From Candidatus Altimarinota bacterium (GTDB lineage Bacteria > Patescibacteriota > Gracilibacteria > BD1-5 > UBA6164): 64,000 nucleotides of DNA. The notes below the pieces were generated by a model. It did not search any database, was not told the origin of the DNA, and worked only from the letters and a program-made list of their open reading frames with translations. Positions 1 through 64,000 of this stretch are shown piece by piece. The translations under genes and the position numbers were made by a program. The stretch is taken from the NCBI GenBank assembly GCA_943356435.1, contig CALREY010000002.1:62001-126000 (forward strand), in the 5' to 3' direction. Numbering within the stretch: position 1 is the stretch's first letter; every line of letters begins with the position of its first letter.

Positions 1-64
1 CCATTTAATGCATTGGTTAAATCATTTAAAATCTTTGAGGCTATATTTTTATCTGATTCTCATA

Positions 65-391
65 TTATTCACCATTTATTATCTGATTATAAAATTCAAT
101 TATTGATTTATGAAATTCATCTTTTAATACATAATTAGATGAGTATATATCTATTTGAAATTCATCTAAATCATTATATTTATCTAGAAAATCATCTTTA
201 AATTTTTCACAAAGAATATAAAAATCCTCATTAAATAGACTTTTATCTATTTTTATTATATCATGGATTATAAGTTCTAATATATAATGTAATTCATCTA
301 TTGATAAAATTTTATCATTAAGATATATTTCTATAATTTTTAATAACAAATCTTTTCTTTCATTTTTATTTCAAATAAGTAAAAATGTCAT
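65..391 (-). CDS. Small acidic protein, possible immunity protein of an adjacent toxin fragment
   Basis: A 108-residue protein starting MTFLLIGNKNERKD. The Gly at position 7 is a UGA codon, so under the standard code only the last 94 residues remain and the ATG start is missed. It is rich in Asp and Glu, predicted helical, and has no signal peptide or membrane segment. I recognise no family. It begins 6 bases after the stop of the toxin-like fragment at 398-898 on the same strand. Toxin first and small acidic protein immediately after is the usual order in polymorphic toxin-immunity cassettes, so immunity protein is my inference from context and composition, not from sequence similarity. Confidence 0.6.
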
Positions 392-397
392 AATTTT

Positions 398-898
398 TTA
401 TTTAATAATTAATTGATCCAAAAATGTTTTGGTTGGATCAGTAACAACTGTTACTATTTTTCAACTTCAATTAGGATCCAAAGCTAAATATTTACTGTCT
501 TTTAAAATTATATATTGACTATCTCTAGGATTCCAATATTTTTTTCAATTTTTATAAATATCTATAAGCGAATTAAAATCTATTCTTCATATTGTATTTC
601 TAGCTGCATGATCTGATAATATTATTCATAGTTTTTCAGCATCTGACTGAATTTTTTTATATAAGATTACAAAATCATTAGAATAATTTTTTAACCTACT
701 TGTAAACCTACCAAACTTCTTTATCTTTCCCAATATATTTAACTCTTGTCATACAGCTACTAAATCATTATTTAATTGTGCTTTTGCTACTGCTGTTAGA
801 TATTTATCATCTGTTATGTATCATGTCCAGTATGCAATTAGGGCTCACCATGATTTTCATATTGTTTGTAACCCACTTATTTCAAGTCAAAATTCTAT
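398..898 (-). pseudogene. Start-less toxin-like C-terminal fragment
   Basis: An open frame of 166 codons (UGA as Gly) follows an in-frame TAA at 899-901 and contains no ATG, GTG or TTG start near its beginning, so it looks like a 5'-truncated gene or displaced cassette. The C-terminal half holds SDHAARNTIGRID, then NGKKYWNPRDSQYIIL, and ends near ALDPNGSGKIVTVVT. A conserved His followed by a short basic helix, then a Tyr-rich strand and a final DPxGKIVTV strand, recalls small RNase-type toxin domains at the ends of polymorphic toxins. That resemblance is by eye only. It could also be a phage-type fragment or use a non-standard start such as ATT. Confidence 0.45.
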
Positions 899-901
899 TT
901 A

Positions 902-1452
902 AGCTATATCTTTATAACATAATAAATAAAGACAAAAACTGAAAAAATAAAGAAATATAGTTATTTTAAAAAAAGAGCTAAACAAATTAAGTAAAAATTT
1001 ACTTAATTTGTTTAGCTCTAGATAATCCAAAACTCGAGTAATGTAGTCAAAATATTCACATACAAAACAGTTAGAAAATAACTGTTATATATTTATATGT
1101 AAACTATACATATAATCAATATTTATAATATATTATATGTAAATAATTTGTTAAAAAGTCAATGTTATTATTTATATTTTTAAATAAATAATAAAAAAGC
1201 TAAAGTATTCTGATGAAATATCGAAATTATATTTTGTCAACAGAGGGCTTCAGCCCTTTGTTTTGGTTTTGTAGATAAAACTTGAACAATTTATCTCTTT
1301 TAGAAATGATGGGGGTTTTAGGGGGGGATGATTGAGGTGAGTACTTATTGAAATATCTTTACTTCGACAGCTGGAACTCATCCCCCCTAAGACTTTTGTC
1401 TTACTTTTGGTCTCAAAAGTAAGGGAGCAAAATTATTGCTCGTATTTTGGGC
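902..1452. other. Gene-free region with stacked inverted repeats
   Basis: No plausible gene was found here under code 25. It holds a perfect 22-bp inverted repeat (974-1019), a GC-rich hairpin around GGGCTTCAGCCC near 1246-1258 followed by a T-run, an inverted pair TTTTAGGGGGGGATGA/TCATCCCCCCTAAGA (about 1317-1332 and 1378-1392), and two further small hairpins at about 1400-1423 and 1427-1443. The G-rich runs resemble the repeats scattered elsewhere in the window. Confidence 0.6.
974..1019 (-). terminator. Perfect 22-bp inverted repeat, terminator-like
   Basis: The arms at 974-995 and 998-1019 are exact reverse complements with almost no loop. On the minus strand the stem is followed by a T-run, so it could stop transcription coming from the repeat-rich region upstream. 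Confidence 0.65.
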
Positions 1453-1483
1453 AAAAAAAAATGAATTTACATTCATTTTTTTT
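1453..1483 (-). terminator. Terminator of the cNMP-binding-domain gene
   Basis: Hairpin AAATGAAT-TTAC-ATTCATTT flanked by A/T runs. It overlaps the TAA stop codon of the gene at 1482-1898. Confidence 0.7.
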
Positions 1484-1898
1484 AATTCAATTTTTGTTTA
1501 TTTACTATACTCCTATCATTTATTATCAATTTAATTTTATCCATCAAGTCAGGATGTTTTTGTGTCAATTCTTTGATAGAAAATCATAATACTACTACTA
1601 ATACACAGTCTTCTATTGCTGTTGCAGTAGCCATTCTCTTGTTTGCATCTCAAAATAATGCCATCTCTCACAATATCTCTTCTGCTTGCACTTCTCAGAG
1701 TAGTATTTTTTCTCCATTATGCATTCTAGAAATCTCTATTTTTCATTCTTTTAATAGATACATAGCTGAAGCCTCATCTTGTTCAAAAAACAAAACCTCT
1801 CAAGCTTTTAAATGTTTTTCTTGACAGAATAAAGACAGATTATTTTTTTCTGATTCTGATAAGTCAGCAAGTAGTTTGATTCAGTCTACTAAAGCCAT
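1482..1898 (-). CDS. Cyclic-nucleotide-binding-domain protein
   Basis: 138 residues forming a single cNMP-binding (CRP-like) beta-roll. Residues 31-53 match the family entry segment (KAGEVLFFEQDEASAMYLL, then EGK). Residues 77-92 (GEMALFGDANKRMATA) match the phosphate-binding cassette, with Arg88 in the ligand-contact place. Several of the family glycines, in KAGE, LLGE, LGEM and LFGD, are UGA codons, which supports the recoding. No helix-turn-helix follows the domain, so it is not a classic CRP transcription factor. It may be a stand-alone ligand sensor or a partner of another protein. It is monocistronic, with its own terminator overlapping the stop. Confidence 0.88.
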
Positions 1899-1986
1899 AA
1901 TATTTTATTAAATATTAAATATATATATTTATATTATATAATATCATTTATATTAATATTTAGCAAATTTATTTAAAAATATTTTT

Positions 1987-2046
1987 CTAATCCCCCCCTC
2001 CTTACTAAGGAGGGGGTTAGGGGGTGGTCTGTGGACAAGGATGGAT
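1987..2046. repeat. Dispersed G/C-rich intergenic repeat, copy 1
   Basis: C-run, CTCCTTACTAAGGAG palindrome and GGGGGTTAGGGGGTGGTCT, followed by CTGTGGACAAGG. The first part recurs near 22801 and 37890. The CTGTGGACAAGG part recurs at 10453 and, inverted, near 36000. Confidence 0.75.
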
Positions 2047-2058
2047 TATTTAAAAATA

Positions 2059-2089
2059 AAAAGTTAAAGACATTACATCTTTAACTTTT
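2059..2089 (-). terminator. infB terminator
   Basis: Stem AAAAGTTAAAGA/TCTTTAACTTTT with a 7-base loop, starting 2 bases after the infB TAG. It is followed by T-rich sequence on the minus strand. Confidence 0.8.
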
Positions 2090-2090
2090 C

Positions 2091-4547
2091 CTATTTTTGT
2101 ATTTCTATTTTGTAAATCTCTAAATCATCTCACATCTCTACTACAACATTTGTATTCAATTTTATTCAACATTCTACTGGTCCTTCTAATTCTTTTACTT
2201 CTATTGTTCAAGCTTTTAATGAATCGATTTTTCAGTTTCAAATCATTTTTTTCTTTCTGATTATTCTTACTAATGTTTTATTTTCTATTTTGCTTTCTGG
2301 TGGTACTTTTAGACCAAGAATCATAAATCATTTAGCAGTAAAGAATATTCATCATACTTTTGCTTTACATAGAGCTATTTCTACCTCTTTTGGATCAAGC
2401 ATTCATGTAATAATTCTCTCTATTTTTTCAGTGATATGATAGATAATATCACTAGATATATATTCTACTCATGCTGTTTCTAGAGTAGATTTAGCAGTTG
2501 GTAATACCTCTACATTAAATCATACTAGAATAGCTTCACTTCATTTTCACATAAGTATATCTGTCTCAGTGATAGACCCTACTCATGCATGAATTATTTG
2601 TACTGTTGTTTCTGGAGTAGATAATTTCAAAAGTGATCATTTGATAGCTTCTAGAGAACCATTTGTATCAGCTTTTAATATTATTTTTAATTGTTTTAGA
2701 CTACCTGCTTTTATTTTTGACATAAGTAGTGCTAATCATGTAGTACCTACTATTTTTTGTCTATGTAATATAGCTCTATATTCTTCTGCTTTTTGTTTAG
2801 CCAATTCTACACTATTTACTACTTGTAATATATCACCTCAATCTACTACTTTATCCAATCATACAATAAGTACTGGTTCTCATGGTACAGCGTATTTCAC
2901 AGTATGGTTTGTATAGTCTTTTAATACTTTGATTTTACCATAAGTATCTTGACATACTATATTGTCCCCCATTTTTACTGTTCAAGTATTTACTAGTACA
3001 GTAGCAACAGGTCACAATTTGTGATCTAGATGTGATTCTATAACAGTAGCTATTCATGCTCTGTCTGGATTTGCTTTCAATTCTTGCATTTCAGCTACTA
3101 ATAATATGATTTCTAATAAATCATCTATTCAGAAACCTGAATGTGCTGAAATAGGCACCATAGGAGTATCACCTCCCCAATCTTCTGGTGTTAATCCATT
3201 TTCTACTAATTGACCTTTTACATGCTCTGGATTAGCTCATTCTTTATCCATCTTGTTGATAGCAACTATGATAGGTATTCCTGCTTCTTTTGCATGGTTT
3301 ATTGATTCTATTGTTTGTGGTTTTACTCATTCATCTGCAGCTACTAATAATACTGCGATATCTGTAGATTTAGCTCATCTTGCTCTCATGACAGTAAAAG
3401 CTTCATGTCCAGGAGTATCCAAAAATGTGATAGTACCATTATCTAGTTCTACTTGGTATGCTCATATACTTTGAGTGATTCAACCAGCTTCTCCAGATGC
3501 AACTTTTGCTTTTCTGATGTAGTCTAATAATGAAGTTTTACCATGATCTACGTGACCCATGATAGAAACAACTGGAGTTCTAGGAGTCAATTTTGATTGA
3601 TCATCTTCTCTAAGTAAATCAGCTATATTTCATGATAATACATCTTCTACTGATGCTCATGCTGATATATCTCTCTCTAGTTTAATATCAAATACTTCAG
3701 CAACTATAGAAGCTGAATCAAAATCTATTTTTGAGTTAATATTTACCATCATTCAGTTTTTCATGAATTCTGCCATAAGTCTAGGTAATACTACTCAGAT
3801 TTTTTCTGATAATTCTTTTAGTGATAATACTTCATGAACTACTACAGTTTCTCATTTTTTTTCTACTAAGTTTTGTTTGATATCTTCTATATTTTTTTCT
3901 AGTTTTTTATTTACTTTATTTGATCTAGTAAATGTTACTTCTTTATCTTCATCATATTTCAATCTACCTCTAGTCTTTTTATCTCAAAAGAATAATTTTG
4001 ATTTTTTTCATTCTGAATCATTATCAAAATCAGATCATTTATGACCTTTTTTATTATTGCTATGATTTGAGTGACTTGTATTAGTAACTGGGAATTTTTT
4101 ATGTGCGTCTTTATTGTTTTGAGTATTACTAGAAGAAGTATTTGTTTTATTGTCTTTATTTATAGTAAATTTGTTATTACCAGTATTTGAGTTTGGTTTA
4201 TTATGAGTTGATCTTTGAGTACTATCCATATCAGCTCTTTTTATAACAATTGTTTTTTTAGGTGTATCATCTCTTTTTGGTTGTTCTGCCCTCTTTACTA
4301 CTTCTATTTTTTGTACTATTCACTTTTTTCTTAGTTTCACTTTTACCTCTTCTTTTTTTTGTTCGTTTGGTTTTTTATCCGCTCAAGAAATAGCTCAATC
4401 ATTTTTTTGAACTACTGTTGGTTTTTTTATAATTATCTTTTTCTTTTGAACTACTACTGGTTTTTTTTGAGAATTATCCTTGTTTCAATCCTTTTCTGAA
4501 GAATTAATTTGAGAATAATAATCGTCTACTATATTTTTGTCTGCCAT
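2091..4547 (-). CDS. infB: Translation initiation factor IF-2
   Basis: 818 residues. IF-2 is a GTPase that brings initiator tRNA to the 30S subunit and promotes subunit joining. The first 200 or so residues are a charged, Lys/Asn/Ser-rich linker of low complexity. A conserved N2-like segment follows, then the GTP-binding domain with GHVDHGKT at about residue 331, DTPGHEAF (switch II) and NKMD (G4). Beta-barrel domains and the C-terminal fMet-tRNA-binding domain complete the family layout. In EAGGITQSIGAY one of the two glycines is UGA. Translation with UGA as stop breaks this gene into many pieces, as with most genes here. It ends in TAG and has its own terminator. Confidence 0.98.
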
Positions 4548-4689
4548 TATTAAAATTACTGAATAAATAAAGAAAATATTTGGATAGTAGAATAAGTAAT
4601 TTTTTAAAAAAGTCAAAAAATTATACAAAAACTTGTAAAAACAGGTTTTTTTATTAATCTCTAGGTAATTTAAAATTAAGTAGAAATAT

Positions 4690-5184
4690 ATGATAAATGA
4701 AATAAAATCATTAACAGAGGAATTTTTTAATAAATTAAGTATTAATATAGAATCTCTTGAAGTTACAAATGAGGAAAATTCAAATATATATAATATTATA
4801 ATTAATAGTAATGAATCTGGTATATTAATCTGACAAAATGGTAAAAATCTAGATAATATACAGAGTATTCTTAGACTTATGATTTCCACAAAAGTATGAG
4901 ATAAAATCAAACTTCATATGGAAATAAATGACTATATAAAATCGAGAGATGATAGACTTTTTGACTTTATTAAAAGCAAAATTTCATATGTAAAAAGCTC
5001 AAAAAAAGATTTCCGTCTACCATTTTATTCTGCATATGACAGAAAAAAAATTCACTGATTTATTTCAGAATTAAAAGATCCAATGATCTATACAAAAAGT
5101 GCTTGAGAATGAAAAGAAAGAAGATTAAATATCTGTTTTCAAGAAAGAAGACTTAGTATAGATATAGATTGAGATGATATATAA
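4690..5184 (+). CDS. khpB: KH/R3H RNA-binding protein KhpB (Jag/EloR-like)
   Basis: 164 residues. A KH domain with the GxxG loop in GILIGQNGKNLDNIQSILR is followed by an R3H-type segment: RLPFYSAYDRKKIHGFI and a final AGEGKERRLNICF, compared with R...H and SxGxxxxR in the family. KhpB binds RNA and in Gram-positive bacteria is linked to cell elongation. It is often encoded next to yidC, but here yidC lies 15 kb away with rnpA and rpmH. It is transcribed divergently from infB and followed 31 bases later by an anchored protein gene. The usual N-terminal Jag domain is reduced to about 40 residues. Confidence 0.85.
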
Positions 5185-5215
5185 AAAATTTATAAATTAT
5201 ATTTAACCCTGAAAA

Positions 5216-6373
5216 ATGAAAAAGATTACAAAAAGAGTGATAACAACATTATTATTAACAATAGCTTTGGTATGATTTTATATCATAAATGGCCTGAATT
5301 ATAATAAACATATACAAATAAAAAGAAGTTTCGTAGAACACCCAGAAAATTTACCTACAAAAGAAGCAGCATTAAATAGTTCACTATGATATAAAAATCT
5401 GAAATCAGATATATATCGGTTGGAAGCTATACAATATATTTGATGAAATGCATTGTGATCAGAATATAAAAAATACTTGTTTGTGATGCTAGATTTGATT
5501 ACTGAACTAAATCCTTATTTCGATCATCCATATATAATAGGTCAATTATTATTACCGAGTTATAATGAAAGATACGAAAATCTACCTAAAGAAGAACAAG
5601 AAAAAAACATAAATCAATCAGTGACATTATGAATGAAATGAATCAAAAATTTTTGTGACCCAAACAAAATAGAACTGATTAAAAACGAAGAAAATTTACA
5701 AAAAATATGGACAGAAGAAAAATACAAAAACCCTTGTCGTGACTATAATATACCAAATTATTTAGCATACATATATTATTATTACAAACATGATCCAGAG
5801 TCTGCAGCTACATATTACAAAGTAGCAAGTGCAGTAGATGATTCACCAGCTTGAGCTAAAATAATGGCAGCAATAATGTCATGAAAATGATGAAATAGAG
5901 AAAAATCATATTTTATGTTTTTGAATATTGCTAAATTTATCCAAACTGATGACAAAGAATGTCTACAATATGCTAGCAATCTAGAACAAGCATGAGCTGA
6001 AATATTTATGAAAAAATGAGTAGAACTAAATTGAGCTGTGATACAAAATATAGCTAATAGTAGAGTGAAAATATTTGGAGAATTCAAACCAGAAAAAGAA
6101 CAAGAAGTATTATCAGATACTAAATGTGAAAACTATGTAAATAAAGCTATTCGTGAACTAAATCTAGAATATGTAGAAAGAGCAGAAGCTAAATACTTCA
6201 AAGACAAAGCAAAACATAGTCTAAGTGCAAAAGTATTATATGATGAAAAATATTTAGACTTCCTACCTGTTGATTTCCAACAATACAAGGATTATTGAAT
6301 AATATATTATTACAATACTGATATACAAAACTACGACTACAAAATGTGAACATATTGAGAATTAGATATATAA
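5216..6373 (+). CDS. Membrane-anchored helical protein, possibly TPR-like
   Basis: 385 residues. One hydrophobic segment at residues 9-26 (VITTLLLTIALVGFYIIN) should anchor it with the rest outside. The body is helical, with Tyr/Asn/Lys-rich helices. AYIYYYYKHDPESAATYYKV and the following AGAKIMAAIM have the spacing of helix-turn-helix TPR-like repeats, but no clear family was recognised. It follows khpB by 31 bases, so the two are probably co-transcribed. They share a strong terminator immediately after this stop. Confidence 0.8.
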
Positions 6374-6404
6374 AAAACTTGCGATTATATCGCAAGTTTT
6401 TTTG
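6373..6404 (+). terminator. Terminator of the khpB operon
   Basis: AAAAACTTGCGA/TCGCAAGTTTTT stem with a long T-run, right after the TAA of the upstream gene. Confidence 0.85.
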
Positions 6405-6457
6405 TTTAAATAGAATAATCACAGAAAACAAAGCATTTTGTTGAAAATATGAAATAT

Positions 6458-6820
6458 CTAAATATTATCTATTTTGTTAAGTAAATTATCTAATTCACTT
6501 TCTTCTAATATTTTTTCGTTGTTTTCTTCATCTTTCATTTGCATTAAAACATCATTTATGACATTTAGTTTTTGTACAGCATTAGTACTCTTTTTGTCTT
6601 TTGCATATGCTAATGCTTCTAATAATAATGAATATACTTTTACTAATACATGTCCATTTCTCTCATCATTTACTCCATAAACAAGTTCTCATAGTTTGTT
6701 TATTTCGTCTGATGTTCAATACAATTCCCTTAGCATGAATAATAATTCACTTTTTTTCTTTTCAAAAGTATAGCTAGAAAATTGTTCTATTAGTTTTTCA
6801 TTTTGTTTTAAAATATCCAT
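6458..6820 (-). CDS. Hypothetical acidic helical protein
   Basis: 120 residues starting MDILKQNEKLIEQF, all predicted helix and rich in Glu, Leu and Asn, with no signal peptide or membrane segment. Two glycines are UGA. I recognise no family. It starts 3 bases after the stop of the repeat protein at 6824-7759, so the two form an operon. It ends in TAG. Confidence 0.75.
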
Positions 6821-6823
6821 AGT

Positions 6824-7759
6824 TTATTTTTTATTATAATATCTTTTTTCGAAGTTTTGTACTGAAGAATTTACCCAGTTTTGAACTGCAGCTTTATCTA
6901 ATAAATTAGCATTTTCTGCTTTATCAGGAGTGAAAAATCTAATTCTCTCATTTCATTTAAATACTCATACTACTCAATCAGTTACTTTTACATCATATCA
7001 TGTAGGAGCTTTTACATCTCATATAAAACTATTTATTTTGTCTACATTATTTTTGAAATCTGCTTTATCTGGTCAAGTTTGAGCTTCTGCTACTGGTGCT
7101 TCAGCAGCAACTGCTTCTTCTCATAATACTCAATCAGCTACATAACCAGCTGCATCTGCAACAGCATTTCATACATCTCTAGGTGTCAAATCTGCTACAT
7201 AACTAGCTGCATTTGCAATATCATTTCCAACATCTGATGGTGATTTATCCAATATTACTTCTGTAGTTCAATCTACTACATCATATGCTTCTCACACTCA
7301 CTGTTTTGCGCTAGCATACATACTAGATACTCAATCTTTAGCTGCTGTATAAGTTTGATCTACTCATTCATAAAAATCAGCTGTATCAGCTACTTGTGCA
7401 TCATAAGTATTTTTAGCTCACTCTGCTACATATGTTGCTGCACCTACTGTTGCATCTACTGCTAATTTTCATCCATCAACTATATCAGATCATACTTCTT
7501 TAACTGCATTTACAGCTCAGGTAATATTATTATCAGCGTTTTGAAATCATCTTGATGTAGCATCTACAGCTACTTGATGAGCATCTATTACTTTATCTAC
7601 TGCTGATTTTCAGATTTCTCTAAAAGACATTTTTGATACTTCTTGTGTTTTAGTACTTAAATATTCTCACACATCTGAAGCATTTTCTTTCAGCGATGTA
7701 AGTATATCATCCATAGAAGGAAGTGAATCTTGAGACTCATTTAGATTTTGGCTTTCCAT
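6824..7759 (-). CDS. Alanine/valine/aspartate-rich amphipathic-repeat protein
   Basis: 311 residues. From about residue 50 to 225 it carries degenerate repeats of 11 to 22 residues with the pattern G..AVDA...YVAD and A.DAAGYVADG, as in AVDATVGAATYVAEGAK and IANAASYVAD. This resembles the amphipathic repeats of LEA-like or apolipoprotein-like proteins. Many turn glycines are UGA. A short non-repetitive C-terminal domain (GYDVKVTDGVVGVFKGNERI) ends in a Lys/Tyr tail. There is no signal peptide, so it is likely cytoplasmic. Function unknown; stress protection or lipid contact would be guesses. Confidence 0.75.
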
Positions 7760-7839
7760 AATTTTTATTTAATAAATATATACTAATAATTTTAATATAT
7801 ATTTATTTTCCTGTCAAATATAGGAGCTTTTTGTAGCAT

Positions 7840-7881
7840 AAAAACAAGAAACTTGATAAAATTATCAAGTTTCTTGTTTTT
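7840..7881 (-). terminator. Terminator of the S74-chaperone protein gene
   Basis: Perfect stem of about 20 bp (AAAAACAAGAAACTTGATAA and its complement) that overlaps the TAA stop at 7880-7882. Confidence 0.85.
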
Positions 7882-8875
7882 ATTTATTTTCCAATGCTTC
7901 AATCCTCTTTTTTAATTCATCATTTTCTTTTTTTAATTCCTTCACTGATTCTATTAAAGGAGCAACAAGTTTACCGTAATCTACTGATTTATAGCCATCT
8001 GTTCAAGTAGCTACAAATTCTGGAAATACTTTTTCTACATCTTGTGCTATTACTCATGTATCCTCTTTTTTACTATCTTTCCAATTAAATGTTACTCATC
8101 TCAGTTTTTTTATCTTTTCTAATGGATTAATTATAGATTTTATATTTTCTTTTTTTCTTATATCTGAACTAGTATTCCAAGCAGCTGCTAGAGCTGTACC
8201 ATTTACATGAAATAGTTGACTAGGATTAGAATGTGATATTCATACATTTCCATTAGCTAAAATATATAATGGATATGTTCATGATGTTATATTTCTTATT
8301 TGAAACGAATCAGGTGAATTATCAGCTACAATATCCCACTTTCTAACAGAATTTTCCATACGAATAGCTCAATAAACATGTAGTTTTTGTTCAGGTGTAG
8401 TTTTTCATATTCATACATTAGTAGAATAATGATCTATAACCATGAAAGGATTTCATGAATTAAGAAATTGAGTTTGAGAAATCTGAGGTCATGTTCCACG
8501 AGTAAAATAAACTGCATTTCATCATCATGCTCAAGAATCATTTATTCCTTGTAAATAAAATGTTCCATCTGAACCTGTTCCTAAATTCCATTTCTTTTTA
8601 TCTGCTGGAGCACTAGAATTCTCTGACATCATCATTCAATTTACATGTAATTTTCATCATGGATTTGAAGTACCAATACCTATACTTCCAGATGAATTAT
8701 ATACTCAATTTAACTTATCAGTATTATTATTCACATCTGCAACCATATTATTCCATAGAGTTGCTGTAAGTCCATCCCCTGTACTCACATTTGATAGTGT
8801 TGCATATGCTCATGCTGTAATTGATATCACTGATAGTGTTATAACTATTTCTTTTATGTGTTTTTGTAGTTTCAT
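7880..8875 (-). CDS. Exported protein with C-terminal S74 (endosialidase-type) intramolecular chaperone
   Basis: 331 residues. An N-terminal signal-like segment ends near AGAYA. The body has the repeated motif NPGGKLHVNG, TPEQKLHVYG, NPSQLFHVNG typical of trimeric tail-fibre-like beta structures. The C-terminus is a Peptidase_S74 domain: SSDIRKKENI at about residue 235 with the conserved Ser-Asp and Arg-Lys of the self-cleavage site, then GVTFNWK, TGVIAQDVEKVFPE, VDYGKLVAPLIESVKEL and a terminal coiled coil. Such domains trimerise and cleave themselves off. They are best known in phage tail spikes but also occur in bacterial surface proteins. No phage genes lie nearby. It is divergent from tig. 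Confidence 0.88.
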
Positions 8876-8977
8876 AGATATTTCGTATTTAAATATAATA
8901 ATACGATTATATTTAAATAATAAGAATTAAAAAATTTAATTTGAATTTTAAAAATTTGCTATTTAATCATTTATTTA

Positions 8978-9005
8978 TATAATCCCTCTCGTTTATTTAT
9001 ATAAT
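8978..9005 (+). promoter_or_regulatory. Two tandem TATAAT-type -10 candidates upstream of tig
   Basis: TTTATTTATATAAT occurs twice (around 8970-8983 and 8992-9005), each containing TATAAT, 16 to 43 bases before the tig start codon. No convincing -35 was seen at 17 bp, so this is a weak call in AT-rich DNA. Confidence 0.35.
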
Positions 9006-9020
9006 AATTAATAAGTTAAT

Positions 9021-10319
9021 ATGAAAATAGAAAAAAACTTACTAGCAAATTCTGTTGTAGAATTGGTAGTAGAAGAAGAAACACAAAATGTTGCTAAATA
9101 TAAAAAACAAGCATTAAACCACTTAGAAAAAAATGCTGATATTAAAGGTTTTAGAAAATGAACAAAGATACCAGAAGCTGTACTAGTGAGAAAATTCGGA
9201 GATGAATATGTAAATAGATTGACTATCGATTTCGCTATAGATGGTATTTATAGAGATGCTTTAAGAACGGAAAATATTATTCCAGTTGCTCAATGAGAAA
9301 TAAAAGAAATTATTTCTGAATCACCATTAAAAATAAAAATTCATATCGAAGTATTACCTACTGTAGAAATAGATTCAAAATATAAAGAAATAAAATTAAA
9401 AAAACAAGAAGTAACTATTACTGATGAAGAAGTGAAAACAGCAATGGATAATATTCAAACTAGATTTACATCATATGAAGTAGTAACTGATCCAGAATAT
9501 AAAGCAAAACTATGAGATAAAACAATTATTAATACTCAAGGTTTTGAAGACGGTAAATTGTTAGAGAATACTACTATGGATAAATACCCACTAGTACTTG
9601 GTATGAATATATTAGTTCCAGGATTTGAAGAAAAAATAGTATGAGCAAAAACAGGAGAAATGTTAGAATTACCTGTTGATTTCCCTGCTGATTATCATAA
9701 TCAAGATTTCGCTAATAAAAAAACTACTTTCAAAGTAGAAGTAGTAAGTATAGAAAAAGCAGTTAAACCTGAATTTACTCCAGAATTTATAGAACAATTA
9801 AGAGGTAAAAAACTTGATTTAGAAGGATTCAAAGAATTAATAAAAGAAGAACTAAGAGACACTAAAGAATCAAATGCTAGAATAGATGAAGAAACTAGAT
9901 TGATGGAAGAATTAATGAAAATAACTAAATTAGAAATTGGAACTAGTTTATTAAAAAATCAAACTGAAAAAGTATTCAACGAAATAAAAGAAAACATCAC
10001 TAAAGATGGTCTAAAAATAGCTGATTATTTAGAAAGTTTGAAAATGGATGAAGATACTTATAAAGAAAACAATGTAAAACCTATAGCAGAAAAAAGATTA
10101 CAATGAGAATTAGTTTTACATAAATTGGATGAACTTGAGACTGTTGAAATAACTGAAGAAGAAATGAATAAAGAAATAGAAAATATATTAGCTAGATTTG
10201 GTTCTAGTGATGTATTATCTAGATTAAAAGAATTATACATGCCAAATAGTAAATACTACGAAGAATTGAAACAAAGAATAAGATACAGAAAAATAATTGA
10301 TACATTTTTTGAAATATAA
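9021..10319 (+). CDS. tig: Trigger factor
   Basis: 432 residues, the usual trigger factor length. This ribosome-associated chaperone binds nascent chains near the exit tunnel. The ribosome-binding signature is present as IKGFRKGTKIPEAVL, where the second Gly is UGA. A central PPIase-like region includes LVLGMNILVPGFEEKIVGAKTGE, with the family pattern G..L..GFE....G...GE. A long helical C-terminal substrate-binding domain follows. Read with UGA as stop, this gene falls into several fragments including an apparent 148-residue protein. These are not separate genes. Confidence 0.96.
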
Positions 10320-10349
10320 TATAAATATTGAAAAACTTCGTAATGTTTA

Positions 10350-10477
10350 ATAACTCTATCCTGAATCCTTTCTCTTACTTAAGAGAAAGGGGCTACAATT
10401 TAATGAGCCTCCCTCTCTTAAGTAAGAGAGGGAATTTATCCGAAGGTGTATCCTGTGGACAAGGGTGAGTTATGAAA
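10350..10477. repeat. Dispersed intergenic repeat, copy 2 (long form)
   Basis: Two nested palindromes, CTCTTACTTAAGAG and CCCTCTCTTAAGTAAGAGAGGG, followed by TTTATCCGAAGGTGTATCC and TGTGGACAAGGGTGAGTTATG. The right 70 or so bases recur almost unchanged in inverse orientation at 35988-36068. Confidence 0.85.
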
Positions 10478-10490
10478 AATATTATTCAAA

Positions 10491-10520
10491 AAAACCTAAG
10501 ATAAATTTATCTTAGGTTTT
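10491..10520 (-). terminator. trmD terminator
   Basis: AAAACCTAAGATAA/TTATCTTAGGTTTT stem that overlaps the trmD stop codon. A T-run follows on the minus strand. Confidence 0.8.
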
Positions 10521-11160
10521 CTTTTTTCCAGTTTTCTATTTGTTTATGATTCCCTGATAATAATACCGGTGGTACTTGCTGTCACATAAATATTTCTGGA
10601 CGAGTGTATACTGGATACTCTTTTTTTCTATCTAATAATTCTCAGAAACTATCTTCTTCTAGAGATTGTGTATTTCATAATACTCATGGTATATGTCTAA
10701 CAAGTCAATCTATAAATACACAAGCAGACAATTCTCAGCTAGTCAAAACATATTCTCAAATACTTATACTATAGTCTACATACAAGTCTATAATCCTCTG
10801 ATCAATTCATTCATAATGTCCACATATGATTATGAACTCTCCGTCCAATTTACTATAATATTCTTCTACTTTTTTTTGATTTAACAATTCTCAGCTAGGA
10901 GTCATATATATAACAGGTATTTTGTGTCCAACTTTGTCAAAGATGAAATCTATAGCTTTAGCTAATGGCTCAGGAGAAATAACTTGTCCATGCATACCAT
11001 AAGCTTTAGAATCAACTCTCTTGAAATTGTCATCTGAAAAATCATTCAATTTGTACAACTCACACTGAAAAAGTCACTTTTCTAATGCTCTTCACAAAAT
11101 AGAGCTAGAAAGATATGACTCAAAACTTTCAGGAAATATTGTAATAATATGAATTTTCAT
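10507..11160 (-). CDS. trmD: tRNA (guanine-N1)-methyltransferase
   Basis: 217 residues. TrmD methylates G37 of tRNAs, which prevents +1 frameshifting. The knotted SAM-binding fold is visible as CGHYEGIDQR (113-122) and SIGEYVLTSGEL (133-144), where several glycines are UGA. The C-terminal tRNA-binding part has [27 protein letters not shown]. It is about 20 residues shorter at the C-terminus than E. coli TrmD. It is not flanked by rimM, rplS or rpsP here. The region between its start and the cmk stop holds a long inverted repeat. Confidence 0.96.
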
Positions 11161-11181
11161 TTTTATTTATTTGATATTTAA

Positions 11182-11278
11182 ATAACTAAAATAAATTATA
11201 ACAAAAACTTTTACAATCTCTTACTTTTATTACACTAGTAAATGTAAAAGTTTTTTTATATAATATTATTTTAGTTAT
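11182..11278. repeat. Long imperfect inverted repeat between trmD and cmk
   Basis: The arms at 11182-11215 (ATAACTAAAATAAATTATAA and on to CTTTTACA) and 11243-11278 are near-perfect complements over about 34 to 36 bases, with a loop near 27 nt. The inner part (ACTTTTACA/TGTAAAAGT plus T-run) can serve as the cmk terminator. The outer arms are longer than a terminator needs. Confidence 0.7.
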
Positions 11279-11284
11279 GACCAA

Positions 11285-11821
11285 TTAATACATATAGTTT
11301 ACCAAGATTTTACTCATGATTATTTCTACTATTTCTTCTGGAGATATATTTGTAACATCTACTACTAAATCAAACTCTTCTTCTAAAGGTGGAAAAGTAA
11401 TACTTGGATAGATTTTTGAATATCTTTCTACTAGTTCATCTTCTCTCTTTTTTGTTTTTGATAATACTTCATCCATAGTTATTTGTTCCCTGTTTTGTAT
11501 TCTTTTATATCTTTCCCCGTTTTCACATTTCATAAATATTTTAAAAGAATCTGGTATGAAATACCGAGCTAATCTACTTTCAAATATGAAGTTATCATTA
11601 TGTACTCAGAATTCTCTGACTTTGTTGTCTAAATTTAAATCAAAATTATCATCTTCTTTAGCTATTTTATCTTCAAATTCATAGATACTCAATCATAACT
11701 CTTGCGCCCAATCTCTCATTATATTTCAGCTAGACATAAACTTATAATTCAAGTTTTGTGTTAATAATTTTCATACTGTAGATTTTCAGCTTCATGCTAA
11801 TCAAAATATCGTAATTTTCAT
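11285..11821 (-). CDS. cmk: Archaeal-type CMP kinase
   Basis: 178 residues, a small P-loop nucleoside monophosphate kinase. The P-loop reads GLAGSGKST from residue 7, and all its glycines are UGA codons. The layout fits the short archaeal-type (d)CMP kinase rather than the 220-residue bacterial one: a SSGNIMRDWA helix after the P-loop, DLNLDNKV, ESRLARYF, a RIQNRE segment, then REDELVERYSKIYP and FDLVVDVTNISPEEIVEII. It phosphorylates CMP/dCMP to the diphosphate. Adenylate-kinase-like activity cannot be excluded from sequence alone. Confidence 0.78.
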
Positions 11822-11946
11822 ATACTAATATTATTTATCAAATAAGATTTAGTAGAATATACGCAAAAAAGCCAATTAATCAATGTAAAAATTTACAAAT
11901 CAATAAATATGAATAATATCAAACTAATAAAACTAAATATTTTAAT

Positions 11947-12990
11947 ATGAAAAATTTCCTAAAGAATTATCTATCTACAATCCTATTTTTGATTTTGGCT
12001 TATGTATTTTTTTACAATAATAAATTTTATCATGGTTTTTTAATAAAAGATTTCTCTTTTAATTTCACCAATTTTAGTATAAATACTTTAACAATTTATA
12101 AATGAATAATAATAGCTTATATACTATGATTAATCCCCTTTTATTACATATTTACAGATAAATCAAAAGCGAGAATTGTATTACACTACTTATACAAAAA
12201 GATAACAAATATAAAACATAAAATGCAAAATGAAGACAAAGTGTCTATATTAGCATGGAGTGTTAAGTTATTTTTTGCACCACTTATGATAGTATGGTTC
12301 ACATGACAAGTATTTACTATGAGCAATAATATGCATCTAGGATACAATGATCTGTCTATTTTGAATTATAGTTTTTACTTATATTTTCAAAAACACTTAT
12401 TCCGGGGAGTAATGTCTATAATACTTTTTGTAGATTTAATATTTTTCACTATATGATACTTGATAGAGATACCAAGCTTGAATAACAAAATAAAAAGTGT
12501 AGAACCTACATTTCTATGATGGTTTGTAGTACTAGTATGTTACCCTCCATTTAATACACATACGACTAGTATTATTTGATGGTATTCTACAGAGTTTCCA
12601 AAGTTTGCTAATGACTATATACATATAGCATTAAATACTATGATACTTATTTCTATGTGAATTTATTCTTGGGCATCTTTGTCATTATGACTAAAAGCTA
12701 GTAATCTAACAAATAGATGAATAGTAAAAAAATGACCCTACAAATATGTTAGACACCCTGCATATTTCTCGAAAAATATTGCATGGTGGATATGATGATT
12801 TCCATTATTATTCTGAAATATAGTATCATGACAATACAAAGATTTCTTTATAGTGCTATTTTCTCTGATTGTCTGGTCATTCATATATTTCATGAGAGCA
12901 ATAACAGAAGAAAGACATTTAAGTCTAGATGAAGACTATATAAAATATAAAAAAGAAGTAAAACATAGATTTATTCCCTGAGTATTTTAA
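11947..12990 (+). CDS. Isoprenylcysteine carboxyl-methyltransferase-like membrane protein
   Basis: 347 residues with about eight membrane segments. The C-terminal third has the ICMT/PEMT-type signature RGIVKKGPYKYVRHPAYFSK and, about 80 residues later, ITEERHLSLDEDYIKYK. The RHPxY and E-E-R-H..L residues are those that bind SAM and the active-site helix in this superfamily. The remaining N-terminal 200 residues are hydrophobic and not recognised. The substrate is unknown; bacterial members often act on small lipids or isoprenoids. It is divergent from cmk and ends at a bidirectional terminator shared with the surface protein gene. Confidence 0.82.
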
Positions 12991-13003
12991 TAACTCTCAA
13001 ATA

Positions 13004-13036
13004 AAAAATTGTACAACTATAGTTGTACAATTTTTT
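13004..13036. terminator. Bidirectional terminator between convergent genes
   Basis: AAAAATTGTACAACT/AGTTGTACAATTTTT with A- and T-runs on both sides, lying between the ends of genes at 11947-12990 (+) and 13042-15780 (-). Confidence 0.85.
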
Positions 13037-13041
13037 TATTT

Positions 13042-15780
13042 TTATTTAGAAACTTTATCAGCTTGTAAATATTCACTAATAAATGTAGATATAAGTGGTG
13101 CTGGTTTTCTGAATAAACTAGAACCAAAACTTACTATTGTTCATACATCTACTTGATTGTTAGAATTTTGTTTTACATACGTTCTTTTGTTTATCAAATC
13201 ATTGATATTTCAATATAAAGAACCAGTAACATTTAATATATTTGTAGTAGTTCATCCGATTCATTCAATTTTTCAACCTTGTGAATCTTTTACTATACTT
13301 ATATATGTTCCATCAATCAATGTAACATTTCTATTTACTTGTATATTTCATCATTTTACTACGAATGCAATATTATCAGTAACATCTATATTTGAATTTA
13401 TAACTAGATTTCAATTTTCTATAATATAAGTTCTAGATCATGAAATATTATTAAATGTATTTGCTCATACCAAGAAATTTTTATTTTTTAGTATGTATAC
13501 ATTTGTAATACCATTATAGCTTTCAAAATCTGATAAATTAGAAGTATCAGCAACTGTTTCAGAACTAGTATTTGCTAATTTATTAATATTTTTAGTATAA
13601 TTTTTTCATTCTTTATCTATTTTATCTACTGATAATGCATCTTTTATTTTATTTGAATAACTAGAAATATCTCATTTTGATACTCATACTCAAACAAAGT
13701 TTTGATTTTTTGTTGCATTTAATACTCAGTTATCTGCAATTTTTGTGATATTTCATACTGTAGAAGTATTTGATACATAACTTGTACCACCTCATGTAGT
13801 AGCAACACTTGATTGTGCAACTCTTACTTTTAATGGAGCTACGAAATATGCAGTATTATACAATTTTTCTTTATGTTTAATTGTAGTTACTATTATATTA
13901 TCTCAATAATTTCAAGATGTAATAGTCTTTCATTCGAAATCTGGTGTAGAAGGAAAATATTTAGTAGATCATGCTTCTCATTTTCTCTTAATTATTCATG
14001 CTGGAATACATTGTGTAGTACCATTTAATGTTGTTCAAGAAGTTTTAACAACACATAGTTCATCGAAATACAAATCATAATCAGATTCATTTTTTATGTA
14101 TGGTCTTCATAATGAATGTGCTTCATATGGATTCATACCTGCTCAGATAATTACATTATCTTTTGGTCAGAAAAACATAGCTCAACCATTTGGAATAGTT
14201 ATTTCACATATTCAATTATCTTGACAATGTCAAGGTACAGTATTATCCTTATAAGTACAATCTCTATTACAGAAGCCCCAATCAGAAGATGAACCGAAAT
14301 CACATTCTTCATTAAATAAATGACTATTTGGTCTTTGCACCCTACCATCTCAACAATATGTTCATCCTCATCCACTTGATCATCCACCTCAACCTCCACC
14401 TCAAGATGGTGTATAACTCGCATTACACATTCATCCACTTAATCATCCACAATCCCATGAATAATTATTAGTAGTTCATGAAACTGTAGTTTTGAAATTT
14501 GTCATAGCATATCATGTTTGACATAATCATGCAGTAGATGCAGATATAGGCGAAGTTTGTACTCAGTGAGTTGGTCAATAATAACAACTACTTCAACCAC
14601 CACCTCATCCAGATGTATAACTAGCAGTACAAGTTACTCATGCAACTCAATCACATGTCCAAGTATAGTTAGTAGTATTACCATTTGGAGTAGCTACGAA
14701 ATTTCAAACTGCTAATGTTCAAGTACATAATCCAGGAGTAGCAGCTGTTACAGGAGAAGTACGTACTCATACTGTTGGTCAGTTTTGACAAGATCATCCT
14801 CCTCAACCTGATGTAGTATAACTAGCACTACAATTTCATCCTGAATAAGTATTTGTACCGGTTGTACAACTCCATGCATAATTTGTAGTTCTTCCTGATA
14901 CAGAAGATGTAAATCATGTAGCAGTTTCTCATACAGTAGAACATAGATTTGGAGTAGCAGCAGTAATAGCTGCTGATTGACTACCAGTTACTCATGCAAC
15001 ACAAGTGTGAACTGGTGGTGTATAACTAGCATTACAATTTCATCCTGAAAATACTGTTGTACCATTTGTACAGCTCCATACATAGTTTGTAGTAGTTCAT
15101 GTTGTACTAGAAGAGAAATTTGTAACTGTTTCTCAAGCAGTAGAACATAGATTTGGAGTAGTAGGTATAATAGGACTAGTTTGTGTACCTGTTACTCAAG
15201 CATTACATACAGGAGTAGTAATAGGCTGACAAGTAGCGTTACATCATCCTGATCACCATCCTGTTTTATTTGGATCAGTTGGATCACAAGTTTCTCATTG
15301 GTCTGTATCTAAAATACCATCTCAACACCAAGTAATTTCATAATAAATACACTCATTATGTGTTTTTAAATTACTCATATTCCACACACTACCATTTCTC
15401 TCATAATATTTAGCACTATATTGTATTACTAAATTATCTTTTGATCTTACAGGAGGATGATAATTAACTGGATACATAGTATCAGCTTGTAATACCCTAC
15501 CAGCATCTCCTGGTTCTAAAATATATTTTTTTCATACAAACCAGCTAGTCCATGAAAATTTTGGAAAATCACTAGATCAATTATAATCATATTGTTCAGT
15601 ATAATTTACATCTATAGAATTTATTCATTTAGCTGTTGTTCAATTATTTTGGAAATCATCATAAAAAGTGTATTGATGTCAATACCTCAACTTTCATTGA
15701 AAAGTTTGGTCACAAGAATAACCATAACTATCAGTTATGATTAATCCTGCGATGATGCATAATAATATTAATTTTCTCAT
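13042..15780 (-). CDS. Secreted surface protein with four tandem Cys repeats and polyglycine linkers
   Basis: 912 residues. Signal peptide MRKLILLCIIAGLIITDSYG. Two copies of the CGDG..D..GE.CD cysteine motif (CGDGILDTDQGETCD near nt 15290, and CGDGRVQRPNSHLFNEECD near 14350) recall DUF4215/Myxococcus-type disulfide repeats. Between them are four tandem repeats of about 65 to 70 residues (nt 15207 to 14360), each of the form C..G....Q(T)SP...A(T)P.LC....TTNY.W.C...C.ASYT. The last two end in runs of six or more glycines, encoded by alternating GGN and UGA. The C-terminal 300 residues form strand-rich repeats that may be a beta-helix. No sortase signal was seen. A probable adhesin or stalk; function inferred. 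Confidence 0.85.
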
Positions 15781-15790
15781 TTTTAATTGC

Positions 15791-15982
15791 TTAATTACTA
15801 AATCAATTTTTTACTTCTATAATTCAAGAGTCTCATGATTTTCATATTCATAACTCATCTACTTTTTCGGCTCATACTATAACTTGATTTTCTATATTGT
15901 CAACTTTAGCTTTTTTATCTCATCAAAAACATCATGTAAGTGTAAAAATAGCTACTAGTATAAGTATTAAATTAAATTTCAT
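15791..15982 (-). CDS. Small lipoprotein
   Basis: 63 residues. Signal peptide MKFNLILILVAIFTLTGCFGG with lipobox LTGC, whose Gly is UGA followed by the Cys codon TGT, so the lipoprotein call depends on the recoding. The mature part is short and acidic to neutral (DKKAKVDNIENQVIVGAEKV). It lies 10 bases upstream of the surface protein start and 17 bases after the 1080-codon gene, so it belongs to the same operon. Role unknown; possibly a membrane anchor partner for the large surface protein. Confidence 0.8.
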
Positions 15983-15999
15983 TTTTTTTATATTATATA

Positions 16000-18900
16000 C
16001 TAAGATCCAAATCCACCTCATGTAGTAGATCAACCAGTATTACCTCCTGTTGTAGTACCTCCGTTTGTACCTGTTGTACCACCATCTTCACCACCTGGAG
16101 TAGAACTTAATCAATCATCTTTTGGTTTATCAGGTGTAGTTGGTTTATTAGATTTTGTATCCATACCAAAAGCTAAACCATATCTATCAGTATCATATGA
16201 AGGTTCTAATACAGAAATTCATTCTCTTGACTCTGTATTTACTATTTCTCTACCACCTTTACTATATGGAAGTATTCTATCATCAAATCCATCTGGATCA
16301 TTGAAATAGTTAAGTACTACATCTCATGATTTGATACCATCTATTAATTCTTGTTTAATAACAGGATTAATATTATTTAATGTACTTAATGTATTTACAA
16401 ATGCTTCAATTTTTGCTTTATCTATAATAGGTACTAAAATTGGTTGATTTCAATCAGTCAAAATTTGTATATTTGATAAAAATACATCTACTCATTTTTT
16501 TGTTTCTCTATGAGTTCATACTTGTTTACTAGCAGCAGCATCAAATGATAATCCTCTATAAGTAGTTTCACCAATTGTACCTTTTTTACCTGCTTCTCTT
16601 AATTTTTCATCATAAGATTTAGATAAATCATCAGTATTAAATCCAAACATTTCATTATAACTACCTCTTCTTTTGTTTTTTAATTCAATTAATTGTTCAT
16701 AATTATTTTTGTAATTATCTATATTACCATTATTTGTATCATGTGATTTTTTCATCAATTGTACAACACTTGATAATATATATATTTTATCATTTGGAGT
16801 AACATTTCCTTTATCTGCAGCATTTAATACTTCTCTGAATGCATTAATTGTAGATTGTAATTCTTTAGAAAATTTTCATTTTCTATTAGCAAAATTTTCT
16901 AATCATGTCCATCTTTCTTCTGTTGATAATTTAGGATCCATGATAACATCAGCAAATTTATTTGTTCTAGTTCTATATGTAATAGCAGAATCCAAGTTAG
17001 CAACAGCTTGTTTCAAATCAGCATTTGAAGATTCTATTCATTCAACTGATTTAGAATAATCATCTACTTTTGTTCTAGTTTCTACTTTGTAAATATTTTC
17101 ACCAGCAGCTTCTTTTTCTTTCCACTCAGTACTATGGTATTCAGCATGTGCTCAAATAACAGGAGCTAAATAACCAAATGCACTAATTACTCAAATAGAA
17201 ATACCTGCAAAATTTAATCAATCAGCATTTTTATATAATTCTCTTTCATAATTATTTAAAGCACCTTGTTTTAAGAAACTTACTCCTGCTTCACCGTATG
17301 ATTTATATAATCCAGTTAATCTTTCATAAGCTTGTTTATTTTCTTTTGTATTTGGGATTCCTGTTTCTGAAAAATTTGCTCATTCTGAAATGAAGTCAAA
17401 TATTTCATCTAATGATTCACCCATTTTTTCTTTCATTTGAGCTATTCATTCTTTAGTATGTTCATCTAATTTAGAGAAATCTAATCCTGCTCCCCATGAA
17501 CCAGTCAAAAATACTGTTCCTCATAATGTTACTTTTACACCTGAATCAACTTTTTTAGGGAAAATATCTTTGAAATCATCCATTGTTGATTTATATACTT
17601 CTGCTGAACCTGCAACATAAGGTATGAAATTTGAAGCTCAAACATTTAATTTAAATGTGTCATCTGTATATAGATTTTTATCTATTACAAATCATAGTGT
17701 CCCATTTACTACACCAAATGCTAGTGAATCTATGAAATTGTAAGTTAATTTAGAAATATCAAATGATAAAGCTCCACCATTCATAGAACCAAATATAGCA
17801 CCTGCTCATTCGTATTTAATTAAATCAGCCAATCTTTTATCTTTTGCTTCAATAGCTTGAAATTTAGGATTTTTTTCAAATTCTTCATTTATTCTATTCA
17901 TTGTAGCAACTTTGTCTTTTACAGCATCTGGAGAAATCATCATTTCTACTGGATTTATTTTTATACCACTTAACAATACTGTAGATAATCTATTTTTGAA
18001 TTCTGTTCTTTCTTCGAAATAGTTATTAGCCATTTTTGATTTGAAATCATCATATGATTTATAACCAAGAGAAGATAATAAATTTGCAAAATCTTTTTCT
18101 GATTTAAATGCCAATAAAAATTCTTTTTCTTTAGTTACAAATTTGTTATCATTATCTAATAAACCATCAAAATCATAGTCTAATAATATTTTTATACTAT
18201 CTTTGTAATCTAAGTTACCTTGTGCAAATTTTTGTTGTGTTTCAAAAGTATCAGAAAATAATCTAAATAATGAAGCAATTTCTTCAGGACCAAATATTCA
18301 ATCTGCTTCATATCATTTACTTTCAAAAAAATCTTCTAATTTACCTGTATTAAATAAATTGTATTTCAATTCATTTGTTTCTTTATCAAAATGATTTTCT
18401 CAAGCTATTTGTTTCATTTGTCTAACAAATACTAATAAATCTGAATAAGACATATTTGAAATAACATTTTCAAAACTTTTGATACTTACATTTTCTTTAT
18501 AATCAGCTAATTCTTCTGTAGATCAAAATGTAGTCTTTATTGTTCATGAAACTTCAGATGATTTAACAGGAGTATTATCTACCACTTTTTCTTTTTTAGC
18601 TCATACTAATGCAGTTTTTAATTCGTCAAAATCTGACTCATCTCACCAACCTGCTTTTTCTGATTGTTCATCTCATTTTTCATAGTCTGATAAAGCTTGA
18701 TTTATTTCTGCTTGAGTAGGATATCTTTTAAATAACTTGATACTATCATCAGTTCCATAATCAGCAACTCTAAGTACAAAAACACCATCTTTATTATCTA
18801 TAAATACTTCATGACCTGATTCAGTTTGATATTCCATTTTTTCACCATAACCTTTTGGTAAAAATACTTCATTAGTTTGAGATTTTGCATCATTAATAAT

Positions 18901-19242
18901 TGCAGATTTTTCACCTGCAAATTCATTGATTTTATCAACTATTTCAGCAATAGTTACTCATTCGTTCAATCTGTTTTGATCTAATCACAATTTAGTAAGT
19001 ATTGATCTAATATTTGACTCATTACTAATATTTTTTGAATAATCATTACCAGAAAAATCATCTAATCTTTTATTTTTAACATTAGATACTATAATTCTAT
19101 CTTTAACATCATCTAAAGAATTTATATAATCAATAATAGCTTTTGCATTGTTTTTTAAAATATCTTCTTTTTGTTGTTCTGAAGAATTTTTAAACTGGTC
19201 TGCATTAAATGATTCAGCAAAATTACTGAACATAATCCCCAT
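16000..19242 (-). CDS. Large protein of unknown function with Gly/Thr-rich tail
   Basis: 1080 residues in one frame from MGIMFSNFAESFNADQF to a TAG stop. There is no N-terminal signal peptide. The central part (about residues 450-700) has moderately hydrophobic Gly/Ala stretches such as GAGAIFGSMNGGALSFD and FAGISIGVISAFGYLAPVIG, which could insert in a membrane or line a pore. Long charged helices flank it. The C-terminal 35 residues are almost only Gly, Thr and Ser (GGTTTGGNTGGSTTGG), several Gly being UGA. I recognise no family. It sits between the LPQTG protein and the lipoprotein of the surface cluster. It could be a secreted toxin or scaffold without classical signal; that is a guess. 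Confidence 0.8.
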
Positions 19243-19387
19243 AAATAGTCATTTTAATTGTGTAATAATATATAACATATGTTTTTAAATTAATAAATAT
19301 TTTTAATTACCATTACATAATAACATAATATGCACGATTATTACAAAAAAATCAACTTGACTATTGATATATTTTATTGTATTAAAT

Positions 19388-19420
19388 AAAAAAGCCCTGC
19401 GTTTTGCAGGACTTTTTTAT
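19388..19420 (-). terminator. Terminator of the LPQTG protein gene
   Basis: AAGTCCTGC/GCAGGGCTT stem (minus strand reading) followed by T6, just after the stop codon at 19423. Confidence 0.75.
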
Positions 19421-19422
19421 TA

Positions 19423-20112
19423 TTATGATTTAGTTTTAAATTTTAATATTCAGAAACCAGATATCATAGCAATAACTATTAACATCATGAACTCTCCAGG
19501 TCAAGTTTGTGGTAATTTCTTTGGAGCAGTTGGAATAACTACTTCTGGAGCTTTAGCATCTCCTGATTTGAAAAGTACACATTCTAAGTGAGCATTACTA
19601 CTATCCATACTTACTTCACCTCAAGCTAAAATATTGTGTGTAGTAATAGGATATATTAACATACCAATATTTTGTCATGATTTAGCTGTATTTTTTTCTA
19701 ATGTATAAGCACTAGCTAAACTTGATTTCAACCATGTAGAAGATTTTCCAGGTGCTAAGATATAACCAAAATCTTTTTCACTATATAATGCATTAAATTC
19801 ATCAGTATATTCCCAGAATTTATCAGCACTTGGTGTTTGAGTCCAAGTTACATTTGTATTATCCAAATTTACCATGTAAGGATCTTTTTGTTCTTCTTTA
19901 TATAATATTTTACTTGCATCAGTTGTATTTTTCCATAGATCAGATAACAAACCTAGATTATCACCTTGAACTTTTGAACCTCAATCAAAACATTGGTTAC
20001 AAGAATTTTCTTGAAACGCTTTGTCAGTAGAACATTGTATTTCTTCATACGCAGCAAATGAAGGAGTAGAGATTGCCAACAATGATAAAACTGCAAGTAA
20101 TTTTTTATTCAT
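19423..20112 (-). CDS. Secreted protein with C-terminal LPQTG sorting-type signal
   Basis: 229 residues. Signal peptide MNKKLLAVLSLLAISTPSFA. The mature part has three Cys near its start (CSTDKAFQENSCNQCFDGGS). The C-terminus reads KLPQTGPGEFMMLIVIAMISGFGILKF and then basic residues. That is LPxTG, hydrophobic span and positive tail, the order used by sortase substrates. The Gly of LPQTG is UGA. No sortase gene is in the window. The 19423-20112 gene follows yidC by 85 bases, with a terminator between them. It may be attached to the envelope or kept in the membrane by the C-terminal span. Confidence 0.85.
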
Positions 20113-20163
20113 AATAAATAATTATATAATTAAACTTAACATGCTTATATTGTATGAAAAGAA

Positions 20164-20193
20164 AGAGATGTGTCAAAAATATTAACACATCTC
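20164..20193 (-). terminator. yidC terminator
   Basis: GAGATGTGT...ACACATCTC stem with T-rich flank on the minus strand, 5 bases past the yidC stop. Confidence 0.8.
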
Positions 20194-20197
20194 AGCT

Positions 20198-21364
20198 TTA
20201 CTTTTGTAACATTTTATTAACAATTAATTGTTGAACTAACATAAATGTAGTTGAAATTCACCAATATATACCTACTCATGCGAATAAACTATATGTAAAA
20301 ACTCAAACCATAGCTGGCATTCAATACAACATAAATTTATTCATCATATCTGGATCAGGCATAAATTGACTATAATTATCATCTCATGACTTTTTTTCTA
20401 GTACAACTCATTTCTTGTCTAAGTTTTTATTTTTATCTGCAAGAGAAAGTTTAACTTGTAAAAATTGTACTACTGCTACTGATATAGCTAAAACTAGACC
20501 TCATATACCTCAACTAGATAATAAATCTAACCCAAAGAAATTATAATTTATTGAATCAAGTTTGAAATTTGAAAGAAATGAATAAACATAGAAATAACTA
20601 GAAGGATCTTTTATACCAAGTATTATATTATATATTACTAATAATATAGGCATTTGAATCAATAAAAAACCACAAGATCACATAGGATTAACTTTTTCTG
20701 TTTTATACAATTCCATCAATTTTTGTCACAAAACTGCTTGATTTCATTTAAATTCTGTTTGAATTGCTTTAATTTTAGGTTGAATAGCTTGCAATTTCTT
20801 TTGACTTACCATCATTTTGTGCTGAGGATATAGCAAAACTAATCTGATGATGATAGTAATAGACAATATAGCCCATCCAAATACTCAATTAAATAATGTT
20901 AATAGGAAAATCATCAAATTATATATAGGAGCATAAAATACTCATACAAATATTTTTTTGATAGTTCATTTATGTTCTATTTCAAATTGGTCATAAAACT
21001 GTTTACCATCATAATTTACACTCAAATTGTATTCTCAAGTGTTAAAAAATTTATCATACTGTGTAGAATAGTTGATATTTGTTCATGAATTTGTTCATAA
21101 AGATATATCTTTACAAAAAGTATCACTAAATTTCAAATCCGTTCAAGAATTATTAATTTTTACATTATTACATGTATTAAATGTAATTGCTTTGTCTGAA
21201 TTATTAGTAACATTTAAAATAACTGAAGCTGGTATAGTATAACTATCACTAGTAAATTCAAATAAAACAGCATTATTATTAGCTACTTTTTTATCTCAAT
21301 TAAAAATATTTACTACCAAAATAGTAAGTAAAACTATCAATAATATATCTAAAAATTTTTTCAT
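20198..21364 (-). CDS. yidC: Membrane protein insertase YidC/Oxa1
   Basis: 388 residues. An N-terminal membrane segment precedes a reduced periplasmic region of about 130 residues, shorter than in Proteobacteria but longer than Gram-positive YidC. The insertase core starts at IFVGVFYAPIYNLMIFLLTLFNG. The functional Arg lies in the first core helix (SITIIIRLVLLYP), a charged hairpin follows (QKKLQAIQPKIKAIQ), then MGSCGFLLIQMPILLVIYN and the final membrane helices. It completes the order rpmH-rnpA-yidC on the minus strand. The gene starts 3 bases after rnpA ends. Confidence 0.95.
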
Positions 21365-21367
21365 TTT

Positions 21368-21706
21368 TTATATTTTATTTAATAAAAATTTAATATCTTT
21401 TTTGAAAGAACTTATAATATTTTCATCTTTTTTATCCAATTTTGTTTGTTTTTTTACCACAAATACAAAATCATACGATTTAATCTCATGAAGTTTTTCT
21501 GAAACTAAGTCATAAAAACTTCTTCTAAAAAAATTTCTCTCTACACTAGTTTTAACAGATTTTCATCAAATTACAATAGCAAATCTATTTTTTTCTAAAT
21601 TATTTTTTTGATAATTCAAAACTATTCAATAAGAAAAAAAAGGTTTTCACCTAGTCAAAACCTTTTTTACTTCTCTTTCAGATAATCTATTTGTTTTTGG
21701 GATCAC
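21368..21706 (-). CDS. rnpA: Ribonuclease P protein component
   Basis: 112 residues. RnpA supports the RNase P RNA in 5' maturation of tRNAs. N-terminal RLSEREVKKVLTRGKPF is followed by NRFAIVIGGKSVKTSVERNFFRRSFYD. The last block is the family RNR-type motif, with the first Gly of IGGK being UGA. I chose the GTG at 21704-21706 because an in-frame TAA lies two codons upstream and no ATG exists before the conserved region. It lies 19 bases after rpmH and just before yidC. Confidence 0.92.
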
Positions 21707-21725
21707 AATTTAGATAAATAAATAA

Positions 21726-21971
21726 TTATTTTTTTCTAACTATGTAGTTACCTTTACCATCAAAAGGTGTTTTTCTAGCTGTACCTCCTGCAATAATATG
21801 CATTCTTGCTTTACCATTGATTTCTTGGTATCTTTTTGGGTAAGAAACAGTTAATTCATGTCTCCCCATTCTTCTTCTATTTTTAAGAACTTTTCTACCA
21901 TTAGCAGTTGAACTTCTACTTAGAAATCCGTGAACTCTAAGTCTTTTTCTTTTCTTTAATTTTCCTAACAT
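21726..21971 (-). CDS. rpmH: Ribosomal protein bL34 with C-terminal extension
   Basis: 81 residues. The N-terminal 42 are a normal bL34, for example [20 protein letters not shown] and [13 protein letters not shown], although the usual first strand (MKRTYQPS) is replaced by MLGKLKKR. About 37 residues follow ([20 protein letters not shown], then [18 protein letters not shown]), which standard bL34 of 44-47 residues lacks. The extension is basic, as expected for rRNA contact. First gene of rpmH-rnpA-yidC. Confidence 0.93.
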
Positions 21972-22083
21972 TGTTGATTTTATTAAAATTTAATTTATTT
22001 TATTAATTCCTAAAAGGTGTATATGTTCTCTTAAAAATTGCTGCAACATAATATATAAAAGCAGATAAATGTCAAAAGTTTTT

Positions 22084-22776
22084 TTAAGATATCAAACTCC
22101 CCTCTTTTTCACCATTCACTGCTCTCAATACAGCTCATTGTTTAGATAGATTTACTACCTTTATTTTTAATTGATTATCCTTTGCTAAAGCCACTGCATT
22201 TTGATCTAGTATCTTTAAATTTTTACTTATTACTTCTTCATAACTTATATTTTCATAAAATACTGCATCATCATATTTCATAGGATCTTTATCATATACT
22301 CCATCTACTTTTGTAGCTTTTATCATCATATCACAATCTAACTCTAACGATCTAAGTACTCATCCTGTATCAGTTGTGAAATAAGGATTACCTATTCCAC
22401 CAGTACATATAACTATTTTTCATGTTTTCAAATATTCTAATGCATTATTTTTAGAATAATCTTCTACGAATTTTACACCATTAGGATCCATTACTACAGA
22501 ACTTATTCAAGATTGTTCTAAAAAATTTTTTAGTACTACTCCATTGAAAACTGTAGAAAGCATACTTAGATTGTGTGAATCAGCAGCATTAACTCATTGA
22601 TATATTAGATTTCAACCTCTATATATATTTCCTCATCAAATAACTATTGCTATTTGTGTATTATTATCATATATTTCTTTTATTATGTTTACCACATTTT
22701 TCGTAAATTCCGGGTCTATTCAAAATTCTTTTTCTCATTTCAAAGCTTCACCAGATATTTTTAGTAATATTCTCAT
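22084..22776 (-). CDS. pyrH: UMP kinase
   Basis: 230 residues, family length. PyrH converts UMP to UDP in pyrimidine nucleotide synthesis. It begins MRILLKISGEALKGEKEF, has the substrate-binding IAIVIGGGNIYRG segment, and CTGGIGNPYFTTDTGCVLRS followed by MMIKATKVDGVYDKDP, as in the amino-acid-kinase fold of UMPK. Several family glycines are UGA. No frr or tsf neighbour is present here. A dispersed repeat sits just upstream. Confidence 0.96.
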
Positions 22777-22798
22777 TATTAATTAATTAAATTTTATC

Positions 22799-22842
22799 TA
22801 TTTCCCCCTCCTTAATAAGGAGGGGGTTAGGGGGTGGTCTAT
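22799..22842. repeat. Dispersed G/C-rich intergenic repeat, copy 3
   Basis: CCCCCTCCTTAATAAGGAGG followed by GGGTTAGGGGGTGGTCT. It closely matches copy 1 at 1990 and copy 5 at 37890. Its last bases overlap the TAG stop of the lipoprotein gene. Confidence 0.8.
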
Positions 22843-23894
22843 TTCATTAAATCATTAAACAAACCATCAGTTATCTTTATTATTTGATACTCTGCATTTT
22901 TTACTTTTAGTTCAGTATTTTTAGCTTCTAATGTATCACGACTTACTCATTCTCATGATTCCAATTCTTGTACTCAATATGTTCATGTATCAGCTAAATA
23001 ATAATGTTTTTCATAATAATATTTATCTCATTCTAATCTAATAATGAAAAAACTTATTCAATTATCTGTTCATAATGGACGACATGTATTCCAGAAAAAA
23101 TAACCTCCAACCTCACTAGTATAAACATCTGTCAAATTAGCACATGTTAAATCAGTAATAGATGTCTTTTTTATTTCCAATCATTTGATATCTGAATATC
23201 ATATTTTACCACTTCATAATTTAGTAGGATTACCATATTTTGTATTTTTTGGTAAAGTATCAACTGATAAATCTTGAACTACTTCTTTTTTTTCTGAATC
23301 TTCAGTCTTTTCTTTATCTGATTTATCTTTATTGTAATTGATAACTAACTCTGTTTTACTCAATTTATCTCATGAATATGCTTCGATTGTATAAACATTT
23401 TTACCATAATCAAAAGTTTGATATCTAGAAAAAGCTCTATAGACAAATGTTTTATCACCTGCTTTAAACTGTTTCAATGTAAAAACATCTTTTGGATATT
23501 CAGAATCAGCATTCTCATATTTTATAATAATTTTATCAACTTTTTCAGTAGTTGTTCATTTCAACTCAAACTCTCAATCAGAGAAATCTTCATCAGATAA
23601 ATCATCCAATTCTATGAATTGATCTTCTGTTACAGTATTTATTTCTACTTTATTTTTTGCTAATTCTTCATTATTTGTACTATTATATAATTCATAATCA
23701 CTACCACTTGCAGTTTCTTCGTCTATATTTCCACCTGTATCTTCATCCATACTACCTGTTTGTTCTGTAATTCACATTTCTTGTTTTGCTTTTTCTACTT
23801 CATCTTGATTATTTCAACCAAAGCATGAACTCAACAATAAAATTAAAAACAAAACTGATAATATATTTATAGATTTTTTTAAGTTATTTTTCAT
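22839..23894 (-). CDS. Lipoprotein with two extracellular domains
   Basis: 351 residues. Signal peptide MKNNLKKSINILSVLFLILL with lipobox LSSC. The mature protein starts with an acidic low-complexity region (DEDTGGNIDEETASGSD). Next is a strand-rich segment around residues 90-180 resembling an Ig-like or bacterial surface fold (FELKGTTTEKVDKIII, TFDYGKNVYTIEAYSGDKL). After a Lys/Glu linker comes a Tyr-rich C-terminal domain with Cys pairs (DLTCANL, WNTCRPLG). A family is not recognised. It ends in TAG inside a dispersed repeat, with pyrH next downstream. Confidence 0.82.
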
Positions 23895-23913
23895 ATTTTT
23901 TAATTTTAAAAAT

Positions 23914-23951
23914 AAAAACACAAAAACATAATAAAAAGTTTTTGTGTTTTG
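23914..23951 (-). terminator. RNase J gene terminator
   Basis: AAAACACAAAAAC/GTTTTTGTGTTTT stem starting 7 bases after the TAA of the RNase J gene. Confidence 0.75.
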
Positions 23952-23957
23952 TAAAGT

Positions 23958-26018
23958 TTAAACTTCAATCAACATAGGTATAATCATAGGTTCTCTATCC
24001 AATTTATGTAATAAGAATTTTTCTAGATCTGTTCTGATTATTTTTAATAAATCTTTTTCTTCCATATCTGGAACATCTTTTACAGTATTTTCATATAGTT
24101 CTCTAGCTTTTTTGATAATTAGTCTATGAATATATCTCACTTCATCTAGATAAACTAGACCTCTACTTTCTAATTTCATATGTCATAGAATAGCTTTTGT
24201 CTTTTTGTCTACTTTGAATGTAACAACAAGTACTCATGAATTCATCATTTTTTCTCTAGCTTGGATTACATGACTGTTAGCCAATCACATACCGTGCCCA
24301 TCAATAACCAATTCTTGTATAGGTGCTTTGATTCTAGATTTGAATACATTTCCATTATTAGGAGCAAAATCTACCATATTACCATTGTCTAACATCAATA
24401 TATTGTCTTCTCTGAAACCAGTATCCATTGCAGTATTTTTATGTAACGTTCTGAAATATAAGTCTCAGAATATTGGCATAAAATATTTTGGTTTAACTAG
24501 TTGTAACATTATTTTTTGTTCTTCTTGAAATGCATGTCATCCAGTATGTACTTCTCAGTCATCTTTAGTTATTACATTTGCTCATAGTCTAATAAGTCTG
24601 TTTATAATAGATATAACAGATTTTTCATTACCAGGAACAATAGAAGAAGAAAATATAACAGTATCTCATTTAATAATTTCTACTGATGTATGTTTTCATT
24701 CTGCCATTCTAGATAGTGCTGAAAATTCTTCTCATTGACTACCTGTAGTAATAATTATTTGTTTGTGTGGAGCTATTCATTCAGTATTTTTTGGAGTCAT
24801 TTTTTTAACTATACCTTGTTTTATATTTAGGTATCATAACTCTTTTGCTATATTTACATTTTCTACCATACTTCTACCACTCAAAAAGATTGTTTTGTCA
24901 TGTTTTTCACATATATCTATCAATTGTTGAATTCTAGAAATCCATGAAGAAAAAGTAGCTATAATCAATCTACCTCTAGTATGGTTTGATACTATTTTTT
25001 CTAGTTCTTCTCATACATTTTTTTCACTCATTGAAAATCATTTTCTAATAGAACCTGTAGAGTCAGATAACAACATACTTATTCATCTTTTCCCTATTTC
25101 TGATATTCTATCTAAATCTGCTGGTTTATCTATAGCTGGTGTGTGGTCTATTTTGAAATCTCATGTATGAACTATTTTTGTTCCGCCTTCTGATTCTAAA
25201 TATATTCATGCACAATCAGGAACTGAATGGTTAACATTAAAAAATTCTACTTTAAATTTTCAAATCTTTAATATTTCTGCACTATGAGCATCTACTTCTA
25301 TAAGAGTTGCATGAGCTAATAATCCTGCTTCTTCGAAAATCTTTTTGATTAATCAAATAGTGAATCTAGTACCATACAATGTAGGCATACCAAGTGCTGG
25401 CATTACGTGCTTAAGTGATCAAATATGATCCAAATGAGCATGAGTAATCAAGAATCATTTGATATTTTTTTTGTATTTAGTTAAAAACGATACATCTGGA
25501 ATAGAATAATTTACCCCTAACATATCTGGATCTGCAAATTGTACTCAACAGTCTATCAATATAATATCTTCATCATATTGAACCATTCACATATTTTTTG
25601 CACCTGTTTCATTATTACCTCAAATAGGCATATATCTAGTATACCCTTGTCTAAGTGCTGGTAGATAAAATTTAGTATCTGGAAATTTAGAGATAAATTT
25701 ACCTTTTACTTCAGCATCAGGATTTTTTGGTTTTTGGCTAATACTAACATTTTTGTTATTATTTTGATTTGGGTTATGATTTTTGTTATTTTGATTTGGA
25801 TTTTGATTAGGATTTTTATTGAAATTTGATTTACTGAAATCTTTTTTTTCAGTATTTTTTACCACTAATATTTCCCTTTTTTCTGTTTTTTCTTCAGCTG
25901 TTTTTTCAGCTTTTTGTTCTACAAAATCTTCATTTTCCACTGCATTATCATCACTTGAAATATCCGAATTATCAGTTCATGATAATTCTATATCTAATTC
26001 GTCTAAGAAATCTTTCAT
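23958..26018 (-). CDS. rnj: Ribonuclease J
   Basis: 686 residues. RNase J is a metallo-beta-lactamase/beta-CASP nuclease with endo- and 5'-3' exonuclease activity, central to mRNA decay. An extra N-terminal region of about 115 residues is acidic and then Asn/Gln/Lys-rich (NPNQNPNQNN). The catalytic core begins at YMPIGGNNETGAKNMG. The metal-binding motif HAHLDHIG lies at about residue 191, with NVNHSVPD, HTGDFKID and LLSDST following. The beta-CASP domain has SSWISRIQQ and HTGGHAF. The C-terminal domain ends MIIPMLIEV. Monocistronic with its own terminator. Confidence 0.96.
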
Positions 26019-26152
26019 TAAATTATTGAATTTAAAAATTAAAATTATTTTACCAATTTATAATATACAACCACAAAAAAATATTAATACCCATTTTAAA
26101 ACTATTATGATTTTTTGCTTGAATTTATTCTGAATAATAATTATTATATAAT

Positions 26153-26191
26153 TAAATAATATAGCTAATAAAATTAGCCATATAATTATTT
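26153..26191. terminator. Imperfect palindrome in the gap upstream of RNase J
   Basis: TTAAATAAT.ATAGCTAA / TTAGCCATAT.AATTATTTAA can fold into a long hairpin. Its position between the RNase J start and the protease stop at 26285 suggests a terminator for the pilin operon, but the T-run is weak. Confidence 0.4.
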
Positions 26192-26284
26192 AACAAAAAA
26201 TTTTTGATTGATTGTATTTGTTTCAAAAAACACTTTTCTTTGATTATTTTAAGAAGTTATTTTTTTTAGGTAGTGTGATTATAT

Positions 26285-27136
26285 CTATTTTTTCAGAAAC
26301 TCCAAAAAATTTTGTAAAGAAAAGTTTATTTTAGTGATATCCCGATAATATGCTTTGATTTTTTCATCTCAGAAATTACTTTTTTCAAACTCTTTTTTTC
26401 TAAACAAATATTTAGAAAAAAAATCATACTTATTCCTCAAAATAATTGATTTTTTACTTTTTTCTTTGAAATCTTCGTTATGTAGTACAAAATAAGCGAA
26501 ACTTTCTGCAAAGTCTTCATATTTATTTGTCATTGCATATCAAGAAACAAAATCATCATAAGTTTGTCATGATTTTATTACTTTTACTCAGTCCCAAGAC
26601 AGATTATAATAATAATCACTTAAATCAGTAAGAACTTGTTTTTTAAAATAATATAAATCTATAAAATGTCCAAATTCATGTACTCATACAGCTATTGTTT
26701 CTGATAAGCCCATTTGTGTTAATCAAAACAATTTTATATGATGATTTTTCATATTTCATCTAACTCATGACTTATCATTATGCATTTCTACATTTAAATA
26801 ATCTATTTTATCTTTTATAATTATACTAAACAAAAAACTCTTAAATCAATTTGAGTAATCTAAAGAATCTTGTTCAAAACTAATAGGAAAATATGAAAAA
26901 ATCACTTTTTTTTGAATATCTTCTATTTTATTTGTCTCTATTTTATTACTATTATGTTTTTTTATTCACTCAGATCATGAATTCAAATCTTCAGTTACTA
27001 TTACAGGCTCTATATAATTATCTTCTATATGAGTATTTAAATCTATTTCACTAGTTCACAAAAAATAGTATTTGAAAATATATATTCAAATACTAAAAAT
27101 GATAAGAGAAATAATAAATAAATATAGTTTTTTCAT
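26285..27136 (-). CDS. Membrane-anchored HExxH zinc metalloprotease
   Basis: 283 residues. One N-terminal membrane segment (MKKLYLFIISLIIFSIGIYI), then an extracytoplasmic domain. The zincin motif VHEFGHFIDLYYF has its HEFGH at about residues 153-157, and a likely third-ligand/Glu region NKYEDFAESFAYF follows about 50 residues later. The pattern H-E-x-x-H then E-x-F-A-E-x-F-A is typical of secreted metallopeptidases of several families; I cannot name the family. It starts 4 bases after the last of four pilin-like genes, so it is the fifth gene of that operon. It could process or remodel the pilin-like proteins or the envelope (inference). Confidence 0.85.
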
Positions 27137-27140
27137 AGAA

Positions 27141-27614
27141 TTATAATGAATACATAATGCTAACTATTAAATTAATGATTCAAGCAGCAGATATTAGAGC
27201 TATAAATCAGATAATTCACCATTTTATATTATTTTTTGCTTTTGTTATTTTTTCATCTTGTCATGCACTTATTGTCATTATAAATGCTCAATAAACTATA
27301 GATCATACAGCTAAAACTCATAGATATATAGATATGTTATTTACCCAATTAATAATTTTTTGAGCAAATCATCATCCTTCCACAAATGTATCTGTTCAAT
27401 CAACTAATTGTGATCATTGTAAACATCAATCTAATGCTTCTCATACTTTGGCTGGATTTTCAGAATCTATATCATAGGTACAATTTGTAGATCATCCACT
27501 ACTACTTCATCATCAAGAACTTCATCATGTAGTTCAATTGAAATCAGAATATGAATAATCTAATCCTGTAAATAATGAAATAGATAATAAAAATATGATA
27601 AATATTTTTTTCAT
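27141..27614 (-). CDS. VirB2/TrbC-like pilin-like membrane protein (copy A)
   Basis: 157 residues. Signal peptide MKKIFIIFLLSISLFTG, then a Gly/Ser-rich stretch with many UGA glycines (GTTGGSSGGGSSSGGS). Two hydrophobic helices follow, joined by a charged loop: VYGAFIMTISAGQDEKITKA, then KWGIIGFIALISAAGIINLI. The signature (small hydrophobic helix, SAGqDEKitKAKn, second helix) is that of T4SS-type pilins common in candidate-phylum bacteria. Fourth gene of a five-gene operon; gaps to its neighbours are 11 and 4 bases. Confidence 0.8.
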
Positions 27615-27625
27615 TTTATTTAATA

Positions 27626-28012
27626 TTAAAAATTTAATCATGCAACAAGCTTCACAGCTGCCCAAGCAATAGCTACTAAAAATATTCATACTATAGCATA
27701 AACTAATTGATTTATAGCTTTTTTAAAAGCATCTGCATTTCATCTTGCCAAAGCTAGTCTAACTCATATGAATAAAAAAGCTCATATAGCAATCATAGCT
27801 AATAATCATGTAAGTGAATCTTTTACCCATTTTAATATAGAATCCAGCATAGATAATCCACTTCCTTTAGTTGCTATAACATCGTTTTTTGTAATTCATA
27901 ATAATGCATCTTTTACATAACTATCTCATACAGTTCTAGTAGCAGCACTTGTGATATAAATTATAAAGATATTTGAAAAAAATACATATATCAAAAATAA
28001 TTTTTTTAACAT
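27626..28012 (-). CDS. VirB2/TrbC-like pilin-like membrane protein (copy B)
   Basis: 128 residues. N-terminal signal segment MLKKLFLIYVFFSNIFIIYI, then two membrane helices separated by a short charged loop: GAFLFIGVRLALARGNADAF, KKAINQLVYAIVGIFLVAIA. The loop is less conserved than in copies A and C. GIFLVAIAWAAVKLVAG ends the protein close to the C-terminus. Third gene of the operon, starting 10 bases after copy C ends. Probably a minor pilin or inner-membrane partner; inferred from paralogy and position. Confidence 0.75.
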
Positions 28013-28022
28013 ATTTTAACGA

Positions 28023-28397
28023 TTAAGAAATATATATATTATTTAACATATTGATTATTCACCAAGCAGAAATAGAAATAACTACTCATATAAGTGACCA
28101 CATTATCCAGTTTTTTGCTTTTTTTGTTTTATCTTCTGCTCATCCAGATGTCAAATATAACATACCACTTATAATCAAAGCTATTACTGCAAAAACAGCT
28201 ACATATTGTATTACTTGTCATATTATATTTGTTATAAGCATGATTCATATATTGTCACCAATATTTGCAGATGTAGGATTCATTTTATCACTATCAACAC
28301 AACCTGGTAATCATACACAGTTCACTGAAGGTGCTGCTGCAAAAGTGTAACTATTTAAAAATAACAAAATAGTTATTATAAAAATTTTCTTTAACAT
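28023..28397 (-). CDS. VirB2/TrbC-like pilin-like membrane protein (copy C)
   Basis: 124 residues. Signal peptide MLKKIFIITILLFLNSYTFA, a short Cys-containing segment (NCVGLPGCVDSD), then the clearest pilin signature of the four: IISGMLYLTSGGAEDKTKKA, KNWIMWSLIGVVISISAWGI. Two of the Gly in this stretch are UGA. Same fold type as the orphan gene at 55947-56306. Second gene of the operon, 17 bases from copy D. Confidence 0.82.
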
Positions 28398-28414
28398 AAA
28401 ATATTTATTATTTA

Positions 28415-28969
28415 TTAATTATCTCCAAAATAAAGTAAATATCTAACTATAGACACTATATAATAAGCACTTAAAGCAGTTATCATAGCATAAACTCCAG
28501 ACATAAATATTTTTTTTCATTTACTCAATTGTTCATCTTGTCCATAATAAGTCAGCATATATCATGCTCAAATAGTCATTATAAGTATTGCTAGACTTCA
28601 AAGAGCTATCATCAAGTTTTGGATAATAGTACCAAGTAAATAATTCACATTTTCTTTTGTTGTAGTTCATTGTACTCACATACCAGGAGATATATCATTT
28701 ACACTTATAGTAAATCATTGACTAGTAATATCTCATTGTGCTTCAGGTGATTTATCATAATCTTCTTTTAGTTTTTTCATATCAACTGATGATTCATAAG
28801 ATTTTAAATCTTTTTGCAAATTTGCTTTTTTTGCTGAATCTTTTTCTTGAGAAATATTATGTTTATATGTATTTATTTTACCTAATGCATCTTTATAAGT
28901 ATCTGTTGCATAAACAGAAATAGTACTAGAAAAAATTAATAAAATAAAAATTATAAATATTTTTTTCAT
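28415..28969 (-). CDS. VirB2/TrbC-like pilin-like membrane protein (copy D, extended)
   Basis: 184 residues. Signal peptide MKKIFIIFILLIFSSTISVYA, then a charged coiled-coil-like extracytoplasmic region of about 60 residues (DALGKINTYKHNISQEKDSA), absent from the other copies. Then come two membrane helices with a TYYGQDEQLSKGKKIF loop, a divergent version of the pilin signature. It is the first gene of the operon, so a promoter should lie in the 110 bases between 28969 and the divergent glycosyltransferase gene. Confidence 0.75.
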
Positions 28970-29079
28970 AATTTTGGATTAAATATAAATTATTTTTGTG
29001 AAATTTTAACATAAAATTCATTTTTTACAAAAAATAATTATATTTATAGTGAATAACCTATTCCCTAACTAATAAAAAA

Positions 29080-30231
29080 GTGAAAATAGCAATACTTCAT
29101 GAAATGTTTATTAAGCTTGGTTGAGCTGAAAAAGTAGTAGAAAACTGGTGCAAAATATATCCAGATGCAGATATATTTACTCTGATATATGACGAAGAAA
29201 AAGTAGGAAAAGTATTTCCAAAAAACAAAATAAATCCTCAAGTTTTTGAACTAAAATCTCAAAAAATTTATAAACATACAAAAAAACAAAGATTATCTCT
29301 ACCATTTATGGCTATTTCTATAGAACAGCTAGATTTTTCTGAGTATGATGTAGTATTATGTAGTTCTAGTGGTTTTGCTCATTGAGCTATTACTAAACCT
29401 GAGACGAAATTCATAGTATATTGTCATTCACCTGCTAGATATATGTGGGACTGGACAAATGAGTACAAAAGAGATTTATGACTTAATTCTGGAATAAAAA
29501 AATACACTCTATGAATAATCATAAATAAATTGTTTTTGAAACTAAGACAATGGGATTATATAGCATCTAAAAGAGCAGATATCACTCTCGCTAACTCACA
29601 TAATACAAAACAAAGAATCACTAAATATTATAGAAAAGATTCTGAAATATTATACCCACCAGTAGAAACAAGTAGATTTGGTAAACTATGAGTAAAAGCT
29701 CCTCTATCAAGCCAAATACAAGATATACAAGAGTGATATTATATCATAATATCTGCATTAACAGAATTCAAAAAAATAGAAGTAGCAATAGAATGATTTA
29801 ATAAGATGCCAAATCATAAACTTCTAATAATTTGAAAATGAGACTATGAAAACACTCTAAAGAAAAATGCAAATACAAATATAATATTCACATGAGCTAA
29901 ATATGATGATGAATTGGTATTTTTGGTACAAAATAGTTTGTGATTGATATTTCCAGGTGAAGAAGATTTCTGAATAGTACCAGTAGAAGTAATGGCCGCT
30001 GGTAAACCAGTATTTGCATACAGATGAGGATGATTATTAGAGACAGTATTAGAATGAATTACAGGAGGATTTTTCGATGACAAAAATGGTGCAGATTTCG
30101 TACAAAAATTCGAAATATTTAACCAAAATAATATTAACTGCACTTATACTATAGAAGCTTGTAAATCTCAAGCAGAAATATTCTCTCTAAGCAAATTCGA
30201 AAAAAGAATTAAAGAACTTGTAAATAATTAA
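29080..30231 (+). CDS. Family 4 glycosyltransferase
   Basis: 383 residues, GT-B fold, retaining GT4 type. The N-terminal part has the Gly-rich acceptor loop KLGGAEKVVENW (one Gly UGA) and CHSPARYMWDWTNEY, typical of envelope polysaccharide mannosyl/rhamnosyl-transferases. The C-terminal part has the nucleotide-sugar E-x7-E motif in FPGEEDFGIVPVEVMAAGKP. The start is GTG at 29080; no upstream ATG fits. Likely adds a sugar to an exopolysaccharide or O-antigen-like chain, which agrees with the O-antigen-ligase-like gene downstream. Confidence 0.92.
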
Positions 30232-30278
30232 ATAATATGTATAGTATATATATTATTATCAATTAATAATTAAAAAAA

Positions 30279-30446
30279 ATGAATAACTTAGATAAATCTC
30301 AAATAGATTCTTTCAAAGAATCTTGATATACATTTGAAGAAATAAAACATATAGATAATGCTTTATGAGAAAAATGATGATATACTCCTGCTGAATTATA
30401 TATGGAACTTTTAAAACATAGAGAAAAGATATTATGTACAAAATAA
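30279..30446 (+). CDS. Antitoxin-like small protein of a ParE-type module
   Basis: 55 residues (MNNLDKSQIDSFKESGYTFE, then EIKHIDNALGEKGGYTPAEL), helical, with three UGA glycines, so it is invisible under the standard code. It overlaps the ParE/RelE-like gene by 13 bases and precedes it, the usual antitoxin position. A YTFEEI...EEG..YT.AEL pattern recalls short ribbon-helix-helix-like or RelB-like antitoxins, but I cannot assign a family with confidence. Confidence 0.72.
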
Positions 30447-30712
30447 TATATAGACCTTCATCTCTAAATGATATTAATGAGATATTTGATTACATAAGTG
30501 TTGATAATTTACAAGTAGCTATAAAAGTACAAGAAACTATTTTTAACTTTATCAATTATTTAGCTATTTTCCCTATGTTATGAAAACAGAATTGAAATTG
30601 ATTTAATCTTAGAGAAATTATTGAACCAGCTTTTAAATATAGAATTATTTACCAAATAGAAAATGATACTATATTTATAATTTGAGTATTCAAAAATAAG
30701 AATTTATACTAA
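30434..30712 (+). CDS. ParE/RelE-family toxin
   Basis: 92 residues, family length 90-100. YKIIYRPSSLNDINEIFDYI matches the N-terminal strand and helix of ParE/RelE toxins (..S...DL.eI..yi). Then IFNFINYLAIFPMLGKQNG, NLREIIEPAFKYRIIYQIEN and DTIFIIGVFKNKNLY give the R..Y...Y.i....i.I..i.H pattern, with the final catalytic-type His/Arg region changed to FKNKN. Whether it targets gyrase or mRNA is unknown. The terminator hairpin overlaps its stop codon. Confidence 0.82.
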
Positions 30713-30727
30713 ATTCTTATTTTTTAA
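30699..30727 (+). terminator. Terminator of the toxin-antitoxin pair
   Basis: AAGAATTTA-TAC-TAAATTCTT followed by ATTTTTT. The stem contains the TAA stop codon of the toxin. Confidence 0.8.
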
Positions 30728-30743
30728 AATATTATACATTACC

Positions 30744-32006
30744 ATGAAAAAATTATTAGAGAAAAATTTGTTTACGATACTTACACAATTTTTAATTATA
30801 GTACTACCTTTTTATGTACTATTAGCAGTATTTTTTAGCCAAATAGTTGGTATATCAAATGCTTGATTTTTTATAAAAGAATTTATTATAGTATTGCTTG
30901 TAATAAGTTTGATTTACGAATTTATAAAAAATAATAAAAAGCCAAAATTTGATACTATTGATTACTTAATATTTTGATACATTTTTTATTGAATAGTTAT
31001 TACATTTATAAATTGATTGTGACTTGATAGTGTATTTTACTGATGAAGATATGATTTCATATTTTTTGTAGTATTTTTGATATACAAACACTGAAATGAA
31101 TTTTTGAAAGTAAAAACAAATGATTTAGTTAAGTTATTACTTATAAGTGGATGATTATCATTAATGTTATCTATAATGATAAAATTCAGACTCTGAGAAC
31201 AAGCACTTATATCATTTTGATTTACTGATTATGTTAGTAACTGGACATTTAACTGAAAAATACCTAGTTATCATGGTCTTGAAAATAGTGGTATAAAGAG
31301 GTTTCAATGAATATTTGACGGTCCAAATCAAATGGCTTTTTATCTAATATTCTTTACTTCTATGTTGATGCATAGTCTAAAAAAGAAATTTGAATATCAT
31401 ATTGTATTAGTACTTATATTTATATTTATTTTATTGTTTTTGACTTATTCTAGAAGCGCACTTCTATGAGTAATTACAGGTTCTGGTTTATTAGTTTTAA
31501 TGAATATTAAAACAATATATGAAAAACATAAAAAAATATTTATAAATGTTATTACTGCTATATTGATAATCACTGGATTATGACTTATGATATTTAGTGA
31601 TAGAGTATACAATATATTTTTTAGAACTTCGTCTACAACTGGTCACTTTGATAGAATGGAAATATGAATAGATAGATTTTTGGAAAAACCACTTTGAGCA
31701 TGATTAGCAGAATCTGGACCAGCATATAGAAATATATACCCAGATAAACAAACAAAAGTAGATGAACAATATTATATACCAGAAAGTTGGTTCATACAAC
31801 AGTTGGTAGAATGATGAATACTATACTTTTTATTATTCATTTCAATATTTGTAAATATTTTGAACAGGATGTATACAAATTCAAAATCACTTTTTGTCTG
31901 AATAATCGCAATACTTGTGATGAATGTATTCCTACATATATTTGAGGCTACTTACCTATCTGTATTATTATTCATTTTCGTTTGATTAATTTACAATAAA
32001 AAATAA
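30744..32006 (+). CDS. O-antigen ligase/polymerase-like membrane protein
   Basis: 420 residues with about 11 membrane segments and one larger external loop. The Wzy_C/WaaL-type signature is visible: FDGPNQMAFYL before the central helices, LTYSRSALLGVITG (the S-R-S after a membrane helix is typical), and an external loop with GHFDRMEIGIDRFLEKPLGAG and PESWFIQQLVEGGI, which matches the H/E-containing catalytic loop. It would polymerise or ligate surface polysaccharide at the outer face of the membrane. Many glycines within helices are UGA. Confidence 0.88.
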
Positions 32007-32009
32007 AAT

Positions 32010-32046
32010 AAAAGAGTTAAAATTTTATACATTTAACTCTTTTTTT
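32010..32046 (+). terminator. Hairpin abutting the next start codon (leader copy 1)
   Basis: AAAGAGTTAAA...TTTAACTCTTTTTTT ends directly at the ATG of the 872-codon gene at 32047. It can terminate the ligase gene, and it lies in the leader of the next gene. A second copy precedes the gene at 34730. Confidence 0.75.
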
Positions 32047-34665
32047 ATGAAAAAAATCCTTAGTTACCTACTCTTAGCTTTTTTTAGTTTCCACATATTT
32101 GGAGCTAGTAGTTATGCATTTGTTGATTCTAGTCAATTGGAGTCAAACAAAAAAAATTCAATGGTATACAAAATCAAATTAAACGAAACTGTTAAATGAA
32201 AAAAGTATATCAAGATAATAGATGCATTTATTACAAAAAACGCAGATAATAAGGAAATACTAGAAGAATTATCAAATAAACTTACAAATATTTTAGATAA
32301 TAGTAAAACAACAAATAATAGCAATACAGATATATTAAAATACATAAATGCTAAAATAAATATATCGCTAATAGCTATATATGAAGAAGAAAAAAATGAT
32401 ATTTATGCAGATGTAATAAGTGAAAGTGATAAAAAAACAATAGAAGATAAAATAATAAAACTTCAATTAAATACTCTTGAATCATGATATAATTTTACAG
32501 AAAAATTTATAAAAGAATTCGAAGATCTAAATAATTACCAAGAAACTTGAAACTTCGAAGTAGATTTAAATATTGATCATGAAGCGGTTGGTAAATTGGA
32601 TTGAAATATAAAACTAAGCGATTATACAAGTAATGTTTCAAATTTTGACAGTCAATTGAAATGAAAATTGGAAACATTAATAAATGCTATGCCTAAATGA
32701 GAAAAAGAAGCAAAATTACAATTAAATAGTATGATAGATTTGATATCAAAAGATTGAAATATGTATATATTACTTCAAGATTTGAAAATAACAGATAGTG
32801 ATACTACTGAAAAATTAAAAAGTGATATAGAAAAAATAAAACAATTAGCAAAAGAAAATAAATATATCAAATATAACAATGCTGAAACTCAAGCTTGATT
32901 AAATATATTAAAATCATTGAATCCAAAAGCAATATATGAAGATGGAAAAACAATATTAGCTAAACCATTAGTAACAGCATATAAAAAAGAATGAAACAGA
33001 TATTATTTAAAACCGACTAAATATGCTTGTGATAAAATGAAAGAATTATCAAATAGATTTGATCCTATAAATCCTTCATATTGTAGTGATAGTCAGTATA
33101 AAAATGTATTAAAAGACTTAAGTGAGTTGTGAACTTTTTATGCAGAACTATGAAATAATAATGAAACAAAAATAGTATTTATATGAAATAAACTAACTAA
33201 TAATATAAATAAAAATGATTTTTCTATATTATTTGATGATACTAAAATAAAAGAAGTATCATATAATCTAGAAGGTCCTAATACTACAAATATAAAACTA
33301 GATTATAAATATAAATCAAATCTAAATCTATCTATAAAAACAATAGAAGAAAATAATATCAACTTAGTAACTACTATAAATAGCGAAAATAAATTTACAA
33401 AAATAGATTTAAATAGCGAATCAAATGGTTCATATAGTAGAAATAAAATGAATCTGAAATTGGATAACAAATTAATTTCTGGTAATTTCGAAGTAGTAGA
33501 AAAAAGCTATAATTGGGATGAAGATAAATACATGGATGATAGTAAATTATCTGGAACAATATCTGGAAAAACTGATTCAGATAATAAATTAGCTGAATTG
33601 TATGTAGCATATAAATGAAATTATATAGCAGATAATAAAGAATATTTAAACTGAAAATTTAATTATATAAATTCTAAATTTGATTTCCAAAATACATATG
33701 AAAAATATTGAATTAAACAAAATATAGTATTTAATTGAAAATTTGATGCAGATAAAATACTTGATTCTTGAGACTTTTCATTAAAATTATATAAAGATAA
33801 TAATATGTATAAGCAAACTTTTGAGGATACAATTTATACTCCAGATTATAAAGAATATTGAAATATCTCTATAAATATAGTAGATAAAAACATAACTTGA
33901 ACTACTAAAATAACTAATGATTGAAAAGAATTATTGAGTATAACTCATACTTGAAATTATGGAAAAGATAGATTCAAACTAAAAAATAATTTCACTTTTA
34001 TAAATCCTCTTGGTTGATATGTAATAGATGCAAAAAATAGTAAAAGATCTAGTGATATATGAAATATTCAAGGAGCAATAAGTCTAAAACAAGTAGAATG
34101 AGCAGATATCAAATCATTTATAGTTCAAAATAATAAATATGCATGAAAAGATATATATGTATGAACTAAAAAATTAACAATATGAGAAAATTACTTCGTA
34201 TGAACTCCTAATTATGAAGTATTGAATATTTATAAACAAGATTTCTTGGATCCAAATGAAACTGAATATATTATTTGAGCTACAAGTGAAAATAAATGAC
34301 AATTTCAAATATATGCTCTAATGGAAACTGATGAAGGATTTAAAGCAAAAGTTAATTGAACATATTCACCGAAATGAAACGATACTAAATCATTAATATT
34401 TATTGATGGTAAACAAGTATTAGATGGTGATTTGACTAAATGATCTACAGTAGTAAAAGAAGATGTAAATAAAATTACTTGAAACTTTGATATGGATTTC
34501 GATACTTCAAATAATAAAAACAATATAGAATTAATATTGAATGTTATCATTTGAGCAAAAGAAGTATTTAATGGAAAAATAAAAAATACATCTAATAAAA
34601 CAATTAAAAAAGTAGAAATAACTACTCCAACTAATACAATAGATTATGATAAAATAAAATATTAA
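32047..34665 (+). CDS. Large exported protein of unknown function
   Basis: 872 residues. Signal peptide MKKILSYLLLAFFSFHIFGA. Next is a helical module of about 90 residues (YKIKLNETVKGKKYIKIIDA) that recurs in the following gene as a similar N-Q-T-I-K-G-K-K-F-I stretch. From about residue 280 the protein is strand-rich, Asn/Lys/Asp-rich and repetitive (GNFEVVEKSYN, KLDGNIKLSD, GKFNYINSKFD), which looks like a long antiparallel beta or lipoprotein-localisation-like fold. There are no Cys-rich repeats and no LPxTG. I recognise no family. Probably surface or periplasm-located. Confidence 0.82.
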
Positions 34666-34696
34666 AAATTGATTTATTAATATTAAAAAATAAAAT

Positions 34697-34729
34697 AAAA
34701 GAGTTAATTTATATTTAACTCTTTTATTT
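34697..34729 (+). terminator. Hairpin abutting the next start codon (leader copy 2)
   Basis: AAAGAGTTAA...TTAACTCTTT with the same flanks (TAAAATAAAAGAG) as leader copy 1. It ends at the ATG at 34730. Confidence 0.75.
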
Positions 34730-35983
34730 ATGAAAAAAATTCTTAGTTTAATTGTTTTTTGTTTAGTGTTTTTTAATAGTATGAATATTTATGCTCTATC
34801 ACCTATAGTAGATGATTACCTAGTAAAAAACAAAACAATATACGAAAACCAACTAAATCAAACAATAAAATGAAAGAAATTTATATCTACTATAAATAAA
34901 TTTCTAGAAAAAAATGCTCAAAATGAAACAAAGATAAATGAATTATTAAACAAAATAGAAGCCATAGATATATCAAAAATAAAAAAACAAGATACACTAA
35001 ATAGCTTGATGTACCTAAGTACTGTTTTAAAAATGGCTCAAAATGATATAAACTTAATAAATAATAATCCTGCAAGTAGTTATGAAAAATTGTCTATAAC
35101 TGTCTATGATGACAAGAGATGTACAAGTTGTCCAACTCAAGAAGTAATAGACCAATTGAGATTATTACCATCTATATCATGAGTAGAGATAATCAAAAAA
35201 GATTTCTCAGATGCTTGAGTAGAAAAATATTTAACAGATAATCAGGTAACAGCCCTACCTCTAGTAGTATTTAATACTAACAACTTCGATGTAACTCAAG
35301 ATGAATGACCAGATAATACAAAAGTAATTAATTATTTAGTACAATTACCAAGTGGAGGATATAGTCTAAATATATGAGCAACTTTTGATCCATTTGAAAA
35401 AAGAAGTACAAAGTGATTTCTAGTACTAGAAAAAGAAAAACTACAAAAAATAAAGGACTCATCATATATAAAATGAAATAAAAATGCAAAAATAACTTGG
35501 ATTGAATATTCAGATTTGCAATGTCCATTTTGTGCAAAATTACACAATGAAACAACAAGCGAAGACTTACAAAAAAAATATGGTGATAAATTGAATACAA
35601 TATTCAATCACTTCCCTCTAGATTTTCATGAAAATGCCCAAGTAGCAGCCGAAGCACTAGAATGTAGCGCAGAACAAAAATGAGCAGATACATTTTACAG
35701 TCTAATAGACAAAGTATATGAAGCTCAAGACTCATCTAAAACTTATGTAATAGAACAAGCTGTATCTTTGTGAGCTAATAAAACAACACTAGAAAAATGT
35801 CTAAGTGATGGTAAATATACTCAAAAAGTAAAAAATCAAATGAAAGTATGAACAGATACATTTGATATAACTGGAACTCCATGAAATGTACTGATAAATA
35901 ATGAAACATGAGAATATGAGATAATATCAGGAGCTTATCCTACTAGTGAATTTGAAAAAGTAATAGATGGATTGTTGAAGTAG
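34730..35983 (+). CDS. Exported double-thioredoxin-fold (DsbA-like) oxidoreductase
   Basis: 417 residues. Signal peptide MKKILSLIVFCLVFFNSMNI. A helical module similar to that in the preceding gene comes first. Then a thioredoxin-like domain with CTSC at about residue 131, followed by a DsbA/DsbG-type domain with WIEYSDLQCPFCAKLH (CPFC at about 265) and the cis-Pro loop ITGTPGNVLI at about 380-390, where the second Gly is UGA. It should catalyse disulfide exchange outside the cytoplasm. The neighbouring surface cluster proteins contain many Cys pairs that would need this. Confidence 0.9.
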
Positions 35984-35987
35984 ATTT

Positions 35988-36070
35988 TCATAACTCACCC
36001 TTGTCCACAGGATACATCTTCGGATAAATTCCCTCTCTTACTTAATAGAGGGAGGCTCAATAGTTGTAAT
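35988..36070. repeat. Dispersed intergenic repeat, copy 4 (inverse of copy 2)
   Basis: CATAACTCACCCTTGTCCAC, AGGATACATCTTCGGATAAA and TTCCCTCTCTTACTTAATAG, then AGGGAGGCTCAA. It reads as the reverse complement of 10395-10477 with only a few changes. Confidence 0.88.
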
Positions 36071-36136
36071 GAAAAACTTGATTATTCTATAATATTTGTT
36101 ATGATATCACATATTTAATTATATAACTCGATAAAT

Positions 36137-36490
36137 ATGAAAAAAATAGCTTTGTTAATAATTGCTTTATTGTTTTCTAGTATTATTTTCACTTGAGTAT
36201 CTGCGGCTGAATCTCAAGCTAAACTGTATAAAGATGCTATTTTGTCTACAAACAAGGTAAAAACTGATTATAGTAATGGTAAAGATTTAATTAAAAAGAT
36301 AGAAAGAGCTTTTAATAAATTCAGATATGATAGAGATAGAGTGAAAGCTCAAAATATTCAAAATGTAGTAAAAAAAGGTATAGATAAATTGATGTCACAA
36401 AAATACTTAACAAGTGATGACAAAAAGAAACTAAACCTATACAACAACATATATTATAGAACTCTTTTGTTGTTGAATTATCAACTATAA
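36137..36490 (+). CDS. Small exported protein
   Basis: 117 residues. Signal peptide MKKIALLIIALLFSSIIFTG ending near VSAA, with Gly20 UGA. The mature 90 residues are basic and helical (KVKTDYSNGKDLIKKIERAF). There are no Cys and no known motif. It is separated from the upstream oxidoreductase by a dispersed repeat and ends in a strong terminator, so it is probably its own transcription unit. Confidence 0.78.
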
Positions 36491-36495
36491 AAGTA

Positions 36496-36531
36496 TAACT
36501 CCCCTACAAATATTTTGTATGGGAGTTTTTT
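36496..36531 (+). terminator. Terminator of the small exported protein gene
   Basis: AACTCCC-TACAAATATTTTGTA-GGGAGTT stem with T7, 6 bases past the stop. Confidence 0.85.
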
Positions 36532-36598
36532 TTGTGGGTAGATAAATTAATTTAAATGATTTTTATATTTTTTAATATTAAAAATTTGTTAGTATAAT

Positions 36599-36624
36599 AA
36601 AAGGAATGATTAATCATTCCTTTT
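36599..36624 (-). terminator. Terminator of the small membrane gene cluster
   Basis: AAAAGGAATGATT/AATCATTCCTTTT palindrome about 20 bases past the stop at 36646. Confidence 0.6.
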
Positions 36625-36645
36625 ATAGATATTGTATAACTATTT

Positions 36646-37104
36646 TTAATTTTCGCAGGGATTAGATATTGTTCTATTAAATCAACTTAAACTTATATCT
36701 TTACATCCTGCTCACATCATACATCATATTGAGTATGGTATATCATATTTAGGATAAGCATAATTGAATCTTAAGTATATAATTTTATATGTTATTGATT
36801 CTAATTTCATTCAAAATATATATGGATATTTTCAATTACGATTTCTAACATAATAACAATTTTTAATAGGTACTATATTTGCATTATATTTATTATTAAA
36901 TTTATCTAATCAATAAAATGAATAATCGTCCCTTGGTATTTTTTCTAATATTATTTTTGCTTTTTCTAATTGTCTAAAATTATAAATATCTATATATATG
37001 TTATAAAACTCATTTATTATAAATAATCATATTAATATTTTAATTAATATTTTAACTTTATTATTATTATATAAGTTTTTTAATTTCTCATTCATTTTTT
37101 TCAT
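36646..37104 (-). CDS. Small membrane protein with Cys-rich C-terminus
   Basis: 152 residues. A basic N-terminus (MKKMNEKLKNLYNNNKVK) and one membrane helix (ILIKILIGLFIINEFY) precede an external Tyr/Asn-rich domain whose last 40 residues hold four Cys (MMGAGC, SNPCEN and others). Codon composition is more AT-rich than neighbouring genes. Last of four small minus-strand genes at 36646-37780. No family recognised. Confidence 0.65.
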
Positions 37105-37115
37105 AGTTTATGTTA

Positions 37116-37427
37116 TTAATTATTACTTTCATAGTTATAAGCACACAATGTATCGTTACTAGGTATTTTAGGATCATTATAAAGATGATAGATATTATAA
37201 ATAATCATATATATAAAAAATAATAGATAAATATACATAATTCTTTTTTTATTTATCATTGATACTTTTAATAACTTTATGATTCAATAAATAATCGAAA
37301 AAATAATTGAATATATAATAGTATTAATTATTACATTTCATAATACATCAATATAATATGGTCAGCTTATACATGCATGAGTTATACTAGGAAACAAAAG
37401 TAAAAGCAAAAATAAAGTTTTTTTCAT
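37116..37427 (-). CDS. Small membrane protein
   Basis: 103 residues. Signal-like MKKTLFLLLLLFPSITHACI, then ISGPYYIDVLGNVIINTIIY and two closely spaced membrane helices with a basic loop (KVSMINKKRIMYIY). The short tail contains Cys (DTLCAYNYESNN). The gene starts 11 bases before the next coding unit on its 3' side. Unknown function. Confidence 0.65.
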
Positions 37428-37440
37428 ATTTTTAATAGTC

Positions 37441-37557
37441 TTAATAAATTAGTTTATGATATAGAACTGCACTTGTAGAAAATAGAGAAAAGACTATAAA
37501 TATAATAATAATTTCTTTAATTATATGCGAAATACTCGTTTCAATTTTTTTGTTCAT
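37441..37557 (-). CDS. 38-residue membrane peptide
   Basis: MNKKIETSISHIIKEIIIIF is followed by a single hydrophobic span ending VLYHKLIY. It is flanked by small membrane-protein genes on the same strand with short gaps, which is the main reason to accept so short an ORF in AT-rich DNA. Could be a toxin-like membrane peptide or a small subunit. Confidence 0.45.
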   Translation of the reverse strand: MNKKIETSISHIIKEIIIIFIVFSLFSTSAVLYHKLIY

Positions 37558-37606
37558 AAAATAATAATGTTTAATTATTATATATAAAACAATAATCTCA
37601 ATATAT

Positions 37607-37780
37607 TTAGTTTTTATAAATAAATAATTTATATATACTTAAAATTGGATTACATATAATCAAAAAGTCTATAATTCACAATGTAATAATAATTTTTTTT
37701 GTCATAGTTTTTGAATATTGTAAATATCTAAATATTTCAAAAACAAATAATGATATCAAGTACCAGATTAAATTTTGCAT
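37607..37780 (-). CDS. 57-residue membrane peptide
   Basis: MQNLIWYLISLFVFEIFRYL, a basic middle (SKTMTKK) and a second hydrophobic span containing a UGA glycine (IIITLGIIDFLIICNPIL). It is placed as the first gene of the four-gene cluster. The two-helix hairpin shape and tight spacing support it. No homologue recognised. Confidence 0.5.
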
Positions 37781-37849
37781 AGTAATTACTTTAAGATAAA
37801 AAATTATATTAAATATATATCAAACTATTATTCCCAATTATTCTATCAA

Positions 37850-37884
37850 AAAAAGTAGCAAATCAAAATTGATTGCTACTTTTC
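37850..37884 (-). terminator. Terminator after the giant gene
   Basis: AAAGTAGCAA...TTGCTACTTT with T7 on the minus strand, about 70 bases past the giant gene stop and past repeat copy 5. Confidence 0.7.
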
Positions 37885-37887
37885 TTC

Positions 37888-37931
37888 CTATTCCCCCTCC
37901 TTACTAGGGAGGGGATTAGGGGGGGGGTGTT
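37888..37931. repeat. Dispersed G/C-rich intergenic repeat, copy 5
   Basis: CCCCCTCCTTACTAGGGAGG, GGATTAGGGGGGGGGTG. Same type as copies 1 and 3. Confidence 0.8.
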
Positions 37932-37955
37932 AACTCACTAATGTTTTGGTGGGTT

Positions 37956-40900
37956 CTACCTCATTATATAATCAGCATTCGCTATGAACATCAATCTTCA
38001 TACTTCCCTATTGAATCTTGTATCAACAAGTTTGAAGTACCAGTTTTTGTCTGTTGTTACATATTCTAGTTTATAAGCTTCGTTTTGAGTATTTATTCTT
38101 CAATCTTTAAAAATTGTGAACAGCTCTTTTTTGTCTTCGTCTCATATTCTATAAATAGATATTGCTCATGGATTATAATCTATTGTTTCAGGAGTGCTGT
38201 AATATGCATAGTTTGATTTATTTGTTAACTCAAAATATATTCATTTATCTTTTAAGTTATCGAAATCTTGTACTACACTTACTTTGCTTACTCATTGTAT
38301 TTGTACATATTCATAGTAGATATCAGCTCAAGAATCTTTTACTAATATCTTTGGAAACATAGAATCATTCAGTGAGTTATTAGAAGATAGCACTTGTGTA
38401 GATAGAGCTAAATCTTTGAAAGATATCTTTCAAGTATTCTCATCTACACTTGCTATTTCTGCTCATTGTCTGTACAGTTTCAAACCACTACCAGTAGATG
38501 TAACATTGAATTTATAGTTTCCATCACTTGTTTTAGATTTTTTCAGTCCAGAATCATCAGCCAAACTAGTTACAACTCATCATCTAAATCTGTATAGATT
38601 AACAGGTTCATCTGTTAGTTCTTCATTTAGATTTCATCATACTGCTCATGAGTTGTATGTATTTACTCTCGGAGTTGGAGAATAAACATCTAGCTCAACT
38701 TCTTTATAAGAATGATTGTCATTTCCATCAAACATAGTAATTCAAATCTTTTTCTTGAATATCTTATCAAACGGAGCAAATTCTAGTTTCACTGCTGTTT
38801 GAGAATATATGACTTTTACTTTGTCTTTATATATTCACGAGATATTTCAATCATCATCATTTTGAGAATTACCATCTGAATCAGTATCTGTATCCAAATC
38901 CATATCTACTATTAGTTTAGAAACATTTTTTATTCATGAATCTTCGTAAATATTAGCAGTTAGATTGCTTGTATACTTTTGGTATACAGGTACTTTTATA
39001 GAACTGATTTTCAATTCTGGTGCAGTAGTATCAGCTTCTTTTTGTGGAGCAAATAATACTTGGCTAGACAATGAACCATTTATATTATCCTTGAAAGAAT
39101 TAATCTTTGCATAATAGAAATCATTATTTTTGTTTGTTCTAATATAGTAATCACTAGATTTATATCATAAATCATACAATTCCCAAGAATCAGTTTTTGT
39201 TAAATCAAGTCACAATTCTGAATCATCATAATATTTGATATCTATATATGATTGTTCATTTGATAGATTTTGACTGTCATTATAACTTATCTTTGTTCCT
39301 GGAAATAATGGTTTATTTAGATATGTTCTAATAGCTTGTCATTCATGTATTTCTATGTTTCATGTTTTTACATATGCACTTCATGATATTCACACGATTT
39401 TTATATCATCTGTGAATTCTATATTTTCATATGCTCATACACTTGCAGATTTCACTGCTTTTTCATCTGATTTCAGTACATAATTGATAGAAAAAGAATT
39501 TCATCCTGCATATAGTTGATTTCATTTATTGAGATTTACTAGTTTGTTGTCTCATAAATCATCTTTTATATTTATTAGACTCATTACTTGTATTTTTGCT
39601 CATTTTAGAATTCATACATTATTTATATATGCTAGATTTTTTCTCTTGATAAATTGTTCATTTTCTGAGATTTTTGTAGACTCTTTTATATCAGAGACTC
39701 CATCTATTATAGACTTACTTACGTTTAATGGTCTATAATTACTATCATTAACTCACAAATATTTATCTACCAATTGATAAAATCAGACTCTATAATTATT
39801 TACTTTAGGATTAGTAGATGCAGCAAATCACATATTAATAAATGCATTACTAGATCAGAAATCTCTGAAATTGTTTACAGATTCATGGAATACATCACCA
39901 TTATAAAATTTATTATCTCCAGATTTAACTACTATAGGATTAGTTGTTACATAATTCTTTGTAGGAGCTTGTTCTAGATTTTCTTTTACAAATAGTTGTC
40001 CATTTGCGAAATATAATAAATCTTCATCTGTATCATTGTCTATATCTATGATTTGTGTTTCTTCATTTCCATCTAGTTCATCCAAATAATCAAACAATCT
40101 ATATGAAGTATTTCACTCCATTACATATAGTCATTCATATTTATAATTATATGGAGATCATTGTTTAGCTTGACATGAATTCGCACTTGCAGCTGTATCT
40201 TTTACGATAGAATCAGTTGGTGCAACATAGCTATTTCCATTTGGATTCAATATTACTGCTTTATTTTGAGTAATATCAGCTAATAAATTATCATCACTTG
40301 TCTTTTTGCTTTGAGATTCAGAATATTTTTCTAGTGGAGTTTTGATAGAGTTCATCAAATCTTTTGAAGATTCTTTTAATTCTTCTTTGATTCAATCTCA
40401 TTTTCAATCTACTAGATTTTTAGCTTTCTCTATAAAAGTATCATTATATTTTGATAGTTTTTTATTGTATGCTTCTATTTTTTTATCTGAATCATTTGCT
40501 CATACTTTTGTTACTAGATGATTGTTTCTAGCTTTGTCCAATTGTTTCTTTAATTCTTTATTTTTTATTATTTCAGTATTCAAGATATCTTTTACAATAC
40601 CAAATTTATCAGTATTAGCATCTTGTAAATCTTTTATAAGCTTATCTTCTTTAGAATAAGTATATTTATTTACCTCATCCCATACTTCCCTCACTTTATC
40701 TAGTTTTGGATCAGAAGTAATAGTTTTTGAAGCCAAAGATTTATTCATCAATTTTTTAAATTCTGTATTATCTACAGTTACAGATTTATTTTCATCCAAA
40801 TACTTATTTAGATGCAATATATCTGATGATATTTTTTGTGCTAATAATTTAGCTAATTTTTTACTTACATCTACATTTGCATCTATATTTACATCTACAC

Positions 40901-43900
40901 TTGTTGCTCAGCCTGGAGTAATATCTCTCATATCGCTAGATCTAGCAGCTGTGTCAAACACATTTGTAAAATCATTAGTAAATGCATTTATAGGCATAGC
41001 TATTTGTCTAGCTAGTTCTACTATAAAATCAGCTTCAAATTCCATATTTACATATGTACTTACACTAATAGCATCAACAAATGGGAATGAAAATTCAGGA
41101 CTAGATTTTTGGAAGAAATCAAATCATAAATACCCAGTTCTCTCTGTCAAAAATGCAATTTGGTCTCAAGCTCTCCACTCTGGATGTAGAACAGATGACT
41201 TCAATATACACATAGCTTTAGTTATCAGTTTGATTATATCAACCACTATTTCTATACTAGATAATAACTTAGGTAGTTTAGGTGGTGGTGGTAAATCTGG
41301 TAGCTCTATTTTTGGAAGAGTTGGTAAATCTGGTAACTTCGGAATACTTATAGAAGGTAATACAGGAATTTCTGGAAATTGTACACTAGCAGAAACACTT
41401 ACACTAGGCACTTTAGGCAGATTTAATGCAGGTAAATTAGGTAAAATAATAGGTTTTGATGTGATATTGTATTCTGGTAATGTAACTCTCAATCATGCTC
41501 TAATATTATGTAAATCTAGTATAATATCTGGCCATTTTGGGAATCTAATTACAGGAATCTTTGGCATTATCATATCAACAAGAGAAAATTCTTCTTCAAG
41601 TGCATCTTGTCTCTCATTTTTACAATCGTGACATTCTTCTTGATAATCCAAGAAAACATCAACTAGTAATTGCCAAGATTTTAATACCGCTTTAATCATG
41701 ATATATAATTCAACCCAAGCTTTGAATCTAATACCATTTTTTCATATCCGTCATCCTAACAAGTAAGAAATAGTATCTATATTACATAATACTTGTTCTA
41801 AATAATCTTGTTTTTTTGTTATTAGTTTATTGATATCTTCTGGTATTTCTTTATATGATTGAATTACTTCTATATTATCCCTTAGTGAACTAATCATATT
41901 ATTTGCATTTGATAACAATTGTGCCGAAGCTTTGTTTGATAATGCATTTTCTTGTTCACAAGCTGCTTGATCAGCAGCATTAGGATAATTACATGATTTT
42001 CATAGACTCCATGATTCTGATGCACTATTTACTTCTTCTTCCCGCTCTGACAATGTATTAGTCCAAGAAGATATAGTTCTATTTAATTCTGCATCTGATA
42101 ACCAAGGTAACTCTATATTTACAGTTTCTTGATCTATATAAACCATAGGTAAACTACCGATGAATTCATATGCTTCTTTGATTCAAGAATTTACTTTTTT
42201 AGCATAATTATTTGCTTGTTCATTTCAAATCAAATTAGGATCAATAGCCAAACTATCCATAGCATTTTTTGCTTTGTTTCAGCTCATTTCTCACCAATTT
42301 CAATCTAGTAATCAAGTAAAATCTGGTAATATAACAAAAAGTGTTGGGAAATCTGTCAATTTATTTGCGATTTCTTCTATTTGTCTAGTTACCCAATCCA
42401 TTAACCAACTTGGAAATGGAGTAATTCTTTTCATATTTATCTTGATAACATCTTCGAAGTCTCAGCTAAATAATGATTCTAAATCTAGACTTACATCAGC
42501 TTCAGAATTTCATTGTCTAAACATAGATCTTTGAGGTGATTCTGAAAAATCAATTGGTAAGAAATCAAATGCTTCTTCTACTGGTCATTTTTTTGCTTGT
42601 TCTAGATATTTACCTATTTTTTCAGTTGAAGGATTATTTACTTTTTCTTCTTGTTTACAATTTCCATTGATAACTCAAAAAGTTCCATCTTCTGAATAAT
42701 TAGGAGTTCATGTAGATCAAACATCTCAATCAGATCAATCTCCTGCACATCAAAATGTCTTTTTAGCAACTACTATACAGTTTCATCCTGGAAATAATGG
42801 ACTTATAGTTTCTGGTACAGAATTCCCCGCAATATAAGCTGGTCATCAGAAACATATAGCTGTTCATATTCCTCAGGTTAATGTAGGAGTAACAAATAGT
42901 CTAAAGAAATTTGTAGGATTATATATTCATAGTTCTCAACCAGCTCATTTTCATGAACATCATACACTTTTTACAGATGATGGCCATACACTAGGAACAC
43001 ATAATGGTCAAACATTTTCCCAAGTCAACATAGAAAATAGAGGCAATCATTCATCTACTATCAATCAATCTCAAATATATTTTCACATAAAAACTGGATC
43101 AGATCATGGTGCTAGTGGTGCCCAGTTCAATGGTGATGCAAAACAAGATTCATTTCCAAATCAACAATTCAATCATTGAACAATATTATCTAAAGCATCC
43201 AATGCTCACTCTATTTTTGATCACATTCATCACAAATCAACTGTAATACTTCAATCCATTTCAAAGCTATCTTCTTCATTTGGAAGTCAATCTCTATCAT
43301 TATCTTGATGCATTTCATTCAATTTTTGTTTTGAATATTTTTGTAGTTCTTCTGTATTATCTGGATTTGATAATTTATCAATATAGTCAGGAACTCAATT
43401 ACCATCATTATCAACAGTATTTTGTTCTATTTCTGGTGGTAGTTTTGATTTTTCTGCATCACAAACAGGTGCTTTTATTCATTTTTGATATGATCTATTT
43501 ACTTCTCATGATCTATATATCTCTATAGGATTACTACAATTTTGATTATTAGGTTTTATGATAATATCTCCATATTTATCATCTCCTGATTCACCTTTTT
43601 CAAACAATCAAACTTCTATTTTATTGTATTTTAGAGGTTTAACTTTAGTTTGATAAGTAAATTTAACAGATCAATTTACTGGAATATCAAAATTATCAAT
43701 CAAATAACTATATCAACTAGTTCAATCAAAAATATCAAAATCTGTCAATGACTTGAATGATTTTGGATCCATAGTAAATACATCTGCAACAGTATCAGCA
43801 AATACTACATTATTTAGTTTTACATTAGATACATTTTTCAGAGTTACTTCTACTTCAACTGAATCATTAGCTGAAACAAATTTACCATTTTTATCTACAA

Positions 43901-46900
43901 ATTTTTTCTCGACTTTCAATCAACTATGTTCACTATATTCACTTTTTAAGAAATAAGAGTTTCATCTTTCTTCAGTGAAATCTTCACTTCAATCTATATA
44001 GTTTCATTCATCTATAACTACTTTTCAATTAGAATATGGGTATTTAACAAATAAATAATTATCTATTTGAGAATTTTTTGTTACTTTATCCCCTGGTTGA
44101 TATAATCAATCAAAATATACTAATCATCCATCATTTCTAGTATCAGAACTAAGAGTAACTCAATGTTCACCTGAAATTGCTTTCTTTGTAAAATTTGGTT
44201 TTTCACTTGTTCATCATCCATAGAAAATATTTAATTCTCAGAAATCATCCAATGTAACAATATCCAATTTCCCATCTTTATCCATATCATACTTCTCTGC
44301 TCTTACTATTTTTCAAGCTAGTTTGAAATCGTCTACAAGAGAAATTCTAGTGAAATCCTTGTTCACATTATTTAATATATAAGGTTTTCATAGCTTTGAT
44401 ACAAAGAATATATCATCATATCAATCTCATGTGAAATCTCATGTTTTCAATAAATCATGTGCTCATAAATCTACTATTTGTACCAAGTTTCATTTATCTA
44501 GTAGATTTTGTTCTACTTTTTTATTCTCTAGTAGTTTCAAATAATTATCATCTTTTATCAATAATATATCATTTTTCTTATCATTATTATAATCAAAAAG
44601 TTGATATCATTTTATATCATCATCTGTTGAAACTAATTTTCAAATACTAGAATCAAATTTCCTATCTGTATTTGTTTTAGGTAATTTTTGTTTGATTTGT
44701 TTCAAGCTTATTACTGGATCTCATAGATTGATAACAGAAAAACTCATATAGTCTTTCACTGACTCTCACACCGATTTACCAGCTGAAAATTCTAGAAGAG
44801 ATTTATTACTTCATGACCAACCTATTCCTTGTTTATTAGAAAAATTTTCTACTCAATCAGTATTATCACTAGAAAACGAATTTAATTTATTAGTTTTAGT
44901 AAATGGATCATTATAATAAATAATCTTTGATTGACTATTAGTATTTCAATTATTGTAGGTTCAATAAGCAGATGTTTTTAACAATATTGCTATAGAATTA
45001 GTAGTATTCTCAATTTTTGAATTAAATACATTTTCATCTTTTGAAGTACTTATAGTAGGTTTAATAAAATTGTATCACAATTCTGCAATATTTTTTCCAC
45101 CTGTAATAATATTTAATGATAAATAACTAGATGTGTTTGTAGGATTGTAAGCTATTTCTACTGATCATAGTCTATTTATAGAACCATCTTCTAATATTTC
45201 TATCAGATTTTTACCGTAAATATCCCTAAGAATCAATTTATTATCATTGAAATATGCTTTATAATTTTGTGAATTTGATTTCAGAATTATAGATGTGTTT
45301 TTTGTATCTATACAAGAACTTATACTATTTTCACATGTAGATAATTTAGTATTGTCATCAAAGTTATAAAATATTTTTCAAATAAATGTATTTAATGCTT
45401 TATTATAAACATTTAAACCTAATTTATTATTTACAAAATAAGGATTTATTTGTATATCTTGAGATAAATCATTCTTTGATGAAAGTATTTTTAGTCATCA
45501 ATTATTATTTAAATCAAGTACATTATTATATGCAAAAGGATTATTTAAGACAGAAGTAACAGCTAATGATCTATTATTTTTTTCAAATAATAAACTACCA
45601 GCTAAATATCATTGTTCATATATGTCTCAATAATTTGATCACAACAATGTAGTATAAATAGAATTATATTTCTTTCAGATTAATTTAGTATCATTCCAAA
45701 AATAAAATGTTTCTATTTTCAAAGCATTTTCTCATACTCATTTCACCTCTACTTCTCACTTATCACTCATTATTTTAAATGAATTAAGTGATAGACTAGG
45801 ATTTGTTCATACTTTGAAATATGCTACTCATGGATTTACTGTTCAATAAATTTTGAAATTACTTACTCATTCCGTAACTGTTTGAGTTTTATTATCAGAA
45901 GTAATTATATTAGCGTATTGATCAAGTATTTCTAAGTCAGTTTTTGTACTATTATCATTGAAAACTAGATTATTATATCTATCTTTTAATTCTATATTTA
46001 GATTTGATACTGCTTTAGGTGATGCTTCGATTTTGTTTTGTGATAAGTTCAAATCTAGCTTCACAGCTACATCAGGATAGATTGTTAAACTTTTTTGTAC
46101 AATCTTTTTTAGTCATTCTACTTGGAATTCAATAGGAATATTTTTTCATGCTACAGTCTTTGTAGAAAACTCAACTTCAGCTATTCAATTCTTTAATTCA
46201 AAATAAGGATTAGTAGAATCCAAAAATATAGAATCAGCAACTAAATATGCTCTAGAGTTGAAATCTGATAATAATTTCCCACTTGTATCTCTTAGTGAAA
46301 CTTCAAATTTGTATTTTCAACCACCTACTTTTACATCACCAGATAATGGTTTTGCTACTAAATTGATATCATCATAAACATCTACATTTTTTGATGTACT
46401 TGTTATTTCTTTTCCATCTTCATCCAATACTGATGCCTTTATAGTACTTCTACCTGCTTTATCTTTTGATTGTAGTCTGAATACTTTGTATCATTCGTAT
46501 GTAGTAGTTATTAATTCATCTGATGAAGTATCTAGAAATTGAGTGGTATTTCAATCTATTGATAATTTCAAATCATAGAATTCTCAAATAACAGGATTTA
46601 AATATTTATCATGAATAGTTAAGAAATTAGTAGAAATATTTCCACCTGATTCCATCACTGAAGTACCAAGTTTCATATCTACACTATTTGGCAGCTCTGG
46701 TAAAAATGTAATATTTTTTATAGTTTTAAATCAATTTGCATCTGTTACTTCTAGCTTATAAGTACCCGATTTTTTAATAGCAGATATTGCCTTGAATGAT
46801 TTTAACTCGTTTTGTGTCAAACTAATATCATCTTGGATTTTATTCGCTCAATCAAATATACTTACATTAAGTGGGTAATTGATTGGTGATTTTTTTCCAT

Positions 46901-49900
46901 TTTGAGATTTATTTTCTAATAATACTACAAATTTCTCTGCACTAGTACTAGAATTATTTATCAGGTTTGATACTGATTTAATTGTATTCTCTGTTCAGTC
47001 AACTAAAAATAAATTTGATTTATCACTTACTTTTAGTGAATTCGATAAATTGTTTATTTCTAACTTTCAATTAGTAGATACTAATTTATTTGATAGATTA
47101 AATAATTTATCTCATCTTATTTGTATTTCTAATGAATTAGATTTCAAGAAAATAGATTGAGAATTATTTGAATCATTTACTTTTACAGATGCTTTTAAGA
47201 ATATATTTGCATCAGTAGATTTAAGTCCTATTCAATAATTTGCTACTCAATATTGAGCTCTAACATTTCAATCTTTGAAAGTTACGTATTTAGCAGCCAC
47301 TTTTAAATCATTGTTTGATGTATCACTAGCACTAAATACTGTTTTTTTATTATTAGCTGTTATTTCTTTTGTAGTATCTTTTGCTATTTCGATTTTATCT
47401 AACTCAAATGTAATATCGGTACTATTTGCTATTTTTACTGTTTTTCCATTTTTATCTTGGATTTCAGATTTTAACTCTGCATTACTATTGAAATAATATT
47501 TTTGACTATCAGCTGTCAAAGTTATTTGTCATCAACTTAGATTTTTTTCTATACAGTCATTTATACCATTCTTATCTACATCTCAATTACATTGAAGTAC
47601 TTCTTGTTTTTCAGAATCAGATAAAAAACTATTTTGCATTCATCCTCCTCATCCAGCTCATCAAATAACACTAGTTCAACATTCTCAATCAGAAATTCAG
47701 ATAGATGGTGGCATCATATCACCCAACCAACACATTATAGCTGGTATCCAGCTCCAAATAGGTACTCAATCTGGAGGTGCACATTTCATATCTTGATTAC
47801 TTTGTGATCATCATGCAGAATTATTTCATGCTACATTTGCTCATAATAATGAAGAAGATAGATTTATATTATCAGAAAAAATACTTGTATATGGATTTTC
47901 TTGTTTTGCTTTTGGATCCATTTTTATATACATATTTTGAGCATTTCATCCAGCTCATAAATATGATATTTCATATTGTTTTTTATTTTTTGGTAATAAA
48001 TAATGCGATTCTTGTTCTCAGAATTGATCAATTAGATAATTATCAAATATAAATCAATATTTAGCAGAAGTAGAATTCAAATTATTCCAATACAATGATA
48101 AAACAAGAGTATCATAATAACTCAATGTTTTTTCATCTCATGCAACTTTGAAAGTTTTATCAGCTTTATTTTTTAAGATTTTTGTTAAATCAAAATTATC
48201 ATCAGGATATGAACCTGTTTTTAACAGATTGTATATATCCTTATCTTTTCAATTCAAAGATGAAGGATTTGATGCTCTTATTAGTTCATTTATCTCTTTT
48301 GATTTTTCTGCCAAAACTTTATCCAATTCTTCCGCAATAGTTGCATAAGATATTTTGGCATTATCTTTTATTTTTAATCTAAATAAATTTGGATAAAATA
48401 TTTTAGAATATTTCCCATTTGAAGCTACGAAGTCAACATATCTATTTTTATCCACTGGAAGAGCCTCAGCTATCATAGAATTAATTTCTTTAGAAAGCTC
48501 ATCACTAGTTGGAGATTTATGTTCCAAAATAGAAGGTATTTTTTTGTAATCAAATGTATAATCACCACTTCACGCTACATTTTTTCCATCCAAGTTTATA
48601 GATCCACTTGGACTTTTATAATTTTCTTCAAAAGATTTAGAAAATCAAAAAGTCTTTCAGTTATTATTATCAGTAGTACAAGTCCAATCTGCTCTTCAAC
48701 CAAATGAGGGGATTCTATAATCTACATAACATTTTCAATCATTATCTGTATCATGAGATTGTGCTAATATGAAATTATTATCCAAACAATTGAGAGGAGA
48801 ATAAATCTTACTACTATCTGTTCTCTTTTGAGATCATCCTATATCAAAAATAGGATAAATAGCTCATTTATAATCATTGCTTTTTAAATCTCTGATTCAA
48901 TTAACTAATTGTTGAGTATTTAGATTAAGTGGTGTATTACCTCACCAAAATCAATTTAATGAACTTCATGAAATAAGATTTTGGAAACAATAATTTCTAT
49001 CTGGCTCATTATAAAGTGTATCTTTATCAGTATTAGAATAATTTATATTAAATCATCTATTAGCTTCAACCAATGTTCAACCACTCAAACTAGATCATCT
49101 GTAAATACTACATTCAGCTGTAGACTTGATATCTTCTGCCTTTTTTCAGAATAAGTAATTTTGGTAAATAGTACCGCATCCATTAGCATCTGTCATTCTA
49201 GTTGGCAATGCAATATCCCTAGATAATCAATTTTTTACTAGATCATCTATTTGTTTTTCTATTTCTGTATTTATATCTTTTGTTATTTCATCGTTTACAG
49301 TATCAAGAACAGTAACAAAATAAGGCATCATATCAACATTTAGTGATGATCCACTTCCATTATATCTTCAAGCATTGTGGACATCTTTTCTGAAATCTCA
49401 TATAGTCCCCTTTGCAAATATTTCTAGAAATTTTTTTGTCACATTTTCTACTATATGTCTAGTATGAATATCTGGTACTCTACTTGTATCTGGTTTTTCA
49501 GCTATATATTCTTTTGCATAGTTTGAATCAACTTTTTCCAATAATTTAGCTATTGTATCATTAGCCGTTCATGTACTTTTGTTTACTACCGCATCTGATA
49601 ATTTTTTGTTAAATCTAGAATAAAGTATATCTTCTTTATTTTCTAGATATGATTCATATGCTTGATAACTATTATAATTAAGAGCTTTTTCTTCTCTGAT
49701 TTGGTCATAGTAAAAAACATATGGTTCATAAACACTAGGTACACCTACTTCTTTATTTCAGTTTAATACTCATGCTGAGTACTTGAAATTACCAGTACCA
49801 GAATAATAATCATGATTTTTAGAAAAAAAATCTTTTATTCAATCTATATTTTTCTCAAAACTTCATAGATTTGGACTAATAACTCAATGCCAAATCTCAG

Positions 49901-50408
49901 ATTTCATACCGTTTTGATTATCAGTATTTTTTTCATATCTATTTGTTTCATTGTTATAGATATATACTTTATCATCAAAATCAGTAAAAGGAAGAATAGT
50001 TCTAGAATAAGTATTATTATCAAATACATTTGGTAAATTGAAATTTCAAACTACAACTGTTCAGACCAATTTTGATTCGAAATCTGCATTTTTATCAATT
50101 GCTTTGTATCCCTCTGTATAAAGTGATTCATTTAGAGAAGCTATATTGAAAGCTGGAGTATTAACAGGAGTAGGTAAAATAATTACTTTAGTATTTTCTA
50201 GTACTCATTGAATATCTTTTGAATATCTATTTAATTCATCTTTTGTTTCATCATAAGTATCTTGGTCTACGATAATAGAAACAAGATTATAAAAATCTGA
50301 ACTTCAAGCAAATGTATCAAAGTTTATAGGAACTCTGAAACTAATACTTAAAAGTAGTGAAAAAATTAAAAAACTTGATGTAAATTTTTGAAATTTTGAG
50401 TAATTCAT
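37956..50408 (-). CDS. Giant secreted multidomain surface protein (4150 residues)
   Basis: One frame with UGA as Gly runs from ATG at 50408 to TAG at 37956. Nine separate fragments that are open even in the standard code all fall in this frame. The N-terminus MNYSKFQKFTSSFLIFSLLL is a signal peptide or anchor. In order: a long N-terminal domain; an EF-hand-like DVDKNGINDC at about residue 940; Ig-like beta repeats to about 1550; VCBS/FG-GAP-like calcium repeats (GDFTGDGYDDIFFV, DMDKDGKLDIVTLDD) near 1950-2050; DUF11-like and thrombospondin-3-like DNDGNGVPDY and DNDRDGLPNEED near 2320-2380; LNCGFG...NWAPLAPG near 2420; a Pro-rich LPxLP stretch at 2980-3050; a helical region; then C-terminal beta domains. 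Probably an adhesin. No LPxTG was found. I read long stretches but not every codon for stops. Confidence 0.85.
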
Positions 50409-50506
50409 AAACAATTTTTTCGCTAGATAAATAAAACAAAAAATACTTTTTAACATTTTACTAAAAAATCTATATTTTACAACATTTTTTGTATAAATTA
50501 ATTATA

Positions 50507-50536
50507 CAAAAAATCGCTTTTTCAAGCGATTTTTTA
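50507..50536. terminator. serS terminator
   Basis: AAAAAATCGCTT/AAGCGATTTTTT, perfect stem, 9 bases past the serS stop. It insulates serS from the giant gene downstream. Confidence 0.85.
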
Positions 50537-50544
50537 AAATAATT

Positions 50545-51804
<1,260 letters not shown>

Positions 51805-51845
51805 GTTTTTATTTTAAAAATTATTTCTCTTATTATAGCTAAAAA

Positions 51846-51879
51846 ATCATAAAATCAACTTTAATAGTTGATTTTATAT
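51846..51879 (-). terminator. smpB terminator
   Basis: ATAAAATCAACT-TTAAT-AGTTGATTTTAT stem overlapping the smpB TAA at 51874-51876. Confidence 0.8.
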
Positions 51880-52341
51880 ATATTTTTTCATAGCTATTTT
51901 TGCTTCTTTATCCATTGTTCTTTCTTTTAATATCTGCTTTTTTTCAAATGCTTTTTTTCATTTAGCCAATCATACTCTTAGCTTTATCAGACTTCATACA
52001 AAATATAATTCGAGAGGAATAATAGAATATCAAGCCTCTTTAATCTTTCATACAAGAAAAAGTACCGTTTTTTTATGTAAAAATATTTTTCTCACCCTAT
52101 CTAGCTCAATAGTTTCCCTATTTGGTAAAGCTTTCCATGCAGATATATGCATTCATTTTACATACAATTCTCAATTAACAACGACTATATATGATCATTT
52201 TAAATTTACATGTCCATTTCTAACACTTTTTGTCTCATATCATTTCAATTCTAATCACGCTTCCCAACTCTCTAATATTTCATAATCAAAATACGCTTTT
52301 TTATTCTTTGTTATCTGATTATCCAATCATTTTTTCTTCAT
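51874..52341 (-). CDS. smpB: SsrA-binding protein SmpB
   Basis: 155 residues. SmpB binds tmRNA for rescue of stalled ribosomes. The start MKKKGLDNQITKNKKAYFDY (G5 is UGA) is followed by EILESWEAGLELKGYETKSV, RNGHVNLKGSYIVV and HISAW, and the basic tail KGKKAFEKKQILKERTMDKE, all as in the family. No tmRNA gene was seen in the window. Confidence 0.96.
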
Positions 52342-52410
52342 AATTTATTATTTATTCTTTTAATTTTTTATTATTTTATGATTTCTAATGTAAAATGCTA
52401 GTTTTTTTAA

Positions 52411-52443
52411 AAAAATCTCTCATATTAATGAGAGATTTTTTTA
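52411..52443 (-). terminator. M23 peptidase gene terminator
   Basis: AAAAATCTCTCAT/ATGAGAGATTTTT. It overlaps the stop at 52441-52443 and ends in a T-run on the minus strand. Confidence 0.85.
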
Positions 52444-53610
52444 ATTTTGAAAATAATCTAATTGATGTTCTAATATATAATCTTCAGATTTTCATTCTAA
52501 TAACCAATCCCATTTCAAATAATCATCTACATCATAAGACTGTCATTTTTCTAAACTAAAAGGATTTTTTTGAACCTCAAAATGAAGATGATAATCAGTA
52601 TAAGACTGATCTGGTACTCAAGTAATTCATATTGTTCACAATGGTTGTCATTTTTTAACTACATCTCATACTTGCAAATTAGCAATTACATCATTTAAAT
52701 GTGCATAAAATATAACATCTCATTTCATTGTCTTCAACCATACTTGTTTTCATCTAAGGATATCTAAGTTTCTTATCAAATCATCTTCACTTAGACTTTT
52801 TGACTTCTTTATTTTACTTAAATCAGAAAAATCAAATTCTGAAACAGTTCTAACTATAATTCAATCATCCAGAGCTCTTACTTGTTCTCAAAAATTTCCA
52901 TAAATATCCCAACCATGATGAATTCAATCAGTATACTCTTCTCTATAAGGTCTTGCAGTATTAGGTAATCTAACATGTTGATTTGGCATTACTCTTCACT
53001 CAACTGGTACTATATATTTTTCACTTCTTTTAATTATTATATTACTTATAACTCAAAGATTATATTTAGCTTCTTGCAATGCTCTATTATTATACAAATA
53101 AGTATAATAATTTGCTTCTATATCTTTGTCGTATGTTGAATATTTTGAATATGCTGATATTTTTCTATTTAAACTAGCTTGTAAACGAGTTAATTCTTCT
53201 GTTTTTAAATCTAACATTTTAGTCAAAATAGTAGATTCAGAAATCGGATTTATATTAAATTGTAATTTTATTTCATTTTTTTCATCAACTAGAATAAAAT
53301 TTTTATCAATACATTTATTATCAAAAAATTTCAAATCAAATAAATAAGAATTTCATTTTTTGTATGTTAGTTTTGAAAAAATACTACACTCAGATTTTAT
53401 TTTATATTTACTTATATCTTCACCTGACTTAAAAAGTATTTTAGTTTTACTTAATTCAGATGTATATAAATAAACATTTTCAGACAATTTGTATTCTACT
53501 TTAGTACTGTAATCAAATATTCAAGTTCATGCGAAAACTAGCGAATATCAAAAAAATATACTAAATATAATAACACAAATCATTCCCATTAAAATTGATT
53601 TACTTTTCAT
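52441..53610 (-). CDS. M23-family (LytM-type) peptidase
   Basis: 389 residues. N-terminal signal/anchor MKSKSILMGMICVIIFSIFF ending near VFAG. A helical coiled segment comes next (KMLDLKTEELTRLQASLNRK). The zinc peptidase domain has YTDGIHHGWDIYG (H-x3-D), FYAHLND and HLHFEV, i.e. the two His and one Asp of M23, plus GDVVKKGQPLGTIGITG. Some ligand-adjacent Gly are UGA. It should cut peptidoglycan cross-bridges during division or growth, or be a non-catalytic activator; all visible ligands are present, so I favour an active enzyme. Confidence 0.93.
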
Positions 53611-53716
53611 ATTAATTGTTATCGTTTTTTAAAGTGCAATTATTATAGCGAAAATATAATTTTTACAAGCTTATTTTTAAATATTACACAATTTTATGTT
53701 AAAAAATCAATATTTT

Positions 53717-55231
53717 TTATATACCACAAGTACTATCGCCAATAATAGGTCTAAAAACCTTTACATTATCATATCATTTTTCCTTTAAATACAATCAATG
53801 AAGATTTGATAAAACTCACCTTTCACAATATAATAAATACACTTTTGAATTATCTAATTCTGAATATTTATGATTTATATCGTAAAATGGTATTTCTAAT
53901 ATTTCAACATTTTCAAGTAATAATGGATTTTTAACTATGTTTGATTTTTCCCTTAAATCAATAACTACTTCGTTATCTCAAGGTAAAAAAACAACATCAA
54001 GTTCAGTTGCATCTATTCATTTGTATTGTTCCATCATGTCTTTTACGAACTCTAGTTTTTTGTTTTCCACTGCTTTAAAAAGTATTTCTTCAGGTATTTT
54101 TTCTTCCTCTGCCAATACTTCTTCTAATTTTGCTCAAACAGATGGTCTATCAGATATTACACCACAGTATTCTGGCATATTACAAGCAAAATTGTAAGTT
54201 CCAATTTGTTTTGAAATATCTACTATTTCTTGTTTATTATATGAGATAAGTGGTCTAAAAACTAAATTCGTACTTGCTTTGTCTATAACATGAATATTTT
54301 TTAGAGTTTGACTAGAAACTTGTCACAAACTATCTCATTTTATAAGTGCATAATGTGATCATTCTGAGATAATTGATGCAGCTTTCAACATAAATCTCTT
54401 CAAAATTATTCCTCTATATTTATGATTAGTATTTTCTACTAATTGCTTTACTATTTCTTCGAAATTAACAGTTATAAATTTTGCTCTTTTATATGGTACA
54501 GAAAAATTTTTCCATAAATAATATGATACTTGTTTTACTCAGAGTTCATGAGCACTTCATCATAAATTGAAGAACAAATAATCTACTTCGCAACCTCTTT
54601 TCATCATAGAATAAGTACTTACTCATGAGTCAAATCATCCAGAAATCAGACTCAAAACTCTGTCTTGAAATCATACTGGATAACCTGCAATTCATTCTAC
54701 TCTATTTTTTACTATATGTAGTTTCCTATCTTTTATTTCCAACTTCACTGTTATATCAGCTCATTCTAGTTTTACTTTTGCATTATTTGTATCTCTTAAT
54801 AATGATCATCACAAATACCTCTCTAAATCTAGTGATTTAAAGCTATGATTTCCTGTTCTTTTTACTCTGACTACAAAAGTTTTGTTTTCTATTTTATCTA
54901 GATAATAATCTTTTATTTTTGAATAAACTAAATCAAATGTTTCATTTTCAGTTAGATTTTCTACTCACTCAACATCAGTTTCTGGTAACAAAATAGTTTC
55001 TACTTCTAGGAAATTTGATATACCAGGTATTTTTAAAAGAATATTTGGAATATTGATATTTTCATCTCTAGATTCTATATTTATTCTATCCCAATTTCCA
55101 GTAACATTTGCTTTTATATCATTGTATTCTAAATGTTTTTTTATATTATTTCTCAGCGTCATCACTGCTCTTTTTCTCACTCATCTAGATTTAATAGACA
55201 ATTCTGGAGAGATTTTTACTATGTATTTCAT
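53717..55231 (-). CDS. thiI: tRNA 4-thiouridine sulfurtransferase ThiI with rhodanese domain
   Basis: 504 residues. ThiI makes s4U8 in tRNA and in some bacteria feeds thiazole synthesis. N-terminal ferredoxin-like plus THUMP region ([20 protein letters not shown]), PP-loop SGGFDSGVSTY that adenylates U8, MPEYCGVIS with the partner Cys, and a C-terminal rhodanese domain with YCERGVLSN carrying the persulfide Cys. It is the long E. coli type, uncommon in reduced genomes. No IscS/NifS-type sulfur donor lies in the window. It begins 19 bases after the O-methyltransferase stop. Confidence 0.95.
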
Positions 55232-55250
55232 TATTATTAGGTTAAGTCAA

Positions 55251-55802
55251 TTATTTCACTATCATCATTACTCAATCATCTATATCAATTGGTAATACAT
55301 TGTATTCTATATTATTTTCTAGCATATATTCCCGTAATCAAACCATTTTTTCTTTGAATTTTATTACATCATCTATGATTATTATTCATCATTTTTTAAG
55401 TTTTGGTAATGATAATTCTAGGAAATCTTTACTTCTTCTCATCATCCCATCTATAAAAATGAAATCATAACTATTGTCTATCAATTTAGGTATTTCATCT
55501 AGTGCATTTCATAATATTAGAGAAATAGTATCATCTAATCATACTTTACTTACATTTACTTTTGCTTCTTCATGAGATTTAGGTGAAAAATCTATTGTTA
55601 ACAGTTTACCTCCGACTTTTTCTAACTCAATTCAAAAATTAATAGCACTAAATCAATTAGCTGTTCATATTTCAAGCATATTTTTTGTATTTGATACTTT
55701 TATCAAATCAATCAATAATTTTGCATTTACATCACTTATATTTGGAACAGTATTTTCTATACCATACTGTCTCAATGATTTTAAAAATTGTATTCTATCC
55801 AC
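55251..55802 (-). CDS. O-methyltransferase (family 3-like)
   Basis: 183 residues. SAM-binding Rossmann fold: MLEIGTANGFSAINFGIELE is motif I (EIGTxxGxS, with several UGA Gly), then KLLTIDFSPKSHEEA, YDFIFIDGMMRRSKDFLELS with the metal/acceptor Asp, and KKGGIIIIDDVIKF. This is the layout of bacterial class I O-methyltransferases acting on small molecules or tRNA hydroxyuridine (TrmR). The start is GTG, because TAA lies in frame three codons upstream and no ATG precedes motif I. It forms an operon with thiI, so a tRNA substrate is possible. Confidence 0.88.
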
Positions 55803-55881
55803 TTCTATTGCTTATATATAAATAAAATTAGATTTATAATTTATCCCAAAATTGTTTTTTTACAAATTTTTACATAAAAAC

Positions 55882-55910
55882 TTGCGTTTTTAATATATTT
55901 TTACTATAAT
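55882..55910 (+). promoter_or_regulatory. Promoter of the orphan pilin-like gene
   Basis: -35 TTGCGT (55882-55887), 17-bp spacer, -10 TATAAT (55905-55910). Transcription would start about 30 bases before the ATG at 55947. The clearest sigma-70-type promoter I found in the window. Confidence 0.6.
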
Positions 55911-55946
55911 GCTGGAGTTATAATTTAATAATAATTTTATATACAT

Positions 55947-56306
55947 ATGAATAATGTAATTAAAAATAGCTTATATACAACTGTTTGAATAGCACTAGTT
56001 AGCTTAAATACTGCTAATGCAACTATTAACTCTGGTCAATGAGTACAAGCTGGTTTAAGAACTGATGGAACTGCTGATGTAGTTATACAAACTTGGTTAC
56101 AAAATTTATTAACTTTCTTATACTTAGTAGCTGTATTATTAGGAATATGGTGAGGTTTCAATATCCTGACAGCAGCATGAGATGAAGGTAAAGTTAAAAA
56201 AGGTAAAACTATTCTTATTCAAGCAATTGCATGAATCGTAGTTATATTCTTAGCTGGTTCAATTATCGATTGGTTATTAACATTTATCGTTGGTTGAGGT
56301 AAATAA
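55947..56306 (+). CDS. Orphan VirB2/TrbC-like pilin-like protein
   Basis: 119 residues. N-terminal signal (MNNVIKNSLYTTVGIALVSL, cut near NANA), a short soluble stretch with Gln/Gly/Trp, then two hydrophobic helices with the pilin-type turn: LLGIWGGFNILTAAGDEGKV, KKGKTILIQAIAGIVVIFLA. It is closest in design to copy C of the 27-29 kb operon. It has its own consensus promoter and a terminator immediately after the stop, so it is an independent unit. The smooth sequence and strong promoter suggest a major, abundant subunit (inference). Confidence 0.85.
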
Positions 56307-56341
56307 AAAAAGTTAGAAAATATTTTCTAACTTTTTTTTTA
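56305..56341. terminator. Terminator of the orphan pilin-like gene
   Basis: AAAAAAGTTAGAAAAT/ATTTTCTAACTTTTTT, near-perfect stem, T9 on the plus strand. It also ends the convergent small gene at 56339. Confidence 0.88.
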
Positions 56342-56554
56342 AAAATCATAATCATTGTCTTCAGGAACAGTATCACTTAAAGTTCATTTAATTCCGAATC
56401 AAATAAAACCTCAAATAATAGCAGAAACTACTGATAATATCCATGCTTTAGATCATGAATCTATAAACACATATGCTTGCATTCAAGTAACTATATTTTC
56501 AACAACCAAAATAGCTAACAATCCGATACCTCAAAAAATAAGAATATTATTCAT
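56339..56554 (-). CDS. Small two-helix membrane protein
   Basis: 71 residues: MNNILIFGGIGLLAILVVEN, a short amphipathic loop (MQAYVFIDSGSKAW), then a second helix rich in Gly (SAIIGGFIGFGIKG) and an acidic tail DTVPEDNDYDF. Most of its glycines are UGA. Convergent with the orphan pilin gene. Function unknown. Confidence 0.68.
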
Positions 56555-56674
56555 AATTACTTAGATTATATTTTAATACTTACATTATAGACTAAGTTTG
56601 TTTTTTTTCAACAAAAACTAGAAAAAAAAAATTTTTATTTTATAATCATTAAAACTCCAATTAATTGAGGTTAA

Positions 56675-56730
56675 TAGTAATCCCTCCCCCCTGCGTGGTA
56701 CTCCCTTTAAAAAAGGGAGAAATTATTAGA
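56675..56730. repeat. Dispersed repeat, divergent copy 6
   Basis: AATCCCTCCCCCCTGCGTGG, TACTCCCTTTAAAAAAGGGAG. It has the same kind of C-rich block and GGGAG palindrome as other copies, but no long identity to them. Confidence 0.5.
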
Positions 56731-56774
56731 GTTAAAATAGTTTTATTAGATATTACATAATTATTTATAGAAAA

Positions 56775-59306
56775 ATGTACATACATAAAGACATAGAAAA
56801 AAAATGGCAAAATTATTGGGAAAAAAATAAAACATACAAAACTGAGAAAGATTTTTCTAAACCTAAATACTATACACTAGATATGTTCCCTTTTCCATCT
56901 GGAGCATGATTACATGTAGGACATCCTGAGTGAATGACTGCAAATGATATAGTAGCAAGATACAAAAAAGCCAATTGATACAATGTACTTCATCCAATGT
57001 GATGGGACGCTTTTTGATTGCCTGCTGAAAATTATGCTATCAAAACTGGTACTCATCCAAGTATCACGACAAAAGACAATATAGACAATTTCAGAAAACA
57101 AATCAAGTCTCTATGATTTAGTTATGACTGGGATCGTGAAGTAGACACGACAGATCCGAAATATTATAAGTGGACACAATGGATATTTTTGAAACTATTT
57201 GAAAAAGGTTTGGCTTATGAACAAGACTTACCTATTAATTATTGTCCATCATGCAAGACATGATTGGCAAACGAAGAAGTATTAAATGACTTTACATGCG
57301 AAAGATGTGGGACAAAAGTAGAAAAAAAACAAATTAGACAATGGGTATTGTCTATAACTAAATATGCTGAAAGATTATTAAAAGATGTAGACAGACTAGA
57401 CTGGCCAGAATGAATAAAAGACATGCAAAGAAACTGGATAGGTAAATCTGAAGGATGTGAATTTGAATTAAAAAAATCTGATGATAATAAAAAATATATC
57501 AGAGTATATACTACTAGAGTAGATACAGTTTTTAGTATGGCATTTGTTGTAATAGCACCTGATCATCCAAATGTATATGATTTCATAACTGAAGATTATT
57601 ACACAGAGTGTGAAGCATATATAGAAAAAGCAAATTCTAAATCTGACCAAGATAGAACTCAAGACGATAAAGAAAAAACAGGTGTATTTACAGGTAGTTA
57701 TTTAATAAATCCTTATAATAATGAGATTGTTCCATTATGGATTTGAGATTTTGTACTATGACATTATGGTACTTGAGCTGTATTCTGAGATGCTCATGAT
57801 AAAAGAGATTTTTTATTAGCAAAAAAATATCATATTCCATTAAAAGTATCAATTATTCCAGCAAATTCTAATGAAGAACAAAAAAATAATATTTTAAATT
57901 TTGAAGAATGTTTTACTGATTATTGAGTATTAATAAATTCTTGAGAATTTGATTGACTTACTAGTACAGAAGCTAAAACAGTACTTGCAGAATATGCAGA
58001 AAAAAACTGATTCTGAGAGAAAAAAGTGAATTATAAACTGAGAGATTGGTTATTTAGTAGACAAAGATATTGGTGAGAACCTATACCTCTAGTTCATTGT
58101 GAAAAATGTTGAATAGTAGGAGAAAAAGAAGAAAATTTACCTATATTATTACCAGAAACAGATAATTTTGAGCCTTCATGAGATGGAACAAGTCCATTAA
58201 GTAAAATAGATAGTTTTGTAAACTGCAAATGTCCTAAATGCGACTGACCAGCAAAAAGAGAAACAAATACTATGCCTCAATGGTGAGGAAGTTGTTGGTA
58301 TTACTTGAGATATATGGACCCAAATAATGCTAATGAATTAGTAAATAAAGATATAGTAAATTATTGGTGAGAAGTGGATTCTTATGTTTGAGGAGCTGAA
58401 CACGCTGTACTTCATTTATTATATGCTAGATTTTGGCACAAATTCTTGTTTGATATCTGAGTAGTACCTACTGATGAACCATTTTTTAGACTTAGAAATC
58501 AATGATTGATATTAGCTTATTCTTATCAAAATCCAATTGGTAAATTGATAGCTAATGACTTGGTAGAAGAAAGAAATTGAGAATTTTTTGATATAGAAAC
58601 TGGTGATAAACTAGAAAAAGTTGTTGCAAAAATGTCAAAAAGTTTAAAAAATGTTGTAAACCCAGATGAAATAGTAGATGAATATGGTGCTGATTCTCTT
58701 AGATTGTATGAAATGTACATGGCTGAGTTCAAAGACTCTGCTCCTTGGGATACTAGAAATATTATTTGAGTAAGAAGATTTATAGAAAAATCAGAAAGAT
58801 TGTTTACTACAGAAGCAAAAACAACGAGCGAAGATGATAATACTACTATGAAATTGCTTCATAAAACAATTAAAAAAGTACAAGAAGATATAGAAAACTA
58901 CAAATTCAACACTGCTATTTCTAGCTTGATGATTCTAGTAAATAATTGATTACCAAAAGATAGTGAATTACAAAAAGAATTCAAAAATACATTTGTAAGA
59001 TTACTTCACCCTTTTGTACCTCATTTAGCTGAAGAATTATGGGAAAGAATATGAGAAAATGAATCTGTTTTCTTTTCAAGTTGGCCAAAATATGATGAAA
59101 AAATGACTATAGATGATACTATAGAAATAGCTGTGCAAGTATTAGGTAAACTTAGATGAACAATAGAAATAAACAAAGACGAAGACAAAGAATTTATACT
59201 AGAAAAAGCAAAAAATAATACTGATGTAGCTAAATGGCTAGAATGAAAAGAAATAGTAAAAGAAATATATGTACCATTAAAAATCGTAAATATAGTTATT
59301 AAATAA
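56775..59306 (+). CDS. leuS: Leucyl-tRNA synthetase
   Basis: 843 residues, class I synthetase. HIGH motif HVGHPEGMTANDI, followed by LHPMGWDAFGLPAENYA, in which both the Gly before Trp and the Gly of FGLP are UGA while Trp is UGG. This single stretch distinguishes UGA=Gly from UGA=Trp. A zinc knuckle (CPSCKTG...CERCGT), the CP1 editing domain with TTRVDTVF, a second Cys cluster (CKCPKCDG), [13 protein letters not shown], the KMSKS loop [14 protein letters not shown] and a helical anticodon domain complete it. Confidence 0.98.
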
Positions 59307-59312
59307 TAATAA

Positions 59313-60734
59313 ATGATATATTTTATAATCGTTTTTCTAGAATGATTTACTACATTATCTGTGGAAATACTAGCTATTAGGAGATGTGTAAGTGTAATAG
59401 GTTCTAATTCAATAACTACTTCTATAATACTATGAGTTATATTAGTAGCTTTGAGTTATTGATATTATATGTGATGAAAATTAGCTAGTAAATCTAGTAA
59501 AGAAAAAATAATAAAAAGATTATTTTTAAATATATTTCTAGCTTCTATAATATATACAGTATTTTCTTTCCCATTTGAAAATGCTGTACTCACTTCTCTA
59601 TTGAACACAGGTATTTGATATGCTGTATCTATACTTATATCTATGTTAATACTATTCTTTTTACCTGTTTTTTTAGCTAGTCAGACTATACCACTTTTAA
59701 ATGAATTAATAGAATCAGATAAAAAATCAGAATTGGTATGAAAACTACTATTTTACTCTACAATTGGTTCATTTATATGAAGTATTACTACTAGTTTAGT
59801 ATTTTTCCCATATTTATGAGTAACAAAAACTATTATTTTAAATTGAATAATATTATCATTATTATCTCTAATAATTGTTATTAAAAATAAAAAATATTTC
59901 AAAGAATACATATTAATTATTAATATAATATTATTAGTTATATTTTGCAAATTAATAATATCAGATATTTTTGATAAAAATGCAGTTTATGCTTTTGATT
60001 CATCTCATAATGATATAGAAATCGTAGATTATGATATAAATAAAAGAATTATGCTATTAAATTGAGCATATAGTTCTGGAATATATACTGATACAAAAGA
60101 AAGCTATTTCACCTATATTATTGAGACTCAAAAAATAATTGAGGATTTAAAACCAAAAAATATATTAGTAGTTTGATGAGCTGGATTTAGTTTACCTTAT
60201 TATGTATCTAAATTTGATTTTGTTGAAAATATAGATGTATCAGATATAGATGAAAATCTGTATAATATATCACAAAAATATTTTTTAGAAGAAAAATTAA
60301 ATAATAAAGTACAATTTTATTGAATTCCAGCTGAATATTTGGTAAATCAGAAAATAAAAGAGTGAAAAAAATATGATTTTATATTCATAGATGCATATAC
60401 ATGAAAATCAGTTCCATCTCAACTATTAACTAAAGAATTCTATGATTGATTAAATAAAATATCATCATGAAAAATAGTATTTAATTACATATTCGACCAA
60501 CATAAAAATTCAAATTACTATAAAAAAACACTTAATACATTGAATAAATCATTATGAAATGTATATATAAAATCAGTATCTGACTTTGTATGACAATACT
60601 GAAATTATTTAGTAATTAACAATGAATACAAGTGATTTAAAAAAGTAGATATATTTAAAGAATTATGAATATATACTGATGATAAATGAACTCAAGAAAT
60701 AGATAAATATATGTTATTCAAGGACAATTATTAA
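59313..60734 (+). CDS. Membrane protein with spermidine-synthase-like domain
   Basis: 473 residues. About seven membrane helices (residues 1-215) begin with FLEGFTTLSVEILAIR and YYMGGKLASK, the pattern of fused spermidine-synthase-like transporters. A cytosolic Rossmann domain follows: NILVVGGAGFSLPYYVSKFD (SAM motif, three UGA Gly), then VSDIDENLYNISQKYF, YGIPAEYL and FIFIDAYTGKSVPSQLLTKE. It lacks the polyamine-binding Asp cluster of true SpeE as far as I can see, so aminopropyltransferase activity is doubtful. It begins 6 bases after leuS and may be co-transcribed. Confidence 0.85.
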
Positions 60735-60769
60735 AAAAACAATTAATCATAATGATAAATTGTTTTTTT
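60732..60769. terminator. Bidirectional terminator
   Basis: AAAAAACAATT...AATTGTTTTTT between the convergent ends of the spermidine-synthase-like gene and rnhA. Confidence 0.8.
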
Positions 60770-60773
60770 GTTA

Positions 60774-61511
60774 TTACAAATATACTTTAGCCTCTTCTAC
60801 CATATATATAGTCTTACATAATGGACATGATAAGTAATATAGATAATAATAATCTCATTTTTTTTCTTTTTTAGCATTCTTTGGTTGTTTTTGTTCTACT
60901 GGAGTATGACATTTTCTACATAAATCTCATTTTTTTGTGATTTTTGTATTTTTGTCTACATTTTTATTTAATTCTATTACATTATTTGTTTTTAGAAAAT
61001 CCTTGGTTGTTTTTTCTATTTCATCTTTAGTTGGAATATAATTAATATCCTCTATTAAGTCTTTTTTACTCATAGCTTGAGTGGCCAATTCATCACATCT
61101 CTCATTTTCAGGGTGTCCATTATGTCATTTGACCCAATGAAATCTTACTTCATGTTTTGATACTAAATCAAGTAGTTTTTCCCATAAATCATAATTAACA
61201 GCTTTTTCATTTTTTGTTCTATACCAATTATTCTCTTTCCATTTTTTTGCCCATCATTTTTCTATTCAATTTATAGTATATTGAGAATCTGTATAAATAT
61301 TTACTTTTGATTTAGTTTTTAGTTTTTCTAGTCAAGTAATAGCTCAAGTTAGCTCCATTCTATTATTTGTAGTCAGTTTATATCACTGACTAAATTCTTT
61401 TTTTACTCATTTATAATGAAGAATAACTCAATATCATCACTTTCCAGGATTTGGAACTGCTCATCAGTCAGAATAAATATCTACTTCTGGAAGATTGCCA
61501 TGTATATTCAT
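60774..61511 (-). CDS. rnhA: Ribonuclease HI with C-terminal zinc-ribbon-like extension
   Basis: 245 residues versus about 150 for plain RNase HI. The catalytic set is intact: Asp in YSDGGAVPNPGKGGYGVIL, Glu in NRMELTGAI, Asp in YTDSQYTI, then WVKGHNGHPENERCDELA. After a 50-residue linker comes a C-terminal four-Cys module, LCRKCHTPVEQKQP...LSCPLCKTIY, probably a zinc ribbon for nucleic-acid contact. Most Gly of the first motif are UGA. It degrades the RNA strand of RNA-DNA hybrids. It precedes nothing on its 3' side but a terminator. Confidence 0.93.
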
Positions 61512-62006
61512 TTAATTAATTGTATTATTATTTAATTTTGATGTTATTTCTGGAAAATGTATCATTATTTCCCTATTTGCACTCTCAATGCTATCAGCTG
61601 CATGTGTCATATTATATCTAGTCTTTTTTCTATCTACTAAATACTCATCTCTGATTTCTACTAGTATTTCCCTGCCTCTTTTAACTGCATTATCTCAATA
61701 AAAAATTATCCAATACGAATTACCTGAAGCCATATATTCTACTAAAGTATCAAATGTCCGCTCTTTTAATATTGGACTTAATGTATTTCTATGCTCTTCA
61801 TAATGCCTCTCTGCAGTTTCTATATCTAGTTTGTATTCTTTTTCTTTTATTATTTCGAAATCGTTATCTTTAAGTCTAGAAATAACATAAGATATAAAAT
61901 CGTAAGGATTTTCTGGTAAGTCTTTTTTTAGCTTATCATATTCTGATCTAGGATTATTTGGACTAAACGCATCAGGTTTTATTCAAAATAAACTATATTC
62001 TTTCAT
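61512..62006 (-). CDS. ndk: Divergent nucleoside diphosphate kinase
   Basis: 164 residues. Family features: N-terminal SLFGIKPDAF (IKPDxF, Gly UGA), FEIIKEKEYKLDIETAERHY with the substrate-binding Tyr region, FDTLVEYMASG, and the active-site segment TRYNMTHAADSIESANREIM, whose His matches N-x-x-H-x-S/A-D-S of NDK. The usual TNPxxAxxGTIR is altered to an AVKRGREILVEIRDEYL-like stretch with an insertion. It is probably active, but the divergence leaves room for another nucleotide role. It starts upstream of rnhA, with 1 base between them. Confidence 0.82.
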
Positions 62007-62063
62007 ATACTATTTATTAATAATTAACTAAGAAACTATAACTAAGTTTTAATATAATTCAAA

Positions 62064-62089
62064 TAAAAAAGAACTCAATTAAGAGTTCT
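62064..62089 (-). terminator. sod terminator
   Basis: AGAACTC-AATTA-AGAGTTCT with a T-run on the minus strand, 5 bases past the sod stop. Confidence 0.75.
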
Positions 62090-62094
62090 AATTA

Positions 62095-62670
62095 TTATAT
62101 CAAATTTGCATTTACAAAACTCCAGTTAACTAGATTCCAGAAATTTTCTACATATTTTGCTCTAGCATTTCTAGTATCTATATAATATGCATGTTCCCAA
62201 ACATCTATTACTAACAATGCTTTATTATCAGTAGTTAGAGTAGTAGCCGCATTTGAAGTATTAACTATTTCTAGTTTTCCTTCTGGAGTTTTTACTAGCC
62301 AAGTCCATCCAGAACCAAAGTTTGAAAGTGCACTTGCAGTAAATTTTTCTTTGAATTCAGCTAATCCAGAAAAATCTCTAGTAATTAATTCAGCTATTTC
62401 TCAACTAGCATCTCATCCTGCATTTGGTGCTAAACAATGCCAGTAAAATGTATGATTCCACACTTGAGCTGCATTATTAAATAATGGTCATGAAGAATTT
62501 TTGATTAGTTCTTCTAAATCATCATTATTCATATCAGTTCATACAGTCAAATTATTTAGATTATCTACATACGTTTTGTAGTGTTTTCCATAGTGATATT
62601 CTAATGTTTCAGCAGATATAAAAGGTTCTAAAGCATTTTTTTCATATGGTAATTCAGGTAGTTTAAACAT
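62095..62670 (-). CDS. Fe/Mn superoxide dismutase
   Basis: 191 residues, the usual length. It begins [20 protein letters not shown]. The metal ligands are all visible: His in [19 protein letters not shown], His in [12 protein letters not shown], and Asp and His in [21 protein letters not shown] is the conserved Trp cluster. Fe or Mn preference cannot be told from these residues. Some Gly, such as one in GPLFNNAA, are UGA. A monocistronic gene with its own terminator, in an otherwise fermentative-looking gene set. It points to occasional oxygen exposure. Confidence 0.96.
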
Positions 62671-62755
62671 AATTATTAATTTAAATATTAAAATATTACT
62701 AAAATAGTAATCATTCTCATTATAAAATCAAGTAAAAAAAAGAAAAGTAATTTTT

Positions 62756-63667
62756 TTACTTCCCTTTATACTTCCTGATTAGATTAATAATATAATATTT
62801 CAATTTCTTATTAACATATATATAACTTTCACTTACATCTCTAATATCACTAGTAAACTTTTTCTTGAAATCTGTTACTCAAGCAAGTGGACTATCTATA
62901 TCTTCTGGTCATGCAACTCATAGAAAATCATATATATTCGAACCTATTGATTTAGCTATTTTTATAGCTTCCCATTGTAATAAATAAGGTGACATTAAAT
63001 TCCTATAATTAGCATCTCAAGATGATGCTCAATAATAATAAATACTTTGATTTTCTTCAAATACAAATATTCATCCAGCAATTACTACTCACTCATAGTA
63101 TGCTAATAATAATTTAGAATTTTCTAATGTATTTAAAAATATTTTATAATAATCTTTTGTGTTACCATTAAATCAATCTCTAGAAGTAGTTTCTAGCATC
63201 AAGTTATAGAATAAATCAATATTTTCATCTGTTTTTTCTACAGCTTTTACTTGTACTCACTTTTTTTCTGCTAATTTAATATTATATCTACCTTTTGGTT
63301 TCATGTTGGACAATATTTGATCAAGTGTCAAACTTGTGTCTATAACAGCAGTATATGGAGTGATAAATTTTTTATAATATCACTTATTTAATGAATACTC
63401 TACTCTATATTTTGAAGAAACAATTAATGATTTATACGAAAAATTCTCTATCTGTAAAAACAAAGCTTTTTCTTTTTTACAAATCTGAATCATATCATTT
63501 AATTCTATCATCAATATATCTTTTTCTAGTCATAGAACAAAAAGCCCATATTCTCATAATGCGACTTTTCTCTTTTCTATAAATATTCAGTTTGATTCTA
63601 TTATTTTTTCTGCTTGTCATGATGCAACTAGCATTTCTCACCATTTTTTTGTTTGCCAAATAGACAT
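62756..63667 (-). CDS. FemX/FemAB-type peptidyltransferase-like protein
   Basis: 303 residues. Starts MSIWQTKKWGEMLVASGQAE, where the TGG-TGA pair gives Trp-Gly. FemAB/FmhX signature segments follow: KPKGRYNIKLAEKKGVQVKA (KxRxNIRxAxKxGV), LFYNLMLETTSRDGF, IYYYGASSGDANYRNLMSPY and YDFLGVAG. These enzymes use aminoacyl-tRNA to add bridge amino acids to lipid II. In an organism that has reassigned UGA to Gly, a Gly-tRNA-using member would be notable, though the amino acid used is unknown. It starts 4 bases after the stop of the uridine-kinase-like gene. Confidence 0.9.
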
Positions 63668-63671
63668 ATTT

Positions 63672-64000
63672 TTATATTAAATTAGGAATATTATTTTCTT
63701 TTATAAATTTATCTAAATCAAATCATCTAAGCTCTAAATATGGATCAAATTCATTAATAATTATCATATCTGAAATTTCTTTTTGTGGTTCTATGTATTT
63801 TTCATGCATAGGATTCACTACTGTTTCAAATATTTCTACTATTTCATTTACTTTTTGCCTAGTTCTTTTCATGTCTCTCAAAATTCTTCTAATAAGTCTA
63901 CCATGTGTAGAAGTTTCCACAAACAATTTCAGATCAGACAAACTAATAAATATCTCATGTAGAGTAAATAATCCCTCTACAATTATAACTTTTTTTGGTT
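63672..64000 (-). CDS. Uridine-kinase-like P-loop kinase (C-terminal part)
   Basis: The gene runs off the right edge, so only the last 109 or so residues are seen. KKVIIVEGLFTLHEIFISLS, then DLKLFVETSTHGRLIRRILR, DMKRTRQKVNEIVEIFETVV and PMHEKYIEPQKEISDMIIIN match the lid and C-terminal region of uridine kinases/phosphoribulokinase-like enzymes (VIVEG.F.L, D..R..RRI.RD....R). The P-loop lies outside the window. It likely salvages uridine/cytidine and forms an operon with the FemX-like gene. Confidence 0.72.

Follow-up and report, generated by a model that had tools for sequence, protein, structure and literature searches.

How is UGA read in this stretch of DNA, and does NCBI genetic code 25 suffice to translate it? 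The stretch, called the window here, comprises 64,000 nucleotides (positions 1..64000, corresponding to G000:C2:62001-126000), and the initial annotation read its UGA codons as glycine throughout, under table 25. Our analysis indicates, with a probability of about 0.97, that UGA is a glycine codon in the window, a piece of a Gracilibacteria (BD1-5) chromosome. It also makes it very likely that CGG, an arginine codon in table 25, means tryptophan in the same genome.

Reading frames and gene ends

When the window was translated with table 11, only 36 ORFs of at least 80 amino acids were obtained, the longest of 226 residues, whereas table 25 yielded 91 such ORFs of up to 4166 residues. This increase in the longest frame bears out the earlier statement that conserved proteins become full length only if TGA is a sense codon. 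We picked by hand 49 main ORFs, which cover 92% of the window. They contain 863 in-frame TGA codons, amounting to 63% of their glycine codons. TGA is not depleted in frame, since the two other frames of the same ORFs have 375 and 927. The corresponding off-frame counts are 922 and 1072 for TAA and 862 and 446 for TAG.

The main ORFs end in TAA (42) or TAG (7). This agrees with the claim that genes end in TAA or TAG only, but the count is circular, the ORFs having been called with TGA as a sense codon. The claim gains support from protein alignments in which TGA was masked, and which extend to query residue 843 of 843 in leucyl-tRNA synthetase (LeuRS), 686 of 686 in RNase J and 229 of 230 in UMP kinase. 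Such alignments, reaching the query end or almost so, are an independent check on gene ends.

Residues opposite UGA

The genes that carry TGA include those for LeuRS (56775..59306, plus strand, 32 in-frame TGA codons) and, on the minus strand, translation initiation factor IF-2 (2091..4910, 40 codons), seryl-tRNA synthetase (50545..51804, 16 codons), RNase J (23958..26018, 25 codons), UMP kinase of the amino acid kinase family (22084..22776, 10 codons), TrmD (10507..11160, 11 codons) and a ThiI-like sulfurtransferase (53717..55231, 21 codons). All were assigned with Pfam. Trigger factor (9021..10319, plus strand) and the RNase P protein RnpA (21368..21706, minus strand) were examined with Pfam and codon by codon. 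The motifs in which TGA was said to occupy invariant glycines, in four of these proteins, proved exact at the codon level: EAGG(TGA)ITQ in IF-2, where the second G is TGA, GFRK(TGA) in trigger factor, I(TGA)EYVLT in TrmD and I(TGA)(TGA)K in RnpA. In RF1 the second G of the GGQ motif is itself encoded by TGA.

For LeuRS, we compared the TGA columns with 27 standard-code loci hand-picked among 80 (L142 has one in-frame stop). Seven loci were left out deliberately (L070-L075 and L093, from UBA6164, Gracilibacteria, another Patescibacteria MAG and a doubtful Spirochaetales MAG), and the 46 further loci outside the comparison were nearly all from Streptococcus. Glycine was the commonest residue at 21 of the 32 TGA columns and accounted for 523 of 854 TGA-residue pairs; at the 20 TGA columns with at least 80% conservation, the residue was G in 17, A in 2 and V in 1. 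TGG, by comparison, stood opposite W in 516 of 540 pairs. Conserved TGA columns of isoleucyl-tRNA synthetase (IleRS; n = 31) gave G 29, A 1 and K 1.

Alignment of six proteins with their best PDB matches, from which one block of IF-2 (query 274-375) and the final block of RNase J were omitted, placed TGA on glycine at 61 of 106 sites and never on tryptophan or cysteine (0/106 each). Glycine was found at 15 of 33 counted TGA codons in IF-2 against the E. coli protein, 18 of 24 counted in RNase J against RNase J1 chain 3zq4, 8 of 10 in UMP kinase, 6 of 11 in TrmD, and 7 of 14 aligned in both seryl-tRNA synthetase and the sulfurtransferase. The TGA sites of the genome of the window were also compared with relatives in which every TGA had been masked, one residue being taken per site and only where a reciprocal best match existed in the fetched stretches. 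Glycine was present at 407 of 658 sites, and the log-likelihood was −1078 for glycine, −2537 for serine, the next best residue, and −4340 for tryptophan. Residues other than glycine stand opposite about 40% of the TGA sites in the LeuRS, relative and PDB alignments. The LeuRS (17/20), IleRS, relative and PDB results are as the initial annotation had anticipated, in that TGA columns correspond mainly to glycine rather than to tryptophan or cysteine.

tRNA(UCA), release factors and lineage

The annotation had called for a tRNA-Gly with anticodon UCA, and we found one at G000:C1:66364-66442, although ARAGORN labels it tRNA-SeC. Its acceptor end (G1:C72, C2:G71, G3:C70, U73) carries the glycine identity elements in the form of the rule used in PMC8629427. 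A tRNA(UCA) was detected in 36 of 39 genomes searched and was absent from the results for G009, G018 and G035. By eye, the acceptor stem has 7 bp and the variable loop is short, which is unlike tRNA-Sec. We infer that GlyRS charges this tRNA and that it decodes UGA in the cell.

The proposed absence of RF2 also agreed with our searches: prfA is present (445 bits, above its cut-off), and the sole prfB match in the genome is the prfA locus, at 258 bits and below the cut-off of 370. None of 20 genomes exceeded the prfB cut-off. Because the assembly is 90.3% complete, the lack of prfB, tRNA(UCG) or tRNA-Arg(UCU) is no proof for this genome alone. By LeuRS matches, the nearest named relatives are UBA6164 (G001, a Patescibacteria MAG), which shares the genus of the window, and Candidatus Gracilibacteria records, of which bacterium 28_42_T64 (G029, CP042461.1) shares its family, in keeping with the suggested position in or near the Gracilibacteria. 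UGA as glycine is already known in Gracilibacteria and has been shown by proteomics (PMC4032931).

CGG codons

Five codons (CGG, CGA, CGT, TGG and TGA) were judged singly for their standard meaning. In eight genomes of family f1, the 11 informative CGG columns held W in 9, F in 1, M in 1 and R in none, giving log-likelihoods of −11.7 for tryptophan and −81.3 for arginine. An earlier pairing had set one arginine, an AGA codon of G001, against a CGG of the genome of the window. CGG is also more frequent than CGA (14 versus 7), although GGA exceeds GGG (370:55) and AGA exceeds AGG (1064:86).

One CGG site in the window is codon 157 (55332..55334, minus strand) of an O-methyltransferase gene (55251-55802), which falls in a tryptophan or aromatic column. 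CGG is found there also in G003 and G007, and W in seven relatives (G001, G002, G006, G009, G026, G027 and G029), while 21 further rows show Y 15, E 2, K 2, N 1, F 1 and R 0. Also on the minus strand, CGG occurs in a cytidylate kinase-like gene (11564..11566), in an NDK-like gene (61758..61760; PDB alignments were uninformative at the site), in ORF 26285-27136 (26342..26344), where G001 likewise has CGG, and at codon 2805 of the 4166-residue ORF (42042..42044), where G002 does; the last two sites are uninformative as well. The CGG codons at 5417..5419 (plus strand, ORF 5216-6373), 12403..12405 (plus strand, ORF 11947-12990) and 41748..41750 (minus strand, codon 2903 of the 4166-residue ORF) had no aligned relative in the reciprocal-best-match comparison.

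In other genomes of the order, CGG lies mostly at arginine columns of IleRS (R 5, K 1 in G014; R 4, Q 1 in G032; R 3, K 2, Q 1 in G036). IleRS of the genomes bearing tRNA(CCG) contained no informative CGG; that of G020, without a detected tRNA(CCG), has one CGG on a tryptophan column. G010, which has tRNA(CCG), carries two CGG codons in LeuRS columns that are neither tryptophan nor arginine.

tRNA(CCG), the arginine tRNAs and CGA

Among the 31 tRNAs of the genome, only tRNA(CCG) and tRNA-Trp share an A1:U72 and G73 end, and the two undisputed arginine tRNAs carry A73. The tRNA(CCG) is present in 17 of 39 genomes, with G73 in all 17 copies. Its D and T loops are unusual and conserved; by eye, N20 may be A, an arginine element. 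The acceptor end is Trp-like, and charging with tryptophan is predicted. tRNA-Arg(UCG) was detected in 12 of the 39 genomes, never together with tRNA(CCG), and 10 genomes have neither.

The genome's own tRNA-Arg(UCU) was not found in the 90.3% complete assembly. A split, intron-bearing form, suspected from partial matches in G001-G003, was rejected: the stretches held tRNA-Arg(GCG), and G003:C50 held tRNA-Asp. A contig end accounts better for the absence: contig C1 stops 21 bases away from tRNA-Val(UAC), which adjoins tRNA-Arg(UCU) in G029, G028, G030 and other genomes.

CGA makes up 7 of 49,389 codons counted in the genome. The CGA sites of the genus showed R 3, K 2, N 1, Q 1 and A 1, with log-likelihoods of −19.4 for arginine, −21.8 for lysine and −51.5 for tryptophan, so that CGA looks arginine-like by alignment. 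No tRNA for CGA was found in this genome or in a one-contig relative, where CGA remains in use (48 of 33,246 codons counted). Neither this genome nor G029 yielded a tRNA-Arg(ACG), only GCG, and ARAGORN with introns allowed, run on 13 longer stretches of the two, returned no further tRNA(UCG).

Discussion

We conclude that UGA is a glycine codon, very probably read by the dedicated tRNA-Gly(UCA), and that RF1 alone very probably terminates translation, at UAA and UAG. Most likely, tRNA-Arg(UCG) was lost first and CGG then passed to tryptophan by way of a tRNA(CCG) bearing a Trp acceptor end, while CGA stays arginine-like and is almost gone. One tentative extension is that the CGR pair is split here without inosine, CGG being tryptophan via tRNA(CCG) and CGA being arginine, without tRNA(UCG) or tRNA(ACG), by an unrecognised route, in a code caught mid-change beside UGA as glycine. 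That route would be a modified tRNA-Arg(GCG) or a hidden intron-bearing tRNA, or else CGA would be almost unassigned.

Could UGA mean tryptophan instead, as in Mycoplasma (table 4)? The genome is likewise low in GC and without a detected prfB, and UGA as tryptophan is known from more bacterial species in the table of PMC8629427. This reading is nevertheless extremely improbable given that no PDB-aligned TGA falls on W, that LeuRS has TGG on W while TGA lies on G, and that the log-likelihood for tryptophan is far below that for glycine. Just as remote is the idea that UGA is a stop in decayed genes, or selenocysteine, to which the ARAGORN label would lend itself. Frames that end at TAA or TAG alone span 92% of the window, TGA is as frequent in frame as off frame, the off-frame counts of TAA and TAG are high, conserved LeuRS TGA columns are mostly glycine, cysteine is missing from the PDB tally, and the stem and loop of tRNA(UCA) differ from those of tRNA-Sec.

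A more serious alternative to CGG as tryptophan, though still an unlikely one, is that table 25 applies unchanged and CGG remains arginine. The single AGA pairing, the arginine columns of IleRS in G014, G032 and G036, and the possible A20 of tRNA(CCG) speak for it. Against it stand the distribution of CGG in family f1, with tryptophan at 9 of 11 columns and arginine at none, the match of the tRNA(CCG) end to tRNA-Trp rather than to the arginine tRNAs, and the excess of CGG over CGA despite the opposite bias in GGR and AGR. The tryptophan reading of CGG is, on this balance, the one we prefer, and of the table 25 proposal the assignment of UGA stands while that of CGG appears to mistranslate.

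UGA has to be translated as glycine when this genome is annotated, as is customary for the lineage; beyond that, table 25 would still mistranslate CGG. Since genomes with a detected tRNA-Arg(UCG) and those with the Trp-like tRNA(CCG) do not overlap within one family (39 genomes), it could be worked out in which order codon loss and capture took place, and the apparent lack of a CGA reader is a testable decoding question. If the CGR split is true, the code has been caught mid-change next to a complete reassignment of UGA.

Similar changes have been described. In Anaerococcus and the RFN20 Bacilli, CGG is tryptophan and CGA is presumably read by an inosine tRNA(ACG), as described in PMC8629427; our genome resembles them in CGG as tryptophan, CGA as arginine, a missing tRNA(UCG), a rare codon and low GC, and differs in having tRNA-Arg with GCG and no ACG found. 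For the Absconditabacteria, Codetta predicted UGA as glycine and both CGA and CGG as tryptophan (PMC8629427). The genome of the window shares UGA as glycine and CGG as tryptophan with tRNA(CCG), whereas its CGA looks like arginine and tRNA(UCG) was not found in it. CGG as tryptophan was already predicted in the same source for some Gracilibacteria. With genetic code 25 (SR1/Gracilibacteria), finally, the genome has in common UGA on glycine columns, a tRNA-Gly(UCA), RF1 kept and RF2 not found, the stops UAA and UAG, and the lineage itself, 28_42_T64 belonging to the same family; it departs from that code in CGG, which is arginine in table 25 and behaves as tryptophan here.

TGA codons of the window are read as glycine

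The window corresponds to positions 62001-126000 of contig C2 of the source genome (G000; 1.55 Mb in 30 contigs, completeness 90.3%). As the initial annotation had proposed, its genes are open only if TGA is a sense codon: the longest ORF spans 226 amino acids under translation table 11 versus 4166 under table 25. The latter (37956-50456, minus strand) is a single ORF carrying 200 TGA codons, in which Pfam recognises only an FG-GAP-like repeat. In 49 main ORFs, selected by hand among the table 25 ORFs, the in-frame glycine set consists of 863 TGA, 190 GGA, 272 GGT, 25 GGG and 10 GGC codons, a TGA share of 63%. The proposal that genes end only in TAA or TAG agrees with the 42 TAA and 7 TAG ends of these ORFs, but that tally is circular because TGA was taken as sense when the ORFs were called; non-circular support comes from TGA-masked alignments, which run to the C-termini of both queries and homologues. 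The glycine motifs cited for IF-2, trigger factor, TrmD and RnpA are all four exact by codon.

To identify the residue, TGA was masked as X in LeuRS and compared with 27 standard-code homologues. Glycine accounted for 523 of the 854 residues paired with TGA and was the commonest residue at 21 of 32 TGA columns; at the 20 columns conserved to at least 80% the residues were G (17), A (2) and V (1). W was found at 516 of 540 TGG pairings. Conserved TGA columns of IleRS (n = 31) gave G 29, A 1 and K 1. In the best PDB matches of IF-2, SerRS, ThiI, UMP kinase, TrmD and RNase J, TGA fell on G in 61 of 106 cases and never on W or C, and GGN codons in the same alignments fell on G in 63 of 84. When TGA, CGG and CGA were masked everywhere and orthologues from up to seven relatives were compared, G was the commonest residue at 407 of 658 TGA sites of the source genome, followed by S (62), A (40), N (28) and D (27), and glycine was by far the best of 20 amino-acid models. 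The available text of PMC4032931 reports proteomic validation of this assignment in BD1-5, with 97 Gly-unique peptides against 3 for Trp.

The decoding machinery agrees with the alignments. A tRNA with anticodon UCA, which the initial annotation had proposed to look for, is present at G000:C1:66364-66442. ARAGORN labels it SeC, but it shares the acceptor end of tRNA-Gly(UCC), with G1:C72, C2:G71, G3:C70 and U73, and conforms to the glycine-identity rule given in the available text of PMC8629427. The gene was found in 36 of 39 genomes, being 100% identical in seven besides the source genome, with no match in G009, G018 and G035. The absence of prfB, likewise proposed there as a check, also held in the 90.3% complete assembly, where the sole prfB match is the prfA locus itself, below cut-off, whereas prfA scores 445 bits, above cut-off. 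None of 20 genomes exceeded the prfB cut-off, and the text of PMC6851277, as far as available, reports prfB to be missing both from its gracilibacterium of 1.343 Mb and from the remaining BD1-5 genomes of that time. In RF1 itself (G000:C5:4785-5840, L180), GGQ is encoded by GGT TGA CAA with TGA as the second glycine, and thus the catalytic motif of the release factor depends on UGA being glycine. The sequence thus shows glycine columns, a tRNA of glycine identity and RF1 as the only release factor found; the tRNA(UCA) would be charged with glycine and would decode UGA accordingly.

TGA use varies widely within the order (L031-L038, L049-L069), from 1 to 51 codons in the LeuRS genes examined and from 0 to 16 in RF1 matches. 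The LeuRS of G014, G016, G034 and G036 has one or two TGA codons, none of which falls on a glycine column; tRNA(UCA) is nonetheless present in these genomes. The LeuRS matches include UBA6164, a Patescibacteria MAG matched to G001 and of the same genus as the source genome (listed in NCBI taxonomy merely as unclassified Patescibacteria), and Candidatus Gracilibacteria bacterium 28_42_T64 (CP042461.1, here G029), of the same family as the source genome. Judged from these LeuRS relatives, the source genome is on the Gracilibacteria side.

Other genes in the window

Pfam assigns three adjoining minus-strand genes (27141-28397) to the T4SS_pilin type, as well as a fourth on the plus strand (55947-56306) that adjoins the LeuRS and methyltransferase genes; matches to the fourth are frequent near the corresponding loci in relatives. 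The plus strand also carries a ParE-type toxin gene (30434-30712) and two neighbouring ORFs (32047-34665 and 34730-35983) with N-termini alike by eye, the second having a DsbA/thioredoxin-like domain.

CGG falls on tryptophan columns

CGG is rare, with 8 occurrences in the window and 14 among 49,389 codons in 168 kb of the source genome. It outnumbers CGA (7), against the general bias toward A-ending codons (GGA:GGG 370:55, AGA:AGG 1064:86). In the methyltransferase (55251-55802), the CGG column holds W in seven relatives (G001, G002, G006, G009, G026, G027 and G029), and Y 15, E 2, K 2, N 1, F 1 and R 0 in 21 further rows. By reciprocal best match among eight genomes of family f1, with one residue per site, CGG occurred in 16 orthologous columns contributed by six of the eight; the 11 informative columns gave W 9, F 1 (in RF1), M 1 and R 0, with log-likelihoods of −11.7 for W and −81.3 for R. 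The source genome alone contributed W 3, F 1 and M 1. An arginine reading could claim one R (AGA in G001) opposite CGG in an earlier, smaller pairing; that pair dropped out of the later comparison, being no longer a reciprocal best match. In LeuRS, a CGG of MAG STA_93 (L073) aligns with W in 26 of the 27 standard-code sequences, while two CGG codons of G010 occupy positions typical of neither Trp nor Arg. In families f2 and f3 and in G028 of f1, CGA and CGG are mostly at Arg columns, with some at K, Q, E or N. CGA behaves likewise in G024 (f1), which has no CGG in the genes compared.

The tRNA(CCG) at G000:C15:36396-36472 (L029, L200) combines A1:U72 with G73, which among 31 tRNAs of this genome is common only to it and tRNA-Trp(CCA); the Arg tRNAs CCU and GCG have A73. 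Of 39 genomes, 17 carry a close copy; these all belong to f1 (17 of its 23), and each copy has G73, an identical odd T-loop and a near-identical D-loop. By eye, all 17 have A in place of the expected G18 of the D-loop and, in the T-loop UGCAAUU, G at position 55; the two may constitute a paired tertiary change. DNA-similarity searches found a tRNA-Arg(UCG), with A73, in G028 (f1) and 11 f2 genomes, 12 of the 39 in total; the CCG-G73 gene was detected in none of these, and 10 of 39 showed neither gene. Each search used a single copy, and divergent genes may therefore escape, G014 having a CCG tRNA with A73. A tRNA-Arg(UCU) for the main Arg codon AGA was not found in the source genome; this is likely an assembly gap, because the tRNA-Val that neighbours it in relatives lies 21 bases from a contig end (G000:C1:197145-197242, L355).

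CGA and the proposed codon history

Of the eight CGA sites in the genus, three align with R, two with K and one each with N, Q and A; Arg was the best model, with Lys a close second and Trp distant. ARAGORN found no tRNA(UCG) or tRNA(ACG) in the 90.3% complete assembly. G029 consists of one 1,343,103-base contig and has the Arg tRNAs UCU, CCU and GCG plus tRNA(CCG). CGA nonetheless makes up 48 of its 33,246 codons counted, and DNA similarity revealed no tRNA(UCG); an Rfam scan missed its CCG gene, which the DNA search recovered, so a divergent tRNA(UCG) could also go undetected. The most likely history has tRNA-Arg(UCG) disappearing under AT pressure, both CGA and CGG dwindling almost to nothing, and CGG being taken over by a tRNA(CCG) bearing the Trp acceptor end, an order of events that we infer.

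That UGA is glycine was already known for Gracilibacteria; table 25 very probably falls short at CGG in this genome. Among open papers, including the available text of PMC13092985, we found no statement of CGG as Trp together with CGA as Arg in Gracilibacteria. PMC8629427, in its available text, predicts CGG to be Trp in some Gracilibacteria and Arg in others, and argues that separating CGA from CGG is difficult in such bacteria because they lack an inosine tRNA. The genome described here is a candidate for such a split.

What the first reader, a model, noticed from the sequence alone, without database searches (positions are those of the whole stretch)
37956..50408. Uninterrupted 4150-codon gene for a giant surface protein
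About a fifth of the window is one gene, seen only when TGA is Gly. It joins Ig-like repeats, calcium-binding VCBS/FG-GAP and thrombospondin-3-like loops, a Cys block ending NWAPLAPG, a Pro-rich LPxLP spacer and C-terminal beta domains. Size and layout suggest a long adhesin for attachment to host cells or particles. Such proteins are known in candidate-phylum bacteria, but this domain order is new to me.
Basis: partly seen in the sequence, partly recalled or inferred. Interest (0 to 1): 0.66.

Follow-up and report, generated by a model that had tools for sequence, protein, structure and literature searches.

The report
Class-wide conserved giant secreted protein
The gene is real: it encodes a 4,150-residue exported protein of a Gracilibacteria bacterium, and it belongs to an unnamed family of giant proteins, about one per genome, that most of this bacterial class carries and that is older than the class's change of genetic code.

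Summary
With TGA read as glycine, the MINUS strand of 37956-50408 is one open frame of 4,150 codons plus stop, with 200 TGA and no in-frame TAA or TAG. The gene is under purifying selection throughout, and TGA codons line up with glycine in relatives that use the standard code. The DNA has no long repeats, and about 30 separately assembled genomes carry the same full-length gene (4,124-5,471 aa), so an assembly join is very unlikely.

The "new domain order" is the order of a whole family. It is in 48/48 genomes of the taxonomic family and 50/50 near-complete genomes of the order. About 70% of the class has it, as single frames of 3,760-5,849 aa, including lineages where TGA is a stop. It was not convincingly found elsewhere in the phylum. 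Layout: signal peptide, unmatched alpha/beta N-terminal region, invasin-like Ig domains, FG-GAP propeller, calcium loops, a Cys/Gly block (NWAPLAPG), a helical region with an LPxLP spacer, and a beta-rich C-terminus. The N-terminal and Cys/LP regions match nothing in Pfam or PDB.

Best reading: a core exported envelope or cell-contact scaffold. Attachment to host cells is plausible but untested. No anchor, variable tip or catalytic site was identified.

The parts
37956..50408 (-). Whole gene, code 25 (TGA=Gly), 4,150 codons plus stop; ATG at 50408. An upstream in-frame ATG at 50456 would give 4,166 aa.
50307..50408 (-). Sec signal peptide (residues 17-50 in P0001 numbering), with invariant Ala50 at the likely cleavage site
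   Evidence: A34 of A2 invariant; second most hydrophobic segment; signal-like N-termini also in far relatives
47712..50306 (-). N-terminal region, residues 51-915: alpha/beta sandwich with conserved PYTDF and EIWHG motifs, then helical and Cys-containing parts; conserved class-wide; no Pfam or PDB match
47547..47591 (-). Thrombospondin-3-like calcium loop between two Cys, CNGDVDKNGINDCIE (956-970)
   Evidence: conserved in A5
45777..46799 (-). Invasin/Big_1-type Ig-like domains (about 1220-1560)
   Evidence: Invasin_D3 15/18, Glyco_hydro2_C5 15/18, Big_1 6/18 members; weak in the window copy itself
44127..44669 (-). FG-GAP/VCBS-like probable beta-propeller (about 1930-2110; best stretch 2007-2067)
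43557..43958 (-). DUF11-like beta domain (about 2167-2300), weak
   Evidence: DUF11 in 3/18 members, best E 0.0008
43269..43424 (-). Thrombospondin-3-like calcium loops (DNDGNGVPDYID, DNDRDGLPNEED)
42627..43208 (-). Cys/Gly-rich block with NWAPLAPG (2417-2610)
41568..42458 (-). Helical region with CxxC (Cys2942, Cys2945) (2667-2963)
   Evidence: low-confidence model
41262..41567 (-). LPxLP proline-rich spacer with class-invariant prolines (2964-3065)
40977..41258 (-). Conserved segment after the spacer (3067-3160): CILK..PEWRAGDQIAFLTER
37959..40199 (-). C-terminal beta-rich region (3420-4166), beginning with an FG-GAP-like loop; no recognised family; no membrane anchor or LPxTG

Best explanation
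The gene is the Gracilibacteria (BD1-5) member of a class-wide, vertically inherited, single-copy family of giant exported proteins. Shown: one continuous gene, conserved architecture, purifying selection, an N-terminal export signal, and Ig, FG-GAP and calcium-loop modules. Inferred: the chain is exported by Sec, cut by signal peptidase after about residue 50, and folds outside the membrane with calcium ions and disulfides (conserved cysteines; a DsbA-like gene lies close by). It would then form a long cell-envelope or cell-contact scaffold, with the propeller and Ig modules as the extended beta part and the helical/LPxLP segment as a stiff spacer. Host-cell contact is the most likely purpose, because the lineage is thought to be host-dependent; this last step is untested.
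For: Intact frame. Present in 48/48 family genomes, 75/77 order genomes and 50/50 near-complete ones. In the class, the N-domain is in 206/288 genomes and the core in 201/288. The far relatives that were read are single frames of 3,760-5,849 aa and colinear. The core's tree keeps the taxonomic groups together, as vertical descent predicts. Purifying selection. Export signal and no other strong membrane segment. Ig, FG-GAP and calcium loops. Invariant Cys and Pro. DsbA-like neighbour at 34730-35983. Literature: giant membrane proteins proposed for host attachment in the Absconditabacterium Vampirococcus (PMC8080830); VCBS-repeat proteins found in a Gracilibacteria metaproteome (PMC11452946).
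Against: No surface location, binding partner or expression was shown for this protein. No anchor was found, so it could be released. The N-terminal region could be an enzyme. The C-core model is poor (pLDDT 60). The DsbA neighbour is clear in only one close relative's locus (82% identity); two others gave weak hits. Some class families (f7, f10) lack the gene, so the class lifestyle does not require it.
Confidence: 0.62

Rival explanations
1. A dedicated host- or particle-attachment adhesin: the far end binds a receptor and the rest is a stalk.
For: Invasin/Big_1-type Ig domains, FG-GAP, great length; host-dependent lifestyle proposed for relatives (PMC8080830, PMC11452946).
Against: No tandem repeats, no hypervariable tip, uniform constraint; conserved in genomes that presumably have different hosts.
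Confidence: 0.4
2. A secreted enzyme or multi-enzyme scaffold, for example acting on host envelope or detritus, in which the conserved N-terminal alpha/beta region is catalytic and the rest provides binding and reach.
For: The N-terminal region is an alpha/beta sandwich with class-wide invariant motifs (PYTDF, EIWHG) modelled at pLDDT 80. FG-GAP modules occur in secreted enzymes (8w20 secreted esterase, E 3e-7).
Against: No enzyme family match; no significant fold match; no Peptidase_C25 in this protein or in the sampled phylum (the controls did not ring either).
Confidence: 0.2
3. A structural envelope protein (surface layer, cell-to-cell connector or stalk) unrelated to host recognition.
For: Core-gene distribution, single copy, strong constraint.
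Against: No SLH or other S-layer family match; absent from complete genomes of families f7 and f10.
Confidence: 0.3
4. An artefact: mis-assembly or chance frame created by reading TGA as Gly.
For: None beyond the window genome being a draft in 30 contigs.
Confidence: 0.01

Closest known systems
Giant membrane proteins of Vampirococcus lugosii (Absconditabacteria), PMC8080830
   Same: Up to 4,163 aa, inferred surface location, reported integrin, DUF11 and fibronectin domains, proposed for host attachment
   Different: Described as a set of giants, not as one conserved family; orthology with this gene could not be tested by name here
Large extracellular proteins of Peribacteria/Peregrinibacteria (PMC4736985); 'huge proteins' enriched in Peregrinibacteria (PMC11573180)
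   Same: Very large, exported, Cys-rich, some annotated as FG-GAP; poorly characterised
   Different: Reported as strain-variable in Peribacter; the family here is conserved. Family f7, possibly Peribacteraceae (an inference), lacks it or is very diverged
Invasin/intimin-type proteins (Big_1, Invasin_D3)
   Same: Ig-like domains of the same Pfam families in the middle section
   Different: No outer-membrane barrel, no lectin-like tip; much longer; other unmatched domains at both sides
FG-GAP/VCBS-repeat surface proteins
   Same: FG-GAP_3 over the cut-off and present in all relatives tested
   Different: FG-GAP is a small part of about 4,150 residues; no long VCBS repeat array
PTD-repeat surface protein of gracilibacterium 28_42_T64 (PMC6851277)
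   Same: Large exported protein in the same lineage
   Different: Different gene: the ortholog here in that genome has no PTD repeat

Membership tests
Class-wide giant family described here | N-terminal PYTDF/EIWHG region plus Cys/NWAPLAPG-LPxLP core, colinear in one frame | tested here: met
FG-GAP/VCBS-repeat proteins | FG-GAP repeat over the curated cut-off | tested here: met
   27.2 vs 26.9 bits; 18/18 members
Invasin/intimin adhesins | Big_1 or Invasin_D3 Ig-like domains | tested here: met
   at family level (15/18 members); the window copy shows only Glyco_hydro2_C5 at E 0.004, below its cut-off
Invasin/intimin adhesins | N-terminal outer-membrane beta-barrel and C-terminal lectin-like tip | tested here: not met
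RTX/BapA/LapA-type repetitive giant adhesins | Tandem Ig repeat array and RTX or type I secretion C-terminus | tested here: not met
LPxTG-anchored surface proteins | C-terminal LPxTG, hydrophobic stretch and positive tail | tested here: not met
S-layer (SLH) proteins | SLH domains | tested here: not met
Peptidase C25 (caspase-like fold) | C25 profile match and catalytic His/Cys pair | tested here: not met
   the weak look-alike of VGxIPLP / EIWHGVI is a memory-based lead only, and the C25 controls did not ring
Giant proteins of Vampirococcus | Orthology with a named Vampirococcus protein | not testable with these tools

The most novel reading that the evidence does not exclude
A core, probably essential envelope machine of the class, inherited from before the genetic-code change, in which the two unmatched regions (N-terminal alpha/beta and Cys/LPxLP core) carry out a new kind of cell-to-cell contact or uptake from host cells.
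Probability: 0.22. Interest if true: 0.85.

Novelty: new variant of a known kind. Interest (0 to 1): 0.6.

Why it matters
How these ultrasmall, host-dependent bacteria contact their hosts is open. A single giant gene shared by most of the class, with constrained regions that no database recognises, is a concrete candidate that structure work, proteomics or labelling could test. Because the same gene exists in lineages with and without the TGA-to-glycine change, it is also a long reporter for how far that reassignment has gone: 7% to 90% of its glycine codons are TGA, tracking base composition.

Tried and rejected
NCBIfam and direct PDB searches found nothing. Fold search of the N-terminal model gave only generic flavodoxin/lumazine-synthase-like alpha/beta hits, best E 0.05, and nothing significant among viral proteins. 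The C-core model was too weak to interpret and its search was empty. A C25/gingipain-like reading of the N-terminal region was considered and not supported. The idea that this is the hypervariable PTD-repeat gene of 28_42_T64 was rejected. Mis-assembly was rejected. The upstream serS/smpB neighbourhood is kept only among some close relatives, so it does not indicate function.

Full report
OBSERVATION. The frame exists, on the minus strand. The plus strand of 37956-50408 is full of stops. The minus strand gives 37956..50456, 4,166 aa from the first ATG. There are 200 TGA and 87 GGN codons and a single terminal stop. At TGA positions, relatives that use the standard code carry Gly in 40-41% of aligned residues, against about 4% at non-Gly codons, so TGA is read as Gly here. 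dN/dS against two congeners is about 0.15-0.2, with no unconstrained stretch. The DNA has no long direct or tandem repeat. Full-length orthologous frames of 4,124-5,471 aa were read from 29 other assemblies; of six further loci, four are cut by contig ends and two are interrupted. A mis-join is therefore very unlikely.

WHERE IT LIVES. The nearest named records are Candidatus Gracilibacteria (BD1-5), including UBA6164 and the complete genome CP042461 of 28_42_T64.

DISTRIBUTION. All 48 genomes of the taxonomic family (20 genera) carry both halves, in general once per genome. In the order, 75 of 77 genomes have the core, and 50 of 50 near-complete ones. In the class, the N-domain is in 206 of 288 genomes and the core in 201 of 288; most listed absences fall in families f7 and f10, and f7 shows only traces (E about 1e-6). 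Across the phylum, convincing matches lie only in this class: 21 of 380 genomes for the core, plus two marginal hits elsewhere, and 14 of 287 for the N-terminal region. Far relatives are single frames of 3,760-5,849 aa, and those in standard-code lineages carry no in-frame TGA. Segment profiles hit them in the same order along the chain, though one (L149) matched only at its N-terminal third. A tree of the core separates f1, f3, f13 and the standard-code group with the fewest possible changes, as vertical descent predicts, although some branches are long. The family therefore very probably predates the code change in this class.

ANATOMY. A signal peptide (17-50) with an invariant Ala at the likely cleavage site comes first. 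Residues 51-915 form an alpha/beta region predicted at pLDDT 80, with class-wide invariant residues in PYTDF and EIWHG; it has no Pfam, PDB or significant fold match. The middle carries invasin-type Ig domains (Invasin_D3 and Glyco_hydro2_C5 in 15/18 members, Big_1 in 6/18) and an FG-GAP region (18/18 members; a match to the FG-GAP-bearing secreted esterase 8w20, E 3e-7). A weak DUF11-like domain follows. Calcium-type loops number 7, against 0.5 expected. The core combines a Cys/Gly block with NWAPLAPG, helices with CxxC, and an LPxLP spacer whose prolines are invariant at about 25-30% overall identity; it matches nothing and its model is weak. The C-terminal 750 residues are conserved but unassigned. 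Apart from the signal peptide, only one weak hydrophobic stretch (about 3061-3088) exists, and there is no LPxTG.

MECHANISM. Shown: expression-worthy coding sequence, export signal, conserved layout, constraint. Inferred: Sec export, signal-peptidase cleavage, calcium- and disulfide-stabilised folding outside the membrane, and a long scaffold role in the envelope or in cell contact. A DsbA-like gene lies at 34730-35983, but it is clearly kept only in the closest relative's locus, so this is a hint, not proof. Published work supports the setting rather than this gene: giant surface proteins proposed for host attachment in Vampirococcus (PMC8080830), VCBS-repeat proteins detected in a Gracilibacteria metaproteome (PMC11452946), large exported proteins in Peribacteria (PMC4736985), and an unexplained excess of huge proteins in Peregrinibacteria (PMC11573180), which this family may partly account for (my inference).

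VERDICT. The adhesin reading is partly supported. The domain order is not a curiosity of one gene but the signature of a class-wide family that, as far as the searched libraries show, has no name. Novelty lies in the breadth of conservation, the unmatched regions and the age relative to the code change, not in being giant.

Noticed in passing
40 code-25 orthologs (window, L027-L061, L155-L158): The fraction of glycine codons written TGA in this one gene ranges from 7% to 90% and falls with GC content (r = -0.91), while total glycine stays near 6-8%.
   Followed up: partly
window 32047-34665 (+): Exported 872-aa protein without a clear family, convergent with the 3' end of the giant gene; homologs lie on the same side in about 12 other genomes' loci.
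   Followed up: partly
window 34730-35983 (+): DsbA-like exported thiol oxidoreductase; its N-terminal part resembles that of the neighbouring 32047 protein by eye.
   Followed up: partly
window 19423-20112 (-): Small exported protein ending in LPQTG, a hydrophobic stretch and a basic tail: a sortase-type anchor in this lineage.
   Followed up: no
window 7880-8875 (-): Exported fibre-like protein with a C-terminal Peptidase_S74 (endosialidase chaperone) domain.
   Followed up: no
window 27141-28969 (-) and 55947-56306 (+): Small exported proteins with two hydrophobic segments, like the type IV secretion pilin-like proteins common in this phylum.
   Followed up: no
window 13042-15780 (-): Exported Cys-rich 912-aa protein with four to five imperfect internal repeats and poly-Gly linkers; no Pfam match.
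   Followed up: no
class families f7, f10: Near-complete genomes of these families lack the giant; f7 has only traces (E about 1e-6). f7 may be Peribacteraceae (inference).
   Followed up: partly
G010:C37: This contig is an inverted duplicate of itself around the giant gene, probably an assembly artefact.
   Followed up: no
L149 (G202:C19): Far relative whose conserved matches stop after its N-terminal third and which has several overlapping frames over 3,200 aa, suggesting a very long low-complexity or repeat stretch.
   Followed up: no
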